DNA from: Buchnera aphidicola (Brevicoryne brassicae)
GTDB taxonomy: Bacteria; Pseudomonadota; Gammaproteobacteria; Enterobacterales; Enterobacteriaceae
Assembly (NCBI RefSeq): GCF_005082825.1
Contig: NZ_CP034882.1
Span: forward strand, 446,318 to 510,317
Reading direction: 5' to 3'
DNA length: 64,000 nucleotides
Part shown: positions 1 through 64,000 of the stretch, in pieces
How the letters are laid out: every line of letters starts with the position of its first letter
Numbering within the stretch: the stretch's first letter is position 1
Translations under genes and position numbers: made by a program
Notes under the pieces: model-generated
Told to the model about the DNA's origin: nothing
Seen by the model: only the letters and a program-made list of their open reading frames with translations
Databases searched by the model: none

Positions 1-960
1 GCCACACATTTATTACATGCGACATTACGAAAAATTTTTGGCGAAAATGTATATCAAAAAGGTTCTTTAGTCACTGATACATATTTAAGATTTGATTTTT
101 CTTATTCTAAATCTATAAAACTATCTCAAATACAAAAAATTGAACATATTATTAATATGAAAATTCGTGATAATATTCCAATTGAAATTAAAACGTTAAA
201 TTTGGAAGAAGCGAAGAAACAGAAAGCAATGTGTTTATTTGAAAATGAATATAATTCTATCGTTCGTGTTGTATTCATAAATGATTTTTCTATAGAACTT
301 TGTGGAGGAACTCATACGAAAAGAACTGGAGATATTGGATTTTTTAAAATTATTTCTCAATCAAGTATATCATCAGGAATCAAAAGAATCGAAGCTAAAA
401 CTGGACAAAAAGCAATAGATTATTTACATGAAAAAGATAATAATATACAAGATATATCTCTTATACTAAATTGTAATCGTTATTACATCAAAGAAAAAAT
501 ACAACAAATAATAAAAAAAACAAAAATATTAGAAGAGAAAATAATTAATTTTCAAAAGAAAGAAAATACAAATCATATAAAAAAATTAATTAAAAATGCT
601 AATGATATAAAAGGAATAAAATTTGTATCAAATGTTTTTTATAATTATGAGCATAAACTATTAAGAATAATAGTTGATCAATTAAAAAAAGAACTAAAAA
701 AAACAATTATAATTTTAACAAATATTATAAAAAATCGTTTTACCATTGTTATCGGAGTTACAAAAAATTTAACTAATGATATAACAGCAATAAGTATTAT
801 GAACATAATTATGAAAGAAATAAATGGAAACGGTGGAGGAAAAAAAGAAATTGCTGAAGGAGGAGGTATCGACGTAAAAAAACTACTTATTGTTTTAAAC
901 AATATTCAATTATGGATTAATACTCAATTAAAAAATAAAAAAAACAACGATTATTTATAA
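1..960 (+). CDS. alaS: Alanyl-tRNA synthetase, C-terminal part (gene begins before the window)
   Basis: Attaches alanine to tRNA-Ala in the cytosol. Only the last 319 codons are visible: the frame is open from base 1 and corresponds to about residue 566 onward of the 876-residue E. coli enzyme. This part holds the editing domain that removes Ser and Gly from tRNA-Ala, and the C-Ala domain. The zinc ligands are present: the last His of the HxxxH motif at visible residue 3 and CGGTH at visible residues 101-105, with the same 98-residue spacing as in E. coli. The glycine-rich motif near the C terminus is kept as NGNGGGKK...AEGGG. Editing by AlaRS therefore looks intact, unlike that of LeuRS in this window. 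csrA follows as in E. coli. The internal ATG at 157 is not the start. Confidence 0.97.
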   Translation, partial: ATHLLHATLRKIFGENVYQKGSLVTDTYLRFDFSYSKSIKLSQIQKIEHIINMKIRDNIPIEIKTLNLEEAKKQKAMCLFENEYNSIVRVVFINDFSIELCGGTHTKRTGDIGFFKIISQSSISSGIKRIEAKTGQKAIDYLHEKDNNIQDISLILNCNRYYIKEKIQQIIKKTKILEEKIINFQKKENTNHIKKLIKNANDIKGIKFVSNVFYNYEHKLLRIIVDQLKKELKKTIIILTNIIKNRFTIVIGVTKNLTNDITAISIMNIIMKEINGNGGGKKEIAEGGGIDVKKLLIVLNNIQLWINTQLKNKKNNDYL

Positions 961-1021
961 TATACGTTATACAATAAATTCGTTTAAGACTAAAGAATTT
1001 TTTAAATACATCATTTATGGA

Positions 1022-1049
1022 TTCAAATATATTTATAAAAAAATATAAT
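1022..1049 (+). promoter_or_regulatory. Possible sigma-70 promoter for csrA
   Basis: TTCAAA at 1022-1027 and a consensus TATAAT at 1044-1049 are separated by 16 bases, about 100 bases upstream of csrA in the alaS-csrA gap. The -35 matches only four of six positions, and A+T-rich sequence yields such matches by chance, so this is a weak call. Confidence 0.3.
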
Positions 1050-1104
1050 ACATTACAAGATATTTTTTGGTCTACGTTTAACCCTATATTATTCATAAAA
1101 CCAG

Positions 1105-1143
1105 GGATTGGAAAGGCCGAACTCTTTTAAAATCTTTTAAGGA
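1105..1143 (+). promoter_or_regulatory. GGA motifs in the csrA leader, including the ribosome-binding site
   Basis: GGA occurs at 1105-1107, 1110-1112 and 1141-1143; the last is inside the Shine-Dalgarno AAGGAG at 1139-1144. CsrA binds GGA in mRNA leaders, and E. coli csrA represses its own translation through leader sites that include the ribosome-binding site. In DNA this poor in G the clustering suggests that autoregulation is kept. I have not tested the RNA fold. Confidence 0.4.
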
Positions 1144-1153
1144 GCAAAAAACA

Positions 1154-1339
1154 ATGCTGATTCTAACTCGTCGAGTTGGCGAAACATTAATAATTGGAGA
1201 TGAAATTACTGTAACAGTACTAGGAGTTAAAGGTAACCAAGTTCGCATTGGTGTAAATGCCCCTAAAGAAGTATCGGTACATCGTGAAGAAATATATCAA
1301 CGTATTCAAACTGAAAAAAAACAACAAAAAAGTTGTTAA
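1154..1339 (+). CDS. csrA: Carbon storage regulator CsrA
   Basis: Small homodimeric RNA-binding protein that controls translation and stability of mRNAs with GGA sites, classically central carbon metabolism. At 61 residues it is the same length as E. coli CsrA, starts [11 protein letters not shown] and keeps the two residues most important for RNA contact, Leu4 and Arg44. A strong Shine-Dalgarno, AAGGAG, lies nine bases before the ATG. The neighbours alaS and tRNA-Ser/tRNA-Arg match E. coli. Few global regulators survive in Buchnera-type genomes, so its near-perfect conservation implies use. The CsrB/CsrC decoy RNAs are not visible here. Confidence 0.98.
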
Positions 1340-1355
1340 TTAACATCTTATCTTG

Positions 1356-1393
1356 CTACTTTTAAAGTAAAACGTAGTATTTTTGTATTTTTT
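1356..1393 (+). terminator. Probable intrinsic terminator after csrA
   Basis: CTACTTTT (1356-1363) pairs with AAAA-GTAG (1369-1377, one bulged C) around a five-base loop, and a T-rich tail with two runs of T follows. It lies 16 bases after the csrA stop and before the tRNA promoter, the expected place to separate the two transcripts. Confidence 0.5.
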
Positions 1394-1419
1394 ATCAATA
1401 TTAAATTAATAAAATATGT

Positions 1420-1447
1420 TTGACTTATATTTAAAAAAAAGTACAAT
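1420..1447 (+). promoter_or_regulatory. Sigma-70 promoter of the tRNA-Ser/tRNA-Arg operon
   Basis: TTGACT at 1420-1425 and TACAAT at 1442-1447, 16 bases apart, each differ from consensus by one base. The -10 ends 23 bases before the tRNA-Ser 5' end. No other promoter-like pair lies before tRNA-Arg, so both tRNAs are probably co-transcribed. Confidence 0.65.
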
Positions 1448-1470
1448 GATAATTGTAAAAATTAAAGTTA

Positions 1471-1563
1471 GGTGAGATGGCCGAGAGGTTGAAGGCGCTC
1501 CCCTGCTAAGGGAGTATGTAAAAAAATTTTGCATCGAGGGTTCGAATCCCTCTCTCACCGCCA
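1471..1563 (+). tRNA. serV: tRNA-Ser (anticodon GCU)
   Basis: Reads AGC and AGU. The acceptor GGTGAGA pairs with TCTCACC; the anticodon stem CTCCC/GGGAG encloses GCT; a long variable arm typical of class II tRNAs follows, then the T arm with GGTTCGAATCC. The discriminator is G and CCA is encoded at 1561-1563. Sequence and position after csrA match E. coli serV. Confidence 0.98.
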
Positions 1564-1589
1564 CTATTTAATTTATAAAATTATATTTT

Positions 1590-1663
1590 GCATCCGTAGC
1601 TCAGTTGGATAGAGTACTCGGCTACGAACCGAGCGGTCGGAGGTTCGAATCCTTCCGGATGCA
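1590..1663 (+). tRNA. argV: tRNA-Arg (anticodon ACG)
   Basis: The cloverleaf is complete: acceptor GCATCCG/CGGATGC, anticodon stem CTCGG/CCGAG with ACG, T arm GGTTCGAATCC, discriminator A. A34 is normally deaminated to inosine by TadA so that it reads CGU, CGC and CGA. CCA is not encoded (AAA follows), so nucleotidyltransferase must add it. E. coli has several copies after serV; here there is one. Confidence 0.98.
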
Positions 1664-1762
1664 AAAATAAAAAAAATCAAAAAATATCTTTCTTAAAAAG
1701 AAGTTAATAAATATTAATTTAAATTTTCAAAAAAAAGTAAATATTAAAATCAGGAGTAAAAA

Positions 1763-3304
1763 TTGATACAAGATATCTCAGAAAAAATTTCCTGGTTAAA
1801 AAAACATCCATTAATATTAAAAGGTATTTTCCGAGGAATTGAACGTGAAACTTTAAGAATTCAAAAAAATGGAAAATTTTCTAAATCTTTGCATCCAAAT
1901 GTTATCGGATCACCTTTAACTCATAAATGGATCACTACTGATTTTGCAGAAAATTTATTAGAATTTGTCACTCCAGCCAGTAATAATGTAGACTACCTAT
2001 TATCCTTCTTAAAAGATCTTCATTCCTTTGTAGCATTAAAAATAAAAAATGAAAGAATGTGGCCATTCAGTATACCATACTGTTATGACGATAAAACAAA
2101 TATTAAAATCGCTCAATATGGGACTTCTAATGTTGGAAGAAAAAAAACTACTTACCGAATAGGTCTTAAAACTCGTTATGGTGATCTCGTAAATACCATT
2201 TCAGGTGTACATTATAATTTTTCATTGCCTGTATCTTTTTGGGAAATCTGTAAAGAAAAAAATAATATAGAATCAATTTCATCAGGATACTTAAACTTAA
2301 TAAGAAATTATTATAGATTCGGTTGGATTATTCCCTACTTATTTGGAACATCTCCAGCAATATCATCATATTTTTTAAAAAATGCAAAAAAAAAATACCA
2401 ATTCAAAAAAAATAAAGAAAATATATTTTATTTACCATGGTCTACTTCTCTAAGACTTAGTGATATTGGATATACTAGTACAAAGATTACAGATTTAAAT
2501 ATTATGTTTAATGATTTAAGTTCGTATTTAGAATCATTAAAAAATACCTTAATAACACCATCAAAAAAATTTGCAAAAATAGGTGTAAAAGATATAAATG
2601 GAAATTTTCAACAATTAAATACTAATATTTTACAAATGGAAAATGAACTTTATACACAAATCAGACCTAAAAGAAAAACTCACAATGGCGAATTACTTAT
2701 AGAGGCTCTACAAAATAAAGGTATTGAATACGTAGAAATACGATCCTTAGATATTAATCCATTTTCATCAATAGGTATAAACAAAAATCAAATATTATTA
2801 TTAGATTTATTTCTAATTTGGTGTGCTTTAATGGATTCACCTAATATGGACAGAGAAGATTTTTTATTAACAACTAAAAATTGGGAAAAAATTATTTTTG
2901 AAGGAAGAAAACCTAATCAAAAAATTTATATTAACCAAAAAAATGAAACTAAAACACTAGTTGAAATAGGTGAAACTATATTTAAAGATTTAAATAAAAT
3001 TGCATGCATACTTGATAGCAGTCAAAATAATGTATTATATCAAACAGTATGTAAAAAAATAATTTTATTTTTTAAAAATCCAGAATTAACTTATTCTGCT
3101 CAATTTTTAAAAAATTTTATCAAAAAAGGTGTTAAAAAGACCGGATTAGCTTTATCTAATAAATATCATGAACAATTTATACATAGATCTCATAAAAATT
3201 TTCATAAAAATTTTTTAGAACAAGAAGTAATACGTTCTCATCAAAAACAAAAAAATATAGAAAAAGAAGATATATTATCCTTCGAAGATTATATACAAAC
3301 ATAA
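1763..3304 (+). CDS. gshA: Glutamate-cysteine ligase
   Basis: ATP-dependent joining of glutamate and cysteine, the first step of glutathione synthesis. The 513 residues align along their length with the 518 of E. coli Gsh[15 protein letters not shown] near the N terminus, [17 protein letters not shown] at about 50-66, the [11 protein letters not shown] block, and [14 protein letters not shown] in the C-terminal half. The start is TTG, preceded by CAGGAG seven bases upstream; E. coli gshA also uses TTG and the N terminus aligns at residue 1, so I keep it. A hairpin follows the gene. Cysteine from the cys cluster in this window is its substrate. Confidence 0.97.
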
Positions 3305-3309
3305 AACTT

Positions 3310-3330
3310 CCCATGCTTAATAAACATGGG
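3310..3330. terminator. Hairpin between convergent gshA and metK
   Basis: CCCATG (3310-3315) and CATGGG (3325-3330) form a six-base-pair stem, G+C-rich for this genome, with a nine-base loop. On the minus strand it is followed by AAGTTTTAT, on the plus strand by no T run, so it suits metK transcripts better than gshA transcripts. Confidence 0.4.
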
Positions 3331-3434
3331 CAATATTACAAAATTAATATACTTTTATTCATATAATGAATTCTTTTTTATTTTGAAATAACAAATATAT
3401 TTTTAAAATTTCGTACAAAAAATATTAAATAATA

Positions 3435-4574
3435 CTATCTAGATAACTCATTTATTTTATCAATCTTTTCCCATGGAAACTCTTCTCTTCCAAAATGACC
3501 ATAAACTGCTGTTTTAAGATAAATAGGTTGTAGAAGATTGAGCATTTTAATTAATCCATATGGACGTAAATCAAAAATATCACGAATCAAAGAAATTAAA
3601 GATTTATTGCTTATTTTACCGGTTCCAAAAGTATCTATCATAATAGAAATTGGCTCTGATATTCCAATAGCATATGACAATTGAATTTCACAACGATCAG
3701 CTAAACCAGACGCTACAATGTTTTTAGCTACATATCTAGCAGCATATGCTGCAGATCGATCTACTTTAGAAGGATCTTTTCCAGAAAAAGCACCTCCTCC
3801 GTGTCTAGACATACCACCGTAAGTGTCAACAATAATTTTTCGACCAGTTAAACCACAATCTGCTACTGGGCCTCCAATAACAAATCTACCTGTAGGATTA
3901 ATAAAAAATTTAGTATTTTTTGTTAACCATTTTTTTGGTAGTACTGGTTTTATGATTTCTTCCATAATTGAATCTTTTAAAACATGTTGAGACACATTTT
4001 CTAAATGTTGTGTAGAAAAAACTACAGTATCTATTCCTACTATATTTCCATTGTTGTATTTAAATGTGACTTGACTTTTAGCATCAGGTTTAAGCCAAGG
4101 TAAGATCTTATTTTTTCTCAATTCAGATTGTTTTTTCATTAAAAGATGAGCATAAGTAATAGGAGCCGGCATTAACACTTCAGTCTCGTTAGTCGCATAA
4201 CCAAATATAATTCCTTGATCTCCAGCTCCTTGTTCTAAGGGATTAATACGGTCAACACCTTGATTTATATCTAATGATTGTTTTCCAATTGTACTCAATA
4301 TAGCACAAGAATCAGCGTTAAATCCTGTATCAGAATCAATATAACCTATATTTTTAATAGTATTACGAGTAATTTCCTCAACGTCAACCCATGCAGTTGT
4401 GGTAATTTCTCCTCCAATTAAAACCATTCCTGTTTTAACATATGTTTCACAGGCAACACGTGCTTTTTTATCTTGTTTAAGTATTTCATCAAGTAAAGCA
4501 TCAGAAATCTGATCAGCAATTTTATCTGGATGGCCTTCTGAAACTGATTCAGATGTAAAAAGATATTCATTCAT
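3435..4574 (-). CDS. metK: S-adenosylmethionine synthetase
   Basis: Makes S-adenosylmethionine from methionine and ATP in the cytosol, the methyl donor for rsmE and the cofactor for radical-SAM enzymes miaB and queE encoded here. The 379 residues compare with 384 in E. coli. Family motifs are intact: [18 protein letters not shown] at 8-25, [15 protein letters not shown] in the first half, and [20 protein letters not shown] in the second. AAGGTAAC on the coding strand precedes the ATG. It stands alone, convergent with gshA and divergent from endA across about 260 bases of A+T-rich DNA in which I recognise no regulatory site. Confidence 0.98.
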
Positions 4575-4832
4575 TTTTAGTTACCTTTTTATTTTTGTTT
4601 TTTAAACTTAAAATATATAAAAATATAGCATTATAATATTTATTATATATTTAATTTTTTATGATAAAAAATATTATTTTTTAATATTTTATTAAAGATA
4701 AAATCTCTTAATGTTTATTACTAAAAAAAAATATATTATATACTGAGATCAATTAAAAAATAATAAATATGTTTTTTCTTATTAATAAAATGTATTATAT
4801 AAATTAATTTTTAAAAACTAACAAATATAAAA

Positions 4833-5545
4833 ATGATAAAAAAAATAGTAGTTATAATCAGTATGTTTTTTTTTTATTTTCGATTAAAAAAAATAATTTT
4901 AAAAAAACCACAAAAAATTTTTATCAAACAAAAATTATAGCAATTAGAATTCATCAAAATGCACCAGGCTCATTTTACTGTGGATGTAAAATTATTTGGA
5001 AACAAAAAAAAGGTATTCCTATTTTAGGATCTTGTGGATATAAAATCCGTAAAAATAAAAATCGAGCAACAAGAATTGAATGGGAACATGTAGTACCAGC
5101 ATGGCAATTTGGACATCAAAAAAAATGTTGGAAAAAAGGAGGTCGTAAAAAATGTACACAAGATCAAACATATAAAAATATTGAATCAGATCTTTATAAT
5201 TTACAACCAGCAATCGGAGAAATAAATGCAGATCGTTCTAATTTTATGTATGACGAACTAAAAAAACAAACCCCCAAATATTATGGAAAATGTAAAATGA
5301 AAATAGATTTTAAAAGAAAACTTGTAGAACCACCTAAGAGATCTAGGGGAAGTATAGCTAGAACTTATTTTTATATGAGCGAACGATATAAAATTATTTT
5401 ATCTCAAAAACAAAAAAAAATATTTAAAAAATGGGATAAAATTTTTCCTGTAACAAAATGGGAATGTACAAGAGAACGACTAATATTTCAAGTACAAGGT
5501 TATCATAATAATTATGTTTATAAAAAATGTCTTCTTAAAAAATAA
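4833..5545 (+). CDS. endA: Endonuclease I, reading frame interrupted at a T10 run
   Basis: E. coli EndA is a periplasmic DNA endonuclease. The ATG at 4833 opens a basic, hydrophobic leader ([11 protein letters not shown]) that runs into ten T at 4866-4875 and then reaches a stop at 4938. From the T run onward another frame (codons beginning at positions such as 4877 and 4922) encodes the whole mature protein: [25 protein letters not shown] with the active-site region, [17 protein letters not shown], and SIARTYFYM. All eight Cys of the E. coli mature protein that I can place have partners. One extra T joins the frames into 237 residues, against 235 in E. coli. The mature frame has no usable ATG, GTG or TTG upstream. 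It is either rescued by slippage, recently broken, or an assembly undercall; automatic annotation would call it a pseudogene. Confidence 0.85.
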
Positions 5546-6302
5546 TAATATAAAAAATTATAAGAAAAACATTCCTCGTATTTATATGAAAGAAAAATTA
5601 AAAATTAATGAAACTTATTTCTTATCAAAAGATAATATGCATTACATTCAAAGTGTTTTAAGAATGAAAATGCAAGATATAATAGAAATATTTAATGATA
5701 CTAATTATATTTTTTTTGGTAAAATAATATTTTTGTCTGTTCAAATCATTAAAATTAAAATTTTTAGAAATGAACTTAGAAACATCGAATCTCCAATCAA
5801 CATTCATTTAGGACAAATAATTTCTAAAAATGAAAAAATAGATTTCATTATACAAAAATCAATTGAAATGGGTGTTAATATAATTACACCTTTATTTTCT
5901 GAATATTGTAATGTCCAAAAAAAATTTTTTAATGTATCTCATAAAATACAACGTTGGAATAAGATAATCATATCTGCATGTCAACAATGTAATCGTAATA
6001 TTATTCCTAAAATTCAAAATCCTAAAGATATTTTAGCATGGTGTCAAGATGCTCAAGAAAATGATATGAAAATTGTTTTTCATCCAGAATCTCATTTAAC
6101 AATTAATCAATTAAATAAATTCACAAAAAATATTAGAATAATCATTGGCCCCGAAGGTGGTTTATCAAAGCATGAAATTAAAAAAATTATTGAATATGGA
6201 TTTACTTCAATAAAATTAGGACCTAGAATATTAAGAACAGAAACAGCTGCTATTGCAGCAATTACTGCATTACAAATAAAGTTTGGTGATTTTATAATAT
6301 AA
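5514..6302 (+). CDS. rsmE: 16S rRNA (uracil-1498-N3) methyltransferase
   Basis: SAM-dependent SPOUT-fold enzyme that methylates U1498 of 16S rRNA near the decoding centre. Recognised by [44 protein letters not shown], the knot motif [13 protein letters not shown] and [20 protein letters not shown]. The ATG used here gives 262 residues, 19 more than E. coli (243), with a basic extension before NIPRIY, which aligns with the start of the E. coli protein. No ATG, GTG or TTG lies nearer to that point, so the extension may be real or a rarer start may be used. The start overlaps the end of endA by 32 bases in another frame. endA-rsmE is also the E. coli order. Confidence 0.93.
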
Positions 6303-6336
6303 AATACTTACTTTAAAAAAAAATTATTAAGTTATC

Positions 6337-6353
6337 AACTTATAAAATAAGTT
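6337..6353. terminator. Hairpin between convergent rsmE and fau
   Basis: AACTTAT (6337-6343) and ATAAGTT (6347-6353) are perfectly complementary around AAA. On the minus strand, downstream of fau, a run of nine U follows after about a dozen bases; on the plus strand the following T run is short. A weak A+T-only candidate. Confidence 0.35.
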
Positions 6354-6944
6354 TTAAAAAACCCATATTTTATTAGGTGTTAAAACAAGAGGTAAAGAAA
6401 CATCCCAGTGTTGTTTAGGTATGTTAGATACTAATTGAAAATTATAAGATAAACCTACTGGAAAAAAATTTTTTTTGTACCAATTTTTTAAAAAAACATC
6501 ATAAAATCCTCCACCCATGCCTAGTCTTACACCTTTTTTATCAAAAGCTACTAAGGGCACTATTATTGTATCTAAATTATAAATTGAAATAATATCTTGA
6601 ATATTAAAAATAGGTTCTAATATATTATATTTATTGTAATATAAAATAGAATTAGAAGTAAGACGAACAAATAACATTTTCTTGTTTTTAAAAGAAAATA
6701 TTACAGGAACAAAAACGTTTTTTTTATTTAACCATAATTTTAAAATTAAAGGGTATGTGTTTATTTCACCTTCGAATGGTAAAAATAAAGCAATATTTCT
6801 GCTATTATAAATAAATTTGCAATTATATGCAATTTTAGAAATTTTAACTGATGCATCATATTGTTCTGTAATACTTAATGATTTACGGGCAATTTTTATA
6901 TATGTACGAATACTGTCTCTATGTTTAAAAATTTTTGATAACAT
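6354..6944 (-). CDS. fau: 5-formyltetrahydrofolate cyclo-ligase family protein (YgfA/Fau)
   Basis: ATP-dependent conversion of 5-formyltetrahydrofolate to methenyltetrahydrofolate, returning a dead-end folate to the one-carbon pool. The 196 residues compare with 182 in E. coli; the extra length is mostly N-terminal. The family signature [20 protein letters not shown] is near residues 128-147, with [14 protein letters not shown] earlier and [10 protein letters not shown] at the end. It lies two bases after rpiA on the same strand, so the two are co-transcribed. In E. coli the 6S RNA gene precedes it; here rpiA takes that place and no 6S-like sequence is visible. Confidence 0.94.
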
Positions 6945-6946
6945 AA

Positions 6947-7618
6947 TTAAATTATTTTGTTTTGTTTAATAGTTCTAATACCTTTTTTTGTGCCAATTAA
7001 AACAATATCTGCACGTCTTGAAGCAAATAAACCTACTGTTACAACACCCGGTAATGAATTAATTTTTTTTTCCATTAAAATAGGATCTTTGATACATAAA
7101 TTATATGCATCTATAATAATATTACCATTATCTGTAATAATATTTTTTCGATGTTTGGGTTCTCCTCCAATTTTTATTATTTCTTTTGAAACATAAGAAA
7201 GTGCCATAGGAATAATCTCAATAGGTAAAGGAAATTTTCCAAGAGCATCTACTATTTTTGATTTATCAACAATACAAATAAATTGTTTTGCCATTGCAGC
7301 AATAATTTTTTCTCTAGTTAAAGCTGCACCTCCTCCCTTAATCATTTGCATTTGATGATTTATTTCATCAGCACTATCAATATAAATAGTAAGTGAACTA
7401 AAATTTTTTAAATTAAAAACTTGTATTCCTTGTTTTTTTAATAAAAATGTAGAAGTATTAGAGCTAGACACTGCACCATGTATTATGCTTTTAATTGTAC
7501 TTAATGCTTGAATAAAATAAAAAATAGTTGTTCCGGTTCCAACTCCAATAATAGCACCAGGACGAATATAATCTAATGCAGCCCATGCTGCTTTTTTTTT
7601 TAATTTATCTAAATTCAT
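6947..7618 (-). CDS. rpiA: Ribose-5-phosphate isomerase A
   Basis: Interconverts ribose 5-phosphate and ribulose 5-phosphate in the non-oxidative pentose phosphate pathway, supplying PRPP and nucleotides. The 223 residues compare with 219 in E. coli. Visible motifs are IGVGTGTT (phosphate loop, about 24-31), [11 protein letters not shown], the catalytic region [24 protein letters not shown] and the active-site stretch [20 protein letters not shown]. The A+T-rich gap upstream, before the tRNA genes, carries an 18-bp tandem repeat. Co-transcribed with fau. Confidence 0.97.
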
Positions 7619-7679
7619 GATATTAAAAACTTATTTTTAAAAAAAATTATAAAATAATAGATTATTCGTTTAATTTAAT

Positions 7680-7715
7680 TAGAAATTAATAATTTTATAG
7701 AAATTAATAATTTTA
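7680..7715. repeat. 18-bp tandem duplication upstream of rpiA
   Basis: The unit tagaaattaataatttta occurs at 7680-7697 and again, identical, at 7698-7715. It lies in non-coding A+T-rich DNA between rpiA and tRNA-Gln. It looks like a simple slippage duplication; no function is evident. Confidence 0.8.
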
Positions 7716-7785
7716 AATTATAAATTGATATTTTTTAAAAAATATTGTTTATTTAAAAGAATGAGAAAAAGATAGTGTTTTAGAA

Positions 7786-7860
7786 TGGCTGGGGTACCTG
7801 GATTCGAACCAGGGATGCCGGTATCAAAAACCGGTGCCTTAACCTCTTGGCTATACCCCA
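7786..7860 (-). tRNA. glnU: tRNA-Gln (anticodon UUG)
   Basis: On the minus strand the acceptor TGGGGTA pairs with TACCCCA, the anticodon stem CCGGT/ACCGG encloses TTG, the T arm is GGTTCGAATCC and the discriminator is G. CCA is encoded (7786-7788). Last gene of a Met-Leu-Gln cluster in the order of the E. coli metT-leuW-glnU operon. It must read both CAA and CAG unless another tRNA-Gln exists elsewhere. Confidence 0.98.
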
Positions 7861-7874
7861 ATTTAGTGTATATA

Positions 7875-7956
7875 TACGGGAGGCGAGATTTGAACTCGCA
7901 CACCTTTCGGCGCCAGAACCTAAATCTGGTGCGTCTACCAATTTCGCCACTCCCGC
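7875..7956 (-). tRNA. leuW: tRNA-Leu (anticodon UAG)
   Basis: Class II tRNA on the minus strand: acceptor GCGGGAG with CTCCCGT (the end pair is G-U), anticodon stem CCAGA/TCTGG enclosing TAG, a short variable arm, and T arm GAGTTCAAATCTC. The discriminator is A; CCA is not encoded. Middle gene of the Met-Leu-Gln cluster. Confidence 0.97.
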
Positions 7957-7966
7957 TAAAAAACAT

Positions 7967-8040
7967 TGGCTACGACGGGATTTGAACCCATGACCCCAGC
8001 GTTATGAGTGCTGTGCTCTAACCGACTGAGCTACGTAGCC
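7967..8040 (-). tRNA. metT: Elongator tRNA-Met (anticodon CAU)
   Basis: Minus strand; acceptor GGCTACG/CGTAGCC and overall sequence match E. coli elongator tRNA-Met rather than the CAU-bearing tRNA-Ile2. The anticodon stem is CAGCA/CGCTG, so positions 31 and 39, next to the loop, form an A-C mismatch where E. coli has A-U. Discriminator A; CCA is not encoded. First gene of the Met-Leu-Gln cluster. Confidence 0.97.
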
Positions 8041-8067
8041 TATTAAATATTTAGTTATATAACAATT

Positions 8068-8073
8068 ATTATA
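8068..8073 (-). promoter_or_regulatory. Possible -10 element of the Met-Leu-Gln tRNA operon
   Basis: A consensus TATAAT on the minus strand ends 27 bases before the tRNA-Met 5' end. I see no good -35 at 16-18 bases; TTGATT at 8096-8101 is 22 bases away. Suggestive only. Confidence 0.25.
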
Positions 8074-8155
8074 CTTTATAATATATTAATTGAATAATCA
8101 ACAAAAATATTTTTATCAATCTATTTAAAATAGATAAAAACATAATGAGAAAAAA

Positions 8156-9841
8156 ATGAATAATAAAACAAAAAAATACACAAATAATTTTATCAGTCAA
8201 ATTATTAATAAAGATGTTAATGACAATGAAAATTTATCACTTAAAACTCGATTTCCTCCTGAACCAAATGGATATCTTCACATTGGTCATGCAAAATCAA
8301 TATGTTTAAATTTTGAACTAGCTCAATTATATAATGGAAAATGTAATCTTCGTTTCGATGATACAAATCCATTAAAAGAAAACATAAAATATATCAGTGC
8401 AATTAAAAATGATATTAATTGGTTGGGGTATAAATGGCATAATATTCATTATTCTTCTGAATATTTTCCAAAATTATATAAATATGCAAAGGAACTGATT
8501 AAAAAAGGTCTTGCATATGTAGATCAATTAACAAAAGAACAAATACGTGAGTATAGAGGCACTTTAAAACAACCAGGAATAAATAGTCCATATAGAAATA
8601 GAACTATTCAAGAAAACATAAAATTATTCAAAAAAATGAAAAGAGGAGATTTTTCTGAAGGAGAAGCATCTTTACGTGCAAAAATTGATATGAAATCTGC
8701 TTTTATTGTTATGCGTGATCCAGTTATATATAGAATTATTTTTTCTGAACACCATCAAACTAAGAAAAAATGGTGTATATATCCTATGTATGATTTTGCT
8801 CATTGTATTTCTGATGCTATTGAAGGAATTACTCATTCATTATGCACATTAGAATTTCAAGACAATAAATCTCTATATAACTGGATTTTAAAAAATACTA
8901 GTGTGAAAAAATATCCTCAGCAATATGAGTTTTCTCGATTAAATTTAGAATTTTGTATCTTATCTAAAAGAAAATTATCAATTTTAATCGATAAAAAGCT
9001 AATAACAGGATGGAATGATCCTCGTATACCAACATTATCTGGTTTAAGAAGAAAAGGATATACACCATCTTCTATTAAAAATTTTTGTGAAAAAATCGGT
9101 ATAACTAAACAAGATAATTTAATAGAATTTTCTATGCTAGAACACTGTATTAGAAAAGAATTAAATAAAACATCTATTCGCACAATGGCTATATTAGAAC
9201 CAATTAAAATATTTTTATATAATTTAGATAAAAATCATGAAGAAAAGTTTACAGTTCCTAATCATCCAAATAATCCAGAATTAGGAACTCATGAAATTAT
9301 TTTTACTAATATTATTTATATTGATCGTTTAGATTTTAAAGAAAAATATAACAAAAAATACAAAAAATTAAAACTTGGTGGAGAAATACGTCTAAGATAT
9401 GCTTATGTAATAAAAGCGGAAAAAATAGAAAAAGATGAAAATAATAATATTGTTAAAATAATATGTTACTGTGATCTAAATACTTTAGGTAAAAAAACAA
9501 AAAACAATAAAAATCCTTCAGTAATACACTGGATTTCAGTAAAAAATTCATTTCCAGCAGAATTTAGACTTTATGATCACTTATTCAATATAAAAAATCC
9601 AGAAAAAGAAAAAAACTTTCTTTCCTATATCAATCCAAAATCATTAATAATAAAAAACGGTTTTATTGAAAAAAATATTGAAAAAAATATTGAAAAAAAT
9701 ATTGAAAAAAATATAGGGGAAAATTTCTTTCAATTTGAAAGAATTGGTTATTTTTGTATAGATAATATAGATTCTAAAAAAGATAAATTAGTGTTTAATC
9801 GCACTGTTAGTTTACGTGATTTATGGAATTTAAAAAAATAA
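8156..9841 (+). CDS. glnS: Glutaminyl-tRNA synthetase
   Basis: Class I synthetase that charges tRNA-Gln, including the tRNA-Gln(UUG) encoded just upstream. The 561 residues compare with 554 in E. coli. The HIGH motif lies in [15 protein letters not shown] at about residues 32-46, and the KMSKS equivalent is LSKRKL, as in E. coli. The C-terminal beta-barrel anticodon-binding region ends in [11 protein letters not shown]. Residues 504-519 are four identical IEKN units encoded by a perfect 12-bp tandem repeat, in a place where the E. coli protein has unrelated sequence. The frame stays open through the repeat and the conserved GYFCIDN block follows, so the enzyme should be functional. The next gene, pyrG, is 301 bases away. 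Confidence 0.97.
9665..9712 (+). repeat. Four-copy 12-bp in-frame tandem repeat inside glnS
   Basis: The unit attgaaaaaaat is repeated four times without a mismatch, in frame, giving Ile-Glu-Lys-Asn four times. Twelve bases is a multiple of three, so changes in copy number would leave the gene open. It lies in the C-terminal anticodon-binding part of the synthetase. Confidence 0.97.
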
Positions 9842-11789
<1,948 letters not shown>

Positions 11790-11823
11790 TTATAAAAATT
11801 TTTTAAATATATTAAGGTAAAAA

Positions 11824-13128
11824 ATGTCTAAAATTATAAAAATCATAGCTCGTGAAATAATAGATTCTCGAGGTAACCCTACTATTGAATCTGAAGTACA
11901 TTTAGAAGGAGGTTTTGTTGGTTTGGCTTCTTCTCCTTCTGGAGCTTCTACAGGTTCTTTAGAAGCTTTAGAATTAAGAGATGAAAATAAAAGTAGATTT
12001 TCTGGAATGGGCGTAAAAAAAGCAGTCTCATTAATTAATGAAAAAATATCAACTGCTTTAAAAAGTAAAAACGCCAAAGATCAAAATTATATTGATAACA
12101 TTATGATTGATTTAGACGGTACAATTAACAAATCAAAATTAGGTGCAAATGCTATTTTATCTGTCTCTTTAGCTACTGCAAAAGCTGCCGCTCTATCAAA
12201 AGGAATGCCTTTATATCAACACATAGCAGAAATTAATAATACCCCAGGAATTTTTTCTATGCCACTTCCGATGATTAATATTATTAACGGTGGAAAACAT
12301 GCTAACAATAATATTGATATTCAAGAATTTATGATTCAACCCATTAGTGCAAAAACAATGAAAGAAGCTATACGTATGGGATGTGAAATTTTTCATTCAT
12401 TAGGATCATTGTTAAAAGAAAAAGGAATGAGTACTACAGTAGGAGATGAAGGAGGGTATGCCCCTAATTTAAAATCAAATCAAGAAGCGTTAAATCTTAT
12501 TCAAGATGCGATACAAAGAACTAAATACAAATTAGGAAAAGACATAAGATTAGCAATAGATTGTGCAGCATCTGAGCTATATAATAAAAATAATAAAACA
12601 TACGAATTAAAAGGAGAAAAAAAGAGCTTTTCTTCAAAAGAATTTACTCATTATCTAGAAAAATTATCTAATAAATATCCTATTTCTTCCATTGAAGATG
12701 GACAAGACGAATCTGATTGGCCAGGATTTTTATATCAAACAAATATATTAGGAAATAAACTACAATTAGTAGGAGATGATTTATTTGTAACTAATACAAA
12801 AATTTTAAGAAAAGGAATTGAAAATGGCATCGCTAATTCTATTCTAATCAAATTAAACCAAATTGGAACATTAACAGAAACTCTTGAAACTATAAATATG
12901 GCAAAAAAATCAAACTATAGTGTTATAATATCTCATCGTTCAGGTGAAACAGAGGATGCATCTATAGCTGATTTATCTGTAGGAACATCATCTGGCCAAA
13001 TTAAAACTGGTTCTATGAGTCGATCTGATAGAACAGCGAAATATAATCAATTAATTAGAATAGAAGAAGTTTTAGGTAAAAAAAATGCGCCGTTTCGTGG
13101 ACTAAGGGAAATTAAATCAGCATTTTAA
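11824..13128 (+). CDS. eno: Enolase
   Basis: Converts 2-phosphoglycerate to phosphoenolpyruvate; in E. coli it is also a degradosome partner of RNase E. The 434 residues compare with 432. Visible motifs: [13 protein letters not shown] at the N terminus, SGASTG with the loop Ser, [16 protein letters not shown], the acid [34 protein letters not shown], the catalytic Lys region LIKLNQIGT, and [16 protein letters not shown] precedes the ATG. It is followed by a probable terminator and then queE. Confidence 0.98.
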
Positions 13129-13160
13129 TTTAGAAAATGAAAACTATTTCTAAAAAGAAT

Positions 13161-13200
13161 CAGGTATTTTTTATAAAATATGCCTGTTTCTTATTTTTAT
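13161..13200 (+). terminator. Probable terminator of pyrG-eno
   Basis: CAGGTAT (13161-13167) pairs with ATGCCTG (13180-13186), with one G-U pair and further A-T pairing inside, and a T-rich tail from 13187 follows. It lies about 30 bases after the eno stop and before queE. Confidence 0.5.
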
Positions 13201-13225
13201 TTAAACGTCAATTAATGAGAAAATT

Positions 13226-13885
13226 ATGCATTATCCAATTAATGAAATGTTTCAAACAATACAAGGAGAAGGCTATCATACTGGAATTCCATCAATTTTT
13301 ATTCGATTACATGGTTGTCCAATTCATTGTAAATGGTGTGATACAAAATATACTTGGAACTGTCTCAAAAGTAATGAAATTACTATCGAAAAGTTGCTAG
13401 AAAAAAACATTTCAAATAATACATGGAGTTACATTGATGTAAAAAAAATAATTTTAAACATAAAAAAACAAAAATGGAAATCTAAACATATTGTAATTAC
13501 TGGTGGAGAACCATGTATATATAATTTATCTTCTCTTACAGAAGAACTAGAAAAAAAAGGATTCACATGTCAAATAGAAACAAGTGGAACTCAACTAATT
13601 AATTGTTCTTTTAATACTTGGGTTACTGTGTCTCCTAAAAAACACAAAAATACATTATATACTTCAATATTACGTGCAAATGAAATTAAATATCCAGTAT
13701 TTAAAAAAGAAGATTTATCATATTTAGATGCAATTTTATCAATTTTAAACAACCGAAAAAAATGTCATATTTTTTTACAACCAATTAGTCAAAATCAAGA
13801 GTCATTAAAAATTTGTATCGAAAGATGCACAATTAAAAATTGGCGTCTTTCTATACAAATTCATAAATATCTTTTAATAAGGTAG
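13226..13885 (+). CDS. queE: 7-carboxy-7-deazaguanine synthase
   Basis: Radical-SAM enzyme of queuosine synthesis: converts 6-carboxy-tetrahydropterin, the QueD product, to 7-carboxy-7-deazaguanine. The 219 residues compare with 223 in E. coli. MHYPINEMFQTIQGEGYHTG opens the protein, the [4Fe-4S] ligands are in GCPIHCKWCDTKYTW, and VITGGEP, QIETSGT and WVTVSPKK follow. Its partner queD is the convergent neighbour 17 bases away. Both genes survive in a genome that has lost most tRNA modifications, so queuosine in tRNA is probably still made if the remaining genes are elsewhere. Confidence 0.97.
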   Translation: MHYPINEMFQTIQGEGYHTGIPSIFIRLHGCPIHCKWCDTKYTWNCLKSNEITIEKLLEKNISNNTWSYIDVKKIILNIKKQKWKSKHIVITGGEPCIYNLSSLTEELEKKGFTCQIETSGTQLINCSFNTWVTVSPKKHKNTLYTSILRANEIKYPVFKKEDLSYLDAILSILNNRKKCHIFLQPISQNQESLKICIERCTIKNWRLSIQIHKYLLIR

Positions 13886-13902
13886 TTTTCTATAATTATT
13901 TT

Positions 13903-14265
13903 TTAATTGCCTTTATAAACACAACCAGATGTACAAGTTTCTTTAATTGTTACAGAAGTTAATGAGGGTAATGTAGATTTTAAATTATTCCAAATCCATT
14001 GTGCTAAAATCTCACTAGTAGGATTTTCTAAACCAGGTATTTGATTTAGAAAATTATGATCTAACTGATCATAAATAGGTTTGAATTTTAATTTAATATC
14101 AGAATAATCTATTATCCATCCAGTTTCTTTTTTAACTTTATCTTGTACTTCTAAACGAACTAAAAAAGAGTGACCATGTAATCGGCCACATTTATGATTT
14201 TTTGGAACATATGGCAAATAATGTGCAGCTTCAAAATAAAAATCTTTAAATATTGTTGTTGTCAT
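13903..14265 (-). CDS. queD: 6-carboxy-tetrahydropterin synthase
   Basis: Converts dihydroneopterin triphosphate to 6-carboxy-5,6,7,8-tetrahydropterin in the queuosine pathway. The 120 residues align end to end with the 121 of E. coli QueD. The zinc and catalytic residues are present: His in [10 protein letters not shown], the Cys and two His of [18 protein letters not shown], the GLENPTSE block and [10 protein letters not shown] at the C terminus. Convergent with queE; nlpD lies upstream on the same strand with a gap of 57 bases. Confidence 0.97.
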
Positions 14266-14322
14266 ATATTTATAAGAACATGTATATTAATTAATAAATT
14301 TAAATAATTAAACGTTAGTAAA

Positions 14323-15345
14323 TTATTTTTTTCTATTAATTTTAGGTAAAATATTTAACGGATTTACTGATTCTCCTTTATAACGTATTTCGAAATAAAG
14401 ACGAACTAAATTACTTTCAGATAAACCCATTGTCGAAATTTTCTGTTTTGCATGTACTTTATCTCGTTGCTTTACTAAAATTAAGTCATTAAAAGCATAA
14501 ATACTAAGATAATCCTTACTATGTCTAATAATAATTAGCCGACCATATTTTTCAAATAAATCAGTCACGCACACTACTTCACCATCAGCTGACGCAAAAA
14601 CTGGTTGTCCTCTAAAGCCAAAAATTTCTATTTGTTTATTTTTTGATTTCATATCGTAAAAATATTTAATATTTTTACTGTGTACAGGCCAAAACCATTT
14701 TTTAGACATAATAGAAGATTTATTTTTTGAAAAAAAATTACTTTTTTTAGAATTTATATTATCAAAAAAACATATTTTTATTGATTTTTTATTATAATTT
14801 TTTAAAATATATGAAATATTGAAAGAGTTTTCAAAAATAAATTTACAAGAAGTAAAATTTTTTTTATTAATTTTTTTGATAGAACAACTATAATTTTTTT
14901 TATTAATAAAAAAGTCACCTATCCATATTTTTTGGCCTACAAAAATTTTATAAGGTTTTTTAATAACATTAAATTTAGATAATTCATGATAGCTATGACC
15001 AGATTTTTTTGCAATTGAATAAAGAGTATCTTTATATTTAACAACATAAAACATTTTAAATTTATTTTTTTGAAAAAATCCAATAAAATTATTATTAGAA
15101 ATAACAAATTCTTTTTTTTTTAAAAAAAAACTTTTGACTTTTAAAAATGAAAAACATTCATTTTTTTTTAAAAAAACAAAATTTTTTATGTTTTTACCTG
15201 ATGATCTAAAATTTAAATCATCTTTTTGATAAAAAGAAATATTTTCATATTTTTTACACACAGGACATGCAAAAAGAAAATTATTAAAAATAATTAACAT
15301 AAACATTAAAAAAAATAATTGATATAAAATTTTCTTTAATCGCAT
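14323..15345 (-). CDS. nlpD: NlpD-like lipoprotein, LysM plus degenerate LytM domain
   Basis: E. coli NlpD is an outer-membrane lipoprotein that activates the amidase AmiC at septation and has no peptidase activity of its own. The 340 residues start with a signal peptide and lipobox LFAC (Cys27). A LysM repeat lies around VVKYKDTLYSIAKKSGHSY, followed by a Lys/Asn/Phe-rich linker, then a LytM fold from about residue 215 (PVHSKNIKYF to SVNPLNILPK). Metal-binding His residues of active M23 enzymes are replaced (AFND, RLYFEIR), as in E. coli NlpD. It follows ispF; surE, pcm and truD have gone between them, and rpoS is missing downstream. Confidence 0.92.
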   Translation of the reverse strand: MRLKKILYQLFFLMFMLIIFNNFLFACPVCKKYENISFYQKDDLNFRSSGKNIKNFVFLKKNECFSFLKVKSFFLKKKEFVISNNNFIGFFQKNKFKMFYVVKYKDTLYSIAKKSGHSYHELSKFNVIKKPYKIFVGQKIWIGDFFINKKNYSCSIKKINKKNFTSCKFIFENSFNISYILKNYNKKSIKICFFDNINSKKSNFFSKNKSSIMSKKWFWPVHSKNIKYFYDMKSKNKQIEIFGFRGQPVFASADGEVVCVTDLFEKYGRLIIIRHSKDYLSIYAFNDLILVKQRDKVHAKQKISTMGLSESNLVRLYFEIRYKGESVNPLNILPKINRKK

Positions 15346-15414
15346 TATTTTTCCGTTAAACTTATAAAAATAAATTTATTTAATTAGTATTTTTGATATT
15401 TTTTAAAACATTCT

Positions 15415-15891
15415 TCATAAATTTTTTACAAGCATTACAATAGCTTGACAAGCAATTGCTTCTTTTCTTCCAATTGATCCTGTTTTTTTAGCGCTCGTAG
15501 CTTTAATGCTAATATTATTTATTTTAGTATTAAGATCTAATGCTAAATTTGATCTCATAAAAGATATATAAGATGACATTTTTGGAGATTCTGTAATGAT
15601 AGTAATATCAATGTTAGATAAATTATAATTTATTATTTCAATTTTTTTCCAAATATCTTTTAATAGTATTCTACTATCAATATTTTTATATATTATATTA
15701 CTGCTTGGGAAAAACGTACCAATATCCCCCATAGCAACAGCACCTAGTAATGCATCTATTACAGCATGTATTAGTAAATCACCATTAGAATGAGCAATTA
15801 AACCTTGTGAATAAGGAATTAAAACACCACCAATAATTAAAGGTTTTTTACTCCCAAAAGCATGAAGATCAAAACCATATCCAATTCTCAT
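15415..15891 (-). CDS. ispF: 2-C-methyl-D-erythritol 2,4-cyclodiphosphate synthase
   Basis: Fifth step of the MEP pathway to isoprenoids (undecaprenyl phosphate, quinone side chains, the dimethylallyl donor for tRNA that miaB later modifies). At 158 residues it is one shorter than E. coli. Zinc ligands Asp8 and His10 ([10 protein letters not shown]) and His42 ([15 protein letters not shown]) are at the E. coli positions; [10 protein letters not shown] and [13 protein letters not shown] follow. Its ATG overlaps the ispD stop by four bases, implying translational coupling. Confidence 0.97.
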
Positions 15892-16613
15892 GAATATATC
15901 TCTTTTTTTATTAAATTATTGTCATAATTTTTTAAATAAAACTCAGCAAGAATTAAATCATCTGGCCAAGTAATTTTAATATTTCTACAATTTCCTATAA
16001 TCAATAATGGACTATATCCATAATATTCTAGTGCTGATGCTTCGTCTGTAATACTAATTTTATCTTTAATGATTTTGTTTAAACAATCTTTTAATATATT
16101 TATTTGAAATAACTGAGGGGTTAAAGCATGCCATAGATTTTTTCTATCTACAGTACTTAGAATTTTTTTTCTTTTTTTATCGCTATATTTAATAGTATCA
16201 GAAACAGGTCGTACTAAAATAGCTCCTATAGGATTTTTTTTAATAATAGATATTAGCCTATCTAAATCTTGATAACTTAAACAAGGACGAACTGCATCAT
16301 GTACTATTACCCAATTTGCATTTGTCTCAACATTTAATCCTGATAAGACTGAATTTATTCTATCTTTTCCACCTATTACAGAAATAATACGAAAATTAGA
16401 TGATATAGGTAATTTATGAAAATAATTATCTTTTTTATGTAAACTTACAATAATGCGAACTATATTAGGATGTAACAACAATGTTTTTAAAGTATGTTCA
16501 AGAACAGTGCAGTGTTTAATTTTTATATATTGTTTTGGTAGATCTAACTGCATTCTACTTCCAGTTCCTGCAGCTGGTACTATAGCAATAATTTTTAATT
16601 TTAATAAATTCAC
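15888..16613 (-). CDS. ispD: 2-C-methyl-D-erythritol 4-phosphate cytidylyltransferase
   Basis: Third step of the MEP pathway: transfers CMP from CTP to methylerythritol 4-phosphate. The 241 residues compare with 236 in E. coli. The nucleotide-binding loop is [17 protein letters not shown] at about 13-29, followed by [27 protein letters not shown] and [13 protein letters not shown]. Overlaps ispF by four bases and lies downstream of ftsB, the E. coli order ftsB-ispD-ispF. Confidence 0.97.
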
Positions 16614-16704
16614 TAAGATAGTTCCAGATCTAAAAAAAAATGATGTTTAAAAATTTTAATTTCTAACAGGTCTAAAAAACTTTAAAACAAAATATTCAAT
16701 TTGT

Positions 16705-16908
16705 TTAATTATTTTTAATACGATTATTAAATTTATTAATTTCTAATATAATTTGATTGTTAAGAATATCAAGATTAATATTTTCTTTTTTTTCCATAAT
16801 AACTTTTTTATATACTATTATGTAATCAAAAATACCATTTTTCCCCCACCAAAGAGAATATTGTAACCAAATTAATAAAAGCAAGAAAAACATTTTTAAT
16901 GTTTTCAT
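16705..16908 (-). CDS. ftsB: Cell-division protein FtsB, shortened
   Basis: In E. coli FtsB is a single-pass inner-membrane divisome protein that forms a coiled coil with FtsL and binds FtsQ through its C-terminal region. The N-terminal half is clear: a membrane segment at about residues 5-20, then the family signature WLQYSLWWGKNGIFDY and a short coiled coil rich in Asn, Ile and Lys. It stops at 67 residues, whereas E. coli FtsB has 103, so the C-terminal, FtsQ-binding part is missing. I looked in the other frames after the stop and found no convincing remainder. Position between cysC and ispD supports the call. Either a minimal working form or an eroding gene. Confidence 0.85.
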   Translation of the reverse strand: MKTLKMFFLLLLIWLQYSLWWGKNGIFDYIIVYKKVIMEKKENINLDILNNQIILEINKFNNRIKNN

Positions 16909-16971
16909 ATTGTACTCTAAAAAATTAACTATTGTTAAAAAAATAAATTTAATTTCAATTTATTTAATTAA

Positions 16972-17586
16972 TTATGAACAAAAGGGTATAACTTTATTAG
17001 AGTATAGTGCTTTAATTAACTTTTTTGAATTTTTTTCTAAAGATTCGGTTCCATCTAAAAGAACATCAGGTGCGTCTGGTATCTCATATATCGATTGAAC
17101 TCCAGTAAAATTAGATATTTTTCCCATACGAGCTTTTTTATATAAATTTTTAGGATCTCTATTTTCACATACACTAAGTGGAGTGTTGACAAATACTTCT
17201 AAAAAATTTTTTTTTCCTAGCATTTTACAAATCATTTTTCTCTGATATTTATATGGAGAAATTACCGAGACTAAAACTATTATACCAGCATCTAACATTA
17301 ATTTAACAACTTCGCCAAGACGTCTAATATTTTCTTCCCTATCAGCAACACTAAAACTTAAATTAGTACATAAACCAGATCTAATATTATCTCCATCTAA
17401 TAAGTAGGTCTTGATACCATTTTTAAATAATATTTCCTCTAAAAAATTAGCAATACTTGATTTTCCTGAACCTGATAATCCTGTAAACCATACTGCAACT
17501 GATTTATGACCATATTTTCGTTGACGTTTTATACGTGTAATAGAATATTTTTGCCAAATAATATTATTTTGAAAATCATCATTCAT
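16972..17586 (-). CDS. cysC: Adenylylsulfate kinase
   Basis: Phosphorylates adenosine 5'-phosphosulfate (APS) to PAPS, the substrate of CysH. The 204 residues (201 in E. coli) carry the P-loop GLSGSGKS at 36-43, the DGDNIR sulfate-nucleotide site, FSVADREENIRRLGEV, and FTGVQSIYEIPDAPD near the C terminus. It starts one base after the cysN stop, so it is translated from the cysDNC message as in E. coli. Confidence 0.97.
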   Translation of the reverse strand: MNDDFQNNIIWQKYSITRIKRQRKYGHKSVAVWFTGLSGSGKSSIANFLEEILFKNGIKTYLLDGDNIRSGLCTNLSFSVADREENIRRLGEVVKLMLDAGIIVLVSVISPYKYQRKMICKMLGKKNFLEVFVNTPLSVCENRDPKNLYKKARMGKISNFTGVQSIYEIPDAPDVLLDGTESLEKNSKKLIKALYSNKVIPFCS

Positions 17587-17587
17587 A

Positions 17588-19009
17588 TTAATTAGAAACC
17601 TTTTTTTTTACTAGTTTAGGTATATTCCAATGTGGAAAATGTTGAGAAATAAAAGCATGAAAACTTGATTCAAAATCATTTTTATTATCAGGTAATATCG
17701 TTTCTTTTTTTTCTAAATTATTTTTAATCATTCCAGCACCTACAGTAATATTTGTTATTAGATCAATAAAAATTATATTACCTGTAGTTCGATTATCATT
17801 GTAGTCATCAAAAATCACAGGCTCACTGAATGTTACTTTAATTTGACCAATGCTATTTAAAGAAAGAGAATTACTTTTTCTTTTTATTAACGTATTGATG
17901 TCTATTTTAAATAAAATTTCTTTTATATAAACCCGCGTTTTTTTACCTGATAATTTGACATTATATGATTGTCCTACTAATAATTCATTATCTGTCATCC
18001 AGACAATATCAATAATAGCTTCTTGATTAGGTTTTAAATTAGAATCAACATTGACAAAAAAATCTCCTCGATTAATATCTATTTCATTTTCTAAAACCAC
18101 TGTAATCGGTTGACCAATTTCTGCATATTTCAAATCTTGATCAAAAGTGACAATACGAGAAATACGAGAAATTATATTATCAGGTAATATTTTAATAAAC
18201 TGTCCTACACGAAGAACACCAGATACTAACATACCTGAATATCCGCGAAAATCTGAATTAGGACGATTGACATATTGTACTGGAAATCTTATATCTTCGG
18301 CATGATGATCAGTTTTGATTTTTATTGTTTCTAAAATTTTTAATAATGTTAAACCATTATACCAGGGCATAAAACTATTCTGAAAAACAATATTTTCACC
18401 AACTAAAGCAGAAATAGGAATAAAAAAAATATTTAAATTATTAGAAAGTTTTTTAGAAAACTTTAAAAAATCTTTTTTTATGTTTTCAAAAACATCTTTT
18501 TTATAGTTAACTAAATCCATTTTATTAATGGCAACAATTAAATATTTTATTCCAAGTAAAGTGGAAATAAAACTATGTCGATAAGTCTGTTTTGATAATC
18601 CTTTTCTAGCATCAACTAATAAAATCGATAAATCACATGTAGAAGCACCTGTAACCATATTACATGTATATTGTTCATGACCAGGAGTATCTGCAATAAT
18701 AAACTTTCTTTTATCAGTGGAAAAATAACGGTAAGCCACATCGATTGTAATACCCTGTTCACGTTCAGATTGAAGTCCATCTACTACTAATGCAAGATCT
18801 ATTTTATTCCCTTGAGTACCATGACGTTTGCTATCACGTTTTAAAGAAGACAATTGATCATCATAAATTTGTTTAGTATCATGTAATAAACGACCAATTA
18901 ATGTGCTTTTTCCATCGTCTACGCTACCACATGTTAAAAATTTTAATAAAGTTTTTTTTTGATGTAAATTCAACCATTTTTTAAAATTATTTTTTATATT
19001 AATATTCAT
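17588..19009 (-). CDS. cysN: Sulfate adenylyltransferase subunit 1 (GTPase)
   Basis: GTPase subunit that, with CysD, drives synthesis of adenosine phosphosulfate from sulfate and ATP. Elongation-factor-like G domain: CGSVDDGKSTLIGRLLHD (P-loop), REQGITIDVAYRYF, ADTPGHEQY and INKMDL, then beta-barrel domains ending FPHWNIPKL. A longer frame exists upstream, but I start at the ATG at 19009: it gives 473 residues (475 in E. coli), aligns MNINIKNNFKKW with the E. coli N terminus, has AAGGTA upstream, and avoids overlap with cysD, which ends 19 bases earlier. Confidence 0.96.
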   Translation of the reverse strand: MNINIKNNFKKWLNLHQKKTLLKFLTCGSVDDGKSTLIGRLLHDTKQIYDDQLSSLKRDSKRHGTQGNKIDLALVVDGLQSEREQGITIDVAYRYFSTDKRKFIIADTPGHEQYTCNMVTGASTCDLSILLVDARKGLSKQTYRHSFISTLLGIKYLIVAINKMDLVNYKKDVFENIKKDFLKFSKKLSNNLNIFFIPISALVGENIVFQNSFMPWYNGLTLLKILETIKIKTDHHAEDIRFPVQYVNRPNSDFRGYSGMLVSGVLRVGQFIKILPDNIISRISRIVTFDQDLKYAEIGQPITVVLENEIDINRGDFFVNVDSNLKPNQEAIIDIVWMTDNELLVGQSYNVKLSGKKTRVYIKEILFKIDINTLIKRKSNSLSLNSIGQIKVTFSEPVIFDDYNDNRTTGNIIFIDLITNITVGAGMIKNNLEKKETILPDNKNDFESSFHAFISQHFPHWNIPKLVKKKVSN

Positions 19010-19028
19010 TTTTAAAATATACCTTTTT

Positions 19029-19937
19029 TTAAAAATATCCCTGTCTTTTTTTAAGCTCCATTGAACTTTTTTGATCATGGTCAATAGCTCGACCTGTGCG
19101 TTCACTAGTTTTAACTATTAACGTTTCCATGATTACTTCTTCAAGATTTTTTGCTTCTGATTCAATTGCACTAGTTAGAGGCCAACAACCTAAAGTGCGA
19201 AATCTAACCATTTTTTCTTTGATAATTTCATTTGGATAAATTTTAATACGTTTGTCATCAATCATTATTAATGCTCCGTCTCTTTCTACAACTGGACGCA
19301 TAGAGGCAAAATAAAGAGGGACAATTTCTATTTTTTCTAAAAAAATGTATTGCCAAATATCTAATTCAGTCCAATTTGAAAGAGGAAAAACACGAATATT
19401 TTCTCCTTTATTAATTTGACCATTATAATTCCACCATAACTCAGGACGCTGTTTTTTTGGATCCCATTGATTAAATGAATCACGAAAAGAATAAATACGT
19501 TCTTTAGATCGTGATTTTTCCTCATCTCTTCTAGCCCCTCCAAAAGCAGCATCAAAATTATATTTATTTATAGCTTCTTTTAATCCTTCTGTTTTCATAA
19601 CATCAGTATACTTGCTACCTCCATGTTTAAAAGGATTTAAATCTATTAGATTAGCCTTTGAATTTGAATGTACTATTAATTCTATTTTAGAGCTATTTAC
19701 AATATAATCTCTAAATTTATACATTTCTTTAAATTTCCATCCAGTATCTATATGTAATAGAGGAAATGGTAAGTTTCCAGGATAAAAAGATTTTTTTGCA
19801 AGATGAAGCATTACTGAAGAATCTTTTCCAATAGAATAAAGCATTACAGGGTTTTCAAATTCTGAAATTACTTCTCGCATTATATAAATACTTTCTGATT
19901 CTAATTGACGTAAATGAGTAGTGTTTGCTTTAAACAT
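19029..19937 (-). CDS. cysD: Sulfate adenylyltransferase subunit 2
   Basis: Catalytic ATP sulfurylase subunit: adenylylates sulfate to APS. At 302 residues it equals the E. coli length. The PP-loop is [16 protein letters not shown] at about residues 33-48; [29 protein letters not shown] and [11 protein letters not shown] follow. First gene of cysDNC, nine bases after the cysG stop, so the downstream genes probably share a transcript with cysG. Confidence 0.97.
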
Positions 19938-19946
19938 TACTTTTCC

Positions 19947-21368
19947 TTAAATAAATTTTACTATAGAAGATTTATTATAAATATCATTAAATATATTTGA
20001 AGTATGAAACCATTTTAATTTTTTATGCAAAAGAACAACTTCACCAATAATTAATAGAGATGGAGTTATAGAAAAATTAATCATTTTTTTTATTTCATCT
20101 AAACGTCCTATAATAACTTTTTGATTAACAGTTGTTCCTTTTCCAACAATAGCTATAGGTGTTGATTTCAAACGACCATGCATAATAAGTTTTTGAGAAA
20201 TTTCTACAGCGTGTAAAGTTGCCATGTAAACTACTAAAGTATAAGAAGGATCACATAAAATAGAAAAATTATTTAACAAACCATTTTTGCATTTATGACC
20301 TGTGATAAAAATAACTCCTTGTGCATATTTACGATGTGTTAATGGGATTCCAGTATATGCTGCTATACCAATTGCAGAAGTAATACCTGGAATAACTTGA
20401 AAATCAATACCTGCATTTTTTGCAGCTTCTATTTCTTCACCACCTCTTCCAAAAATAAAGGGATCCCCACCTTTTAAACGCACTACTTTTTTACCTTGTC
20501 GCGCTAAAAATATCAATAATTTAATAATTTTATCTTGAGTAATACTTTTTAAACCTGCACGTTTCCCAACATAAATACGTTTTGCATCACGACGAATCAA
20601 ATCTAAAATATCTTGAGATACTAAACAATCATATAATACTACATCTGCTTGTTGCAGTATTTGCAAACCTCTTAAAGTTAATAAACCACTATCTCCAGGT
20701 CCTGCTCCTACTAAAATAATTTCACCTCTTAAAAAACTATCTTGATTCATTGTTTTTTTTAAAATTTCAGTTGCTTTTTCTTTATTTCCATTTAAAACAT
20801 GCTCAACAAAAAGACTTTTAAATAACTTCTCCCAAAATCTACGTCTTTCTAGTAAATTATTAAAATGTTTTTTAATTACATTTCTCCATTTTCCAGAAAT
20901 TTTTGCAACATCACCTAATTTCATTGGTAATATAGATTCAATTTTTTCGCGTAAAAAACGCAATAAAACAGGAGCTGTTCCTCCAGAAGAAAGAGCTATA
21001 ATAATAGGAGAGCGATCAATAATAGAAGGAAAAATAAAAGAACATTTTGACTTATCATCAACTACATTTACTAATAAATGACGATCATTACATGATTTAA
21101 ATACATATTCATTTAATTTTAAATTATTTGTAGCTGCAATTACTAAAAAAATTTTATTTAAATAAATAGAATTAAATTCTCTAGATATCCATTTTATTTT
21201 TTTTTGTTTTAAGAGACATTTTACTTCTGAACATAATTCTCTTGCAATAACATTAACTTTAGCTTTCGCACGAAGCAACAATCTAATTTTATTAAAAGCG
21301 ACTTCTCCAGCACCAACAATTAATACGTTCTTAGATTTTAAATCTAAAAAAAGAGGAAGATAATTCAC
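19947..21368 (-). CDS. cysG: Siroheme synthase (methyltransferase, dehydrogenase and ferrochelatase)
   Basis: Makes siroheme, the prosthetic group of the sulfite reductase CysI, from uroporphyrinogen III. The 473 residues (457 in E. coli) contain an N-terminal NAD-binding fold (VLIVGAGEVAFNKIRLLL at 14-31; FPSIIDRSPIIIALSSGGTAPVL; LERRRFWEKLF) for dehydrogenation and chelation, and a C-terminal SAM-dependent methyltransferase (LVGAGPGDSGLLTLRGL; RLKGGDPFIFGRGGEE; PGITSAIGIAAYTGIPLTHR). In E. coli cysG lies beside nirBD; here it sits inside the cys cluster between cysH and cysD, next to its only evident client. A 219-base gap with an inverted repeat separates it from cysH, so it may have its own promoter. 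Confidence 0.97.
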   Translation of the reverse strand: MNYLPLFLDLKSKNVLIVGAGEVAFNKIRLLLRAKAKVNVIARELCSEVKCLLKQKKIKWISREFNSIYLNKIFLVIAATNNLKLNEYVFKSCNDRHLLVNVVDDKSKCSFIFPSIIDRSPIIIALSSGGTAPVLLRFLREKIESILPMKLGDVAKISGKWRNVIKKHFNNLLERRRFWEKLFKSLFVEHVLNGNKEKATEILKKTMNQDSFLRGEIILVGAGPGDSGLLTLRGLQILQQADVVLYDCLVSQDILDLIRRDAKRIYVGKRAGLKSITQDKIIKLLIFLARQGKKVVRLKGGDPFIFGRGGEEIEAAKNAGIDFQVIPGITSAIGIAAYTGIPLTHRKYAQGVIFITGHKCKNGLLNNFSILCDPSYTLVVYMATLHAVEISQKLIMHGRLKSTPIAIVGKGTTVNQKVIIGRLDEIKKMINFSITPSLLIIGEVVLLHKKLKWFHTSNIFNDIYNKSSIVKFI

Positions 21369-21415
21369 ATTTGCCTTTTTTAAAATAAATAAAAATGTAA
21401 AATATTGTAATAAGA

Positions 21416-21434
21416 TTACAAATGTTATTTGTAA
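21416..21434. promoter_or_regulatory. Perfect inverted repeat between cysH and cysG
   Basis: TTACAAAT (21416-21423) and ATTTGTAA (21427-21434) are perfectly complementary around GTT. It lies 48 bases upstream of the cysG start on the minus strand. It could be an operator half-site pair or a weak hairpin ending cysJIH transcripts. I cannot tie it to a known regulator. Confidence 0.35.
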
Positions 21435-21588
21435 ACAGTATAAAAAATATTTTCTATAATTTGAAAGATGATATTTAAAATAAATTAAATCTTACTAAAA
21501 ACAAAAATATATAAAATATTAAGTAATATGAAATAAAAACATGCTTAGTAAAACTACTATTATATAGCATTTCTTTAGAATATTAAAT

Positions 21589-22323
21589 TTAATCTTCATG
21601 TAAACCACATTCTCGTTTTAATCCAAAAAATCGTGTTTCTTCTTCTAACATTCCAGGCATATGTTTAATAGTTGTATGTACATCTCCAATAGATAAGTAT
21701 CCCTCTTTTGATAAAGGATGAATATCTAAATTATTTTTTTTTAAATATTTATGTACTTTATTATTTGACCAATCTAATATAGGAAGTACTTTAAAAACTC
21801 CCTTTTGAATTGAAAGATAAGGTAATAAATTTCGACTTTTTGATTGATCATGACGTAATCCAGAAAACCATGTTTGCACTGATAACTTATGTAAGGCAAA
21901 ATTCATCGGTTTTACTTTATTCATATTATTATAAAAATCAATACCTTGTATTCCTTTTTTCCATAATTTTCCATATCTTGCTTCTTGCCATGCTGGAGAT
22001 ATTTTTGATCGAAAAATATGTAAATTTAAATTATATTTTTTAGTGATAAAATCAATGAAATTATATGTCTCAGGAAACAAATAACCTGTATCAATTAGTA
22101 CTACAGGAATATTAGGTTTTTGTTTAATTATCATATGTAATAAAACCATTGATTGAATACCAAAACTAGATGAAATAATGTGTGTACAAGGTAGATTTTT
22201 TAATGACCAAGATACTCTTTCTTCAGCAGAATAATTTGATATTAATAAATTAAATTCAGACAAAATTTTGTTTTTTTTTTCAGAATTTAATATATGTATA
22301 TTTTGGATATCAAATTTAGACAT
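21589..22323 (-). CDS. cysH: PAPS reductase
   Basis: Thioredoxin-dependent reduction of PAPS to sulfite and adenosine 3',5'-bisphosphate. The length, 244 residues, equals that of E. coli. Motifs: [15 protein letters not shown] (PP-loop-like), [25 protein letters not shown], and the C-terminal ECGLH with catalytic Cys239. Follows cysI by 15 bases in the order cysJ-cysI-cysH. The lack of paired Cys motifs elsewhere agrees with the PAPS type rather than an iron-sulfur APS reductase. Confidence 0.97.
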
Positions 22324-22338
22324 TTTACTTACTCCGTA

Positions 22339-24048
22339 TTAGTCCCAAAAATCATAAATAGGATTAACAATTTTCTTAACAATTCCTTTTCTAACAATAA
22401 AATCTCCAAAATCTTCTTCTTTTTTTCGTTGAATAGACCAGGTTTTAATCAAATATTCTAAATGCACTAGTATTTCTTTTGTAGTAATATTTTCCTTGTA
22501 AATTTTTGGAATACGACTGCCTATTCTATTACCTCCTATATATAAATTATATCGACCAATAGATTTTCCAATTAAACCAATTTCAGATAATAAAGATCTA
22601 CCACAACCATTTGGGCACCCAGAAATACGAAAAATTATTGTTTCTTTTTCTACACTATATGTTAACATGATATTTTCTAACTTAGTAATAAAAAAAGAAA
22701 GAACACGCTCAGCTTCAGCCATTGCTAAAGGACAAGTAGGAAACGAAACACATGCCATAGAATTCAAACGCAAGTTGCTAACTTTCTTTATCAATCCGTA
22801 TGATAAAGCTATTTTTTCTATTTTATCCTTATTTTTTTCAGGTATTTCAGAAATAATTATATTTTGATTAGATGTTAATCTAAAATTACCATTGTGTATT
22901 TTTGCTATTTGTGATAATCCAGATTTTAATAATTCATTATCTTTATCATATATACGTCCATTAGGAATAAATAATGTTAAACTCCAATTATGATTAATAT
23001 CTTTAATCCATCCAAATCTATCTCCTCTACTTATAAAATGATAAGGTCGAATTGGTTCAAAAATTATATTTGCTCTTTTTTCAACTTCTTTTTTAAATTT
23101 TTCTAAACTGAAATTGTTAATGGTATATCTAGTTTTTGCATTAGAACGATCAGTACGATTACCCCAATCTCTTTGTGTTGTTACTATAGCTTTAGCAACA
23201 AATAAAATTTTTTCTATAGATATATAACCTATTTCTTTAGCAAGAAATGGCCATGTAAGTTTATTTCCATGAGTAAAAGATAATCCCCCACCTATTAAAA
23301 CATTAAAACCAATTATCTTTTTGTTTTTTATAATAGAAATAAAATTCATATCATTAGCATATAAATCTACATCGTTATATGGTGGAATAACTACTGTAGT
23401 TTTAAATTTTCTGGGTAAATAAGTTTCTCCTAAAATAGGTTCTTTATCTGTTGTAGAAATTTTTTTTTGATTTAACCAGATTTCTGCATATGCTTTAGTA
23501 TGTGGCAATAAAAATTCTGAAATTTTTTTTGCCCATTCATAAGCTTCTTTATGAATTAAAGATTCCATCGGATTAGATGTACAAAGTACATTTCTATTTA
23601 CATCATTTGCTGTACCTAATGAATCTAATTCTATATCATGCAACATTTTATGAACATCTTTCAATTTTTTCTTTAAAATTCCGTGAAATTGAAAAGTTTG
23701 ACGATTTGTCAATCTAATTGTACCGTATAATGTATATTTACTAGCAAAATAATCAATTTTTAACCATTTTCTTGCTTTGATAACTCCACCTGGTAGTCTA
23801 CAGCGTAACATCATTGCATAACGTGGTTCTAATTTTTGTTCATGACGTTCTAAACGCAAATCACGATCGTCTTGTTGATACATTCCATGAAATCTAATAA
23901 GTGAAAAATTATCTCCAGTAAAACCATTAGTAATTTCGTTTTTTAAATCATCAACTATTGTACCTCTAAGATAATTACTATCTTTTTTAATACGTTCTGC
24001 ATCAGTATTTTTTTTTTCTAAAACTTTTTTATTATCATTTTTTTTCAT
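22339..24048 (-). CDS. cysI: Sulfite reductase hemoprotein (beta) subunit
   Basis: Six-electron reduction of sulfite to sulfide with siroheme and a [4Fe-4S] cluster. The 569 residues compare with 570 in E. coli. The four cluster Cys are in [13 protein letters not shown] and [13 protein letters not shown]; arginines and lysines for siroheme and sulfite lie in [12 protein letters not shown] and [13 protein letters not shown]. Its ATG overlaps the cysJ TAA by one base. An A10 run near codon 10 (24008-24017 in plus coordinates) is in frame, a useful control for the broken homopolymer genes. Confidence 0.97.
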
Positions 24049-25850
24049 TAATATACATCTCTTTTATAACGTTGGTTTAAACGTAAATTATTTAGAAATT
24101 CATTAGAGTCTTCAGCGCTCATATTACCGTTTTGAGAAATTATATCTAATAATGCTTTTTCAACATCTTTAGCCATTTTTGAAGCATTTCCACAAATATA
24201 TATTTGTGCTCCATTTTCAATCCAAGACCATATTTCCTTTCCGTTTTCTCTAATTTTATCTTGTATATATATTTTACGTTCTTGATCTCGCGACCAAGCT
24301 AAGCTCATTTTAGTAAGTAAACCTTTTTTTATATATTCTTGCCATTCTATTTGATATAAAAAGTCTTCTGTAAAATTAGGATTTCCAAAAAATATCCAAT
24401 TTTTTCCTTTAGATCCATCGTTATCTCTTTGTTGCATAAAAGCACGAAAAGGAGCAATACCTGTACCTGAAGCAATCATTATAATTGGTATATTTTTATC
24501 TATAGGCAAACGAAAATTATTATTATTTTCAATAAAAAATTTCACTTTATCATCTGATTTTAAAGACTGTGAAAGATAACCAGAAGCACCTCCTAAATAA
24601 ACACATCCAGAAATTATTTTTTTTACAACACCTACTGTAATATGAATTTCATCATTCATTTCAGCTTGTGATGAAGAAATAGAATATAATCGAGGTGTTA
24701 AAGGGCGTAAAAAACTAATGAGTTCTTGAGAAGATATTTTTGATGAATTATCCCATATCATACTAACCAAGGGGGTTTCAAAAACATATTTATTTAATTT
24801 TTTTTCATCAGAAATAATGTTTTTCAAAAATTTACTTTTTGATAAATGAGCGTAGCTTTTTACGATATTTTTTGTATTAACAGTTAATTCAAAACTATTT
24901 TTCAATGCATCAAAAATTGTAGTAATATTATTTTTGATATTAACCTGATCAGATATATCGATAGAAAGTGATTTTAATGTTTTTTTTATCAAATCAGTAT
25001 CATTTTCATACCAAATACCAAGTGCGTCGCCTGGAGTGTAATTAATATTTAAATCATGTATATCAATTTCAATATGATTAATGTCTCTACTAGAATATCG
25101 ACCCGTTATTTTTTGATTTGTTAATATAATACCTGTAGCAGGATTTTTTTTATTATAAGAAACATTAGAAATAATAGATTTATTTTTTTCATTTGAATAT
25201 GAAAAAGAAGATTTTAAGATACTAATATTTTTATTTATAGATACTAATAATTTTTGAGACCATTTTTCATAATCATCTTCATATTCAATATCAGCATCAA
25301 ATCTATCCAGTAACGATTTTGCTTCTAATTCTTTAAATCTATTATCAAAGTCTTTTGCTGCTTGACAAAATAAATTATAGGACGTATCTCCTAATCCAAA
25401 AATACTATAATATAAATTATCTAATTTTGGGGCTTTTTTAGACATTAAAAACTTATAAAAAGATACTGCTTCTTCTGGAACTTCACCTTCTCCCTGAGTT
25501 GAAATAATCAAAATTAATATTTTTTCATCTTTTATTTTTTTAAATTTAAAATTTATCGCATCAATAAAACGGTTTTTTATATTGTTTTTGTTCAAGTATT
25601 CATGAAGACGTTGAGATAAAGACTTTGCATTACCAGTTTGAGAAGCTGAAACAATAGTAATTATTTGATCGTCATTATATTCATTGTTTTCAATGGTCAG
25701 TAAATCAGATTTTTTATTTGCAATTTTCCAAAAATAACCTGATAACCAAGCACATTGAATATCGGTACAAGTACTTTCTAATTGTTTTAAATTATTTAAT
25801 TGTTCTGAATTCAGCGGAAGTAAAACATCAAAAGTTTTTTGATTTTTCAT
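24048..25850 (-). CDS. cysJ: Sulfite reductase flavoprotein (alpha) subunit
   Basis: Passes electrons from NADPH through FAD and FMN to CysI. The 600 residues compare with 599 in E. coli. A flavodoxin domain ([18 protein letters not shown] at about 69-86, [26 protein letters not shown]) is followed by the FAD/NADPH reductase part: [51 protein letters not shown] and [14 protein letters not shown]. First gene of cysJIH, preceded by a 161-base gap downstream of mutS that should hold the promoter; I recognise no CysB-like site. Confidence 0.97.
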
Positions 25851-26011
25851 TGTACTAAAAATCCAAATTCCATTATGTTAAATAGGTAATGTTATTAATA
25901 AAATACAATTTACAGAAAAAATTAATTTTTATCTACTTATTGAATAGTAAATAATAATATTTAAGTAAATTAATCTTATATTTTTTAAAAATAATGTTTA
26001 ATACAAAAAAA

Positions 26012-28423
26012 TTATATATTTTCTAATTCTTTTAGTTTTTCTTTTGCATGTTTTATAACAATATCAGGTAATCCTGATAATGATGCTACTGATATACCAT
26101 AACTTTTTTTTGAAATACCATTTTTGATTTGATATAAAAAAGCTATATGACAATTACTTTCAACAGCAGTAAAATGAAAATTTTTTATAAATTTTTGACT
26201 TAATGCTAATTTTGTCAATTCAAAAAAATGAGTAGATAATAATGTCATAGACTTATTTTGACTAATCAAATATTTAGAACACGACCAAGCTAAAGCTAAT
26301 CCTTCATTAGTCGAAGTTCCTCTTCCTAATTCATCTATTAATACTAAACTATTAGGTGTCGAATTGTGAAGAATATTAGATATTTCTGTCATTTCCATCA
26401 TAAACGTCGAATACCCATTACTTAAGTCATCTGCTGCACCAATTCTTGTAAAAATTTTATCAATTGAACCAATTAAAGCATATTTAGCTGGAACAAAGCT
26501 ACCTGTCCAAGCCATTATTACGATCAGAGCAATTTGACGCATATAAGTGCTTTTTCCACCCATATTAGGTCCTGTAATAACAAGCATTTTTTGTTTTTTT
26601 GATAAAACAACAGAATTTTTTATAAATGGTGTTTTTAAAAAACATTCAACAACTGGATGACGACTTTCTAATAAAGAAATACCATATTTTTTAGTCATAA
26701 TAGGACATGTGTAATTTAAAGATATAGAACGTTCTGCTAAATTTACTAATACATCTAATTCTGATAGTGCTAGCGCACTTTTTTGTAAATCCATTAAAAA
26801 TGGTTCTATCAAATCAAAAATTTCTATATATAATTTTTTTTCTAAAAATAAAGATTGCACTTCTGCATTAACCACTTTTTTTTCATATTCTTTTAATAAT
26901 GGAATACTATAACGTTCGGTATTTTTTAATGTTTGTATTCTATTATAATGTTTTGGTACCAAATGAATATGACGTTTATGCACTTGAACATAGTATCCAA
27001 TAATATTGTTATATTTAATTTTTAATGATTCAATCATGAATTGATTTTTTTGTTCTTGCTCAAAATTTTTAATATACGCTTTTGAATTGTTTTTTATAGC
27101 TCGTAATATATCAAGTTGAACGTTATAAGACTCAGCTATCACATCTCCATCTCGAATAGATTTAGAAGGATTAACATTGATTGCTTTATCTAATAAAACT
27201 AAAATTTCTTCAAAAACACCAATGGAAACATCTATACTTTTAATATGTTTTAATTTTATTTTTTTTAATATGAAATGTAAACTAGGTAAGATTTTTAATG
27301 TAGAACGCATACGAATAAAATCATGAGGCAAAGCAGTGCGTAAAGCTAATCGAGAATAAATTCTTTCTAAATCATTAACTTGTTGAAGAATAGGTTGTAA
27401 TTCTTTATAAAAAAAACGTAAAATTTTAACACTTTCATGACGATTTTTAACTAAATTAAAATTTTTTGATGGAGAATTTAACCAACGATGTAACATTCTG
27501 CTACCCATAGAAGTCATAGTTTTATTTAATATTGAAAATAAAGTATTTTTTGTTTCTCCTAAAACATTTTGAGTAATTTCTAAATTTTTACGTGTACTAA
27601 CATTCATAAAAATGTTATTTTCCACATAATTGTTTTTTAATTGTCGAATATGAGGTAATGTACTCATATGCATCAATTTAACATACTGAAGTAAACAACC
27701 AGCAGGACGTATTATAAAATTATCTTTTTCTATACCAAATCCATTTAAACTATGAGTTTTAAACTGTAAATTTAATAATTTATATGAAGTTTCTAAATCA
27801 AATTCTAATAATGGACGTTTACGAATACAACTCCTATTAGTAATTAAAAAAAGATCTGAAAAATTTTCTGGATAGAGTATTTCTTTAGGATTTGTACGTT
27901 CAATTTCTGAAAGTAAAGAAATACTATCTAAATGTTGAGAAACACCAAAAAAACCTAAAGAAATATCTAAAATAGCATATGCAAATAAATTTTTTTCTTT
28001 CCAAATACAAGATATGAAGTTATCTTCATTATCTTCAAGAAACACTTCATCTGTGACAGTGCCTGGAGTTATCACACGAACTACCTTACGATCAATTAAC
28101 TTGTTTTTAGATAAATTATCTTTAAATTGATCACAAATTACAACAGATTCACCTAATTTCACAAGTTTTGATAAATAATGATTTGCTGTATGACAGGGAA
28201 TTCCAGCCATTGGTATAATTTTTTTATTTGAATAACCTTTTTTTGTTAAAGTAATTTTTAATAATTCAGAAATACGCTTTGCATCTTCATAAAATAACTC
28301 ATAAAAATCACCCATTTGATAAAAAAGCAACATGTTAGGATATTCTGACTTTAAAGATAAATACTGTTTTATCATTGGAGTATGATTGTTAAAATTAACT
28401 TTAATACTTGTTTTTTTTTTCAT
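26012..28423 (-). CDS. mutS: DNA mismatch-repair protein MutS
   Basis: Binds base mismatches and small loops and recruits MutL. The 803 residues compare with 853 in E. coli. The mismatch-reading Phe-X-Glu is Phe40 and Glu42 in MGDFYELFYEDAKR; the ATPase has ITGPNMGGKSTYMRQIA, DELGRGTSTNEGLALAW and the following STHFFELT. The protein ends KEKLKELENI, soon after the ATPase/helix-turn-helix region, so the E. coli C-terminal tail with the beta-clamp motif and tetramerisation domain is absent. Dimeric mismatch recognition should remain. Long homopolymers are common in this genome, so its efficiency on one-base loops matters. Confidence 0.97.
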   Translation of the reverse strand: MKKKTSIKVNFNNHTPMIKQYLSLKSEYPNMLLFYQMGDFYELFYEDAKRISELLKITLTKKGYSNKKIIPMAGIPCHTANHYLSKLVKLGESVVICDQFKDNLSKNKLIDRKVVRVITPGTVTDEVFLEDNEDNFISCIWKEKNLFAYAILDISLGFFGVSQHLDSISLLSEIERTNPKEILYPENFSDLFLITNRSCIRKRPLLEFDLETSYKLLNLQFKTHSLNGFGIEKDNFIIRPAGCLLQYVKLMHMSTLPHIRQLKNNYVENNIFMNVSTRKNLEITQNVLGETKNTLFSILNKTMTSMGSRMLHRWLNSPSKNFNLVKNRHESVKILRFFYKELQPILQQVNDLERIYSRLALRTALPHDFIRMRSTLKILPSLHFILKKIKLKHIKSIDVSIGVFEEILVLLDKAINVNPSKSIRDGDVIAESYNVQLDILRAIKNNSKAYIKNFEQEQKNQFMIESLKIKYNNIIGYYVQVHKRHIHLVPKHYNRIQTLKNTERYSIPLLKEYEKKVVNAEVQSLFLEKKLYIEIFDLIEPFLMDLQKSALALSELDVLVNLAERSISLNYTCPIMTKKYGISLLESRHPVVECFLKTPFIKNSVVLSKKQKMLVITGPNMGGKSTYMRQIALIVIMAWTGSFVPAKYALIGSIDKIFTRIGAADDLSNGYSTFMMEMTEISNILHNSTPNSLVLIDELGRGTSTNEGLALAWSCSKYLISQNKSMTLLSTHFFELTKLALSQKFIKNFHFTAVESNCHIAFLYQIKNGISKKSYGISVASLSGLPDIVIKHAKEKLKELENI

Positions 28424-28590
28424 AGTAAATAATTCATATTTTATATAAAATATTTTTAAAAATATTTATAGAACTAAAATAGGCATAAAATAAAATTTTA
28501 TAGTTATGCATTATGTTTATTTAAGAAATATTTTATAATTTCATAAATGTATAATATAAAAATAATAAATAATTAAAATTGGGTGATAAA

Positions 28591-29219
28591 ATGAAAAAAA
28601 TATTAATTTTTTTATGTAGTATATTTCTATCTTTTAATGTTTTATCGTTTGAATTTACTAATAAAAAAGAATATAACACAAAAAAAAAAGTATACATAAC
28701 GTTCCTAAAATAATAGAGTTTTTTTCATTTTTTTGTCCATATTGTTATGAATTTGAAAAAACACATAATATAAGAAAATTGATTAAAAAAAATATTAACA
28801 AAAACGTTAAAATTCATACATATCATGTTGATTTAATGGGAGAAAAATTAAGTTATATTTTAACAAAATCTTGGATAATAGCTGAACAGATGGGAATTGA
28901 AGAAAAAATTATGCTTCCCATTTTTAATGGTATTCAAGACACTCATGAAATCAAAAATATTAGTAGTATAAAAAAATTATTTAAAACAAAAGCAGGAATT
29001 AATGAAAATACATTTAATAATTTTTGGAATAGCTTGACAATTGAAATGTTAATTCAAAAACAAAACAAAAACATCAAAAAATGTGAATTAAAACATGTTC
29101 CAACAATGCTTATCAATGGAAAATACATAATTGATTATTCCAATATAGAAGAAATTTTTAAAGATAATTTTTCTCAAAAGTACATTAGATTAATTCAATT
29201 TTTAATTAAAAAAAAATAG
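28591..29219 (+). CDS. dsbA: Thiol:disulfide interchange protein DsbA, frame interrupted at an A10 run
   Basis: Periplasmic oxidase that introduces disulfides. ATG at 28591, after GGGTGA, opens a clear signal peptide (MKKILIFLCSIFLSFNVLSF), runs into ten A at 28680-28689 and stops at 28711. A second frame continues from the run: VPKIIEFFSFFCPYCYEFE with the active-site CPYC, KIHTYHVDLMGEKLSYI, and a C-terminal VPTMLINGKY with the cis-Pro. Adding one A gives 209 residues (208 in E. coli) and joins the halves at the expected place, just before the thioredoxin fold. No start codon suits the second half alone, and without the first half there is no signal peptide. Slippage-rescued, newly broken or an undercall. 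Confidence 0.87.
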
Positions 29220-29396
29220 ATATTCTTCTATAGAAGATAAAAAATTTTTTTATGATATACAATAATATATATATATAAAAGTTAAAAAATCTTTATATAC
29301 ATTTAATGTAATATCATTTTCACCATAAAAAATACTTTTTTTCTTATTTTAAAAAAATATGAGAAAAATATTAAATTATTAAAATAAAGAGAAAAT

Positions 29397-30265
29397 ATGT
29401 ATCAAACAAAAATACCTATTATTATAATAGATGGAAGCTTATATTTATATACTTCTTATTATGGATTTCGTGATTTTAAAAATGCTATAGGAGAGCCATA
29501 TGGTGCTATATATGGTATATTAAAAATGATAGATAATATTTTAAAAAAATTTTTTTTTGTTAAACAATTAATTATTATATTCGACTCTTTTAAAACAACA
29601 TTTAGAAAAAAAATGTTTCAAGACTATAAAAGTCATAGACCTCCTATGCCACATTCACTCTATGTTCAAATTCAACCTCTTTTTAAAATACTAAAAAAAA
29701 TCGGAATAAAAACATTAAGTATTCCAGGAATAGAAGCAGATGATATTATTGGAAGCTTGTCATCTAAATTAGAAAAAGAAGGAGAAAAGATATTAATTGT
29801 AAGTCATGATAAAGACATGTTACAACTTGTAACAAAAAACATTAATATTTTAAATAAAAAAAAAAATATATTATTACACCAAAAATAATAAAAAACGAAT
29901 ATGGTATCAAACCTAAAGAATATATTGATTTTTTAGCTTTAATCGGAGATACTTCAGATAACATTCCAGGTGTTCCTAAAATAGGAATAAAAACTGCATT
30001 ATTCTTATTAAATAAATTTTCTAATATTAAAAATATTTATGGAAATATCGAGAAAATACCGTTTTTACCATTTCGAAATTCTAAAAATATTGCAATTCAA
30101 TTAAAAAATCACAAAGAAACAGCTTTTCTTTCATATCAACTAGCAAAAATAAAACTAGACATTCCTATTGATATAACATCAAAAGATATGTTTTTAAAAC
30201 AACATTGTACTAAAAATTTATTTGATTTCTTTAAAAGTTTTTTTAAAAATCAAGGTGTTTCATAA
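29397..30265 (+). CDS. polA: DNA polymerase I 5'-3' exonuclease domain only, frame interrupted at an A11 run
   Basis: Flap endonuclease for removing RNA primers and excising damage. The ATG at 29397 gives 163 codons matching the E. coli Pol I N terminus (SHRPPMPHSLYVQIQPL, GIEADDIIG, SHDKDMLQLV) before a stop at 29886; a second frame from eleven A at 29856-29866 continues with EYIDFLALIGDTSDNIPGVP (helix-hairpin-helix) and KETAFLSYQLAKIKLDIPID. One extra A gives 289 residues. The proofreading and polymerase domains (about 600 residues in E. coli) are wholly absent, as known for Buchnera. Acidic metal ligands lie on both sides of the break, so neither half should be active alone. Xni is a less likely identity because the Pol I-specific blocks match. 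Confidence 0.85.
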
Positions 30266-30270
30266 TTTTA

Positions 30271-30891
30271 TTAAAAATTTTTTAAAGTAATATACTTTTC
30301 ATACCACTGATTTAAGTTTAATTTTAATTCTTTAATACCTATTTTTTTTGAAGAGGAAAATAATTGAACTTGAAATGAATCTTTTAATAAATTCAGTTTT
30401 TTACATACTTTGTAAAATTGAATTTTTTGTTGATTTATTTTTAATTTATCGCATTTGCTCAATAACAACAAAATAGATATTTTATTATGTATTGCAACAT
30501 TAATTATTTTTTCATCAAGTAATTTAAGGGGATGTCTAATATCCATCAACAATACTAAACATTTTAATTGTCTTCGTGTTTCTAAATAATTATATATGAT
30601 TTTTTTTAATTTATTTTTAATTAATGAAGGCACTTGAGCATAACCATATCCAGGAAGATCAACTATTCTAAAACCCGAAACTACTTCAAAAAAATTGATT
30701 AATTGAGTTCTTCCAGGAATTTTACTAAAACGAGCTAATTTTTTTTGGTTAGTCAATGCATTTATGGCGCTAGATTTTCCTGAATTTGAATAACCAATAA
30801 ATGCAATTTCGACACCGTCTTGAAATTCTATATCAGTAATTTTAGAAAAACTTTTTAAAAATTTTGTTTTATGATAATTCAATATATTCAA
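30271..30891 (-). CDS. engB: Ribosome-biogenesis GTP-binding protein EngB (YihA)
   Basis: Essential GTPase acting in late assembly of the large ribosomal subunit. The 206 residues compare with 210 in E. coli. G motifs: G1 GYSNSGKSSAINAL at about 32-45, the G2 Thr in PGRTQLINFF, G3 DLPGYGYAQV, and G4 as LSKCDKL (TKxD variant), with SSSKKIG as G5. Convergent with polA, only five bases apart; the same polA/yihA neighbourhood exists in E. coli. Confidence 0.95.
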   Translation of the reverse strand: MNILNYHKTKFLKSFSKITDIEFQDGVEIAFIGYSNSGKSSAINALTNQKKLARFSKIPGRTQLINFFEVVSGFRIVDLPGYGYAQVPSLIKNKLKKIIYNYLETRRQLKCLVLLMDIRHPLKLLDEKIINVAIHNKISILLLLSKCDKLKINQQKIQFYKVCKKLNLLKDSFQVQLFSSSKKIGIKELKLNLNQWYEKYITLKNF

Positions 30892-31051
30892 AATTTAAAT
30901 CCTAATTATTAATTCAAAAAAATATTTTTATAAAATATTAATTACCTTAATGTACGAATACCATTTCTTTAAACAATTAATCTTTTCCCATAATTCTATC
31001 TATAGAATATCTTTTTTATTTACATAAAAATAATTTTTTAAAGAGGAAAAA

Positions 31052-32872
31052 ATGCATAAAAATATAAGAAATATCGCTATTATAGCACATGTTGATCATG
31101 GAAAAACTACATTACTTGATAAACTATTACAACAATCAGGAACTTTTCAAGAACATGAAGAAAAAACTGAACGTATTATGGATTCTAATGCTTTAGAAAA
31201 AGAAAGAGGTATTACAATTTTATCTAAAAATACATCTATTCAATGGAAAAATTATAAAATTAATATAGTAGATACTCCTGGTCATTCTGATTTTGGTGGT
31301 GAAGTCGAACGTGTAATGTCAATGGTAGATTCAGTTCTTTTAGTAGTAGATGCATTAGATGGACCAATGCCTCAAACACGTTTTGTCACCAAGAAAGCAT
31401 TTAAATACGGTTTAAATCCTATTGTTGTAATTAATAAAGTAGATAGAATAAATTCTCGTCCAGACTGGGTAGTCGATCAAGTTTTTGATCTTTTCGTTAA
31501 TCTTGATGCTAATGATCAACAACTTGACTTTCCTATTGTTTATACTTCTGCAATTTTAGGAACTTCAGGCATAGATTATCTAAAAATGGAGGATAGTATG
31601 ATTGCACTATATGAATCTATTATTAAGTATGCTCCAGCTCCAAACGTTGATCCTAATCAAAAGTTCCAAATGCAAATTTCACAGCTTGATTATAATAATT
31701 ATCTAGGAGTTATAGGAGTTGGACGTATTAAACAAGGCTCTATAAAACCAAATGATCAAGTAATAATCATTGATAGTTTTGGTAAAATTCGCAATGGAAA
31801 AGTTAATAAAGTTTTAAATTATTTGGGTTTGAAAAGAATTGATATAAGTCAAGGAGAAGCGGGAGATATAATTGCACTTACAGGTCTTAATAAATTAAAT
31901 ATTTCTGATACAGTTTGCCATCCAGAAAATTTAAAACCATTGCCTGCATTAAGTATAGATGAGCCAACAGTAAACATGTTTTTTTCAGTAAATACATCAC
32001 CTTTTTCAGGAAAAGAAGGGAAATACATTACATCTCGTCAAATTTTAGAACGATTAAAAAAAGAAACTATGCATAATGTTGCATTACAAATAAAAGAAAC
32101 AAAAGATGCAAATATTTTTTCTGTTTCTGGACGCGGAGAATTACATTTATCTATATTAATTGAAAATATGCGTCGTGAAGGATTTGAATTAGAAGTATCT
32201 CGTCCTAAAATAATTTTTCGTGAAATTAATGAAATTAAAAAAGAACCATTCGAAAATGTCATTTTAGATATAGAAGAAAAAAATCAAGGAAATGTTATGC
32301 AATTTATAGGAGAAAGAAAAGGTGAATTAAAAAATATGACAATAGATAAAAATAGAAGAGTACGTTTAGAATATATATTATCTAGTAGAGCACTAATTGG
32401 CTTTCGTACTGAATTTATGAGTATTACTTCTGGAACGGGTCTTTGTTATTCATCTTTTAGTCACTATGATAATTGTCAAAATAGTAATATTGGACAAAGA
32501 AAAAATGGAGTTTTAATAGCTAATAGTACTGGTGTAGCTGTTGGTTTTGCTTTATTTAATTTACAAGAAAGAGGAAAATTATTTATCGGACATGGTGCTA
32601 AAGTATATGAAGGACAGGTAATAGGACTTCATAATCGTTCTAATGACTTAACAGTGAATTGTTTAACAGGAAAAAAATTAACTAATATGAGAGCTTCTGG
32701 AACTGATGAAGCAATAATTTTAACAACTGCTACTAATTTTACACTTGAAGAAGCACTAGGATTTATAAATGATGATGAACTTGTAGAAGTAACACCAAAT
32801 AGTATACGATTACGTAAACGTTATTTAAAAGAAAATGAAAGAAAAAAATTTTATCGTAATAAAAATATTTAA
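31052..32872 (+). CDS. typA: Ribosome-associated GTPase TypA/BipA
   Basis: Translational GTPase that assists large-subunit assembly, notably at low temperature, and is related to EF-G and LepA. The 606 residues compare with 607. IIAHVDHGKTTLLDKLL holds the P-loop, followed by ERGITILSKNTSI, VDTPGHSDFGGEVERV, VINKVDR and the specific C-terminal domain with NMRASGTDEAI near residue 547. AAAGAGGAAAA supplies a ribosome-binding site. A strong hairpin follows, between typA and the convergent gmk. Confidence 0.97.
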   Translation: MHKNIRNIAIIAHVDHGKTTLLDKLLQQSGTFQEHEEKTERIMDSNALEKERGITILSKNTSIQWKNYKINIVDTPGHSDFGGEVERVMSMVDSVLLVVDALDGPMPQTRFVTKKAFKYGLNPIVVINKVDRINSRPDWVVDQVFDLFVNLDANDQQLDFPIVYTSAILGTSGIDYLKMEDSMIALYESIIKYAPAPNVDPNQKFQMQISQLDYNNYLGVIGVGRIKQGSIKPNDQVIIIDSFGKIRNGKVNKVLNYLGLKRIDISQGEAGDIIALTGLNKLNISDTVCHPENLKPLPALSIDEPTVNMFFSVNTSPFSGKEGKYITSRQILERLKKETMHNVALQIKETKDANIFSVSGRGELHLSILIENMRREGFELEVSRPKIIFREINEIKKEPFENVILDIEEKNQGNVMQFIGERKGELKNMTIDKNRRVRLEYILSSRALIGFRTEFMSITSGTGLCYSSFSHYDNCQNSNIGQRKNGVLIANSTGVAVGFALFNLQERGKLFIGHGAKVYEGQVIGLHNRSNDLTVNCLTGKKLTNMRASGTDEAIILTTATNFTLEEALGFINDDELVEVTPNSIRLRKRYLKENERKKFYRNKNI

Positions 32873-32911
32873 TTTAAGTTGAAATTTATTATAAATACAA
32901 TCTATTATTAA

Positions 32912-32956
32912 TTATATAATTCTATTGTTCCAATAGAATTATATAAAATATTTTTT
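32912..32956. terminator. Long perfect hairpin between convergent typA and gmk
   Basis: A 16-base-pair perfect stem (32912-32927 with 32931-32946) closes on a three-base loop, and a run of six T (32951-32956) follows on the plus strand. It is the clearest rho-independent-like terminator in the window for typA, and could stop gmk transcripts too, since an inverted repeat works on both strands. Confidence 0.65.
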
Positions 32957-32978
32957 AAAAAAACTATTGTTTAAAGAA

Positions 32979-33602
32979 TCAACGTTTTAATAATTTAGCA
33001 ATTAATTCATTATATTTGTTTTTTTGATGAAACAAACATAAACGTTCAGCAGTAATAATAGTTGTTAAATCATTTATTGCTTTTTTAAAATCATCATTAA
33101 TTATTAAATAATCATATTCTAAATAATGTTGCATTTCATCTACCGCTTTTTCCATGCGTTTAGCGATAACTGTATCGCTATCTTGACCTCTATTTCTTAA
33201 TCTTTTATACAATATATCTTTAGATGGTGGTAATAAAAAAATACTTTTTGATTCAGGCATTTTATATCGAATTTGTTTAGCTCCCTGCCAATCAATATCA
33301 AGAAAAACATCAATCCCAGAAAGTAACATTTTTTCAATAAATTTACGAGAAGTGCCATAATAATGACTAAAAACTTTTGCGTATTCTAAAAAAGATTCTT
33401 GTTCAATCATAATCTGGAATTCTTTTTTAGAAATAAAATAATAATGTTCTCCATGCAGTTCACCAGGTCGTATAATACGAGTAGTATGAGAAATAGATAC
33501 TTGAATATCACGTGAAAATTGCGACTTTAATAATCCTTGTATTAAACTTGATTTTCCTGTACCACTTGGTGCTGAAATAATAAAAAGGATACCTAGAGAC
33601 AT
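32979..33602 (-). CDS. gmk: Guanylate kinase
   Basis: Phosphorylates GMP to GDP, a step to GTP and dGTP. The 207 residues equal E. coli in length. The P-loop is [17 protein letters not shown] at about 8-24; [19 protein letters not shown] binds [17 protein letters not shown] and [16 protein letters not shown] (lid) follow. Stands alone: E. coli rpoZ and spoT, which follow gmk, are not here. The next gene upstream, ygfZ, is on the same strand with 129 bases between, containing a short tandem repeat. Confidence 0.97.
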
Positions 33603-33681
33603 GATTTTTAAAAAAATTAATTTTAAATAAAAAATAAAAGTAAATATTTTATATTATATATATATAAAATATCGTTCTTAT

Positions 33682-33713
33682 AAAGAACATATTTAAAGAA
33701 CATATTTAAAGAA
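33682..33713. repeat. 13-bp tandem repeat, two and a half copies, between gmk and ygfZ
   Basis: aaagaacatattt occurs at 33682-33694 and 33695-33707, and its first six bases recur at 33708-33713. It lies in the gap upstream of gmk, so it may fall in or near the gmk promoter. Copy-number change between strains is likely. Confidence 0.75.
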
Positions 33714-33731
33714 ATATTTTTTTATACATAA

Positions 33732-34694
33732 CTATATAGTTTTCATGAAAAAAACATTCTCAAATCCACGTATTCTAAACGAATCATTTATATTTACAGG
33801 TTTATAAAGCACTACTTGTATTAACATTTCTTGAGAATTAACATGAACTATAGCTAATAAAACACCTATCTTATACCATTTTTTTTCTAATTTAATTTCA
33901 ATAAAAGAATTGATTTCAGGAAAAATTTTTCCCATTCCAATTAAATAACATAAATAATATTTATTTAAATTTTTAAAAAATATTCGTGCTATTGTTTCTT
34001 GTCCATAATAACATCCTTTTTTAAAACTAATAGCTTCAAGCTTGTCTAAATTAATAGCTTGAGGTGTAAATTTTTTAGAACATTTTTCATCAATAATTGG
34101 AAAACCGGCTTCAATGTCTAATGCAGTCCATTGTCTACTATCATTTAAAAATATTTTCTTATTAATACTTTTTTTAAAAAACAAAAAATCTGATAAAGGT
34201 AAAACTAATAAAAACCGTTCTGATGGTTTTGAAAACCATAATATAGTTTTTTTGCATTCATGAACTACTGGTGAATTTTGATCTGGTATTGTTTCAAAAA
34301 AATCTAATAAAAATAATCTAGCATTTAAACCTGCAATTCCTATTAGATAAATATGATCTAATTTATAAATCCTTATTTTTGAAAAAATAGAATATTTTTT
34401 TAATTCTTTTATTTGAGTTTTAGAAATACTTGTTCTTTGAATATAACCGTAACCTTTATCATAGTGAAATAAACGCATAGTAGTCCATACTTTTCCATTA
34501 AAATTACAGTGGGCACAAAGTGTATGATTTGTTTTTTTTAATAAGTTTATATCAATTGTTAATTGATTTTGAAGATATCTTTGAGCATCAGAACCTTCTG
34601 CATAAACAAAAGACCACTCATTTAATAATATCATAGTTAATGATAATTTATTTGATGGATAAATTATCTCTTTTGGTGATATAAATACTGACAT
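33732..34694 (-). CDS. ygfZ: tRNA-modifying and iron-sulfur-related folate-binding protein YgfZ
   Basis: Folate-binding protein that supports a subset of iron-sulfur enzymes, including MiaB (encoded in this window). The 320 residues compare with 326 in E. coli. The diagnostic K-G-C-Y-x-G-Q-E motif is present as FKKGCYYGQETIARI, with GSDAQRYLQNQLTIDI near the N terminus and DIEAGFPIID before the motif. The functional Cys is intact. It is divergent from prfB, sharing a 176-base A+T-rich gap in which I see no clear promoter. Confidence 0.94.
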   Translation of the reverse strand: MSVFISPKEIIYPSNKLSLTMILLNEWSFVYAEGSDAQRYLQNQLTIDINLLKKTNHTLCAHCNFNGKVWTTMRLFHYDKGYGYIQRTSISKTQIKELKKYSIFSKIRIYKLDHIYLIGIAGLNARLFLLDFFETIPDQNSPVVHECKKTILWFSKPSERFLLVLPLSDFLFFKKSINKKIFLNDSRQWTALDIEAGFPIIDEKCSKKFTPQAINLDKLEAISFKKGCYYGQETIARIFFKNLNKYYLCYLIGMGKIFPEINSFIEIKLEKKWYKIGVLLAIVHVNSQEMLIQVVLYKPVNINDSFRIRGFENVFFMKTI

Positions 34695-34870
34695 TTTTCT
34701 ATTCCCTTAAAATATAATTAAAATTAATTCTATAAATTTAAAATAAATGAATTTATTTAAAATAATCTATCATATAATAAAAATTACGTAACGTTTTATA
34801 TGATCAAAAATCATTCATTAAAACTATTTAAAAAAATTTATTAAAAAAATATAAAAACATTGGAAGAAAT

Positions 34871-35954
34871 ATGATTACTAATCAAATTGATAATTTAAAT
34901 AAACGTATACAAGATCTTAAGAGGTATCTTTGAATATAATAAAAAAAAATCACGTGTTTTAGAAATTGATTTAGAATTATTATCACCTGAGATATGGAAA
35001 AAACACAAATCTATAAAAAAACTTAATAAAGAAAAATATTCTTTAAATACAATAATTGACGATATTAATCAAGTAGAAATACATATAAAAGAAGCAATTA
35101 TTTTTTCAGAACTGGCTATAGAAACAACAGATAGCAAGTTATTTGAAGATGTTTTTTTAAAAATCAAAAAAATTGAGAAAAAAATCAAAAAAATTGAGTT
35201 TTATCGTATGTTTTCAAGTAAACATGATAATTGTAATTGTTATGTTGATATACAATCTGGTTCAGGAGGAACAGATGCGCAAGATTGGGCGAAAATATTA
35301 TTAAGAATGTATTTAAAATGGGCTGATAAAAAAGGATTTCAAACAGAAATTATTCATGAATCTATTGGAGAAATAGTTGGAATTAAATCTGCTACTATTA
35401 AAGTACATGGAGAATATGCTTTTGGATGGTTAAGAACAGAAACAGGAATACATCGCTTAATTAGAAAAAGTCCTTTCGATTCAGGCAAAAGACGTCATAC
35501 TTCTTTTAGTTCAGTTTTTGTATATCCAGATATAGATGATCAAATTTATATAAATATCAATTCATCTGAACTAAGAGTAGATGTTTATAGAGCATCTGGG
35601 GCTGGTGGACAACATGTAAATCGAACAGAATCAGCTGTAAGAATTACTCATCTACCAACAAATCTCGTTACTCAATGTCAAAGTAGTCGTTCTCAACATA
35701 AAAACAAAGAACAAGCAATACAACAAATGAAATCTAAATTATATGAAATGCAAAAAAGAGAAAAACAAAAAAAGAAAAAAGAACTAGAAAAAAACAAATC
35801 TAATATAACTTGGGGAAACCAAATACGCTCATATATATTAGATAATTCAAAAATTAAAGATCTTCGTACTGGTATTGAAAAAAATCATATTCAATCTGTA
35901 TTAGATGGAGATTTAGACGATTTTATTGAACAAAGTTTAATAATAGGATTATAA
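34871..35954 (+). CDS. prfB: Peptide chain release factor 2, read through a programmed +1 frameshift
   Basis: Terminates translation at UAA and UGA. The first 20 codons from the ATG at 34871 end at an in-frame TGA (34931-34933); the rest lies in the +1 frame. The joint is the classic RF2 shift site: a Shine-Dalgarno-like AAGAGG, then TAT CTT TGA A, at which the ribosome slips on CTT and continues with GAA. The fused product has 360 residues (365 in E. coli). Codon recognition uses [15 protein letters not shown] (SPF tripeptide) and catalysis [15 protein letters not shown] (GGQ). The TGA is the regulatory stop: scarce RF2 favours shifting. lysS follows nine bases later, as in E. coli. Confidence 0.96.
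34919..34934 (+). promoter_or_regulatory. RF2 programmed +1 frameshift site
   Basis: AAGAGG-TAT-CTT-TGA-A compares with AGGGGG-TAT-CTT-TGA-C in E. coli. The Shine-Dalgarno-like hexamer keeps three bases to CTT, the slippery CTT is unchanged, and the fourth base after TGA is A rather than C. Autoregulates prfB by RF2 level. Confidence 0.93.
35601..35608 (+). other. Chi octamer (E. coli type) in prfB
   Basis: GCTGGTGG, the sequence at which E. coli RecBCD changes from degradation to recombination, occurs here within the codons of the GGQ motif. It may be a by-product of the coding constraint. Confidence 0.4.
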
Positions 35955-35963
35955 GGAAAAATA

Positions 35964-37466
35964 ATGTCAGAAACAGAAAATAGTATTTCTAATAATGAAA
36001 CATTTATCAGAAAACAAAAATTTATAAATATGAAAAAAGAAGGATTTTCTTTTCCAAATAACTTCAAAAGAAATACTACTTCAAAAAAAATCCATCAAAA
36101 ATATAACAAAAAAGATACTAATAAACTTAAAGAGTTAAAAATTAACGTTTCTATTGCTGGTCGTATGATACAAAGACGTATTATGGGAAAAGCCTCTTTT
36201 TTTACATTACAAGACATGGAAGGTCAAATACAAATATATGTAAAAGAAAAAGAAATATCATCTGAAAATTATAAAAACAATTTTAAAAAATGGGATATTG
36301 GCGATATTTTAGCAGTGATTGGAACATTATTCAAAACCAAAACTGGAGAATTGTCAATTTATTGCAGTAATATAAAAATACTTAATAAATCATTAAAATC
36401 ACTACCTGATAAGTTTCATGGATTATCTAACCAAGAAACTCGTTATCGAAAAAGATACTTAGACTTAATTAGTAATAATCAATTGTATAATGTTTTTAAA
36501 AATCGTTCTAAAATTATCATGGCAATTAGAAGTTTTATGAAAGAACATGATTTTTTAGAGGTAGAAACTCCAATGTTACAAAATATTCCCGGAGGAGCAA
36601 ATGCTCGTCCTTTTATTACTTACCATAATGAAATTAATACAAAAATGTATTTAAGGATAGCACCAGAATTATATTTAAAAAAATTAATTATTGGAGGTTT
36701 TGAACGTATTTTTGAACTTAATAGAAATTTTCGCAATGAAGGAATATCTAGTCGACATAATCCAGAGTTTACTATGATGGAAGCATATATTGCATATTCT
36801 GATTATGAAGATATGATGAAATTTACAGAAAATCTTGTTAAAAGTATTACAAAATTAGTTTTTAAAGATACTAAAATTAAATATCATAATTATTATTTTG
36901 ATTTTAATAAACCATTTTACAAAATCACCATGAAAAATGCCATTCTTAAATTTAATCCACAAATTACACTATCTGATTTAGAAAATCTAGATAAGATAAA
37001 AAAAATTGCTAAATTAATAGGTATAAAAATAGAAAAAACATGGGAAATAGGAAAAATAGAAAATGAAATATTTGAAAAAACTGTAGAAAAAAAATTAATC
37101 CAACCTACTTTTATAACTCAATATCCAGTAGAAGTTTCTCCGTTAGCAAGACGTAATAATATTAATGCAAATGTAACAGATAGATTTGAACTTTTTATAG
37201 CTGGATATGAAATAGGAAATGGATTTTCAGAATTAAACGATGTAGAAGATCAAAAAATTAGATTTTTAAATCAAATCAAAAAAGAAAAACAAGAAAATAA
37301 TAAAGATATATTTTACGATCAAGATTATATAGAAGCTTTAAAATACGGTTTGCCCCCAACATCTGGATTAGGTATTGGAATTGATCGTCTAATAATGATA
37401 CTAACTAATCAAATTAGTATTCGTGATGTAATTCTATTTCCAACACTTCGTCGATCTAGTAAATAA
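35964..37466 (+). CDS. lysS: Lysyl-tRNA synthetase (class II)
   Basis: Charges tRNA-Lys. The 500 residues compare with 505 in E. coli. An OB-fold anticodon-binding domain (VSIAGRMIQRRIMGKASFFT at about 61-80) precedes the class II core: motif 1 region FLEVETPMLQNIPGGANARP, motif 2 FELNRNFRNEGISSRHNPEF, and motif 3 GLGIGIDRLIM near the C terminus. AAGGAAA precedes the ATG. Follows prfB by nine bases, so the pair is co-transcribed. Confidence 0.97.
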   Translation: MSETENSISNNETFIRKQKFINMKKEGFSFPNNFKRNTTSKKIHQKYNKKDTNKLKELKINVSIAGRMIQRRIMGKASFFTLQDMEGQIQIYVKEKEISSENYKNNFKKWDIGDILAVIGTLFKTKTGELSIYCSNIKILNKSLKSLPDKFHGLSNQETRYRKRYLDLISNNQLYNVFKNRSKIIMAIRSFMKEHDFLEVETPMLQNIPGGANARPFITYHNEINTKMYLRIAPELYLKKLIIGGFERIFELNRNFRNEGISSRHNPEFTMMEAYIAYSDYEDMMKFTENLVKSITKLVFKDTKIKYHNYYFDFNKPFYKITMKNAILKFNPQITLSDLENLDKIKKIAKLIGIKIEKTWEIGKIENEIFEKTVEKKLIQPTFITQYPVEVSPLARRNNINANVTDRFELFIAGYEIGNGFSELNDVEDQKIRFLNQIKKEKQENNKDIFYDQDYIEALKYGLPPTSGLGIGIDRLIMILTNQISIRDVILFPTLRRSSK

Positions 37467-37540
37467 TTTTGATAAATTAAAATACAATTTTAAAAAAATA
37501 AGAAAATAAATATTTTGATAAACATTCAATAGGAAACAAA

Positions 37541-38788
37541 ATGCCAGAACTTCTAAATAACATGAAAAGTAATTTTAATATAAAAAAAATTAAACTATTA
37601 ATAAACCAGTATCAGTCTCCATTTTGGGTTTACGATTCTAATATTATTTACAAAAAAATCAAATTGTTAAAAAAATTTGATGTTATTAGATTTGCTCAAA
37701 AAGCTTGTTCAAATATTAATATATTGCGCTTAATGAGAAATAAGAATATAAAAGTAGACGCAGTTTCATTAGGTGAAATCGAACGAGCTTTATTATCAGG
37801 TTTTAAAAAAAATACAAATGAAATAATTTTTACTGCGGATATCTTAGATAAAGAAACTTTATCTAAGGTAATAGATTATAACATACCAGTTAATGCTGGT
37901 TCTTTAGATATGTTAAAACAACTAGGAACAGCATCTCCAGGTCATAATGTTTGGTTACGTATAAATCCAAGGTTTGGATACGGACATAGCAAAAAAACAA
38001 ATACAGGAGGAGAAAATAGTAAACATGGAATTTGGGAACCTTCCTTAGCAATACCAATTATAAAAAAATACAAATTAAATTTAATAGGTTTGCATATGCA
38101 TATTGGTTCTGGAGTTGATTATGTACATTTAAAAAAAGTTTGCAAATCTATGGTAGAAAAAGTTATTGAATTAAATCAAAAAATATCATCTATTTCTGCT
38201 GGTGGAGGATTGCCAATACCATATAAATTTAATGAAAAACCTATTAATATAAAAAAATACTTCACATTATGGGATACAGCTAGAAAAGAAATATCAAAAT
38301 TTTTAGGGAAAAAAATCGAATTAGAAATCGAACCTGGAAGATTTTTAGTTGCAGAATCAGGAATTTTAATATCAAAAGTATGGTCTGTAAAAAAAATGGG
38401 TAATAAAAATTTTGTTTTAGTAGATGTAGGATTTAATGATTTGATGAGACCAACTATGTACGGTAGTTATCATCATATATCAGTTATTTCTGGAGATAAT
38501 AGAAACATTGATGAAAAAAACACAATAAACACTGTCATAGCAGGACCTTTATGTGAATCAGGTGATATTTTTACACAAAAAGAAGGAGGTACCGTGCAAA
38601 CTAGAAAATTACCAATAATAAAAGTTGGAGATTATTTAATTTTTCATGATACAGGTGCTTATGGTGCTTCAATGTCATCGAATTATAATACAAGACCTCT
38701 AATTCCAGAAATATTATTAGAAAATAATGATTCCTTTATTATTCGAAGACGTCAAAAAATAGAAGAAATATTAAATTTAGAAATGTAA
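37541..38788 (+). CDS. lysA: Diaminopimelate decarboxylase
   Basis: Final step of lysine synthesis: PLP-dependent decarboxylation of meso-diaminopimelate. Lysine is an essential amino acid the symbiont supplies to the aphid. The 415 residues compare with 420 in E. coli. The PLP lysine is in RFAQKACSN, followed by SLGEIERALLSG, GLHMHIGSG, the glycine loop SAGGGLPIPY, EIEPGRFLVAESG and the dimer-interface CESGD. GATAGGAAAC gives a modest ribosome-binding site. E. coli lysR, its divergent activator gene, is absent, so expression is probably unregulated. Confidence 0.98.
   Translation: MPELLNNMKSNFNIKKIKLLINQYQSPFWVYDSNIIYKKIKLLKKFDVIRFAQKACSNINILRLMRNKNIKVDAVSLGEIERALLSGFKKNTNEIIFTADILDKETLSKVIDYNIPVNAGSLDMLKQLGTASPGHNVWLRINPRFGYGHSKKTNTGGENSKHGIWEPSLAIPIIKKYKLNLIGLHMHIGSGVDYVHLKKVCKSMVEKVIELNQKISSISAGGGLPIPYKFNEKPINIKKYFTLWDTARKEISKFLGKKIELEIEPGRFLVAESGILISKVWSVKKMGNKNFVLVDVGFNDLMRPTMYGSYHHISVISGDNRNIDEKNTINTVIAGPLCESGDIFTQKEGGTVQTRKLPIIKVGDYLIFHDTGAYGASMSSNYNTRPLIPEILLENNDSFIIRRRQKIEEILNLEM
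38198..38205 (+). other. Chi octamer (E. coli type) in lysA
   Basis: A second GCTGGTGG in the same orientation as the one in prfB, 2.6 kb downstream, over the Ala-Gly-Gly codons of the conserved SAGGG loop. Again possibly coding coincidence. Confidence 0.4.
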
Positions 38789-38837
38789 TATTTTTTTAAA
38801 AATTATTTTTAATAAAACAAGAGGTTTTTAACAAAAA

Positions 38838-39689
38838 ATGTACATTATGTTTCCTAATTTCAATCCTATTATCTTTAATATTGGTCCTATATCTGCTCGT
38901 TGGTATGGTCTTATGTATTTTTTTAGTCTAGTTTTTGCTGTATGGTATGGAAAAAAAAAAGTATTAAAAAACAAAATATATAATATAAAAAAAACAGAAA
39001 CATTTATATATTCTATTTTTTTAGGTTCTTGTATCGGAGGTAGAATAGGCTACATTATTTTTTATAACTTTCCATATTATTCTAATAATATACTACATAT
39101 ATTTTATATATGGGAAGGTGGTATGTCATTTCATGGAGGATTAATAGGTGGCATCATTACCATATTATATCTTTCTTTTAAATACAAAAAAAAAATACTA
39201 GAAATATCTGATTTTATAGTTCCTTTAGTGCCATTTGGTTTAGGTGCTGGAAGATTAGGGAATTTTATTAATAGTGAGCTATGGGGTCGCATATCGCCAA
39301 ATTTTTCATATGCAGTGATTTTTCCTAATTCTCAATATCAAGATTTAGAAATAATTAAAAAACGTCCAGAATTAAAAATTCTATTAGAAAAATATGGCGG
39401 ATTACCACGTCATCCTTCACAGTTATATGAATTTTTTTTAGAAGGAGTAGTTTTATTTTTCATAATTTATTTTTTTACAAAAAAAAATAGATCTACAGGT
39501 AGCGTTAGTGGTTTATTTTTAATTACCTATGGTGTATTTAGAAGTATTTTAGAATTTTTTCGAGAACCAGATCCTCAAATTGGATTATTTAAAAATATGA
39601 TCACTATGGGACAAATATTATCAATTCCAATGATTATTTTAGGAATTATTATAATATTTAAAACTTTTTATAAAAAATCGGATTTTTGA
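38838..39689 (+). CDS. lgt: Prolipoprotein diacylglyceryl transferase
   Basis: Inner-membrane enzyme that attaches diacylglycerol to the lipobox Cys of prolipoproteins, such as NlpD and the probable MltA encoded here. The 283 residues (291 in E. coli) are strongly hydrophobic with several membrane segments. The signature is [12 protein letters not shown] with the essential His, followed by [17 protein letters not shown] and RHPSQLYE. The frame passes cleanly through an A10 run at 38951-38960. lgt-thyA is also the E. coli order; lgt stops five bases before thyA. Confidence 0.96.
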
Positions 39690-39694
39690 AAAAA

Positions 39695-40489
39695 ATGAAA
39701 CAATATCTTAAATTAGTAAAAAAAATAATTAAGAATGGTAATCAAAAAAAAGATCGAACAGGTACAGGAACATTATCTATTTTTGGTTATAATATGAAAT
39801 TTAATTTAAAAAAAGGTTTTCCTTTAATTACAACAAAAAAATGTCATATTTCATCTATTATTCATGAACTTCTATGGTTTCTAAAAGGTGATACCAATAT
39901 TAAATACTTAAATGATAACAAAATATCAATTTGGGATCATTGGGCAGATGATTTTGGAGACGTTGGTCCAATTTATGGAAAACAATGGAGAAGTTGGAAT
40001 ACATTAGAAAACAAAAAAATTGATCAAATAAAAAATATATTAATAAAATTAAAAACGGATCCTGATTCTCGTAGAATTTTAGTCTCTAGTTGGAATGTTG
40101 GTGAAATAGATCAAATGAAATTACCTCCTTGTCATGTACTTTTTCAATTTTATGTTTTCAAAAAAACATTAAGCTGCCAACTTTATCAACGTTCCTGTGA
40201 CGTATTTCTTGGTCTACCTTTTAACATAGCTAGTTATGCACTACTCATACACATGATAGCACAACAATGTAATTTAAAAGTAGGTGAATTTTTGTGGACA
40301 GGAGGGGATGTACATTTATATAACAATCATATTGAACAAGCAAAAAAACAAATAACAAGAACTCCTTTAAAACTTCCAAAATTAATGATTATTAAAAAAC
40401 CAACATCATTATTTCAGTACTCCTTCAAAGACTTTAAAATTATTGGATATAATCCTTATTCTTCTATCAAGGCGAAAATATCTATATAA
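39695..40489 (+). CDS. thyA: Thymidylate synthase
   Basis: Methylates dUMP to dTMP with methylenetetrahydrofolate. I start at the ATG at 39695, giving 264 residues, exactly the E. coli length, with MKQYL aligned; a TTG three codons upstream is open but overlaps lgt. Motifs: [28 protein letters not shown], the catalytic Cys in [12 protein letters not shown] (equivalent to E. coli Cys146), [20 protein letters not shown] and [13 protein letters not shown]. In a genome this rich in A and T, demand for dTTP is high. Confidence 0.97.
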
Positions 40490-40534
40490 ATATAAAAATT
40501 TTTATATAAAAACTTAGGCTGATTATTTACACAT

Positions 40535-41854
40535 ATGAAATATATATACATAAAAACTTGGGGCTGTCAAATGAATGAATACGATTCATCTATGATAGTC
40601 AAATCACTTGAAAAAAATAATGAATATTTAATTACTGAAAATGTAGAAAAAGCTAGTATCTTAATATTAAACACTTGTTCTATAAGAGAAAAAGCTCAAG
40701 AAAAAGTTTTCCATCAGCTAGGTAGATGGAGAAAATTAAAAAAAAATAATCCCGAAATTATTATTGCTGTAGGAGGTTGTGTTGCAACTCAAGAAGGTAA
40801 AGAAATTTTTAAAAGAGCTAATTACGTAGATATTGTATTTGGAACTCAAACATTACATAGATTACCAAAAATGATTTCTGAAGTAAAAAAAAACCGTAAA
40901 TATTTTATAGATATTAGTTTTCCTAAACTAGAAAAATTTAATTATTCTTTACAACCTAAAAAAACTGGATGTACTGCATTTATTTCTATTATGGAAGGAT
41001 GTAATAAATATTGTTCATTTTGTGTAGTACCATATACTAGAGGTAATGAAATTAGTCGACCATGTGATGATATTTTATTTGAAATATCAATTTTAGCAAA
41101 AAAAGGTGTAAGAGAAATTAATTTATTAGGACAAAATGTTAATGCATATCAAGGACCTACTTTTAATGGACAAATTTGCTATTTTTCTGAATTAATAAGA
41201 TTAGTAGCTGAAATAGAAGGAATTGATAGAATTCGTTTTACCACAAGTAATCCTCTTGAATTTACTGATGATATTATTGAAGTATATCGCGATACACCAA
41301 AATTAGTAAGTTTTCTTCATCTTCCAGTACAAAGTGGTTCTAATAAAATACTTAGTCTAATGAAACGATCATATACAATAGAAGACTATCAATTTATTAT
41401 TGAAAAATTAATCTCTGCTAGACCTGATATTCAAATAAGTTCGGATTTTATCGTAGGTTTTCCAGGAGAATCGGAAATAGATTTTCAAAAAACCATTATG
41501 TTTATAAAAAAAATCAATTTTGATATGAGTTTTAGTTTTATATATTCTAATAGACCTGGTACACCTGCATCTGAAATAAAAGACAATATTAATTTAAAAG
41601 AAAAGAAAAAACGTTTATATATTTTACAAAATATTATCAACATACAAACTATGATGTGGAGTAGAAAAATGTTTGGGAGCACACAATCAGTTCTAGTAGA
41701 AGGAATATCTAATATGAATGTTATGGAATTATATGGTCGAACAGAAAATAATAGAATTGTAACTTTCACCGGAAAATCTAGTATGATTGGACAATTTGTT
41801 AATTTAAAAATCACAAAAATACATACGCATTCGTTAAAAGGTGAATTAATTTAA
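40535..41854 (+). CDS. miaB: tRNA-2-methylthio-N6-dimethylallyladenosine synthase
   Basis: Radical-SAM methylthiotransferase that adds the 2-methylthio group to i6A37 of tRNAs reading UNN codons, which dominate this genome. The 439 residues compare with 474 in E. coli; the missing part is the C-terminal tail after the TRAM domain. The auxiliary cluster uses Cys in [17 protein letters not shown] and GGCVAT; the radical-SAM cluster is [27 protein letters not shown] and [12 protein letters not shown] follow. ybeZ, next in E. coli, is missing, so ybeY comes directly after. Confidence 0.97.
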
Positions 41855-41873
41855 AATAATTAAATAAAAAAAT

Positions 41874-42331
41874 ATGAATAATATTATTATAAATCTTCAA
41901 GTATGTTGTAAAAAAAATCAATTGATACCAAAAAAATTACATTTTAAACAATGGTTAAAAAAAGTATTTTATAAAAAAAAAACATTAATATCGTAACAAT
42001 ACGTATTGTAGATAAATCAGAAATGAAATATTTAAATTTTACCTATAGAGGTAAAAATAAATCAACAAACATCTTATCATTTCCTTGTAATAAATTTATA
42101 AAAATCAACCATAAATTATTAGGAGACTTAGTTTTATGTAAGCAAGTAATAGAATACGAATCTTTAAAATATAAAAAAAAATTAGAATCACACTGGGCTC
42201 ATATAACAATACATGGAGCTTTGCATTTATTAGGATATGATCATCAAAATAAAAAAGAAGCATACATTATGGAAAAATTAGAAAATAAAATTATGTTATC
42301 TTTAAATTATAAAAAACCATATGTTGTTTAA
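41874..42331 (+). CDS. ybeY: Endoribonuclease YbeY, frame interrupted at an A10 run
   Basis: Zinc-dependent RNase for 16S rRNA 3'-end maturation and ribosome quality control, among the most conserved bacterial genes. The ATG at 41874 gives an N terminus resembling E. coli YbeY (MNNIIINLQVCCKK, then FKQWLKKVF), meets ten A at 41973-41982 and stops at 41994. From the run, another frame continues with VTIRIVDKSEM, NFTYRGKNKSTNILSFP, LLGDLVLCKQVI and the catalytic zinc motif HGALHLLGYDH. One added A gives 152 residues (155 in E. coli). The catalytic half has no convenient start near the run; an ATG at 42023 would omit conserved sequence. Loss is unlikely to be neutral, so rescue or an undercall is favoured. 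Confidence 0.87.
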
Positions 42332-42423
42332 AAATTATCAACCTTTATGTAAAAAATATTTCAACTCAGGCTTTTCTACCATAGAATAGTAAAATAAATT
42401 TTAAAAATAGACAATGTAAAATT

Positions 42424-43296
42424 ATGAGTGATAATGATTCACAAAACTACGATAAAATTAATAGAAAAGGGTTTTTTTCTATTTTATTAAATCAAATTTT
42501 TCACGATGAACCTAAAAACCGAGAAGAACTATTAGTATTAATTCGTGATGCAGAACAAAACGAACTTATAGATGAAGATACTTGTCATATGTTAGAAGGA
42601 GTAATGCATATTGCTAAAAAGAGAATTAAAGAAATCATGATTCCAAGAACACAAATGATAACGTTGAAATTAAACTATAATTTAAATAAATGTCTTGACA
42701 TTATTATTGAATCTGCACATTCACGATTTCCAGTAATGAATAGTGATAAAAATTATGTTGAAGGTTTTTTAATTGCAAAAGATTTATTACCTTTTATGAG
42801 GAGTGAAAACAGTATTTTTTGCATAAAAAATATATTAAGGCCAGCAGTTGTAGTTCCAGAAAGTAAATACGTAGATGGAATGTTAAGAGAATTTCGTTCA
42901 AAGAGAAATCACATGGCAATTGTGATAGATGAATTTGGTGCAGTTTCAGGTTTAGTAACAATAGAAGACATATTAGAATTAATTGTTGGAGAAATTGAAG
43001 ATGAATATGATGAGGAAAAACTCAATATCAGAAAATTACAAAAATGTACATTCTCTATTAGAGCTCTAACAGAAATAAAAGAATTCAATGAAACTTTTAA
43101 TACTAATTTTCAAGATGAAGAAGTAGATACTATAGGTGGATTGGTAATGAAAGAATTTGGTCATCTACCAAGTCGAGGAGAAAATTTAAACATTGATGGT
43201 TATGATTTTAAAGTTTCTATAGCAGACAGTAGAAAAATTATACAACTGCATGTTACTGTACCTGAAAACAAAATACCTGTTTTATTAGAAAAATAA
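42424..43296 (+). CDS. corC: CorC/YbeX, CBS-pair and transporter-associated domain protein
   Basis: Cytosolic member of the CorC/HlyC family, linked in Salmonella to magnesium and cobalt efflux and in E. coli to ribosome metabolism beside ybeY. The 290 residues align throughout with 292 of E. coli: KNREELLVLIRDAEQN, the first CBS motif from IMIPRTQMITLKL, the second from ILRPAVVVPESK to VTIEDILELIVGEIEDE, and a C-terminal domain with EEVDTIGGLVMKEFGHLPSR. No membrane segment. In E. coli lnt follows; here leuS follows, so lnt is lost from this locus. Confidence 0.96.
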   Translation: MSDNDSQNYDKINRKGFFSILLNQIFHDEPKNREELLVLIRDAEQNELIDEDTCHMLEGVMHIAKKRIKEIMIPRTQMITLKLNYNLNKCLDIIIESAHSRFPVMNSDKNYVEGFLIAKDLLPFMRSENSIFCIKNILRPAVVVPESKYVDGMLREFRSKRNHMAIVIDEFGAVSGLVTIEDILELIVGEIEDEYDEEKLNIRKLQKCTFSIRALTEIKEFNETFNTNFQDEEVDTIGGLVMKEFGHLPSRGENLNIDGYDFKVSIADSRKIIQLHVTVPENKIPVLLEK

Positions 43297-43351
43297 TAAT
43301 ATAATTTTTTTACAAATTCACTTTTAAGCATTTTGTTATAGAGATGAGATA

Positions 43352-45931
43352 ATGGAAAAAGAATATTTACCAAAAAAAATAGAATCTTACGTACAAGAAC
43401 ACTGGAAAAAAAACAAAACTTTTCAAGTCGTTGAAGATATTAAAAAAGAAAAATATTATTGTCTTCCTATGCTTCCTTATCCTTCAGGAAAATTGCATAT
43501 GGGTCATGTGAGAAATTACACTATTAGTGATGTTATCGCTAGATATCAAAGAATGCTGGGGAAAAATGTCTTACAACCAATGGGTTGGGATGCGTTCGGA
43601 TTACCTGCTGAAGAAGCTGCTATAAAAAATAATACTATCCCATTGTCTTGGACAAATAAAAATATAAAATATATGAAAAAACAGCTTAAATCACTAGGTT
43701 TTAGTTATGATTGGAGCAGAGAAATTACAACATGTGATCCAGAATATTATCGATGGGAACAGTGGTTTTTTACTAAATTATATGAAAAAAAATTAGTTTA
43801 TAAAAAAAATAGTCTTGTCAATTGGTGTTCTTATGATAACACTGTTTTAGCTAACGAACAAGTTGTTAATAATCGTTGTTGGCGCTGTCAAGGAAAAATA
43901 ATAATTAAAAAAGTTCCTCAATGGTTTTTAAAAATAAGAAATTATGCCGAATCTTTATATCAAGATTTAAATCAATTAGTTAATTGGCCTGAAAATGTAA
44001 AAAATATGCAACGTAACTGGATAGGAAGAACAAAAGGATTTGAAATTACTTTAAACATTTTTAACACTAATCAAAAACTAAAAACATTTACTAATAGATT
44101 AGATCTAATAATGGGAGTCACATACATTTCAATATCTTTTTGTCATAAATTATCTATAAATTTATCTGAAACAAACAAAAAAATCCAACAATTCATAAAA
44201 AAATATCAATATATTTCACATGAAAAAATAGAAAAAATAAAATACGCAGGAATAAATACGAACCTATTTGCTATTCATCCTTTTACAAAAGAAAAAATAC
44301 CCATTTGGATCACAGATTTTATTATGAAAGAATATGGAATAAATTCCATGTTATCTATTCCAGCACATAACGAAAATCATTGGAATTTTGCAATCAAACA
44401 TAATTTGACAATAAAATATGTTATTTTAAATTCTAACAATCAAATAAATCATTTATATAATTCATTTATAGATAAAAAAGGAACGTTGATTAATTCACAA
44501 GAATTTAATGGTTTGAATTTTAAAACTGGTACAGAAAAAATAAAAAACATACTCATTCAAAAAAAAATATTAGTAAATAAAATTAATTATAAATTACAAG
44601 ATTGGTGTATATCAAGACAAAGATATTGGGGAACTCCTATACCAATGGCGCAATTAAAAAATGGGAAATTGGTACCAATACCTAAAAATGAACTACCTGT
44701 TATTTTGCCGAAAATTAAAGAAAGTACTAGTCTAGCAAGAAATCCTATCAACCCTAATTCTGCATGGGCTAAAATTTCTATTAATAATCAAGATGCTATT
44801 AGAGAAACAGATACTTTTGATACATTCATGGAATCGTCTTGGTATTATGTACGATACACATGCCCAAATTTTAAAGAAGGGATGATTGATTTAATAGCAT
44901 CAAAATATTGGTTACCTATTGATCAATATATTGGGGGGATTGAACATGCAATTATGCATTTGATATATTTTAGATTTTACCATAAATTACTCCGTGATTT
45001 CAAACTAGTTAATTTCGATGAACCTGTTAAAAATCTATTATGTCAAGGTATGGTACTTTCTGAAGCTTTTTACGAAATTGGAAATAATTTAGAACGAAAT
45101 TGGATCCAATCATCATCAGTTTTAACAAAACGTGATTCAAAAGGAAAAATTATTAAATCATATAATCAAAAGGGGAAAAAAGTAATTTATGCAGGTATGA
45201 TTAAAATGTCCAAATCTAAAAATAATGGAATTGAACCTGAATTGATAGTGAAACGGTATGGAGCTGATACAATCCGTTTATTTATAATGTTTGCTGCTCC
45301 TGTAGAATCTTCTTTGGAATGGAAGGAATCTGGTGTACAAGGAATACATCGTTTTCTAAAAAAACTTTGGACACTAATTTTTAATTATGTTCAAGTGCAA
45401 AACACACATTCTCAAATTAATTATTCTCTATTAAACAAACAACAAAATCAATTAAGATATCAATTACATAAAACTATTTCTAAAGTATCAGACGATATAG
45501 GTCGTCGAAAAACATTTAATACGGCTATTTCTTCAATAATGGAATTAGTAAATCATTTGATAAGAGCTCCAATAAAAGAGGAAGAAGATAAATCTATTAT
45601 GCGAGAATGTTTGATTTGCGTAATAAAAATGCTATATCCATTCACACCTCATTTTTGTTTTATTACTTGGAGACACTTGCATGAAAAGACATGTATTGAC
45701 GATGAAAAATGGCCAGTCTATAATAAAAAAATACTTATAAAAAAAAATAATATCATTATTGTTCAAATTAATGGAAAAAAAAGATGTACAATAGAAGTAG
45801 ATAATAATTTAACTCAAGAAGAAGTACATTTATATGCAAAAAAACAAAATATTATTAAAAAATATTTACAAAATATTACTATAAAAAAAACAATATACAT
45901 TCAAAATAAAATAATAAATTTTGTAGTATAA
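43352..45931 (+). CDS. leuS: Leucyl-tRNA synthetase with a degenerate editing site
   Basis: Charges tRNA-Leu. The 859 residues match E. coli (860). Synthetic-site motifs are intact: HMGH in YPSGKLHMGHVRNY (43-56), the Cys ligands around 159-179, and KMSKS in GMIKMSKSKNNG. The CP1 editing insert is present at full size but its pocket is altered: the E. coli Thr-rich motif TTRPDT (247-252) reads T-N-R-L-D-L at the same positions, and GHDQRD, with the essential Asp345, reads A-H-N-E-N-H at 338-343, placing His343 at the catalytic Asp. Editing is probably lost while leucylation remains. E. coli lptE, which follows leuS, is absent; holA follows. Confidence 0.97.
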   Translation: MEKEYLPKKIESYVQEHWKKNKTFQVVEDIKKEKYYCLPMLPYPSGKLHMGHVRNYTISDVIARYQRMLGKNVLQPMGWDAFGLPAEEAAIKNNTIPLSWTNKNIKYMKKQLKSLGFSYDWSREITTCDPEYYRWEQWFFTKLYEKKLVYKKNSLVNWCSYDNTVLANEQVVNNRCWRCQGKIIIKKVPQWFLKIRNYAESLYQDLNQLVNWPENVKNMQRNWIGRTKGFEITLNIFNTNQKLKTFTNRLDLIMGVTYISISFCHKLSINLSETNKKIQQFIKKYQYISHEKIEKIKYAGINTNLFAIHPFTKEKIPIWITDFIMKEYGINSMLSIPAHNENHWNFAIKHNLTIKYVILNSNNQINHLYNSFIDKKGTLINSQEFNGLNFKTGTEKIKNILIQKKILVNKINYKLQDWCISRQRYWGTPIPMAQLKNGKLVPIPKNELPVILPKIKESTSLARNPINPNSAWAKISINNQDAIRETDTFDTFMESSWYYVRYTCPNFKEGMIDLIASKYWLPIDQYIGGIEHAIMHLIYFRFYHKLLRDFKLVNFDEPVKNLLCQGMVLSEAFYEIGNNLERNWIQSSSVLTKRDSKGKIIKSYNQKGKKVIYAGMIKMSKSKNNGIEPELIVKRYGADTIRLFIMFAAPVESSLEWKESGVQGIHRFLKKLWTLIFNYVQVQNTHSQINYSLLNKQQNQLRYQLHKTISKVSDDIGRRKTFNTAISSIMELVNHLIRAPIKEEEDKSIMRECLICVIKMLYPFTPHFCFITWRHLHEKTCIDDEKWPVYNKKILIKKNNIIIVQINGKKRCTIEVDNNLTQEEVHLYAKKQNIIKKYLQNITIKKTIYIQNKIINFVV

Positions 45932-45966
45932 GAATAATTTCTTTAAAAATAAAATTACATTTTAAT

Positions 45967-46962
45967 ATGAATATTATTAATCCAGAAAAACTTAAACAAA
46001 ATTTAATCAAAAAATTAAATTCTTGTTATGTATTTTTAGGAGAAGATTTTTGTTTATTAGAAAAGAATCAGAATTTAATTCTAAATTTTGCTAATCAGAA
46101 AGGATTCACAGAAATCATTATCATTGATGTAGAAAAAAATGAAGATTGGAAAAAAATTTTTAATTTTTATAAAAAAAGAAATTTATTTTTTAAAAAAACC
46201 ACTTTAGTTGTTAACTTGATTATTAAAAAATTAAATATACAATTAATTAAAAACATTAATGAAATCCATCAGTTGTTTCATTTAGATATTTTAATAATAT
46301 TAAAATTCAATCATCTATCTTGTTTTTTTGAAAAAAGTAAATCATTCGATGTATTAAAAAATCATGTAGATATAATCTCTTGCTTTACTCCATACAATGC
46401 AAATTTCATTAATTGGATAAAATACGAAATTAGTGAAAAAAACATAAAAATAGAAGAAAAAGCATTTTTTTTGTTATGTAAATATTATGAAGGTAATACT
46501 TTATTTATATATAAAACTTTAGATACATTATCAACAACATGGCCAAATACTTATATTAAAGTAGAAAAAATTAAAAAAATTATCATAAATTTTTTAAATT
46601 TTCTTCCAATACATTGGATTAATGCGATATTTCAAAATCATAAAATAAAAGCAATCTATATTTTAGATATATTTTGTAAAAAACAGTATAATCCTCTTAT
46701 TTTAATACGTTCTTTGCAAAAAGATTTATTAATACTAATTTATATAAAACGTGAAAAACAAATTAATATCGATATGTTTTTGAAAAAAAATAATGTTGGG
46801 AATATAAGGTATAAATTTTTTAAAAACGCTCTTAAAAAAATTAATAATAAAAAATTTTTAAAAGCAATTAGAATTCTTTTAAAAATAGAAATAAGTATTA
46901 AAAAACAATACAATAGTTCCGTTTGGATTCAATTATTTCAATTAACTTTAACATTATGTTAG
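45967..46962 (+). CDS. holA: DNA polymerase III delta subunit
   Basis: Opens the beta clamp within the clamp loader. The 331 residues compare with 343 in E. coli and are highly diverged, but the alignment is end to end: YVFLGEDFCLLEKNQNLIL at the N terminus, LLCKYYEGNTLFIYKTLD in the middle, LPIHWINAIF, and the C-terminal ILIRSLQKDLLILIYIKRE and SVWIQLFQLTL. Position between leuS and nadD, as in E. coli apart from missing lptE, supports the call. Confidence 0.93.
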   Translation: MNIINPEKLKQNLIKKLNSCYVFLGEDFCLLEKNQNLILNFANQKGFTEIIIIDVEKNEDWKKIFNFYKKRNLFFKKTTLVVNLIIKKLNIQLIKNINEIHQLFHLDILIILKFNHLSCFFEKSKSFDVLKNHVDIISCFTPYNANFINWIKYEISEKNIKIEEKAFFLLCKYYEGNTLFIYKTLDTLSTTWPNTYIKVEKIKKIIINFLNFLPIHWINAIFQNHKIKAIYILDIFCKKQYNPLILIRSLQKDLLILIYIKREKQINIDMFLKKNNVGNIRYKFFKNALKKINNKKFLKAIRILLKIEISIKKQYNSSVWIQLFQLTLTLC

Positions 46963-47003
46963 ATAAAAGAATTTTGTCTTAATAAATTAATAAAATAAAA
47001 AAA

Positions 47004-47645
47004 ATGAAAAAATTATATGCAATATTTGGAGGAAATTTTGATCCTATTCATTACGGTCACATTTATTCTTCTGAAAAGTTATTAAAAGAAATATCTATTA
47101 AAAAAATAATATTTTTACCAAACAATAACCCCCCACATAGAAAAAAAACAAAAACATCTATTGTCGATAGAATTAAAATGATTAAACTTGCTATCAATAA
47201 AAATTCTTTATTTCAAATCAGTTATTTAGAAACAAAAAAAAAACAAATTTTTTATACTATAGATACATTAAAAAAAATTAGAATACAAATAGGTTTGTTA
47301 CAATCTTTATGTTTTATAATAGGAGAAGATAATCTTCAAAATTTACATCTTTGGAAAAACTGGAAAGAAATATTATCATATTCACATCTATTAATTTGCC
47401 CTAGAATTCATATAAAAAAAAATAATTATGAATTAGAAAATTGGATTAATTCTCATGTGACTAAAGACTTTAATTTACTTCATCAGAAATCGTATGGACT
47501 AATTTTCTTTTCAAAGATAGATACCATGAATATTTCCTCTAGCAAAATTAGAAAAAATTATTTTAATGGTAAAAGTTGTTATAAACTGTTACCAGATCTT
47601 GTAAATCAATATATTTTATCAAAAAATCTATATATGCATAAATAA
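47004..47645 (+). CDS. nadD: Nicotinate-nucleotide adenylyltransferase
   Basis: Transfers AMP to nicotinate mononucleotide, toward NAD. The 213 residues equal the E. coli length. Nucleotidyltransferase motifs are IFGGNFDPIHYGHIYSS (7-23, with the HxGH-like HYGH), FLPNNNPPHRKK, FIIGEDNLQNL and the C-terminal ISSSKIRKNYFNG (the SxTxxR equivalent). Downstream of holA, 41 bases apart, probably the same transcript. Confidence 0.96.
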   Translation: MKKLYAIFGGNFDPIHYGHIYSSEKLLKEISIKKIIFLPNNNPPHRKKTKTSIVDRIKMIKLAINKNSLFQISYLETKKKQIFYTIDTLKKIRIQIGLLQSLCFIIGEDNLQNLHLWKNWKEILSYSHLLICPRIHIKKNNYELENWINSHVTKDFNLLHQKSYGLIFFSKIDTMNISSSKIRKNYFNGKSCYKLLPDLVNQYILSKNLYMHK

Positions 47646-47712
47646 TAGTTATATTTTTTATGGTTCAATAATATTACGTTAATTTAAAAAAATACTTTTT
47701 TAGTTAAAAATA

Positions 47713-47949
47713 ATGAAAAAAAAACATAATCTTATATTAAATTTAATTGGACTAAGATGTCCAGAACCAATTATGATTATTAGAAAAACTCTTCGTAGTA
47801 TGAAAAAAAACGAAAAAATATTAGTTTTATCAGATGATCCTTCTACAAAAAGAGATATTCCTAATTTCTGTTATTTTATGGAACATCAATTATTAGAAAA
47901 TAAAATTAAAACTAAACCTTATTATTATCTCTTAAAAAAGGGATTATAG
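47713..47949 (+). CDS. tusA: Sulfur carrier protein TusA
   Basis: Accepts persulfide sulfur from IscS and passes it through the TusBCD/E relay to MnmA for 2-thiolation of U34 in tRNA-Lys, tRNA-Glu and tRNA-Gln. The 78 residues compare with 81 in E. coli. The sulfur-carrying Cys16 is in [16 protein letters not shown] (13-28), followed by [20 protein letters not shown]. In E. coli tusA is elsewhere; here it ends the leuS-holA-nadD run. A long imperfect hairpin follows. Confidence 0.96.
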
Positions 47950-47966
47950 AAAATAAATATTTAACA

Positions 47967-48015
47967 TATACACTTAAATTTTAATATATCTAAATATATT
48001 AAAATATAGTGTATA
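47967..48015. terminator. Long inverted repeat between convergent tusA and asd
   Basis: TATACACT (47967-47974) pairs with AGTGTATA (48008-48015) and TTTTAATATA (47979-47988) with TATATTAAAA (47995-48004), separated by a small internal loop and capped by a six-base loop. No strong T run follows on either strand, so it may be a bidirectional terminator or a 3'-end stabiliser. Confidence 0.5.
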
Positions 48016-48053
48016 CATGAAACAATTAATTTTGTATTAAAAATATAAGATAC

Positions 48054-49166
48054 TTACATATCAATTAATAAATTTAACATTCTTCTTAAAGGTTCTGCAG
48101 CACCCCATAAAAGTTGATCTCCTACGCTAAAAGCAGATATATATTTTTTACCCATATTTAATGTCCTTAAACGACCTACTGGTATATTTAAAGTACCAGT
48201 TACAGATGATGGAGTTAACTTTAATAACGTATCTTCAATATTATTCGGGATAATATTAACCCAATGATTATGATTTTTAATCATATCTTCAATAATATCT
48301 AAAGATATTACTTTTTTTAATTTAATAACAAATGATTGACTATGACATCGAAGTGAACCTATTCGTACACATAAACCATCAACAATAACTTGATTTTTAA
48401 ATCCTAAAATTTTATTAGTTTCAAATTCACCTTTCCATTCTTCACGAGTTTGACCATTACTCATTTTTTTATCAATCCATGGTATTAAACTACCAGCTAA
48501 TGGTACCGAAAAGTTTTTTATGGGAAAATTAGAACTACGAGATATTTGAGTTACTTTATTTTCTATATCTAAAACAGAAGAATTATTTAATAAATCTTTA
48601 TGAGCAATATTATATAGCATTCCCATTTGTTGTAATAACTCTATTACATGACGGGCACCGGCACCAGATGCTGCTTGATAAGTAGAAACAGAAATCCATT
48701 CAATGAGTTCTTTTTCAAATAATCCTCCTAAAGCCATTAACATCAAACTAACTGTACAATTTCCTCCTACAAAAGTTTTAATACCCTTATTGATAGAATT
48801 ATATATAAGTTTAGAATTAACTGGATCTAATATAATTATAGCGTTATGTTTTATTCGTAAAGTAGAAGATGCATCTATCCAATAACCTTTCCAACCAGTT
48901 TTTTGTAATTTTGGATAAACTTTTTCAGTATAAACACTGCCTTGACATGTGATAATAATATCCATCTCTTTTAATAATTCAATATCATAGGCATCTTTTA
49001 AATGTTTATCTAATATATTTTTTATTAAAGGAGCATCCTGACCAGATTGAGACGTTGAAAAAAAAATAGCACGAATTTTTGAAAAATCATTTTCTTCTTT
49101 CATTCGTTTCACTAAAACTGATCCAACCATACCTCTCCAACCTATGAATCCAACAGATTTTATCAT
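48054..49166 (-). CDS. asd: Aspartate-semialdehyde dehydrogenase
   Basis: Reduces aspartyl phosphate to the semialdehyde, the branch point to diaminopimelate/lysine, threonine and methionine, and so to peptidoglycan and host nutrition. The 370 residues compare with 367 in E. coli. The NADP loop is [18 protein letters not shown] at 5-22; the catalytic Cys is in [33 protein letters not shown] and [14 protein letters not shown] carry substrate contacts. Divergent from yhgN, its neighbour in E. coli also, across 270 bases. Confidence 0.97.
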
Positions 49167-49436
49167 TATAAAATATACGGATTATTTACATTAACAGCAG
49201 TTTTATATTAAATCTGATAAATCATTTAGTTAAAGTAAAAATTTTCCGCCTCCAGAAAGTAATAAATAAAGAAAAAATATATGCTTCTATTAATATAGAA
49301 ATATAAAATTATATTTTTATTTTGAATATACTATAAAATTATAATTTTATATTAGAAATAAAACTTATATATAATTAATTTTTAATTATATTTTATATAA
49401 AAACATTGTAACTGAAAAAGGACATAAAAAATTAAA

Positions 49437-50027
49437 ATGAATGAAATAATCTCTACAACTATATTGCTAATTCTAATTATGGATCCTTTAGGAAACCTTC
49501 CAATATTCATGACTGTATTAAAGCATCTAGAAGAGAAAAGAAGAAAAGTTATAGTCATAAGAGAGATGATTATAGCGTTAATTGTTATGCTACTATTCTT
49601 ATTTGTTGGGGAAAAAATACTTATTATTTTAAATTTAAAAACTGAAACAGTTTCTATATCTGGAGGTATTATTCTTTTTTTAATTGCTATTAAAATGATT
49701 TTTCCATCTGAAGAAGATAATAATAATATTTCTTCAAATGAAGAACCTTTTTTAGTTCCTTTAGCTATTCCACTAGTTGCAGGTCCATCTTTATTGGCAA
49801 CATTAATGTTATTATCACATCAATATTTGAATCATATGTCTTATTTGGTTGGATCACTTTTAATAGCGTGGTGTTTTACAGTTATAATATTATTATTATC
49901 TGGTTTGTTTTTAAAATTATTTGGCTCTAAAGGTGTTAGCGCCTTAGAAAGACTTATGGGTTTAGTTTTAATTATGCTTTCTACTCAAATGTTTCTTGAT
50001 GGAATTGAAGCTTGGTTTAAAAATTAA
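49437..50027 (+). CDS. yhgN: MarC-family inner-membrane protein YhgN
   Basis: Multispanning membrane protein of the MarC family (Pfam UPF0056/MarC), function not established. The 196 residues match E. coli YhgN (197): LLILIMDPLGNLPIFMTVLK at about 10-29, six hydrophobic segments, PLAIPLVAGPSLLATLML and a final LMGLVLIMLSTQMFLDG. No catalytic motif is visible. Its retention in a minimal envelope suggests a useful transport role, but the substrate is unknown. Preceded by AAAAAGGAC. Confidence 0.93.
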   Translation: MNEIISTTILLILIMDPLGNLPIFMTVLKHLEEKRRKVIVIREMIIALIVMLLFLFVGEKILIILNLKTETVSISGGIILFLIAIKMIFPSEEDNNNISSNEEPFLVPLAIPLVAGPSLLATLMLLSHQYLNHMSYLVGSLLIAWCFTVIILLLSGLFLKLFGSKGVSALERLMGLVLIMLSTQMFLDGIEAWFKN

Positions 50028-50114
50028 CATTAAATTTAAAATAAAAATACAAAATATATTATTGTTTAATTTTTTTAATAAATTTTAAATTAAAATAATT
50101 TTTATTTTTTTAAT

Positions 50115-50141
50115 AACCTGTTATTGAAAAAATAGCAGGTT
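50115..50141 (+). other. Hairpin in the pgk leader
   Basis: An 11-base-pair stem (50115-50125 with 50131-50141, one G-U pair) with loop GAAAA, 43 bases before the pgk ATG. Runs of T precede it and A-rich sequence follows, the reverse of a normal terminator, so it is better seen as a structured 5' leader or processing site. Confidence 0.45.
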
Positions 50142-50184
50142 AAAATCAAAATATAAGAAAATTATTATAAAAAAAGGTACTATT

Positions 50185-51363
50185 ATGAATGTCATAAAAA
50201 TGACTGAATTAAATATAACAGGTAAAACACTACTAATCAGAAGTGATTTAAACGTTCCTATAAAAAATGGAATCATTCAATCTGAAGCTAGAATACTAGC
50301 GGCTCTTCCTACTATAGAAATGGCAATAAAAAAGAATGCAAAAATAATTATTATGTCTCATTTAGGAAGACCAAAAGAGGGATACTATGAACAAAAATAT
50401 TCTTTATTACCTATATTTGAGTATTTGAAAAAAAAATTAAACTATACAAAAATATATTTTTCTAAAAATTATCTTCATGGGATTAAACTTAATCCAAGAG
50501 AAATTGTAATTTTAGAAAATGTTCGTTTTAATGTGGGAGAATTAGATAATGATAATGAACTATCTAAAAAATATGCTAATCTTTGCGATATATTTGTAAT
50601 GGATGCTTTTGGAAGCGCTCATAGAATGCAGTCATCTACTTGTGGTATTGGAAAATTTGTAAAAATTGCATGTGCTGGACCCCTTTTAGTGAAAGAAATT
50701 AATTTTTTAAAAAAATCATTAGAACAACCAAACCGTCCTATGGTAGCTATAGTAGGAGGTGCAAAGGTATCAACTAAATTCAACGTATTACATAAATTAT
50801 CTAAAATTGCAGATACTATAATAGTTGGAGGCGGTATAGCAAATACTTTCTTAGCAATTGATTATAAAATTGGAAAATCGTTATATGAACCAGACTTTGT
50901 ATTAGATGCTAAAAAATTACGTGATAAATATAATATTATTGTACCTATTGATTCTCGTGTAGGAAAAAAATTTTGTAAAACTGAAAAATCCACAATAAAA
51001 TTACCTCATAATATTAAAAAAAATGAAGAAATCATGGATTTTGGAGACGAAACTATTAAAAAAATTATCCAAATTCTTGAAATGTCTAAAACAATTATTT
51101 GGAACGGTCCTGTTGGAGTTTTTGAATTTCCAAATTTTTGTAAAGGAACAGAAGCAATTGCAAAAACAATTGCAAAAAGTGATGCATTTTCTATTGCTGG
51201 AGGCGGTGATACATTATCTGTTATCGATATGTTTAACATAAAAAATAACATTTCCTATATTTCAACTGGAGGCGGTGCTTTTTTAGAATTTATAGAAGGA
51301 AAAAAATTACCTGCAATAAATATGCTAGAAGAAAATTACAAAAAATACCAATCAATTAATTAA
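50185..51363 (+). CDS. pgk: Phosphoglycerate kinase
   Basis: ATP-forming step of glycolysis from 1,3-bisphosphoglycerate. The 392 residues compare with 387 in E. coli. Substrate-binding motifs: [14 protein letters not shown] at about 16-29, [32 protein letters not shown], the ATP-site [12 protein letters not shown] and [11 protein letters not shown], and C-terminal SIAGGGDTL and [10 protein letters not shown]. fbaA follows 36 bases later. E. coli epd, which precedes pgk, is missing. Confidence 0.98.
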
Positions 51364-51399
51364 TATCACTTAATTAAACATCATGTAATAGGACAAAAA

Positions 51400-52476
51400 T
51401 TGAACATTTTAAATATAATTAAACCTGGTGTTGTAACAGGTGATGAAGCTCAAATAATATTTGAATTAGCTAAAAAGAAAAAATTTGCAATACCTGCTGT
51501 AAATTGTATAGGAACAGATTCTATAAATACTGTATTAGAAACAGCTGCTAGAGTTAGATCACCAGTTATTATTCAATTTTCTCATGGCGGAGCTTCTTTT
51601 ATTGCAGGTTATAAAAAAAGATTTCCAATTGATCAGGAACAAGCAATTCAAGGATCTATATCTGGAGCTAAACATGTACATTTAATAGCAAAATATTACA
51701 AAATTCCAGTGATACTTCACACAGATCATTGTTCAAAAGAAATGTTATCATGGATTGATGGACTATTAAAAGTAGGTGAAAATTATTATCAAAAAAATAA
51801 TAAACCTTTTTTTACATCTCATATGATTGATTTATCTAAAGAAAATTTAAAAGAAAATATATCTATTTGTAGTAAATATTTAAAAAAAATGAAGAAAATA
51901 AATATGATGTTAGAAATAGAATTAGGGTGTACAGGAGGAGAAGAAGATGGTGTAAATAATACAAAAATTAACAAAAACTTGCTTTATACAAAAGCAGAGG
52001 ACGTTAATTATGCTTATGAAAAATTACATAAAATTAGTAAAAATTTTAGTATTGCTGCTTCGTTTGGTAATGTACATGGTGTATATCAACCTGGAAATGT
52101 TGATCTTAGACCTATTATTTTAAAACACTCACAAGAATATGTAAGTACTAAACATAATTTAAAAAAAAATCCATTAAATCTAGTTTTTCATGGAGGTTCA
52201 GGATCAAATTTAAAAGAAATAAAAGAATCTATTAAATACGGAGTAGTTAAAATGAATATTGATACTGATATGCAATGGGCTACATGGAATGGTGTACTAA
52301 ATTTTTATAAAAAAAATAAAGAATTTTTACAAAATCAATTAGGAAATAATAATGATCAGCATAAACCTAATAAAAAATACTATGATCCAAGATCATGGAT
52401 AAGAAAATCTCAAGAATCAATGTCAATCAGATTAGAACAGTCATTTAAAGAATTAAATGCTTTTAATATCTTATAA
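51400..52476 (+). CDS. fbaA: Class II fructose-bisphosphate aldolase
   Basis: Zinc-dependent cleavage of fructose 1,6-bisphosphate. The 358 residues compare with 359 in E. coli. Zinc ligands lie in VILHTDHCSKEML, IELGCTGGEEDG and SFGNVHGVY; the phosphate loop is VFHGGSGSN, and KMNIDTDMQWATWNG follows. The start is TTG with AGGAC seven bases upstream; it aligns with residue 1 of E. coli FbaA and no ATG fits. Operon with pgk, ended by a good hairpin terminator. Confidence 0.97.
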   Translation: MNILNIIKPGVVTGDEAQIIFELAKKKKFAIPAVNCIGTDSINTVLETAARVRSPVIIQFSHGGASFIAGYKKRFPIDQEQAIQGSISGAKHVHLIAKYYKIPVILHTDHCSKEMLSWIDGLLKVGENYYQKNNKPFFTSHMIDLSKENLKENISICSKYLKKMKKINMMLEIELGCTGGEEDGVNNTKINKNLLYTKAEDVNYAYEKLHKISKNFSIAASFGNVHGVYQPGNVDLRPIILKHSQEYVSTKHNLKKNPLNLVFHGGSGSNLKEIKESIKYGVVKMNIDTDMQWATWNGVLNFYKKNKEFLQNQLGNNNDQHKPNKKYYDPRSWIRKSQESMSIRLEQSFKELNAFNIL

Positions 52477-52502
52477 AATGTTTTTATAAAAAATTTTAAT
52501 TT

Positions 52503-52549
52503 TATTCCGGGGAATAAGTAAAAATATTCTCCGAAATATTATTTTATTG
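52503..52549 (+). terminator. Intrinsic terminator of pgk-fbaA
   Basis: Fourteen-base arms (52503-52516 and 52525-52538) pair at 13 positions, one a G-U, around an eight-base loop, with five consecutive G+C-rich pairs that stand out here, followed by TTATTTTATTG. It starts 27 bases after the fbaA stop. Confidence 0.65.
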
Positions 52550-52652
52550 AAAAATGTTTATATAATGAATTTTTATTTAATTTTTTAAATTAAAATTAAA
52601 AAATTATTTTAATATTTTAAAAAAACTACTAAAAAAATACACAGAGATAATA

Positions 52653-53498
52653 ATGGATGAGTTAAACGTAGTAAATGATATTAATCATGCGGGAAATTGG
52701 TTAATGCGTAATCAAGAATTACTTCTTGAATATACAGTAAATCTAACATCTGCAATTATTATTTTGATTGCTGGAATGTTTATAGCAAAGATAATATCAA
52801 ATGGGGTGAATCAAGTATTAATCACTCGTAATATTGATGTAACTATAGCTGGTTTTCTTTCAGCATTAATGCGATATATTATTATTACTTTTACACTTAT
52901 TGCTGCATTAGGTCGAATTGGAGTACAAACAACATCAGTAATTGCTATATTAGGAGCAGCTGGTATGGCAATAGGCTTAGCATTGCAGGGTTCATTGTCT
53001 AATTTTGCAGCTGGTGTTTTATTGGTAACACTAAGACCATTAAAGACAGGAGAATATGTTGATCTAGGAAGTGTTGCAGGAACCGTTTTAAATATTCATA
53101 TTTTTTATACGACACTGCGTACATTAGATGGAAAAATTGTAGTTGTACCAAATAATAAAATTATCTCTGGTAATATTATCAACTATTCTAGAGAACCAGC
53201 TCGTCGTAATGAATTTATCATAAGCGTATCATATAATGCTGATATTGATCTAGTTATAAAAGTTTTAAGAACTGTAATAGAAAATGAAGATAGAGTAATC
53301 AAAGATCGGGATATAATTATCGGACTTAGTGAATTAGCACCCTCTTCTTTAAATTTTATAGTACGTTGCTGGAGTAATACAAATGATTTAAACATAGTAT
53401 ACTGGGACTTAATGGCTGAATTTAAAAAAGCACTAGATAAACATAATATTAATATTCCTTATCCTCAAATAGATGTTCATCTTTACAAGAAAAAATAA
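52653..53498 (+). CDS. mscS: Small-conductance mechanosensitive channel MscS
   Basis: Inner-membrane heptameric channel that opens under membrane tension to release solutes on osmotic downshift. The 281 residues compare with 286 in E. coli. Three membrane segments lie at about 27-50, 60-85 and 95-125; the pore-lining helix [21 protein letters not shown] keeps its Gly/Ala pattern, and the cytoplasmic beta domain has [19 protein letters not shown]. Sits after pgk-fbaA as in E. coli, but has its own gap and a terminator before it. Confidence 0.97.
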
Positions 53499-53573
53499 TA
53501 TACAAACAAAAATTATTTTAAAATTTGTTATATTTTTTAATATTTATTTAAAAACAATTAGGTATTCATATTT

Positions 53574-56500
53574 ATGTTTATCATTTATAAATCAAATAAA
53601 CTTGATGTATTATTATCGAAAGCATGTCAAATTATTCAAAAAAAACCACTTTCCAATATTTTTGAAAAAGAAATTTTTATTCACGATAGTAAAATATTAT
53701 TTCAATACTTAAATGTATTCTTTGCTAATAAAATAGGAATATCTACAAATCTTGAATTATATCATCCTAAAAATTTTATATGGAAAATTTTTGAAAAAAT
53801 TTTATACAAAAAAAAAATAAAAAATAGATTTACTAAATCTAGTATAACTTGGGATATTATGAATATTTTAAATAATAAAAACTTTTTTAAATATATTAGA
53901 AAAAAAGATAATATATCTAAAAAATTTAAATTTTCATATTTAATGGCAAATATATTTGAAAAATATCTTATTTATCGTCCTAATTGGATTAATGAATGGG
54001 AAAAAAATGAAAAAAGATTATTTATTGATAAAAATGAAAGATGGCAAATTAAATTATGGCAAGAAATAAAAAATCATAGAAAAAAAAATCATCAATCAAT
54101 CTATCATTTTTCAAATTTATTTAATAAATTTCAATCCTTAGAAAACGAAAAAAAAATACAAAAAAAAGATTTTCCCAATCGTTTCTTCATCATTTCTTCT
54201 TTTGCATTAAACCCTTCATATATAAAAATTTTTAAAATAATTAGCCAGTACACAAACATTTACTTTTTATATCTCACACCTTTTAAAAAAAATATATTTC
54301 ACTTTGATTTAATTCAAAACAGTAATATTTTATCAAAAGAAAAAACAAGAAAAGAAAATATCTTAAATCATACAATATTATCGTTATGGGGAAAATATGA
54401 AGAATATTACATTCTAAAAATTATTTATTCTAAAAAAACGAAAAAAATCAATTACTTTCAAAAAACAGAAAACACTAATTTACTAAATAATATTAAAAAT
54501 AATTTTCTTGAATTTAATTCCTTAAAAAATAACAAAACAAAAAGAAAAATGTTATCTTTAACAGATGATTCAATTTCTATAAATATTTGTTATAATATAC
54601 ATAACGAAATTGAAATTTTATATGAAAAACTATTGATATTTTTTAATAAAAACAAAAATCTTAAACCTAATGATATAGTAGTTACATGCTATTCAATTAC
54701 TAAGTATGTTTCATCTATCAATTCAATATTCAAATCAAAAAATATTAAAGAAAACATTCCATTTTTTATTTCTACAAAATTTTCTAAAAAAACAGAAATA
54801 ATATTATTATTCTTTAATAAAATATTAGATTTACCAAACAGTCGTTTTGAAAATGAAGAAATATTAGAATTTTTTGATATTCCAGAAGTGGCAAATAATT
54901 TTAATATTTCAGAAGAGGATATAAATATTTTATATTATTGGATAGAAGAAGCTAACATTCGATGGGGTATCGATTGTAAACATAAAAAAAAATTATTTTT
55001 TCCTGAAAACGAAGAAAATACGTGGAGTTGGGGTATCGAAAAATTACTTCTTAGTTATGCCACTAATCATACAAAAGGTATTTGGAACGATGTTTTATCG
55101 TGTAGTATCATCAATGGTTCTAGGGCAGAACTAATAGGAAAACTAATTATTTTTATAAACACACTTAAAAAATGGCAAAAAAAAACATCTAAATTAAAAT
55201 ATCCTTCATCTTGGCGTTCATTATTTAAAGACTTAATTAAAGATTTTTTCGAAAAAAAAAATAGAATAACAGAAGATATTCAAATTCTTTATAAAAACTG
55301 GATAGAAATGATTGATGATATTTCATCATGTAATTATAACAACAAAATTTCAATTAAAATATTAAAAAAAAATTTTACTCGTAAAATAAACTATAAAAAT
55401 CAAAAATTCTTACCTGGAGTAATAAATTTTTGTCATCCATATGATGTATGCTATATACCTTTCAAAATAATATGTATTATTGGCGCAGACTCCCAAAATA
55501 TTCCTAAAAAAAACAATGTAGATAGTTTTATTAATTTATTACATAAATATCCATGTATGGGTGATACAGACGTTTATGAAAAATATTGTTATTTATTTCT
55601 TCAAAGTATTTCTTGCACTCAAAGATATTTTTACGTAAGTTATGTTGGATATTCTATTAAAGATGAAAGTAAAATACATCCTTCAATATTAATAGATCAA
55701 CTATTAAATTACATAACATTAAATTTCTTTATTTTTAATAGTCATCGTCTAAACATAGAAGACAATAAAAAGAAAATTACTAATCATTTATGTAAAACAT
55801 ATAAAAAACAATATTTTTATAGAAAGAAAAAAATAAAAAATACTCAAGATGTATTTAAAAATATAATTATTAAAAAAAATAAAAACGAAATATGTAATAA
55901 AAAATTATCAAAAAATAATTTTTTTAATCCAATCACTTTAAAAGATTTAATTTATTTTTGGAAAAATCCCATACGTTATTTTTTTAATAATTATTTAAAA
56001 ATAAATTTTATTTCTAAAAAAGAAAAAATTAATAACACTGAGCCCTTTTCAGTAAAAAAACTAGATTCTTTTAGAATAAAAAAAATTTTATTAAATAAAA
56101 TAATTAAGAAACAAGATACTAAAGAATTCTTACAATATTATACTCTTTCTGGTAAATTACCTTATGGTTTTTTTGGACAATGTTTTCTTAATAAAATAAA
56201 AACAGAAATGGAATCTATAGCTAAATTAGTTATAAAATATAAATCATTAACAAAAGAAAAAAAAATTGATTTAACTTTAAAAAAATTTCGAATAAATGGT
56301 GTTTTAGATGAAATACAAAGTAATGGTTTACTACGTTGGAAACCAAATGCAATTAATTATAGTGATCGCATTGGTTTATGGATAGAACATTTAGTTTATT
56401 CTTTAATAGAAGGTTTTGGAGAGAGTAAAATCATAGGTTATAAAAATCAAATATGGTCTTTTTCTCCTCTTGATCCTCAAACAGCATATAATTATCTTTA

Positions 56501-56801
56501 TCAGTATATCCAAGGATATATAAAAGGTTCAAAAGAAATTATTTTATTAACAAAATCAGGTTCATCATGGCTTGATCAAGTTTATGATATAAAAAATAAT
56601 TTTATTAAAAATGATGATAATACAAAAACAAAAGGATACAAAAAATTATTAGAAACTTGGATCGGAAATAATTATATTGAAGGAGAAAAAGAAGATTTAT
56701 ATGTCAAAAAAACAATTGAAGCGTTAGATAAAAATAATATAGAAAAAATTTGTCACACAGCTAAAACATGGTTGATTCCATTATTAAAAAATAAAAAATA
56801 A
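53574..56801 (+). CDS. recC: Exodeoxyribonuclease V gamma chain
   Basis: RecC splits the DNA strands in RecBCD and reads the Chi sequence in E. coli. The 1075 residues compare with 1122. Alignment is diverged but end to end: KSNKLDVLLSKA at the start, LVYRPDWL-like LIYRPNWINEWE, DDSISINICYNIHNEIEILY, NEEILEFFDIPEVANNF, RWGIDCKHKK, IPFKIICIIGADSQNIP, YVSYVGYSIKDES, and GLLRWKPNAINY in the nuclease-like C-terminal fold. It overlaps no neighbour; recB begins ten bases later because E. coli ptrA, between them, has been deleted. Confidence 0.95.
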   Translation: MFIIYKSNKLDVLLSKACQIIQKKPLSNIFEKEIFIHDSKILFQYLNVFFANKIGISTNLELYHPKNFIWKIFEKILYKKKIKNRFTKSSITWDIMNILNNKNFFKYIRKKDNISKKFKFSYLMANIFEKYLIYRPNWINEWEKNEKRLFIDKNERWQIKLWQEIKNHRKKNHQSIYHFSNLFNKFQSLENEKKIQKKDFPNRFFIISSFALNPSYIKIFKIISQYTNIYFLYLTPFKKNIFHFDLIQNSNILSKEKTRKENILNHTILSLWGKYEEYYILKIIYSKKTKKINYFQKTENTNLLNNIKNNFLEFNSLKNNKTKRKMLSLTDDSISINICYNIHNEIEILYEKLLIFFNKNKNLKPNDIVVTCYSITKYVSSINSIFKSKNIKENIPFFISTKFSKKTEIILLFFNKILDLPNSRFENEEILEFFDIPEVANNFNISEEDINILYYWIEEANIRWGIDCKHKKKLFFPENEENTWSWGIEKLLLSYATNHTKGIWNDVLSCSIINGSRAELIGKLIIFINTLKKWQKKTSKLKYPSSWRSLFKDLIKDFFEKKNRITEDIQILYKNWIEMIDDISSCNYNNKISIKILKKNFTRKINYKNQKFLPGVINFCHPYDVCYIPFKIICIIGADSQNIPKKNNVDSFINLLHKYPCMGDTDVYEKYCYLFLQSISCTQRYFYVSYVGYSIKDESKIHPSILIDQLLNYITLNFFIFNSHRLNIEDNKKKITNHLCKTYKKQYFYRKKKIKNTQDVFKNIIIKKNKNEICNKKLSKNNFFNPITLKDLIYFWKNPIRYFFNNYLKINFISKKEKINNTEPFSVKKLDSFRIKKILLNKIIKKQDTKEFLQYYTLSGKLPYGFFGQCFLNKIKTEMESIAKLVIKYKSLTKEKKIDLTLKKFRINGVLDEIQSNGLLRWKPNAINYSDRIGLWIEHLVYSLIEGFGESKIIGYKNQIWSFSPLDPQTAYNYLYQYIQGYIKGSKEIILLTKSGSSWLDQVYDIKNNFIKNDDNTKTKGYKKLLETWIGNNYIEGEKEDLYVKKTIEALDKNNIEKICHTAKTWLIPLLKNKK

Positions 56802-56811
56802 ATAAAAATAT

Positions 56812-59800
56812 ATGAATTCTTATACTCCACAAAAACTGAATATTTTTAAAATACCACTTCATGGAGTTAATTTAATAGAAGCATCGGCGGGAACAGGAAA
56901 AACTTTTACCATTATATTATTATATTTACGTTTATTATTAGGTATAGGAGAAAAAAATAATAAAGTAAAAAAACTTTTAATACATGAAATACTAGTAGTT
57001 ACTTTTACTAATGCTGCAAAAGAAGAATTATACTTACGTATTAAAGATGCCATTCAAAATTTATATTTAAATTGCATCAAAAAAACACAAAAAAAATCTT
57101 TTTTTAGCTTTTTTTTAAAAAAAATACATAACATAGAAGAAGCAATTGATGTACTAAATGAAGCTCAAAAAAATATAAATAATTTATCAATTTATACAAT
57201 ACATGGATTTTGTCAAAAAATATTACAATCATATACCTTTGATTTTAATTTTATTTTTGAAGAAAAAATTGTTGAAAATGAAGAAAATTTATATTTACAA
57301 GCTACACAAGATTTTTGGCGACGTTTTTTTTATAAATTACCAAAAAATATAATTAATATAATTAATAAAGATTATAAGAACCCAGAATGTCTTTTAAAAC
57401 AAATCAAACCATTTTTAAATATAAAACCACTAAATTTTAAAAAAAATATTTTTAAAAATGAAACATTAATTGTATATCACGAAAAAAATATACAAGAAAT
57501 CAATGATTTTAAAAAAATTTGGTTAATTCATCATCAAAAAATATTACAAAAAATTAATAAATTAATAATAAATAAAAAAATATATAGTCAATTTAATATT
57601 AATAGATGGGTTAATGATATTACAAAATGGTCAAAAAATACTACTAAAGATTATATCATTCCAAATTCATTGAAATATTTTACAAAGCAATATATAGAAA
57701 AAAACACAATAGGAAGCATTAATTTACAACATGTTTTTTTTGATGAAATCAGAAATATACTAAACAAAAATTTTTCACTAAAGAATATTGTTTTGTTTTA
57801 TGCGATAAAAAATATCCCTAAAATTTTATCTAAAGAAAAAGAAAAAAAGTCATTACTAGGATTTAACGATTTATTAAGCTTTCTTTTAAAAACTATAAAG
57901 AAGGAAAATATTTTAAGAAATGTAATCAGTAAAAAATATCCTGTAACGTTTATTGATGAATTTCAAGATACTAATATTGAACAATATAAAATATTTGACT
58001 TAATATATAAAAAAAAAGCAAAAACAGCATTATTTCTAATAGGAGATCCAAAACAAGCAATATATAGCTTTAGAGGAGCTGATATTTTTTCTTATCTATA
58101 TGCAAAAAACAAAATAAAAAAATACTATTATTTAAATACAAACTGGCGTTCTTCAATTAATATGTGTAAAGGTATTAATTATTTATTTTCTAAAAATAAC
58201 AACCCATTTATATTTGAAAATCTTTCATATATACCTGTTTTACCTGCTTATGAAAATTCAAAAATGGATTTTAAAATTAAAGGAATTTCTCAAACTTCAC
58301 TAAGTTTTTTTTTACAAGAAAAAAAAGAAGTAAATATAGAAAATTATCAAATTTGGATTGCAAAACAATGCGCAAATGAAATTAATTATTGGTTACATTG
58401 CGCAAAAATAGGAAAAGCTAAAATAACTACTAAAAAAGGAGAAAAAAATTTAAAATCTAGTGATATTGCTATATTAGTTAGAAATGGAAAGGAAGCAGAT
58501 ATTATTCAAAAAGAATTAAATAAATTAAATATAGTTTCTATTTACTCCTCTCATAAGAATAATATATTTCAAACTTTTGATGCTCAGGAATTTCTATGGA
58601 TATTAGAATCTATTTTAGAACCTACTAATGAAAAACTATTGCAACAATCTATTTCAACAAATATTTTAAATACAATATTTTCTAGAAATAAAAAAAAATC
58701 AAGAAATGAATATTTACATTTTATAATAGAAAAACTATATAAATATCAAAGCATCTGGAATAAAAAAAATATATTTCATATGACTAAAACCATAATATTA
58801 GACTATCAAAATACTTTAAGTTCTTTAAAAATGGATGTAGTAAACTATCAAACAATTTTAAATTTTTTACATATAGCAGAATTATTAGAAGAAAAATTTA
58901 GATGTTTTGTAAAAAAATTTTTTTTGGTAAAATGGCTAGAAAAAAAAATACAGAAAAAAACACAACCTTCGTACAGTGAATTAGTTAAATATTTTAATCA
59001 ATCTCAATCAGTTAAAATTATTACTATACATAAATCAAAAGGATTAGAATACCCTCTTGTTTGGATACCTTTTAGTATAAATTTCACTCAATCAACATTA
59101 CCTTTATATCACAATAAAAAAACCTTTAAAATGTTTTTTGATGAAACAAAGCACAATAAAAGTGTAGCAAAATCAGATAAAGAAAGATTAGCAGAAGATA
59201 TTCGGTTTTTATATGTGGCAATTACAAGATCAATTCTTCATTGTAGTATTGGAATAGCATGCTTAAAAAAGAAAAGAAAAAAAAATATTAATAATAATGA
59301 TCTTCATTTAAGTGGTTTAGGATATATTATTCAGAATGGCAATCCTATGAATTATGAAAATTTATTTAATAAACTAAGTGAATTAAAAAAAAACAATATT
59401 ATAGAGATTAAAAGCAAAACGATTGATTTCAAATCAACTTTAGAAAAAAAAGAGAATATTTCTTTAATACAAGATCCTATTTTATTAAATAGAAAAATTG
59501 ATAATGTTGAAAAAATAACTAGCTTTACTAAACTAAGTCAAGAAAATAAATTATTCGTCTATAATAATCAAGAAATTATTTTAGCAAATTTTTCAATAGA
59601 AAAAAAATCAAATAAAAATCATTTAGAAATACATAATTTTCCTAAGGGAAATATGTCTGGAATATTAATCCATGATATATTAAAAAATTTAAATTTTTCA
59701 AAGGAAAAAAAAATAAATTGGTTTGTTAAAATTTTAGAAAAATATAATATATCTCAAAAATGGTCTTCAATATTAATGTCTTGGACATATGAGATTATAA

Positions 59801-60324
59801 ATACTCCTTTACATAATCAAAAAATTATTTTATCAAAGTTAAAAGAAAAGTCATATACAAAAGAGTTAGAATTTTTTTTACCTATTAAAAATATTTTATG
59901 TTGTAAAAAATTAAACAAAATCATTCAAAAATTTGATCCTATATCTACACTTGCTCCAAAAATATTTTTTAATCCTGTTTCAGGAATATTAAAGGGATTT
60001 ATTGATTTAGTTTTTTTTTGGAATCACAAATATTACATAATAGATTATAAATCTAATTGGTTAGGAAAAAATGAAAGTTTTTATTCTTATGAATATATAA
60101 AAAAAGAAATTATAAAAAAACGATATGATATACAATATCAAATATACACTATAGCAATAAATCAATATTTAAAAACAAAAATAAAAAACTATGATTACAA
60201 AACTCATTTTGGTGGTATATTTTATATTTTTTTACGAGGTATAAAAAATAAAAAAAATAATGGAATTTTTTATATTTTTCCAGATAATTTATTAATAGAA
60301 GAATTAATTGTTTTAATTTCATAA
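56812..60324 (+). CDS. recB: Exodeoxyribonuclease V beta chain
   Basis: 3'-5' helicase and the only nuclease of RecBCD. The 1170 residues compare with 1180 in E. coli. Superfamily 1 helicase motifs: Walker A LIEASAGTGKTFTI at 17-30, VVTFTNAAKEEL, IYTIHGFCQKIL, Walker B VTFIDEFQDTNIEQYKIFD, IGDPKQAIYSFRGAD, ITIHKSKGLEYPLVW and RFLYVAITRS. The C-terminal nuclease residues are kept: the Asp of GFIDLVFFWN and the Asp-x-Lys of IIDYKSNWLG. The complex should be enzymatically competent. Confidence 0.97.
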   Translation: MNSYTPQKLNIFKIPLHGVNLIEASAGTGKTFTIILLYLRLLLGIGEKNNKVKKLLIHEILVVTFTNAAKEELYLRIKDAIQNLYLNCIKKTQKKSFFSFFLKKIHNIEEAIDVLNEAQKNINNLSIYTIHGFCQKILQSYTFDFNFIFEEKIVENEENLYLQATQDFWRRFFYKLPKNIINIINKDYKNPECLLKQIKPFLNIKPLNFKKNIFKNETLIVYHEKNIQEINDFKKIWLIHHQKILQKINKLIINKKIYSQFNINRWVNDITKWSKNTTKDYIIPNSLKYFTKQYIEKNTIGSINLQHVFFDEIRNILNKNFSLKNIVLFYAIKNIPKILSKEKEKKSLLGFNDLLSFLLKTIKKENILRNVISKKYPVTFIDEFQDTNIEQYKIFDLIYKKKAKTALFLIGDPKQAIYSFRGADIFSYLYAKNKIKKYYYLNTNWRSSINMCKGINYLFSKNNNPFIFENLSYIPVLPAYENSKMDFKIKGISQTSLSFFLQEKKEVNIENYQIWIAKQCANEINYWLHCAKIGKAKITTKKGEKNLKSSDIAILVRNGKEADIIQKELNKLNIVSIYSSHKNNIFQTFDAQEFLWILESILEPTNEKLLQQSISTNILNTIFSRNKKKSRNEYLHFIIEKLYKYQSIWNKKNIFHMTKTIILDYQNTLSSLKMDVVNYQTILNFLHIAELLEEKFRCFVKKFFLVKWLEKKIQKKTQPSYSELVKYFNQSQSVKIITIHKSKGLEYPLVWIPFSINFTQSTLPLYHNKKTFKMFFDETKHNKSVAKSDKERLAEDIRFLYVAITRSILHCSIGIACLKKKRKKNINNNDLHLSGLGYIIQNGNPMNYENLFNKLSELKKNNIIEIKSKTIDFKSTLEKKENISLIQDPILLNRKIDNVEKITSFTKLSQENKLFVYNNQEIILANFSIEKKSNKNHLEIHNFPKGNMSGILIHDILKNLNFSKEKKINWFVKILEKYNISQKWSSILMSWTYEIINTPLHNQKIILSKLKEKSYTKELEFFLPIKNILCCKKLNKIIQKFDPISTLAPKIFFNPVSGILKGFIDLVFFWNHKYYIIDYKSNWLGKNESFYSYEYIKKEIIKKRYDIQYQIYTIAINQYLKTKIKNYDYKTHFGGIFYIFLRGIKNKKNNGIFYIFPDNLLIEELIVLIS

Positions 60325-60342
60325 ACAATAGGTTATAAAACA

Positions 60343-62178
60343 ATGAGTATATTTATATTAATGAAAGAAGCTCTACAAAAAAAAATGATACGGCCAATTG
60401 ATTTTTATTTTGGAGAATTTATTTCACAAAAAAATAGTATTTTGATGTTAGTCGCAACCTGTGTAAGCTATGAAAACAGCAATGGTCATATTTATTTGCC
60501 AATTAAATATTTTAAAAAAAATTATTTTTTTTCTGTTTTTAATCAAAAACTAGTTGAAAAAATTTTAATTATTTTAGGAAAAAAAGCAAAATGGGAAGAA
60601 GAATTACTAAAACATTCATCTGTTGGTAACGGTTCTATTTTAACCCCTTTGGTTTTATTTAAAAAAAAAATATATCTTTATAAAATGTGGAAAGCTGAAG
60701 ATAATATTTTAAAAATTTTAGATAAAGAATATAAACCAAAAATTAATAAAAAAATATGTTCTAGAATATTAGATAATTTATTTCCTACTAATAAAAAAAA
60801 TATACAAAAAATAGCAGTAGCATTAACTTTAATAAATAATATAACATTTATTGTTGGTGGTCCTGGAACTGGAAAAACTACTACTATATTAAAAATAATT
60901 ATTGCATTAATAAAAAGCTCAAAAAAATCAATAAAAATTCAATTATCTGCACCTACTGGAAAAGCAACAACGCATTTAAATGAAATTGTAAAAAATAATA
61001 TTTTTAATCTTTATCTTTCCGAAAAAGAAAAAAAAAATATCCCTTATAATGCTTTAACAATACATAACCTGCTAGGTATTCAAAAAATATCCCAAAAAAG
61101 TTTTTTTGAAAGAAATAGTGTATCACGTTTAGATGTACTAATTGTTGATGAAAGTTCAATGATAGATATTTTAATGATGGAAAAAATATTTTGTTCAGTA
61201 TCAGAAAATACCAAATTAATTTTTATAGGTGATCATAAGCAATTACGTCCAATAGAAGCAGGTTTTATTTTAAAAGATATTTGTTACTATGCTAATTATG
61301 GATATAATTCAAAAACTTTAGATTATATTAAAGAACTAACAAAGTATATTTTTTTAAAAAAAAGTAATAAAAAAAAATCAAATTTTATAAGTAATAAGAT
61401 ATGTACATTAAAAAAAGTTTATAGATTTAATAAAAATTCAGGAATTTATTTTTTATCAAATGCTATTTACAAAAAAAATAAAGAAATTATTGCAAATTTA
61501 TTTAAAAATACTATAAAAAACATTTTTTTTCATGAAACAAATTCTATTAAACAATACAAAAAAATGATCGAATATATTACTTCTAATTATAAAAATTTTT
61601 GGGATAAAATACACAAAAAAACTAAAATAAAAGAAATAATAAAAACTTTTCAAAGTTATCAAGTATTATGTATGTTAAACCATAGCCCATTTGGTGTATA
61701 TGCTTTAAATCAACAATTAGAACAAGACATGCATAAAAAAAAAATGATTAAATATTTTTACGTTAATGATAAAACATGGTACATCGGAAAACCTATTGTA
61801 ATTACTAAAAATAATGAATGCTTAGAAGTATTTAATGGGAATATAGGTATCACAAATGTCAGTGAAAAGGGTATTTTACAAGTATCTTTTTTACAGGCAA
61901 ATGATAATATTCAAAATATTCCAGTAAAAATTTTAAGAGATTATGAGACGGCTTGGACTACCACTGTCCACAAATCTCAAGGATCTGAATTCACTAACAC
62001 AATTTTAATATTACCAAATTTTTATTCACAAATTTTAAACAAAGATATTTTATATACTGGCTTAACAAGATCTCGAGAAACATTAAATATTTTTTCAACA
62101 AAAGACATTTTTCTAAAAACAATTGCAAAAAAAATAGATATAAAAAATAGTTTAATAGATAGAATTAATGATTTTTAA
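60343..62178 (+). CDS. recD: Exodeoxyribonuclease V alpha chain
   Basis: 5'-3' helicase of RecBCD. The 611 residues compare with 608 in E. coli. Walker A is IVGGPGTGKTTTILKI at about 171-186, followed by LSAPTGKATTHLNEIV, TIHNLLG, DESSMIDILMMEKI, FIGDHKQLRPIEAG, VHKSQGSEFTNTILI and YTGLTRSRETL. The frame passes through A10 at 60661-60670 without shift. Last gene of recC-recB-recD; convergent with argA as in E. coli. Confidence 0.97.
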   Translation: MSIFILMKEALQKKMIRPIDFYFGEFISQKNSILMLVATCVSYENSNGHIYLPIKYFKKNYFFSVFNQKLVEKILIILGKKAKWEEELLKHSSVGNGSILTPLVLFKKKIYLYKMWKAEDNILKILDKEYKPKINKKICSRILDNLFPTNKKNIQKIAVALTLINNITFIVGGPGTGKTTTILKIIIALIKSSKKSIKIQLSAPTGKATTHLNEIVKNNIFNLYLSEKEKKNIPYNALTIHNLLGIQKISQKSFFERNSVSRLDVLIVDESSMIDILMMEKIFCSVSENTKLIFIGDHKQLRPIEAGFILKDICYYANYGYNSKTLDYIKELTKYIFLKKSNKKKSNFISNKICTLKKVYRFNKNSGIYFLSNAIYKKNKEIIANLFKNTIKNIFFHETNSIKQYKKMIEYITSNYKNFWDKIHKKTKIKEIIKTFQSYQVLCMLNHSPFGVYALNQQLEQDMHKKKMIKYFYVNDKTWYIGKPIVITKNNECLEVFNGNIGITNVSEKGILQVSFLQANDNIQNIPVKILRDYETAWTTTVHKSQGSEFTNTILILPNFYSQILNKDILYTGLTRSRETLNIFSTKDIFLKTIAKKIDIKNSLIDRINDF

Positions 62179-62202
62179 TCATACTTAAAAAAACTTTTAA
62201 TA

Positions 62203-62225
62203 AAATCTTTGAAAAAGATATTTTA
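62203..62225. terminator. A/T-only hairpin between recD and argA
   Basis: AAATCTTT and AAAGATATTT around 62203-62225 can pair around GAA with a bulge. It lies at the 3' ends of both convergent genes. Weak and without G+C pairs other than one, so only a suggestion. Confidence 0.25.
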
Positions 62226-63551
62226 AAATACATCAGTTATTAAAATTTTAGAACCACGCTGATAATTATACATTTTCTTTTTGCTTTCAGGAAGTGTTTC
62301 AATATTAGCTAAAACAAAACCTTTCTCTTGAAACCAATGAATACTTTTAGTAGTCAATACGAAAATTTTCTTTAAATTCATTTTTTGAGCACGAATTTTT
62401 ATTTTTTTTAATAAAAGATTTCCTCTAGAAGAATTTCGATAGTCTGGATGAACTGCTACGCAAGCCATTTCTCCTATTTTTTCTTTTATAAAAGGATATA
62501 ATGCTGCACAAGCAATTGTTAAATTATCACGTTCAATAATGGTAAATTTATCTATTTCTATTTCTAACTGTTCTCTTGATCTGCGAACTAAAATTCCTTT
62601 TTTTTCTAAAGGACGAATTAATTCTAATATACCCCCAATATCATTAATACTTGCTTCTCTAATTTTTTCTGCAGATTCCATTACTATTTGTGTACCAATA
62701 CCTTCACGTGAAAATAATTCTTGTAATAATGCTCCATTTTTATGATAACTGATTAAATGACTACGATTTACTCCACTTTTACATGCCTTTATCGCTCCTC
62801 TTAAAAAACGCACGGTTGAAGAAATATAATCACCTAAATTTTCTAATTTTTTAATTTTACTTCTAATTTCATCTGGAAGTAATTCAGAAATAGTTTTACC
62901 TTTATCATTTATAACTCCTTGTTTACAACAAAAACCTATCATTTTTTCTGCTTTTAAAATAATACTAACTTGAGTTGCTATTTCTTCAGAAGTTACATTA
63001 AAACTTTCTCCTGTAACCGAAACTGCAACAGGACCAATTAAAACTATAGATCCATTTTTTAATTGACAATCAATTGCATTTTTATCGATTCTTCTAATTC
63101 GACCACTGTGACAATAATCTATACCGTCATCTACACCTAATGGTTGAGCAATAATGAAATTACCACTTACTACATTAATGTTTGCTCCTTGAAGAGGAGT
63201 GTTATTTAAACTCATTGATAAACGTGCTGTAATATCTAGTTGCAATCTTCCTGCTGCTTGTTTTACTTGTTCTAAAGATGCTAAATCAGTTATACGTATA
63301 TATTTATGATAAATAATTTTAATGTTTTTTTCACTTAAAATAGCATTAATTTGAGGGCAAGAACCGTATACGACTACTAAACGAATACCTAAACTATGTA
63401 ATAATCCTATATCATTAATGATACCAGAAAAATTTCCATATTTAATTGCCTCACCGCCTAACATTATTACAAACGTTTTACCACGATGAGCATTAATGTA
63501 AGGAACACTGTGACGAAAACCCTGAACTAATTCAGTAGTACGTTCTTTCAT
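62223..63551 (-). CDS. argA: N-acetylglutamate synthase
   Basis: First step of arginine synthesis: acetylation of glutamate, feedback-inhibited by arginine in E. coli. The 442 residues (443 in E. coli) comprise an amino-acid-kinase-like domain ([61 protein letters not shown]) and a C-terminal GNAT acetyltransferase ([28 protein letters not shown]). Positions where E. coli feedback-resistant mutations were reported, as I recall them (His15, Tyr19, Ser54, Arg58), are conserved as His14, Tyr18, Ser53 and Arg57. The E. coli loop GARPQI reads GSCPQI. Presumably single-gene transcript. Confidence 0.97.
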
Positions 63552-63731
63552 GACAATCCTCTTGCATTTTTACTGCAACCTATATATTATTTTTATACAC
63601 ATATAATTGAAATAGTAAGAATTTTAAAAATAAATAAAAATATTAATTTATATAAAAAAATTTGGAAGGTTTTTAAAAAAAGATGGGATTTAAGTTAAAT
63701 TAAAAATTTTAAAACTTGACTGGTAATAAAT

Positions 63732-63808
<77 letters not shown>

Positions 63809-63820
63809 TTTATAAACAGA

Positions 63821-63849
63821 ATAATACACCTTTATAAAAAATAATACAA
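63821..63849 (-). promoter_or_regulatory. Sigma-70 promoter of the initiator tRNA
   Basis: On the minus strand TTGTAT (63844-63849) and TATTAT (63821-63826) are 17 bases apart, and the -10 ends 12 bases before the tRNA 5' end. Spacing and position suit a tRNA promoter. Confidence 0.5.
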
Positions 63850-63924
63850 CATTTTTTTATAAAAAAATCATTTTTATTTAAAATAAATATTACTAAAAAA
63901 ATATATTTTATATATAATAAAAAA

Positions 63925-64000
63925 ATGAATAAAATAGAAAAAATAATATTTTTAATCTTGTTGTCTATATTTTTAATAAGTTGTAAAAATAAATCTTTTA
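63925..64000 (+). CDS. mltA: Lipoprotein, probably membrane-bound lytic transglycosylase A (cut by the window end)
   Basis: The open frame starts MNKIEKIIFLILLSIFLISC and runs off the window after 25 codons. It shows a short basic start, a hydrophobic stretch and the lipobox LISC, so it is a lipoprotein signal peptide. In E. coli mltA lies next to the initiator tRNA genes and argA, and Buchnera keeps mltA there; the identity rests on position, since the catalytic domain is outside the window. Confidence 0.6.
   Translation, partial: MNKIEKIIFLILLSIFLISCKNKSF

Follow-up and report, generated by a model that had tools for sequence, protein, structure and literature searches.

Known homopolymer frameshifts in symbiont genomes

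In the endosymbionts Buchnera and Blochmannia, frameshifts at poly(A) tracts have been described that are rescued by transcriptional slippage (Tamas et al. 2008, as cited in PMC5009743, PMC3164680 and PMC3017870), and ancient homopolymer frameshifts in Blochmannia are reported to be kept by selection (Wernegreen et al. 2010, as cited in PMC3017870). Corrected transcripts are cited at 12-50% for an aphid symbiont and an ant symbiont (PMC5009743), and 151 of 157 insertions in Buchnera mRNA fell in homopolymers (PMC5574713). Table 1 of a survey of six Aphidinae genomes gives 8 to 18 homopolymeric frameshifts per Buchnera genome (Degnan et al. 2011, PMC3164680), and ybeY is described as frameshifted in Blochmannia turneri (PMC4389277).

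The four genes analysed here, endA, dsbA, polA and ybeY, lie in a 64,000-nucleotide stretch of the Buchnera aphidicola genome from Brevicoryne brassicae (the window). They resemble the cases of Tamas et al. 2008 in belonging to an A/T-rich endosymbiont, in having a single frameshift at a long run, and in being otherwise sound. However, corrected transcripts were measured in that study, for cell wall genes of the aphid symbiont and a histidine gene of the ant symbiont, whereas the present genes are different ones, are spread over a genus and were compared as DNA. As in the Blochmannia cases of Wernegreen et al. 2010, the same split is kept between species and decay is undetectable, but here the symbiont is Buchnera, the genes are endA and ybeY, the comparison spans 36 genomes, and unsplit copies are nested in the tree. 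Unlike endA and ybeY, most cases of Degnan et al. 2011 are confined to single genomes, and neither gene appears in the main text of that paper. The phenomenon is already known; genus-wide cases in endA and ybeY were not found in the literature searched.

Four genes change frame at a long A/T run

A preliminary description of the window had claimed that all four genes switch reading frame at a homopolymer and that one added base joins the frames. Locating the runs and translating the frames confirmed this: in each gene the frame changes once, within an A/T run of at least about 9 bases (here 10 or 11), and the gene is open otherwise. Three-frame translation places one frame 5′ and another 3′ of the run in endA, polA and ybeY, and dsbA is likewise split. 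The joined lengths given earlier, 237 (endA), 209 (dsbA), 289 (polA) and 152 residues (ybeY), were also reproduced.

All four genes are on the forward strand. In endA (endonuclease I, 4833..5545), the start codon and the signal-peptide end extend from 4833 to a T10 run at 4866..4875, and the nuclease occupies the other frame, at about 4876-5545. The frame change reported for this gene thus stands, but the part ahead of the run is the signal-peptide end only, and the nuclease (Pfam Endonuclease_1, 2e-37) is wholly in one frame. In dsbA (28591..29219), about 30 codons ahead of an A10 run at 28680..28689 are in one frame and the remainder is in another; a single-frame piece matches Pfam DSBA (5.8e-07). 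The polA gene (29397..30265), which comprises the nuclease part only, has an A11 run at 29856..29866 that separates 5_3_exonuc_N (1.9e-45) from 5_3_exonuc in the other frame (7.6e-29). In ybeY (endoribonuclease YbeY, 41874..42331), 33 codons precede an A10 run at 41973..41982 and the remainder is in the other frame; one single-frame piece matches Pfam YbeY (6.4e-28), and the 33-residue piece ahead of the run has no Pfam match and is alignable to unsplit relatives. For tsaB, the upstream piece alone was identified, its downstream piece having no Pfam match.

That all four genes need the same sign of correction, as had been pointed out, is true (4/4), but is weak when taken alone (one-sided P 0.06). 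When more events are included, each distinct and chosen by eye, the sign is the same in 11 of 14 (one-sided P 0.03), a count that depends on the by-eye choice of gene splits in a survey covering 204 kb and 206 kb. These splits were picked from 19 and 18 candidates, and the leftovers, including 5 and 6 that would need −1, look like adjoining genes or chance frames. The survey demands 40 open codons to either side of a break; splits close to a gene start, such as those of endA, dsbA and ybeY in this genome, therefore escape it. The further argument, that repeated hits at one kind of site and with one sign are not to be expected of random decay, was overstated, since long runs are indel hotspots and run lengths drop sharply above 10 in six of the seven genomes counted. 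Because of this drop alone, a gene is likely to be found one base short wherever its in-frame run length would be 11 or 12.

The endA and ybeY splits are shared across the genus

Comparison with other Buchnera genomes, which had been proposed as a check, showed that the breaks in endA, ybeY and dsbA recur, at the run seen here, in species whose genomes were assembled separately. endA is split at this run in 28 of the 35 genus members that have it (T10 in 26, T9 in 2), and was not found in one genome (G023). ybeY is split in 26 of 36 (A10 in 23, A9 in 2, A13 in 1). For endA in G017, the aligner gave two −1 events where a single +1 at T10 joins the frames, and this copy was counted as +1. In G015 and G021, the aligner break in ybeY is absent at the studied run and a +1 lies at another A10 by the start codon, so that these copies were counted as unsplit. 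Breaks near the ybeY N-terminus (G012, G014, G017) and near the C-termini of endA (G001) and polA (G010) were discounted by eye as reference end effects.

Both the endA and the ybeY split occur in Aphidini and Macrosiphini, with unsplit copies nested among split ones, and they are therefore probably ancestral, with an age of about 65 My suggested by this distribution. A tree of the 36 genomes implies 6 changes in each of ybeY and endA. In these two genes, the same split is thus found in several species and is older than ordinary run turnover. The dsbA split is present in 4 of 36 genomes, which form one clade of four species (support 99/96); besides the genome studied here, these are G003 and G027, with A10, and G004, with A13. 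No old split shared between species was found for polA.

These observations bear on whether the runs were simply undercalled in this assembly. Calling long A/T runs is difficult, and each of the four genes is one base short, but the same run is split in genomes assembled separately, including two made with Illumina and 454 reads: the one assigned to A. kondoi, in which both endA and ybeY are split, and the one assigned to U. ambrosiae, in which endA is split at T9. Another B. brassicae isolate also agrees in length at all 14 of the 14 runs of at least 8 bases in the 5 kb of pLeu compared, and 14 of the 18 runs of at least 10 bases in the window sit within intact ORFs, the other 4 being those of the split genes, which bears out the earlier observation that an A10 run is not in every case miscalled. 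Undercalling, which had been offered as the alternative to slippage, is therefore hardly credible, and we reject it for endA, ybeY and dsbA because other species' genomes, assembled apart, break at the same run.

The endA and ybeY runs persist while their flanks vary. Only 1 of 43 in-frame control runs of at least 9 bases stays that long in all six relatives, whereas the endA run and the ybeY run both do so in 6 of 6 (P 0.003 for this pair of genes; P 0.016 when all four are counted). No assembled genome has A11 at the ybeY site (0/36) or T11 at the endA site (0/35). Copies that are unsplit at these sites differ in run length, have an interrupted run or show changes in the flanks, and two are in frame despite a 10-base run (ybeY A10 in G005 and endA T10 in G025).

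Buchnera cells are polyploid, and populations could hold both run lengths, with the assembly showing the commoner one and the minor copy making the protein. Single-base indel polymorphisms are indeed reported within two Buchnera populations (PMC3164680), and run length varies between close species, as for pyrD, which has T10 in G010 and T11 in its sister G032. However, most lineages would then have to keep the in-frame allele as the rarer one, and neither A11 at the ybeY site nor T11 at the endA site is the assembled form in any genome. We regard such mixed DNA as very unlikely.

A deeper origin of the ybeY split was considered and rejected, as most open ybeY frames are full among 99 family genomes (including G000 and G024). 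Outside the genus, ybeY is short in five genomes (G048, G053, G063, G087 and G119). By eye, the gene is split at other runs in G053, G087 and G119 and near the same place in G048, and these four splits are probably independent of the genus split. Of 12 small-genome relatives read, 4, which had been chosen for their short frame, also have a split within the first third of ybeY, at other runs or nearby.

polA is a separate case

Among three close species, the polA run is A9 in an intact gene (G003), A10 in a split gene (G027) and A11 in a split gene, and the phases differ. The polA split is thus lineage-specific and its run length unstable, and the G000 copy has no further lesion. polA is a case apart, of recent origin and sited at an unstable run, and may be either rescued by slippage or newly broken; its A11 may also have been undercalled in the assembly. 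The list of polA relatives (80 of 384 loci, one of them titled Buchnera) was left out of the comparison.

Split copies of endA and ybeY are under purifying selection

For endA, dN/dS of the part downstream of the run is 0.19 in pairs with both copies split. For ybeY, the part after the run has a dN/dS of 0.24 in both-split pairs and 0.19 in unsplit genomes, and the part before the run has 0.43-0.51 and 0.33, respectively; these latter values are noisy, since individual pairs exceed 1, and the pairs have genomes in common. All 23 genomes with A10 are free of stops over the 32 codons that lead up to the ybeY run. Both genes are thus under purifying selection, in ybeY on both sides of the run, more weakly and noisily before it. 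For dsbA, the only both-split pair (G000/G003) gives 0.19. For polA, the close pairs include none with both copies split in the same phase, and the pair G014/G033 was dropped as misaligned.

Homopolymer frameshifts are mostly treated as inactivations in Degnan et al. 2011 (PMC3164680), where the majority are in single genomes, and the four genes might likewise be ordinary pseudogenes, hit by indels at hotspots and on their way to being lost. The recent and erratic polA split and the missing endA in G023 fit this explanation. However, the endA and ybeY splits are found genus-wide with no decay, with low dN/dS and an unchanged run, and only polA is a good candidate for a pseudogene. Since the splits in endA and ybeY are shared and old, their runs outlast the controls and purifying selection acts on them, simple decay does not account for these two genes, and as a general explanation it is very improbable.

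Transcriptional slippage as the probable means of expression

With undercalling rejected, slippage, the other explanation first proposed, is the best remaining reading for endA, ybeY and dsbA; for polA either may hold. RNA polymerase would slip on the run during elongation, so that a fraction of the transcripts gains one base; these would carry the joined frame and yield full protein. The shrinkage of runs longer than 10 would make the one-short state easily reached, and slippage would make it tolerable, such that it could then last for tens of millions of years. We consider it rather likely that endA, ybeY and dsbA are working genes one base short that are rescued by polymerase slippage on A10 or T10, and endA and ybeY are probably still made in this way. 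We infer slippage itself, its efficiency and the production of protein from the genomic comparison. Some copies speak against simple +1 slippage: a change of −1 or +2 is required in three that are split (polA in G027, ybeY in G012 and G034), and the run is only 9 bases, which is short for slippage, in two split ybeY copies (A9) and in the two split endA copies with T9.

The same protein as from one added base would result from a −1 ribosomal frameshift, in which tandem tRNAs slip on a heptamer inside the run, A AAA AAA or U UUU UUU. Such heptamers are present in the runs, and an oligoA frameshift in chloroplast atpB, likewise partly corrected, was assigned to the ribosome, with polymerase slippage undetected within a stated limit (Malinova et al. 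2021, PMC8254509). The atpB case differs, however, in that it concerns mutant and transplastomic lines and not a natural fixed state. Moreover, folding of the 70 nt that follow the run is no better than that of shuffled sequences (mean z −0.20 for 26 ybeY copies, 2 of them below −2, and +0.20 for 28 endA copies), and an SD-like core lies upstream of the run in 1 of 26 ybeY and 0 of 28 endA copies, so that a stimulated shift finds no support in the fold scores or the SD-like scan of these genes; the heptamers by themselves might allow an unstimulated one. A7 should also suffice for a −1 shift and shares the phase, yet all split ybeY and endA runs are at least 9 long. A ribosomal shift therefore seems unlikely to us.

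Translation of the downstream part from an internal start was likewise considered. As far as codon 60 of the conserved part, the downstream frame lacks ATG, GTG and TTG in 15 of 28 endA and 8 of 26 ybeY split genomes, and such a start was thus rejected as a general answer. The scanned stretch does contain one in the other 13 and 18 genomes, some of them well placed (codon −24 in ybeY of G018 and G020), which makes internal starts possible in individual species.

A possible role in gene dosage

One inserted base would restore the frame of endA or ybeY, yet none of the genomes compared has it. It is conceivable, though doubtful, that the one-short state has itself been selected as a fixed slippage valve that keeps nuclease dose low. 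EndA is a periplasmic nuclease and YbeY an rRNA-processing nuclease, in a genome that has lost most of its regulators. As runs of 11 are rare in general, the absence of A11 and T11 is weak evidence for a valve. Frameshifts as possible regulators of expression have already been raised (PMC3164680); if the idea is true, the genus-wide case would be new.

Genes of this kind are often scored as inactivated in symbiont gene-loss histories, whereas endA and ybeY have probably been carried split since the parting of two aphid tribes. With many species, a nearly fixed run length and unsplit sister copies, they are test cases, and they bear on whether polymerase error can durably serve gene expression and set dose. 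The second A10, beside the ybeY start codon, is itself the split site in G015 and G021.

Genes split at homopolymer runs

The preliminary description held that endA (T10), dsbA (A10), polA (A11) and ybeY (A10) each change reading frame at a run, and our run listing and frame reading of the window (G000:C1:446318-510317, in a genome of 656,629 bases) bear this out for all four. The small plasmid of this genome agrees at 99.9% with pLeu of the Brevicoryne brassicae Buchnera. The protein pieces of the four genes correspond to endonuclease I, DsbA, the 5′-3′ exonuclease domains of PolA, and YbeY.

Across the 36 genomes of the genus, including this one (G000; relatives carry other G numbers), endA is split in 28 of the 35 that have the gene, at T10 in 26 and at T9 in 2. 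All 28 splits are consistent with one added base (+1), G017 having been scored so from a three-frame reading as against the aligner's two -1 events. The gene is unsplit in G015, G018, G019, G021, G025, G028 and G030, and among the 36 genomes it was not found in G023. Similarly, ybeY is split at the studied run in 26 of 36 genomes: the split calls for +1 in the 23 A10 genomes and in G025 (A9), and for -1 or +2 in G012 (A9) and G034 (A13). It is unsplit there in G004, G005, G008, G015, G016, G019, G021, G022, G026 and G028. In G015 and G021 (loci L168 and L219) the studied run is in frame and a +1 break lies at a different A10, next to the start codon, which would leave the start one base out of frame unless a later one is used. 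As a side observation, four more small genomes, from other genera of the family (L292-L295), apparently have a split in the first third of ybeY, either close to this position or at different runs, so that this looks like a recurrent spot.

The other two splits are rarer. For dsbA there are four in 36 genomes (A10 in G000, G003 and G027; A13 in G004), which form one clade (99/96). For polA there are two (G000, A11, +1; G027, A10, -1 or +2), and the gene is intact in G003, where the run is A9.

Age and persistence of the splits

On a midpoint-rooted tree of the four proteins (605 amino-acid columns), the split label requires six changes for ybeY and six for endA. Because unsplit copies of both genes are nested within split groups, an ancestral split with repeated return to the unsplit state is the simplest history, although parsimony is no proof and the root is a midpoint one. 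Genomes in which endA and ybeY are split include some that we assigned, by inference, to Schizaphis and Rhopalosiphum and others assigned to Acyrthosiphon and Brevicoryne, hosts of two separate tribes. One study dates the separation of those tribes to a mean of 65 My (PMC3164680).

We compared the runs with 48 in-frame runs of at least 9 in intact genes of the window, 43 of which were readable in each of six relatives (G001, G002, G003, G027, G029 and G034). Only one of these 43 control runs has at least 9 bases in every one of the six, and 13 reach that length in none. The endA run is T10 in all six relatives, and the ybeY run is A10 in five and A13 in one; bases beside these runs differ among genomes while the run itself is constant. 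No such persistence was seen in the six relatives for dsbA and polA. The difference from controls has P = 0.003 for endA and ybeY, a pair chosen after the data were seen, and P = 0.016 when all four genes are counted. The single persistent control, at CDS position 547 of a gene at 6947-7618 on the minus strand, presumably rpiA judging by its sequence, is exactly A9 in all six relatives; this may be coincidence, or it may mark a slippage site yielding a truncated product.

Selection was assessed as dN/dS on ten close pairs, which have genomes in common. With every pair split on both sides, values were 0.19 for endA and 0.24 for ybeY after the run (0.19 in unsplit genomes). For the part of ybeY before the run the value was 0.51, based on 320 codon pairs, with individual genome pairs ranging from 0.20 to 1.56. 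An anchored 28-codon segment of this part gave 0.43 among split genomes and 0.33 among unsplit ones; none of the 23 A10 genomes has a stop codon in the 32 codons ahead of the run. dsbA gave 0.22, though only one of its ten pairs, G000/G003, is split (0.19 for that pair), and polA before the run gave 0.19 in nine mostly unsplit pairs.

Sign of the splits and possible restoration of frame

In 204 kb of G000, runs of 9, 10, 11 and 12 number 134, 33, 3 and 1. The 11:10 ratio is 0.00-0.15 in six of seven genomes counted, as against 0.25-0.50 for 10:9; G001, with 12 runs of 10 and 3 of 11, lacks the drop above 10. Since 11-runs are scarce relative to 10-runs, genes that need a run of 11 or 12 to be in frame will tend to carry one of 10. 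PMC5574713 places 151 of the 157 insertions recorded in Buchnera mRNA in homopolymers, against 16 of the 57 deletions. The drop in run length and these insertion-biased errors thus suggest a one-short state that is easily reached and repairable by slippage, and either property alone could be enough for the sign bias.

Run frameshifts and their rescue are already established in Buchnera and Blochmannia. RNA polymerase slippage fits the long pure runs (every split endA and ybeY run is pure and at least 9 long), the insertion sign, and precedents for such rescue cited in PMC5009743 and PMC3017870. The serious rival is that the ribosome restores the frame instead: the runs contain heptamers suited to a -1 shift, for which PMC8254509 gives a precedent in chloroplast atpB, but stimulators, sought around the split endA and ybeY runs, were not seen there. 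Counter to rescue of either kind, PMC5574713 reports that no frame-restoring transcription error was detected. A Buchnera endA frameshift was not found in the literature searched, and for ybeY the matches were one paper on Blochmannia and one apparently on Mollicutes; we claim priority for neither. A frameshifted ybeY is listed for Blochmannia turneri in PMC4389277.

Further splits of the same kind

We also surveyed stretches of G000 and of the genome assigned to A. pisum, assigning protein families to the pieces. G000 has further splits, all +1, in tsaB (A12; junction of L246 and L247, G000:C1 around 366379), pyrD (T9, or a nearby A8; L248 about 14050-15061, G000:C1 about 400369-401378) and ispA (A10; L251 about 6058-6900, minus strand). 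In the genome assigned to A. pisum (L253-L255), cmk, rsmC and fabD are split at runs of 8-10, and pyrD is split too, again all +1. pyrD was matched in 33 of 36 genomes; 30 loci were read, one start was not found, and of the 29 classified, eight are split at T9 or T10, always +1. In one sister pair, T10 in G010 is split and T11 in G032 is intact. Among seven ispA loci read, the A10 split is common to G000 and G003, and G016 is split at A13.
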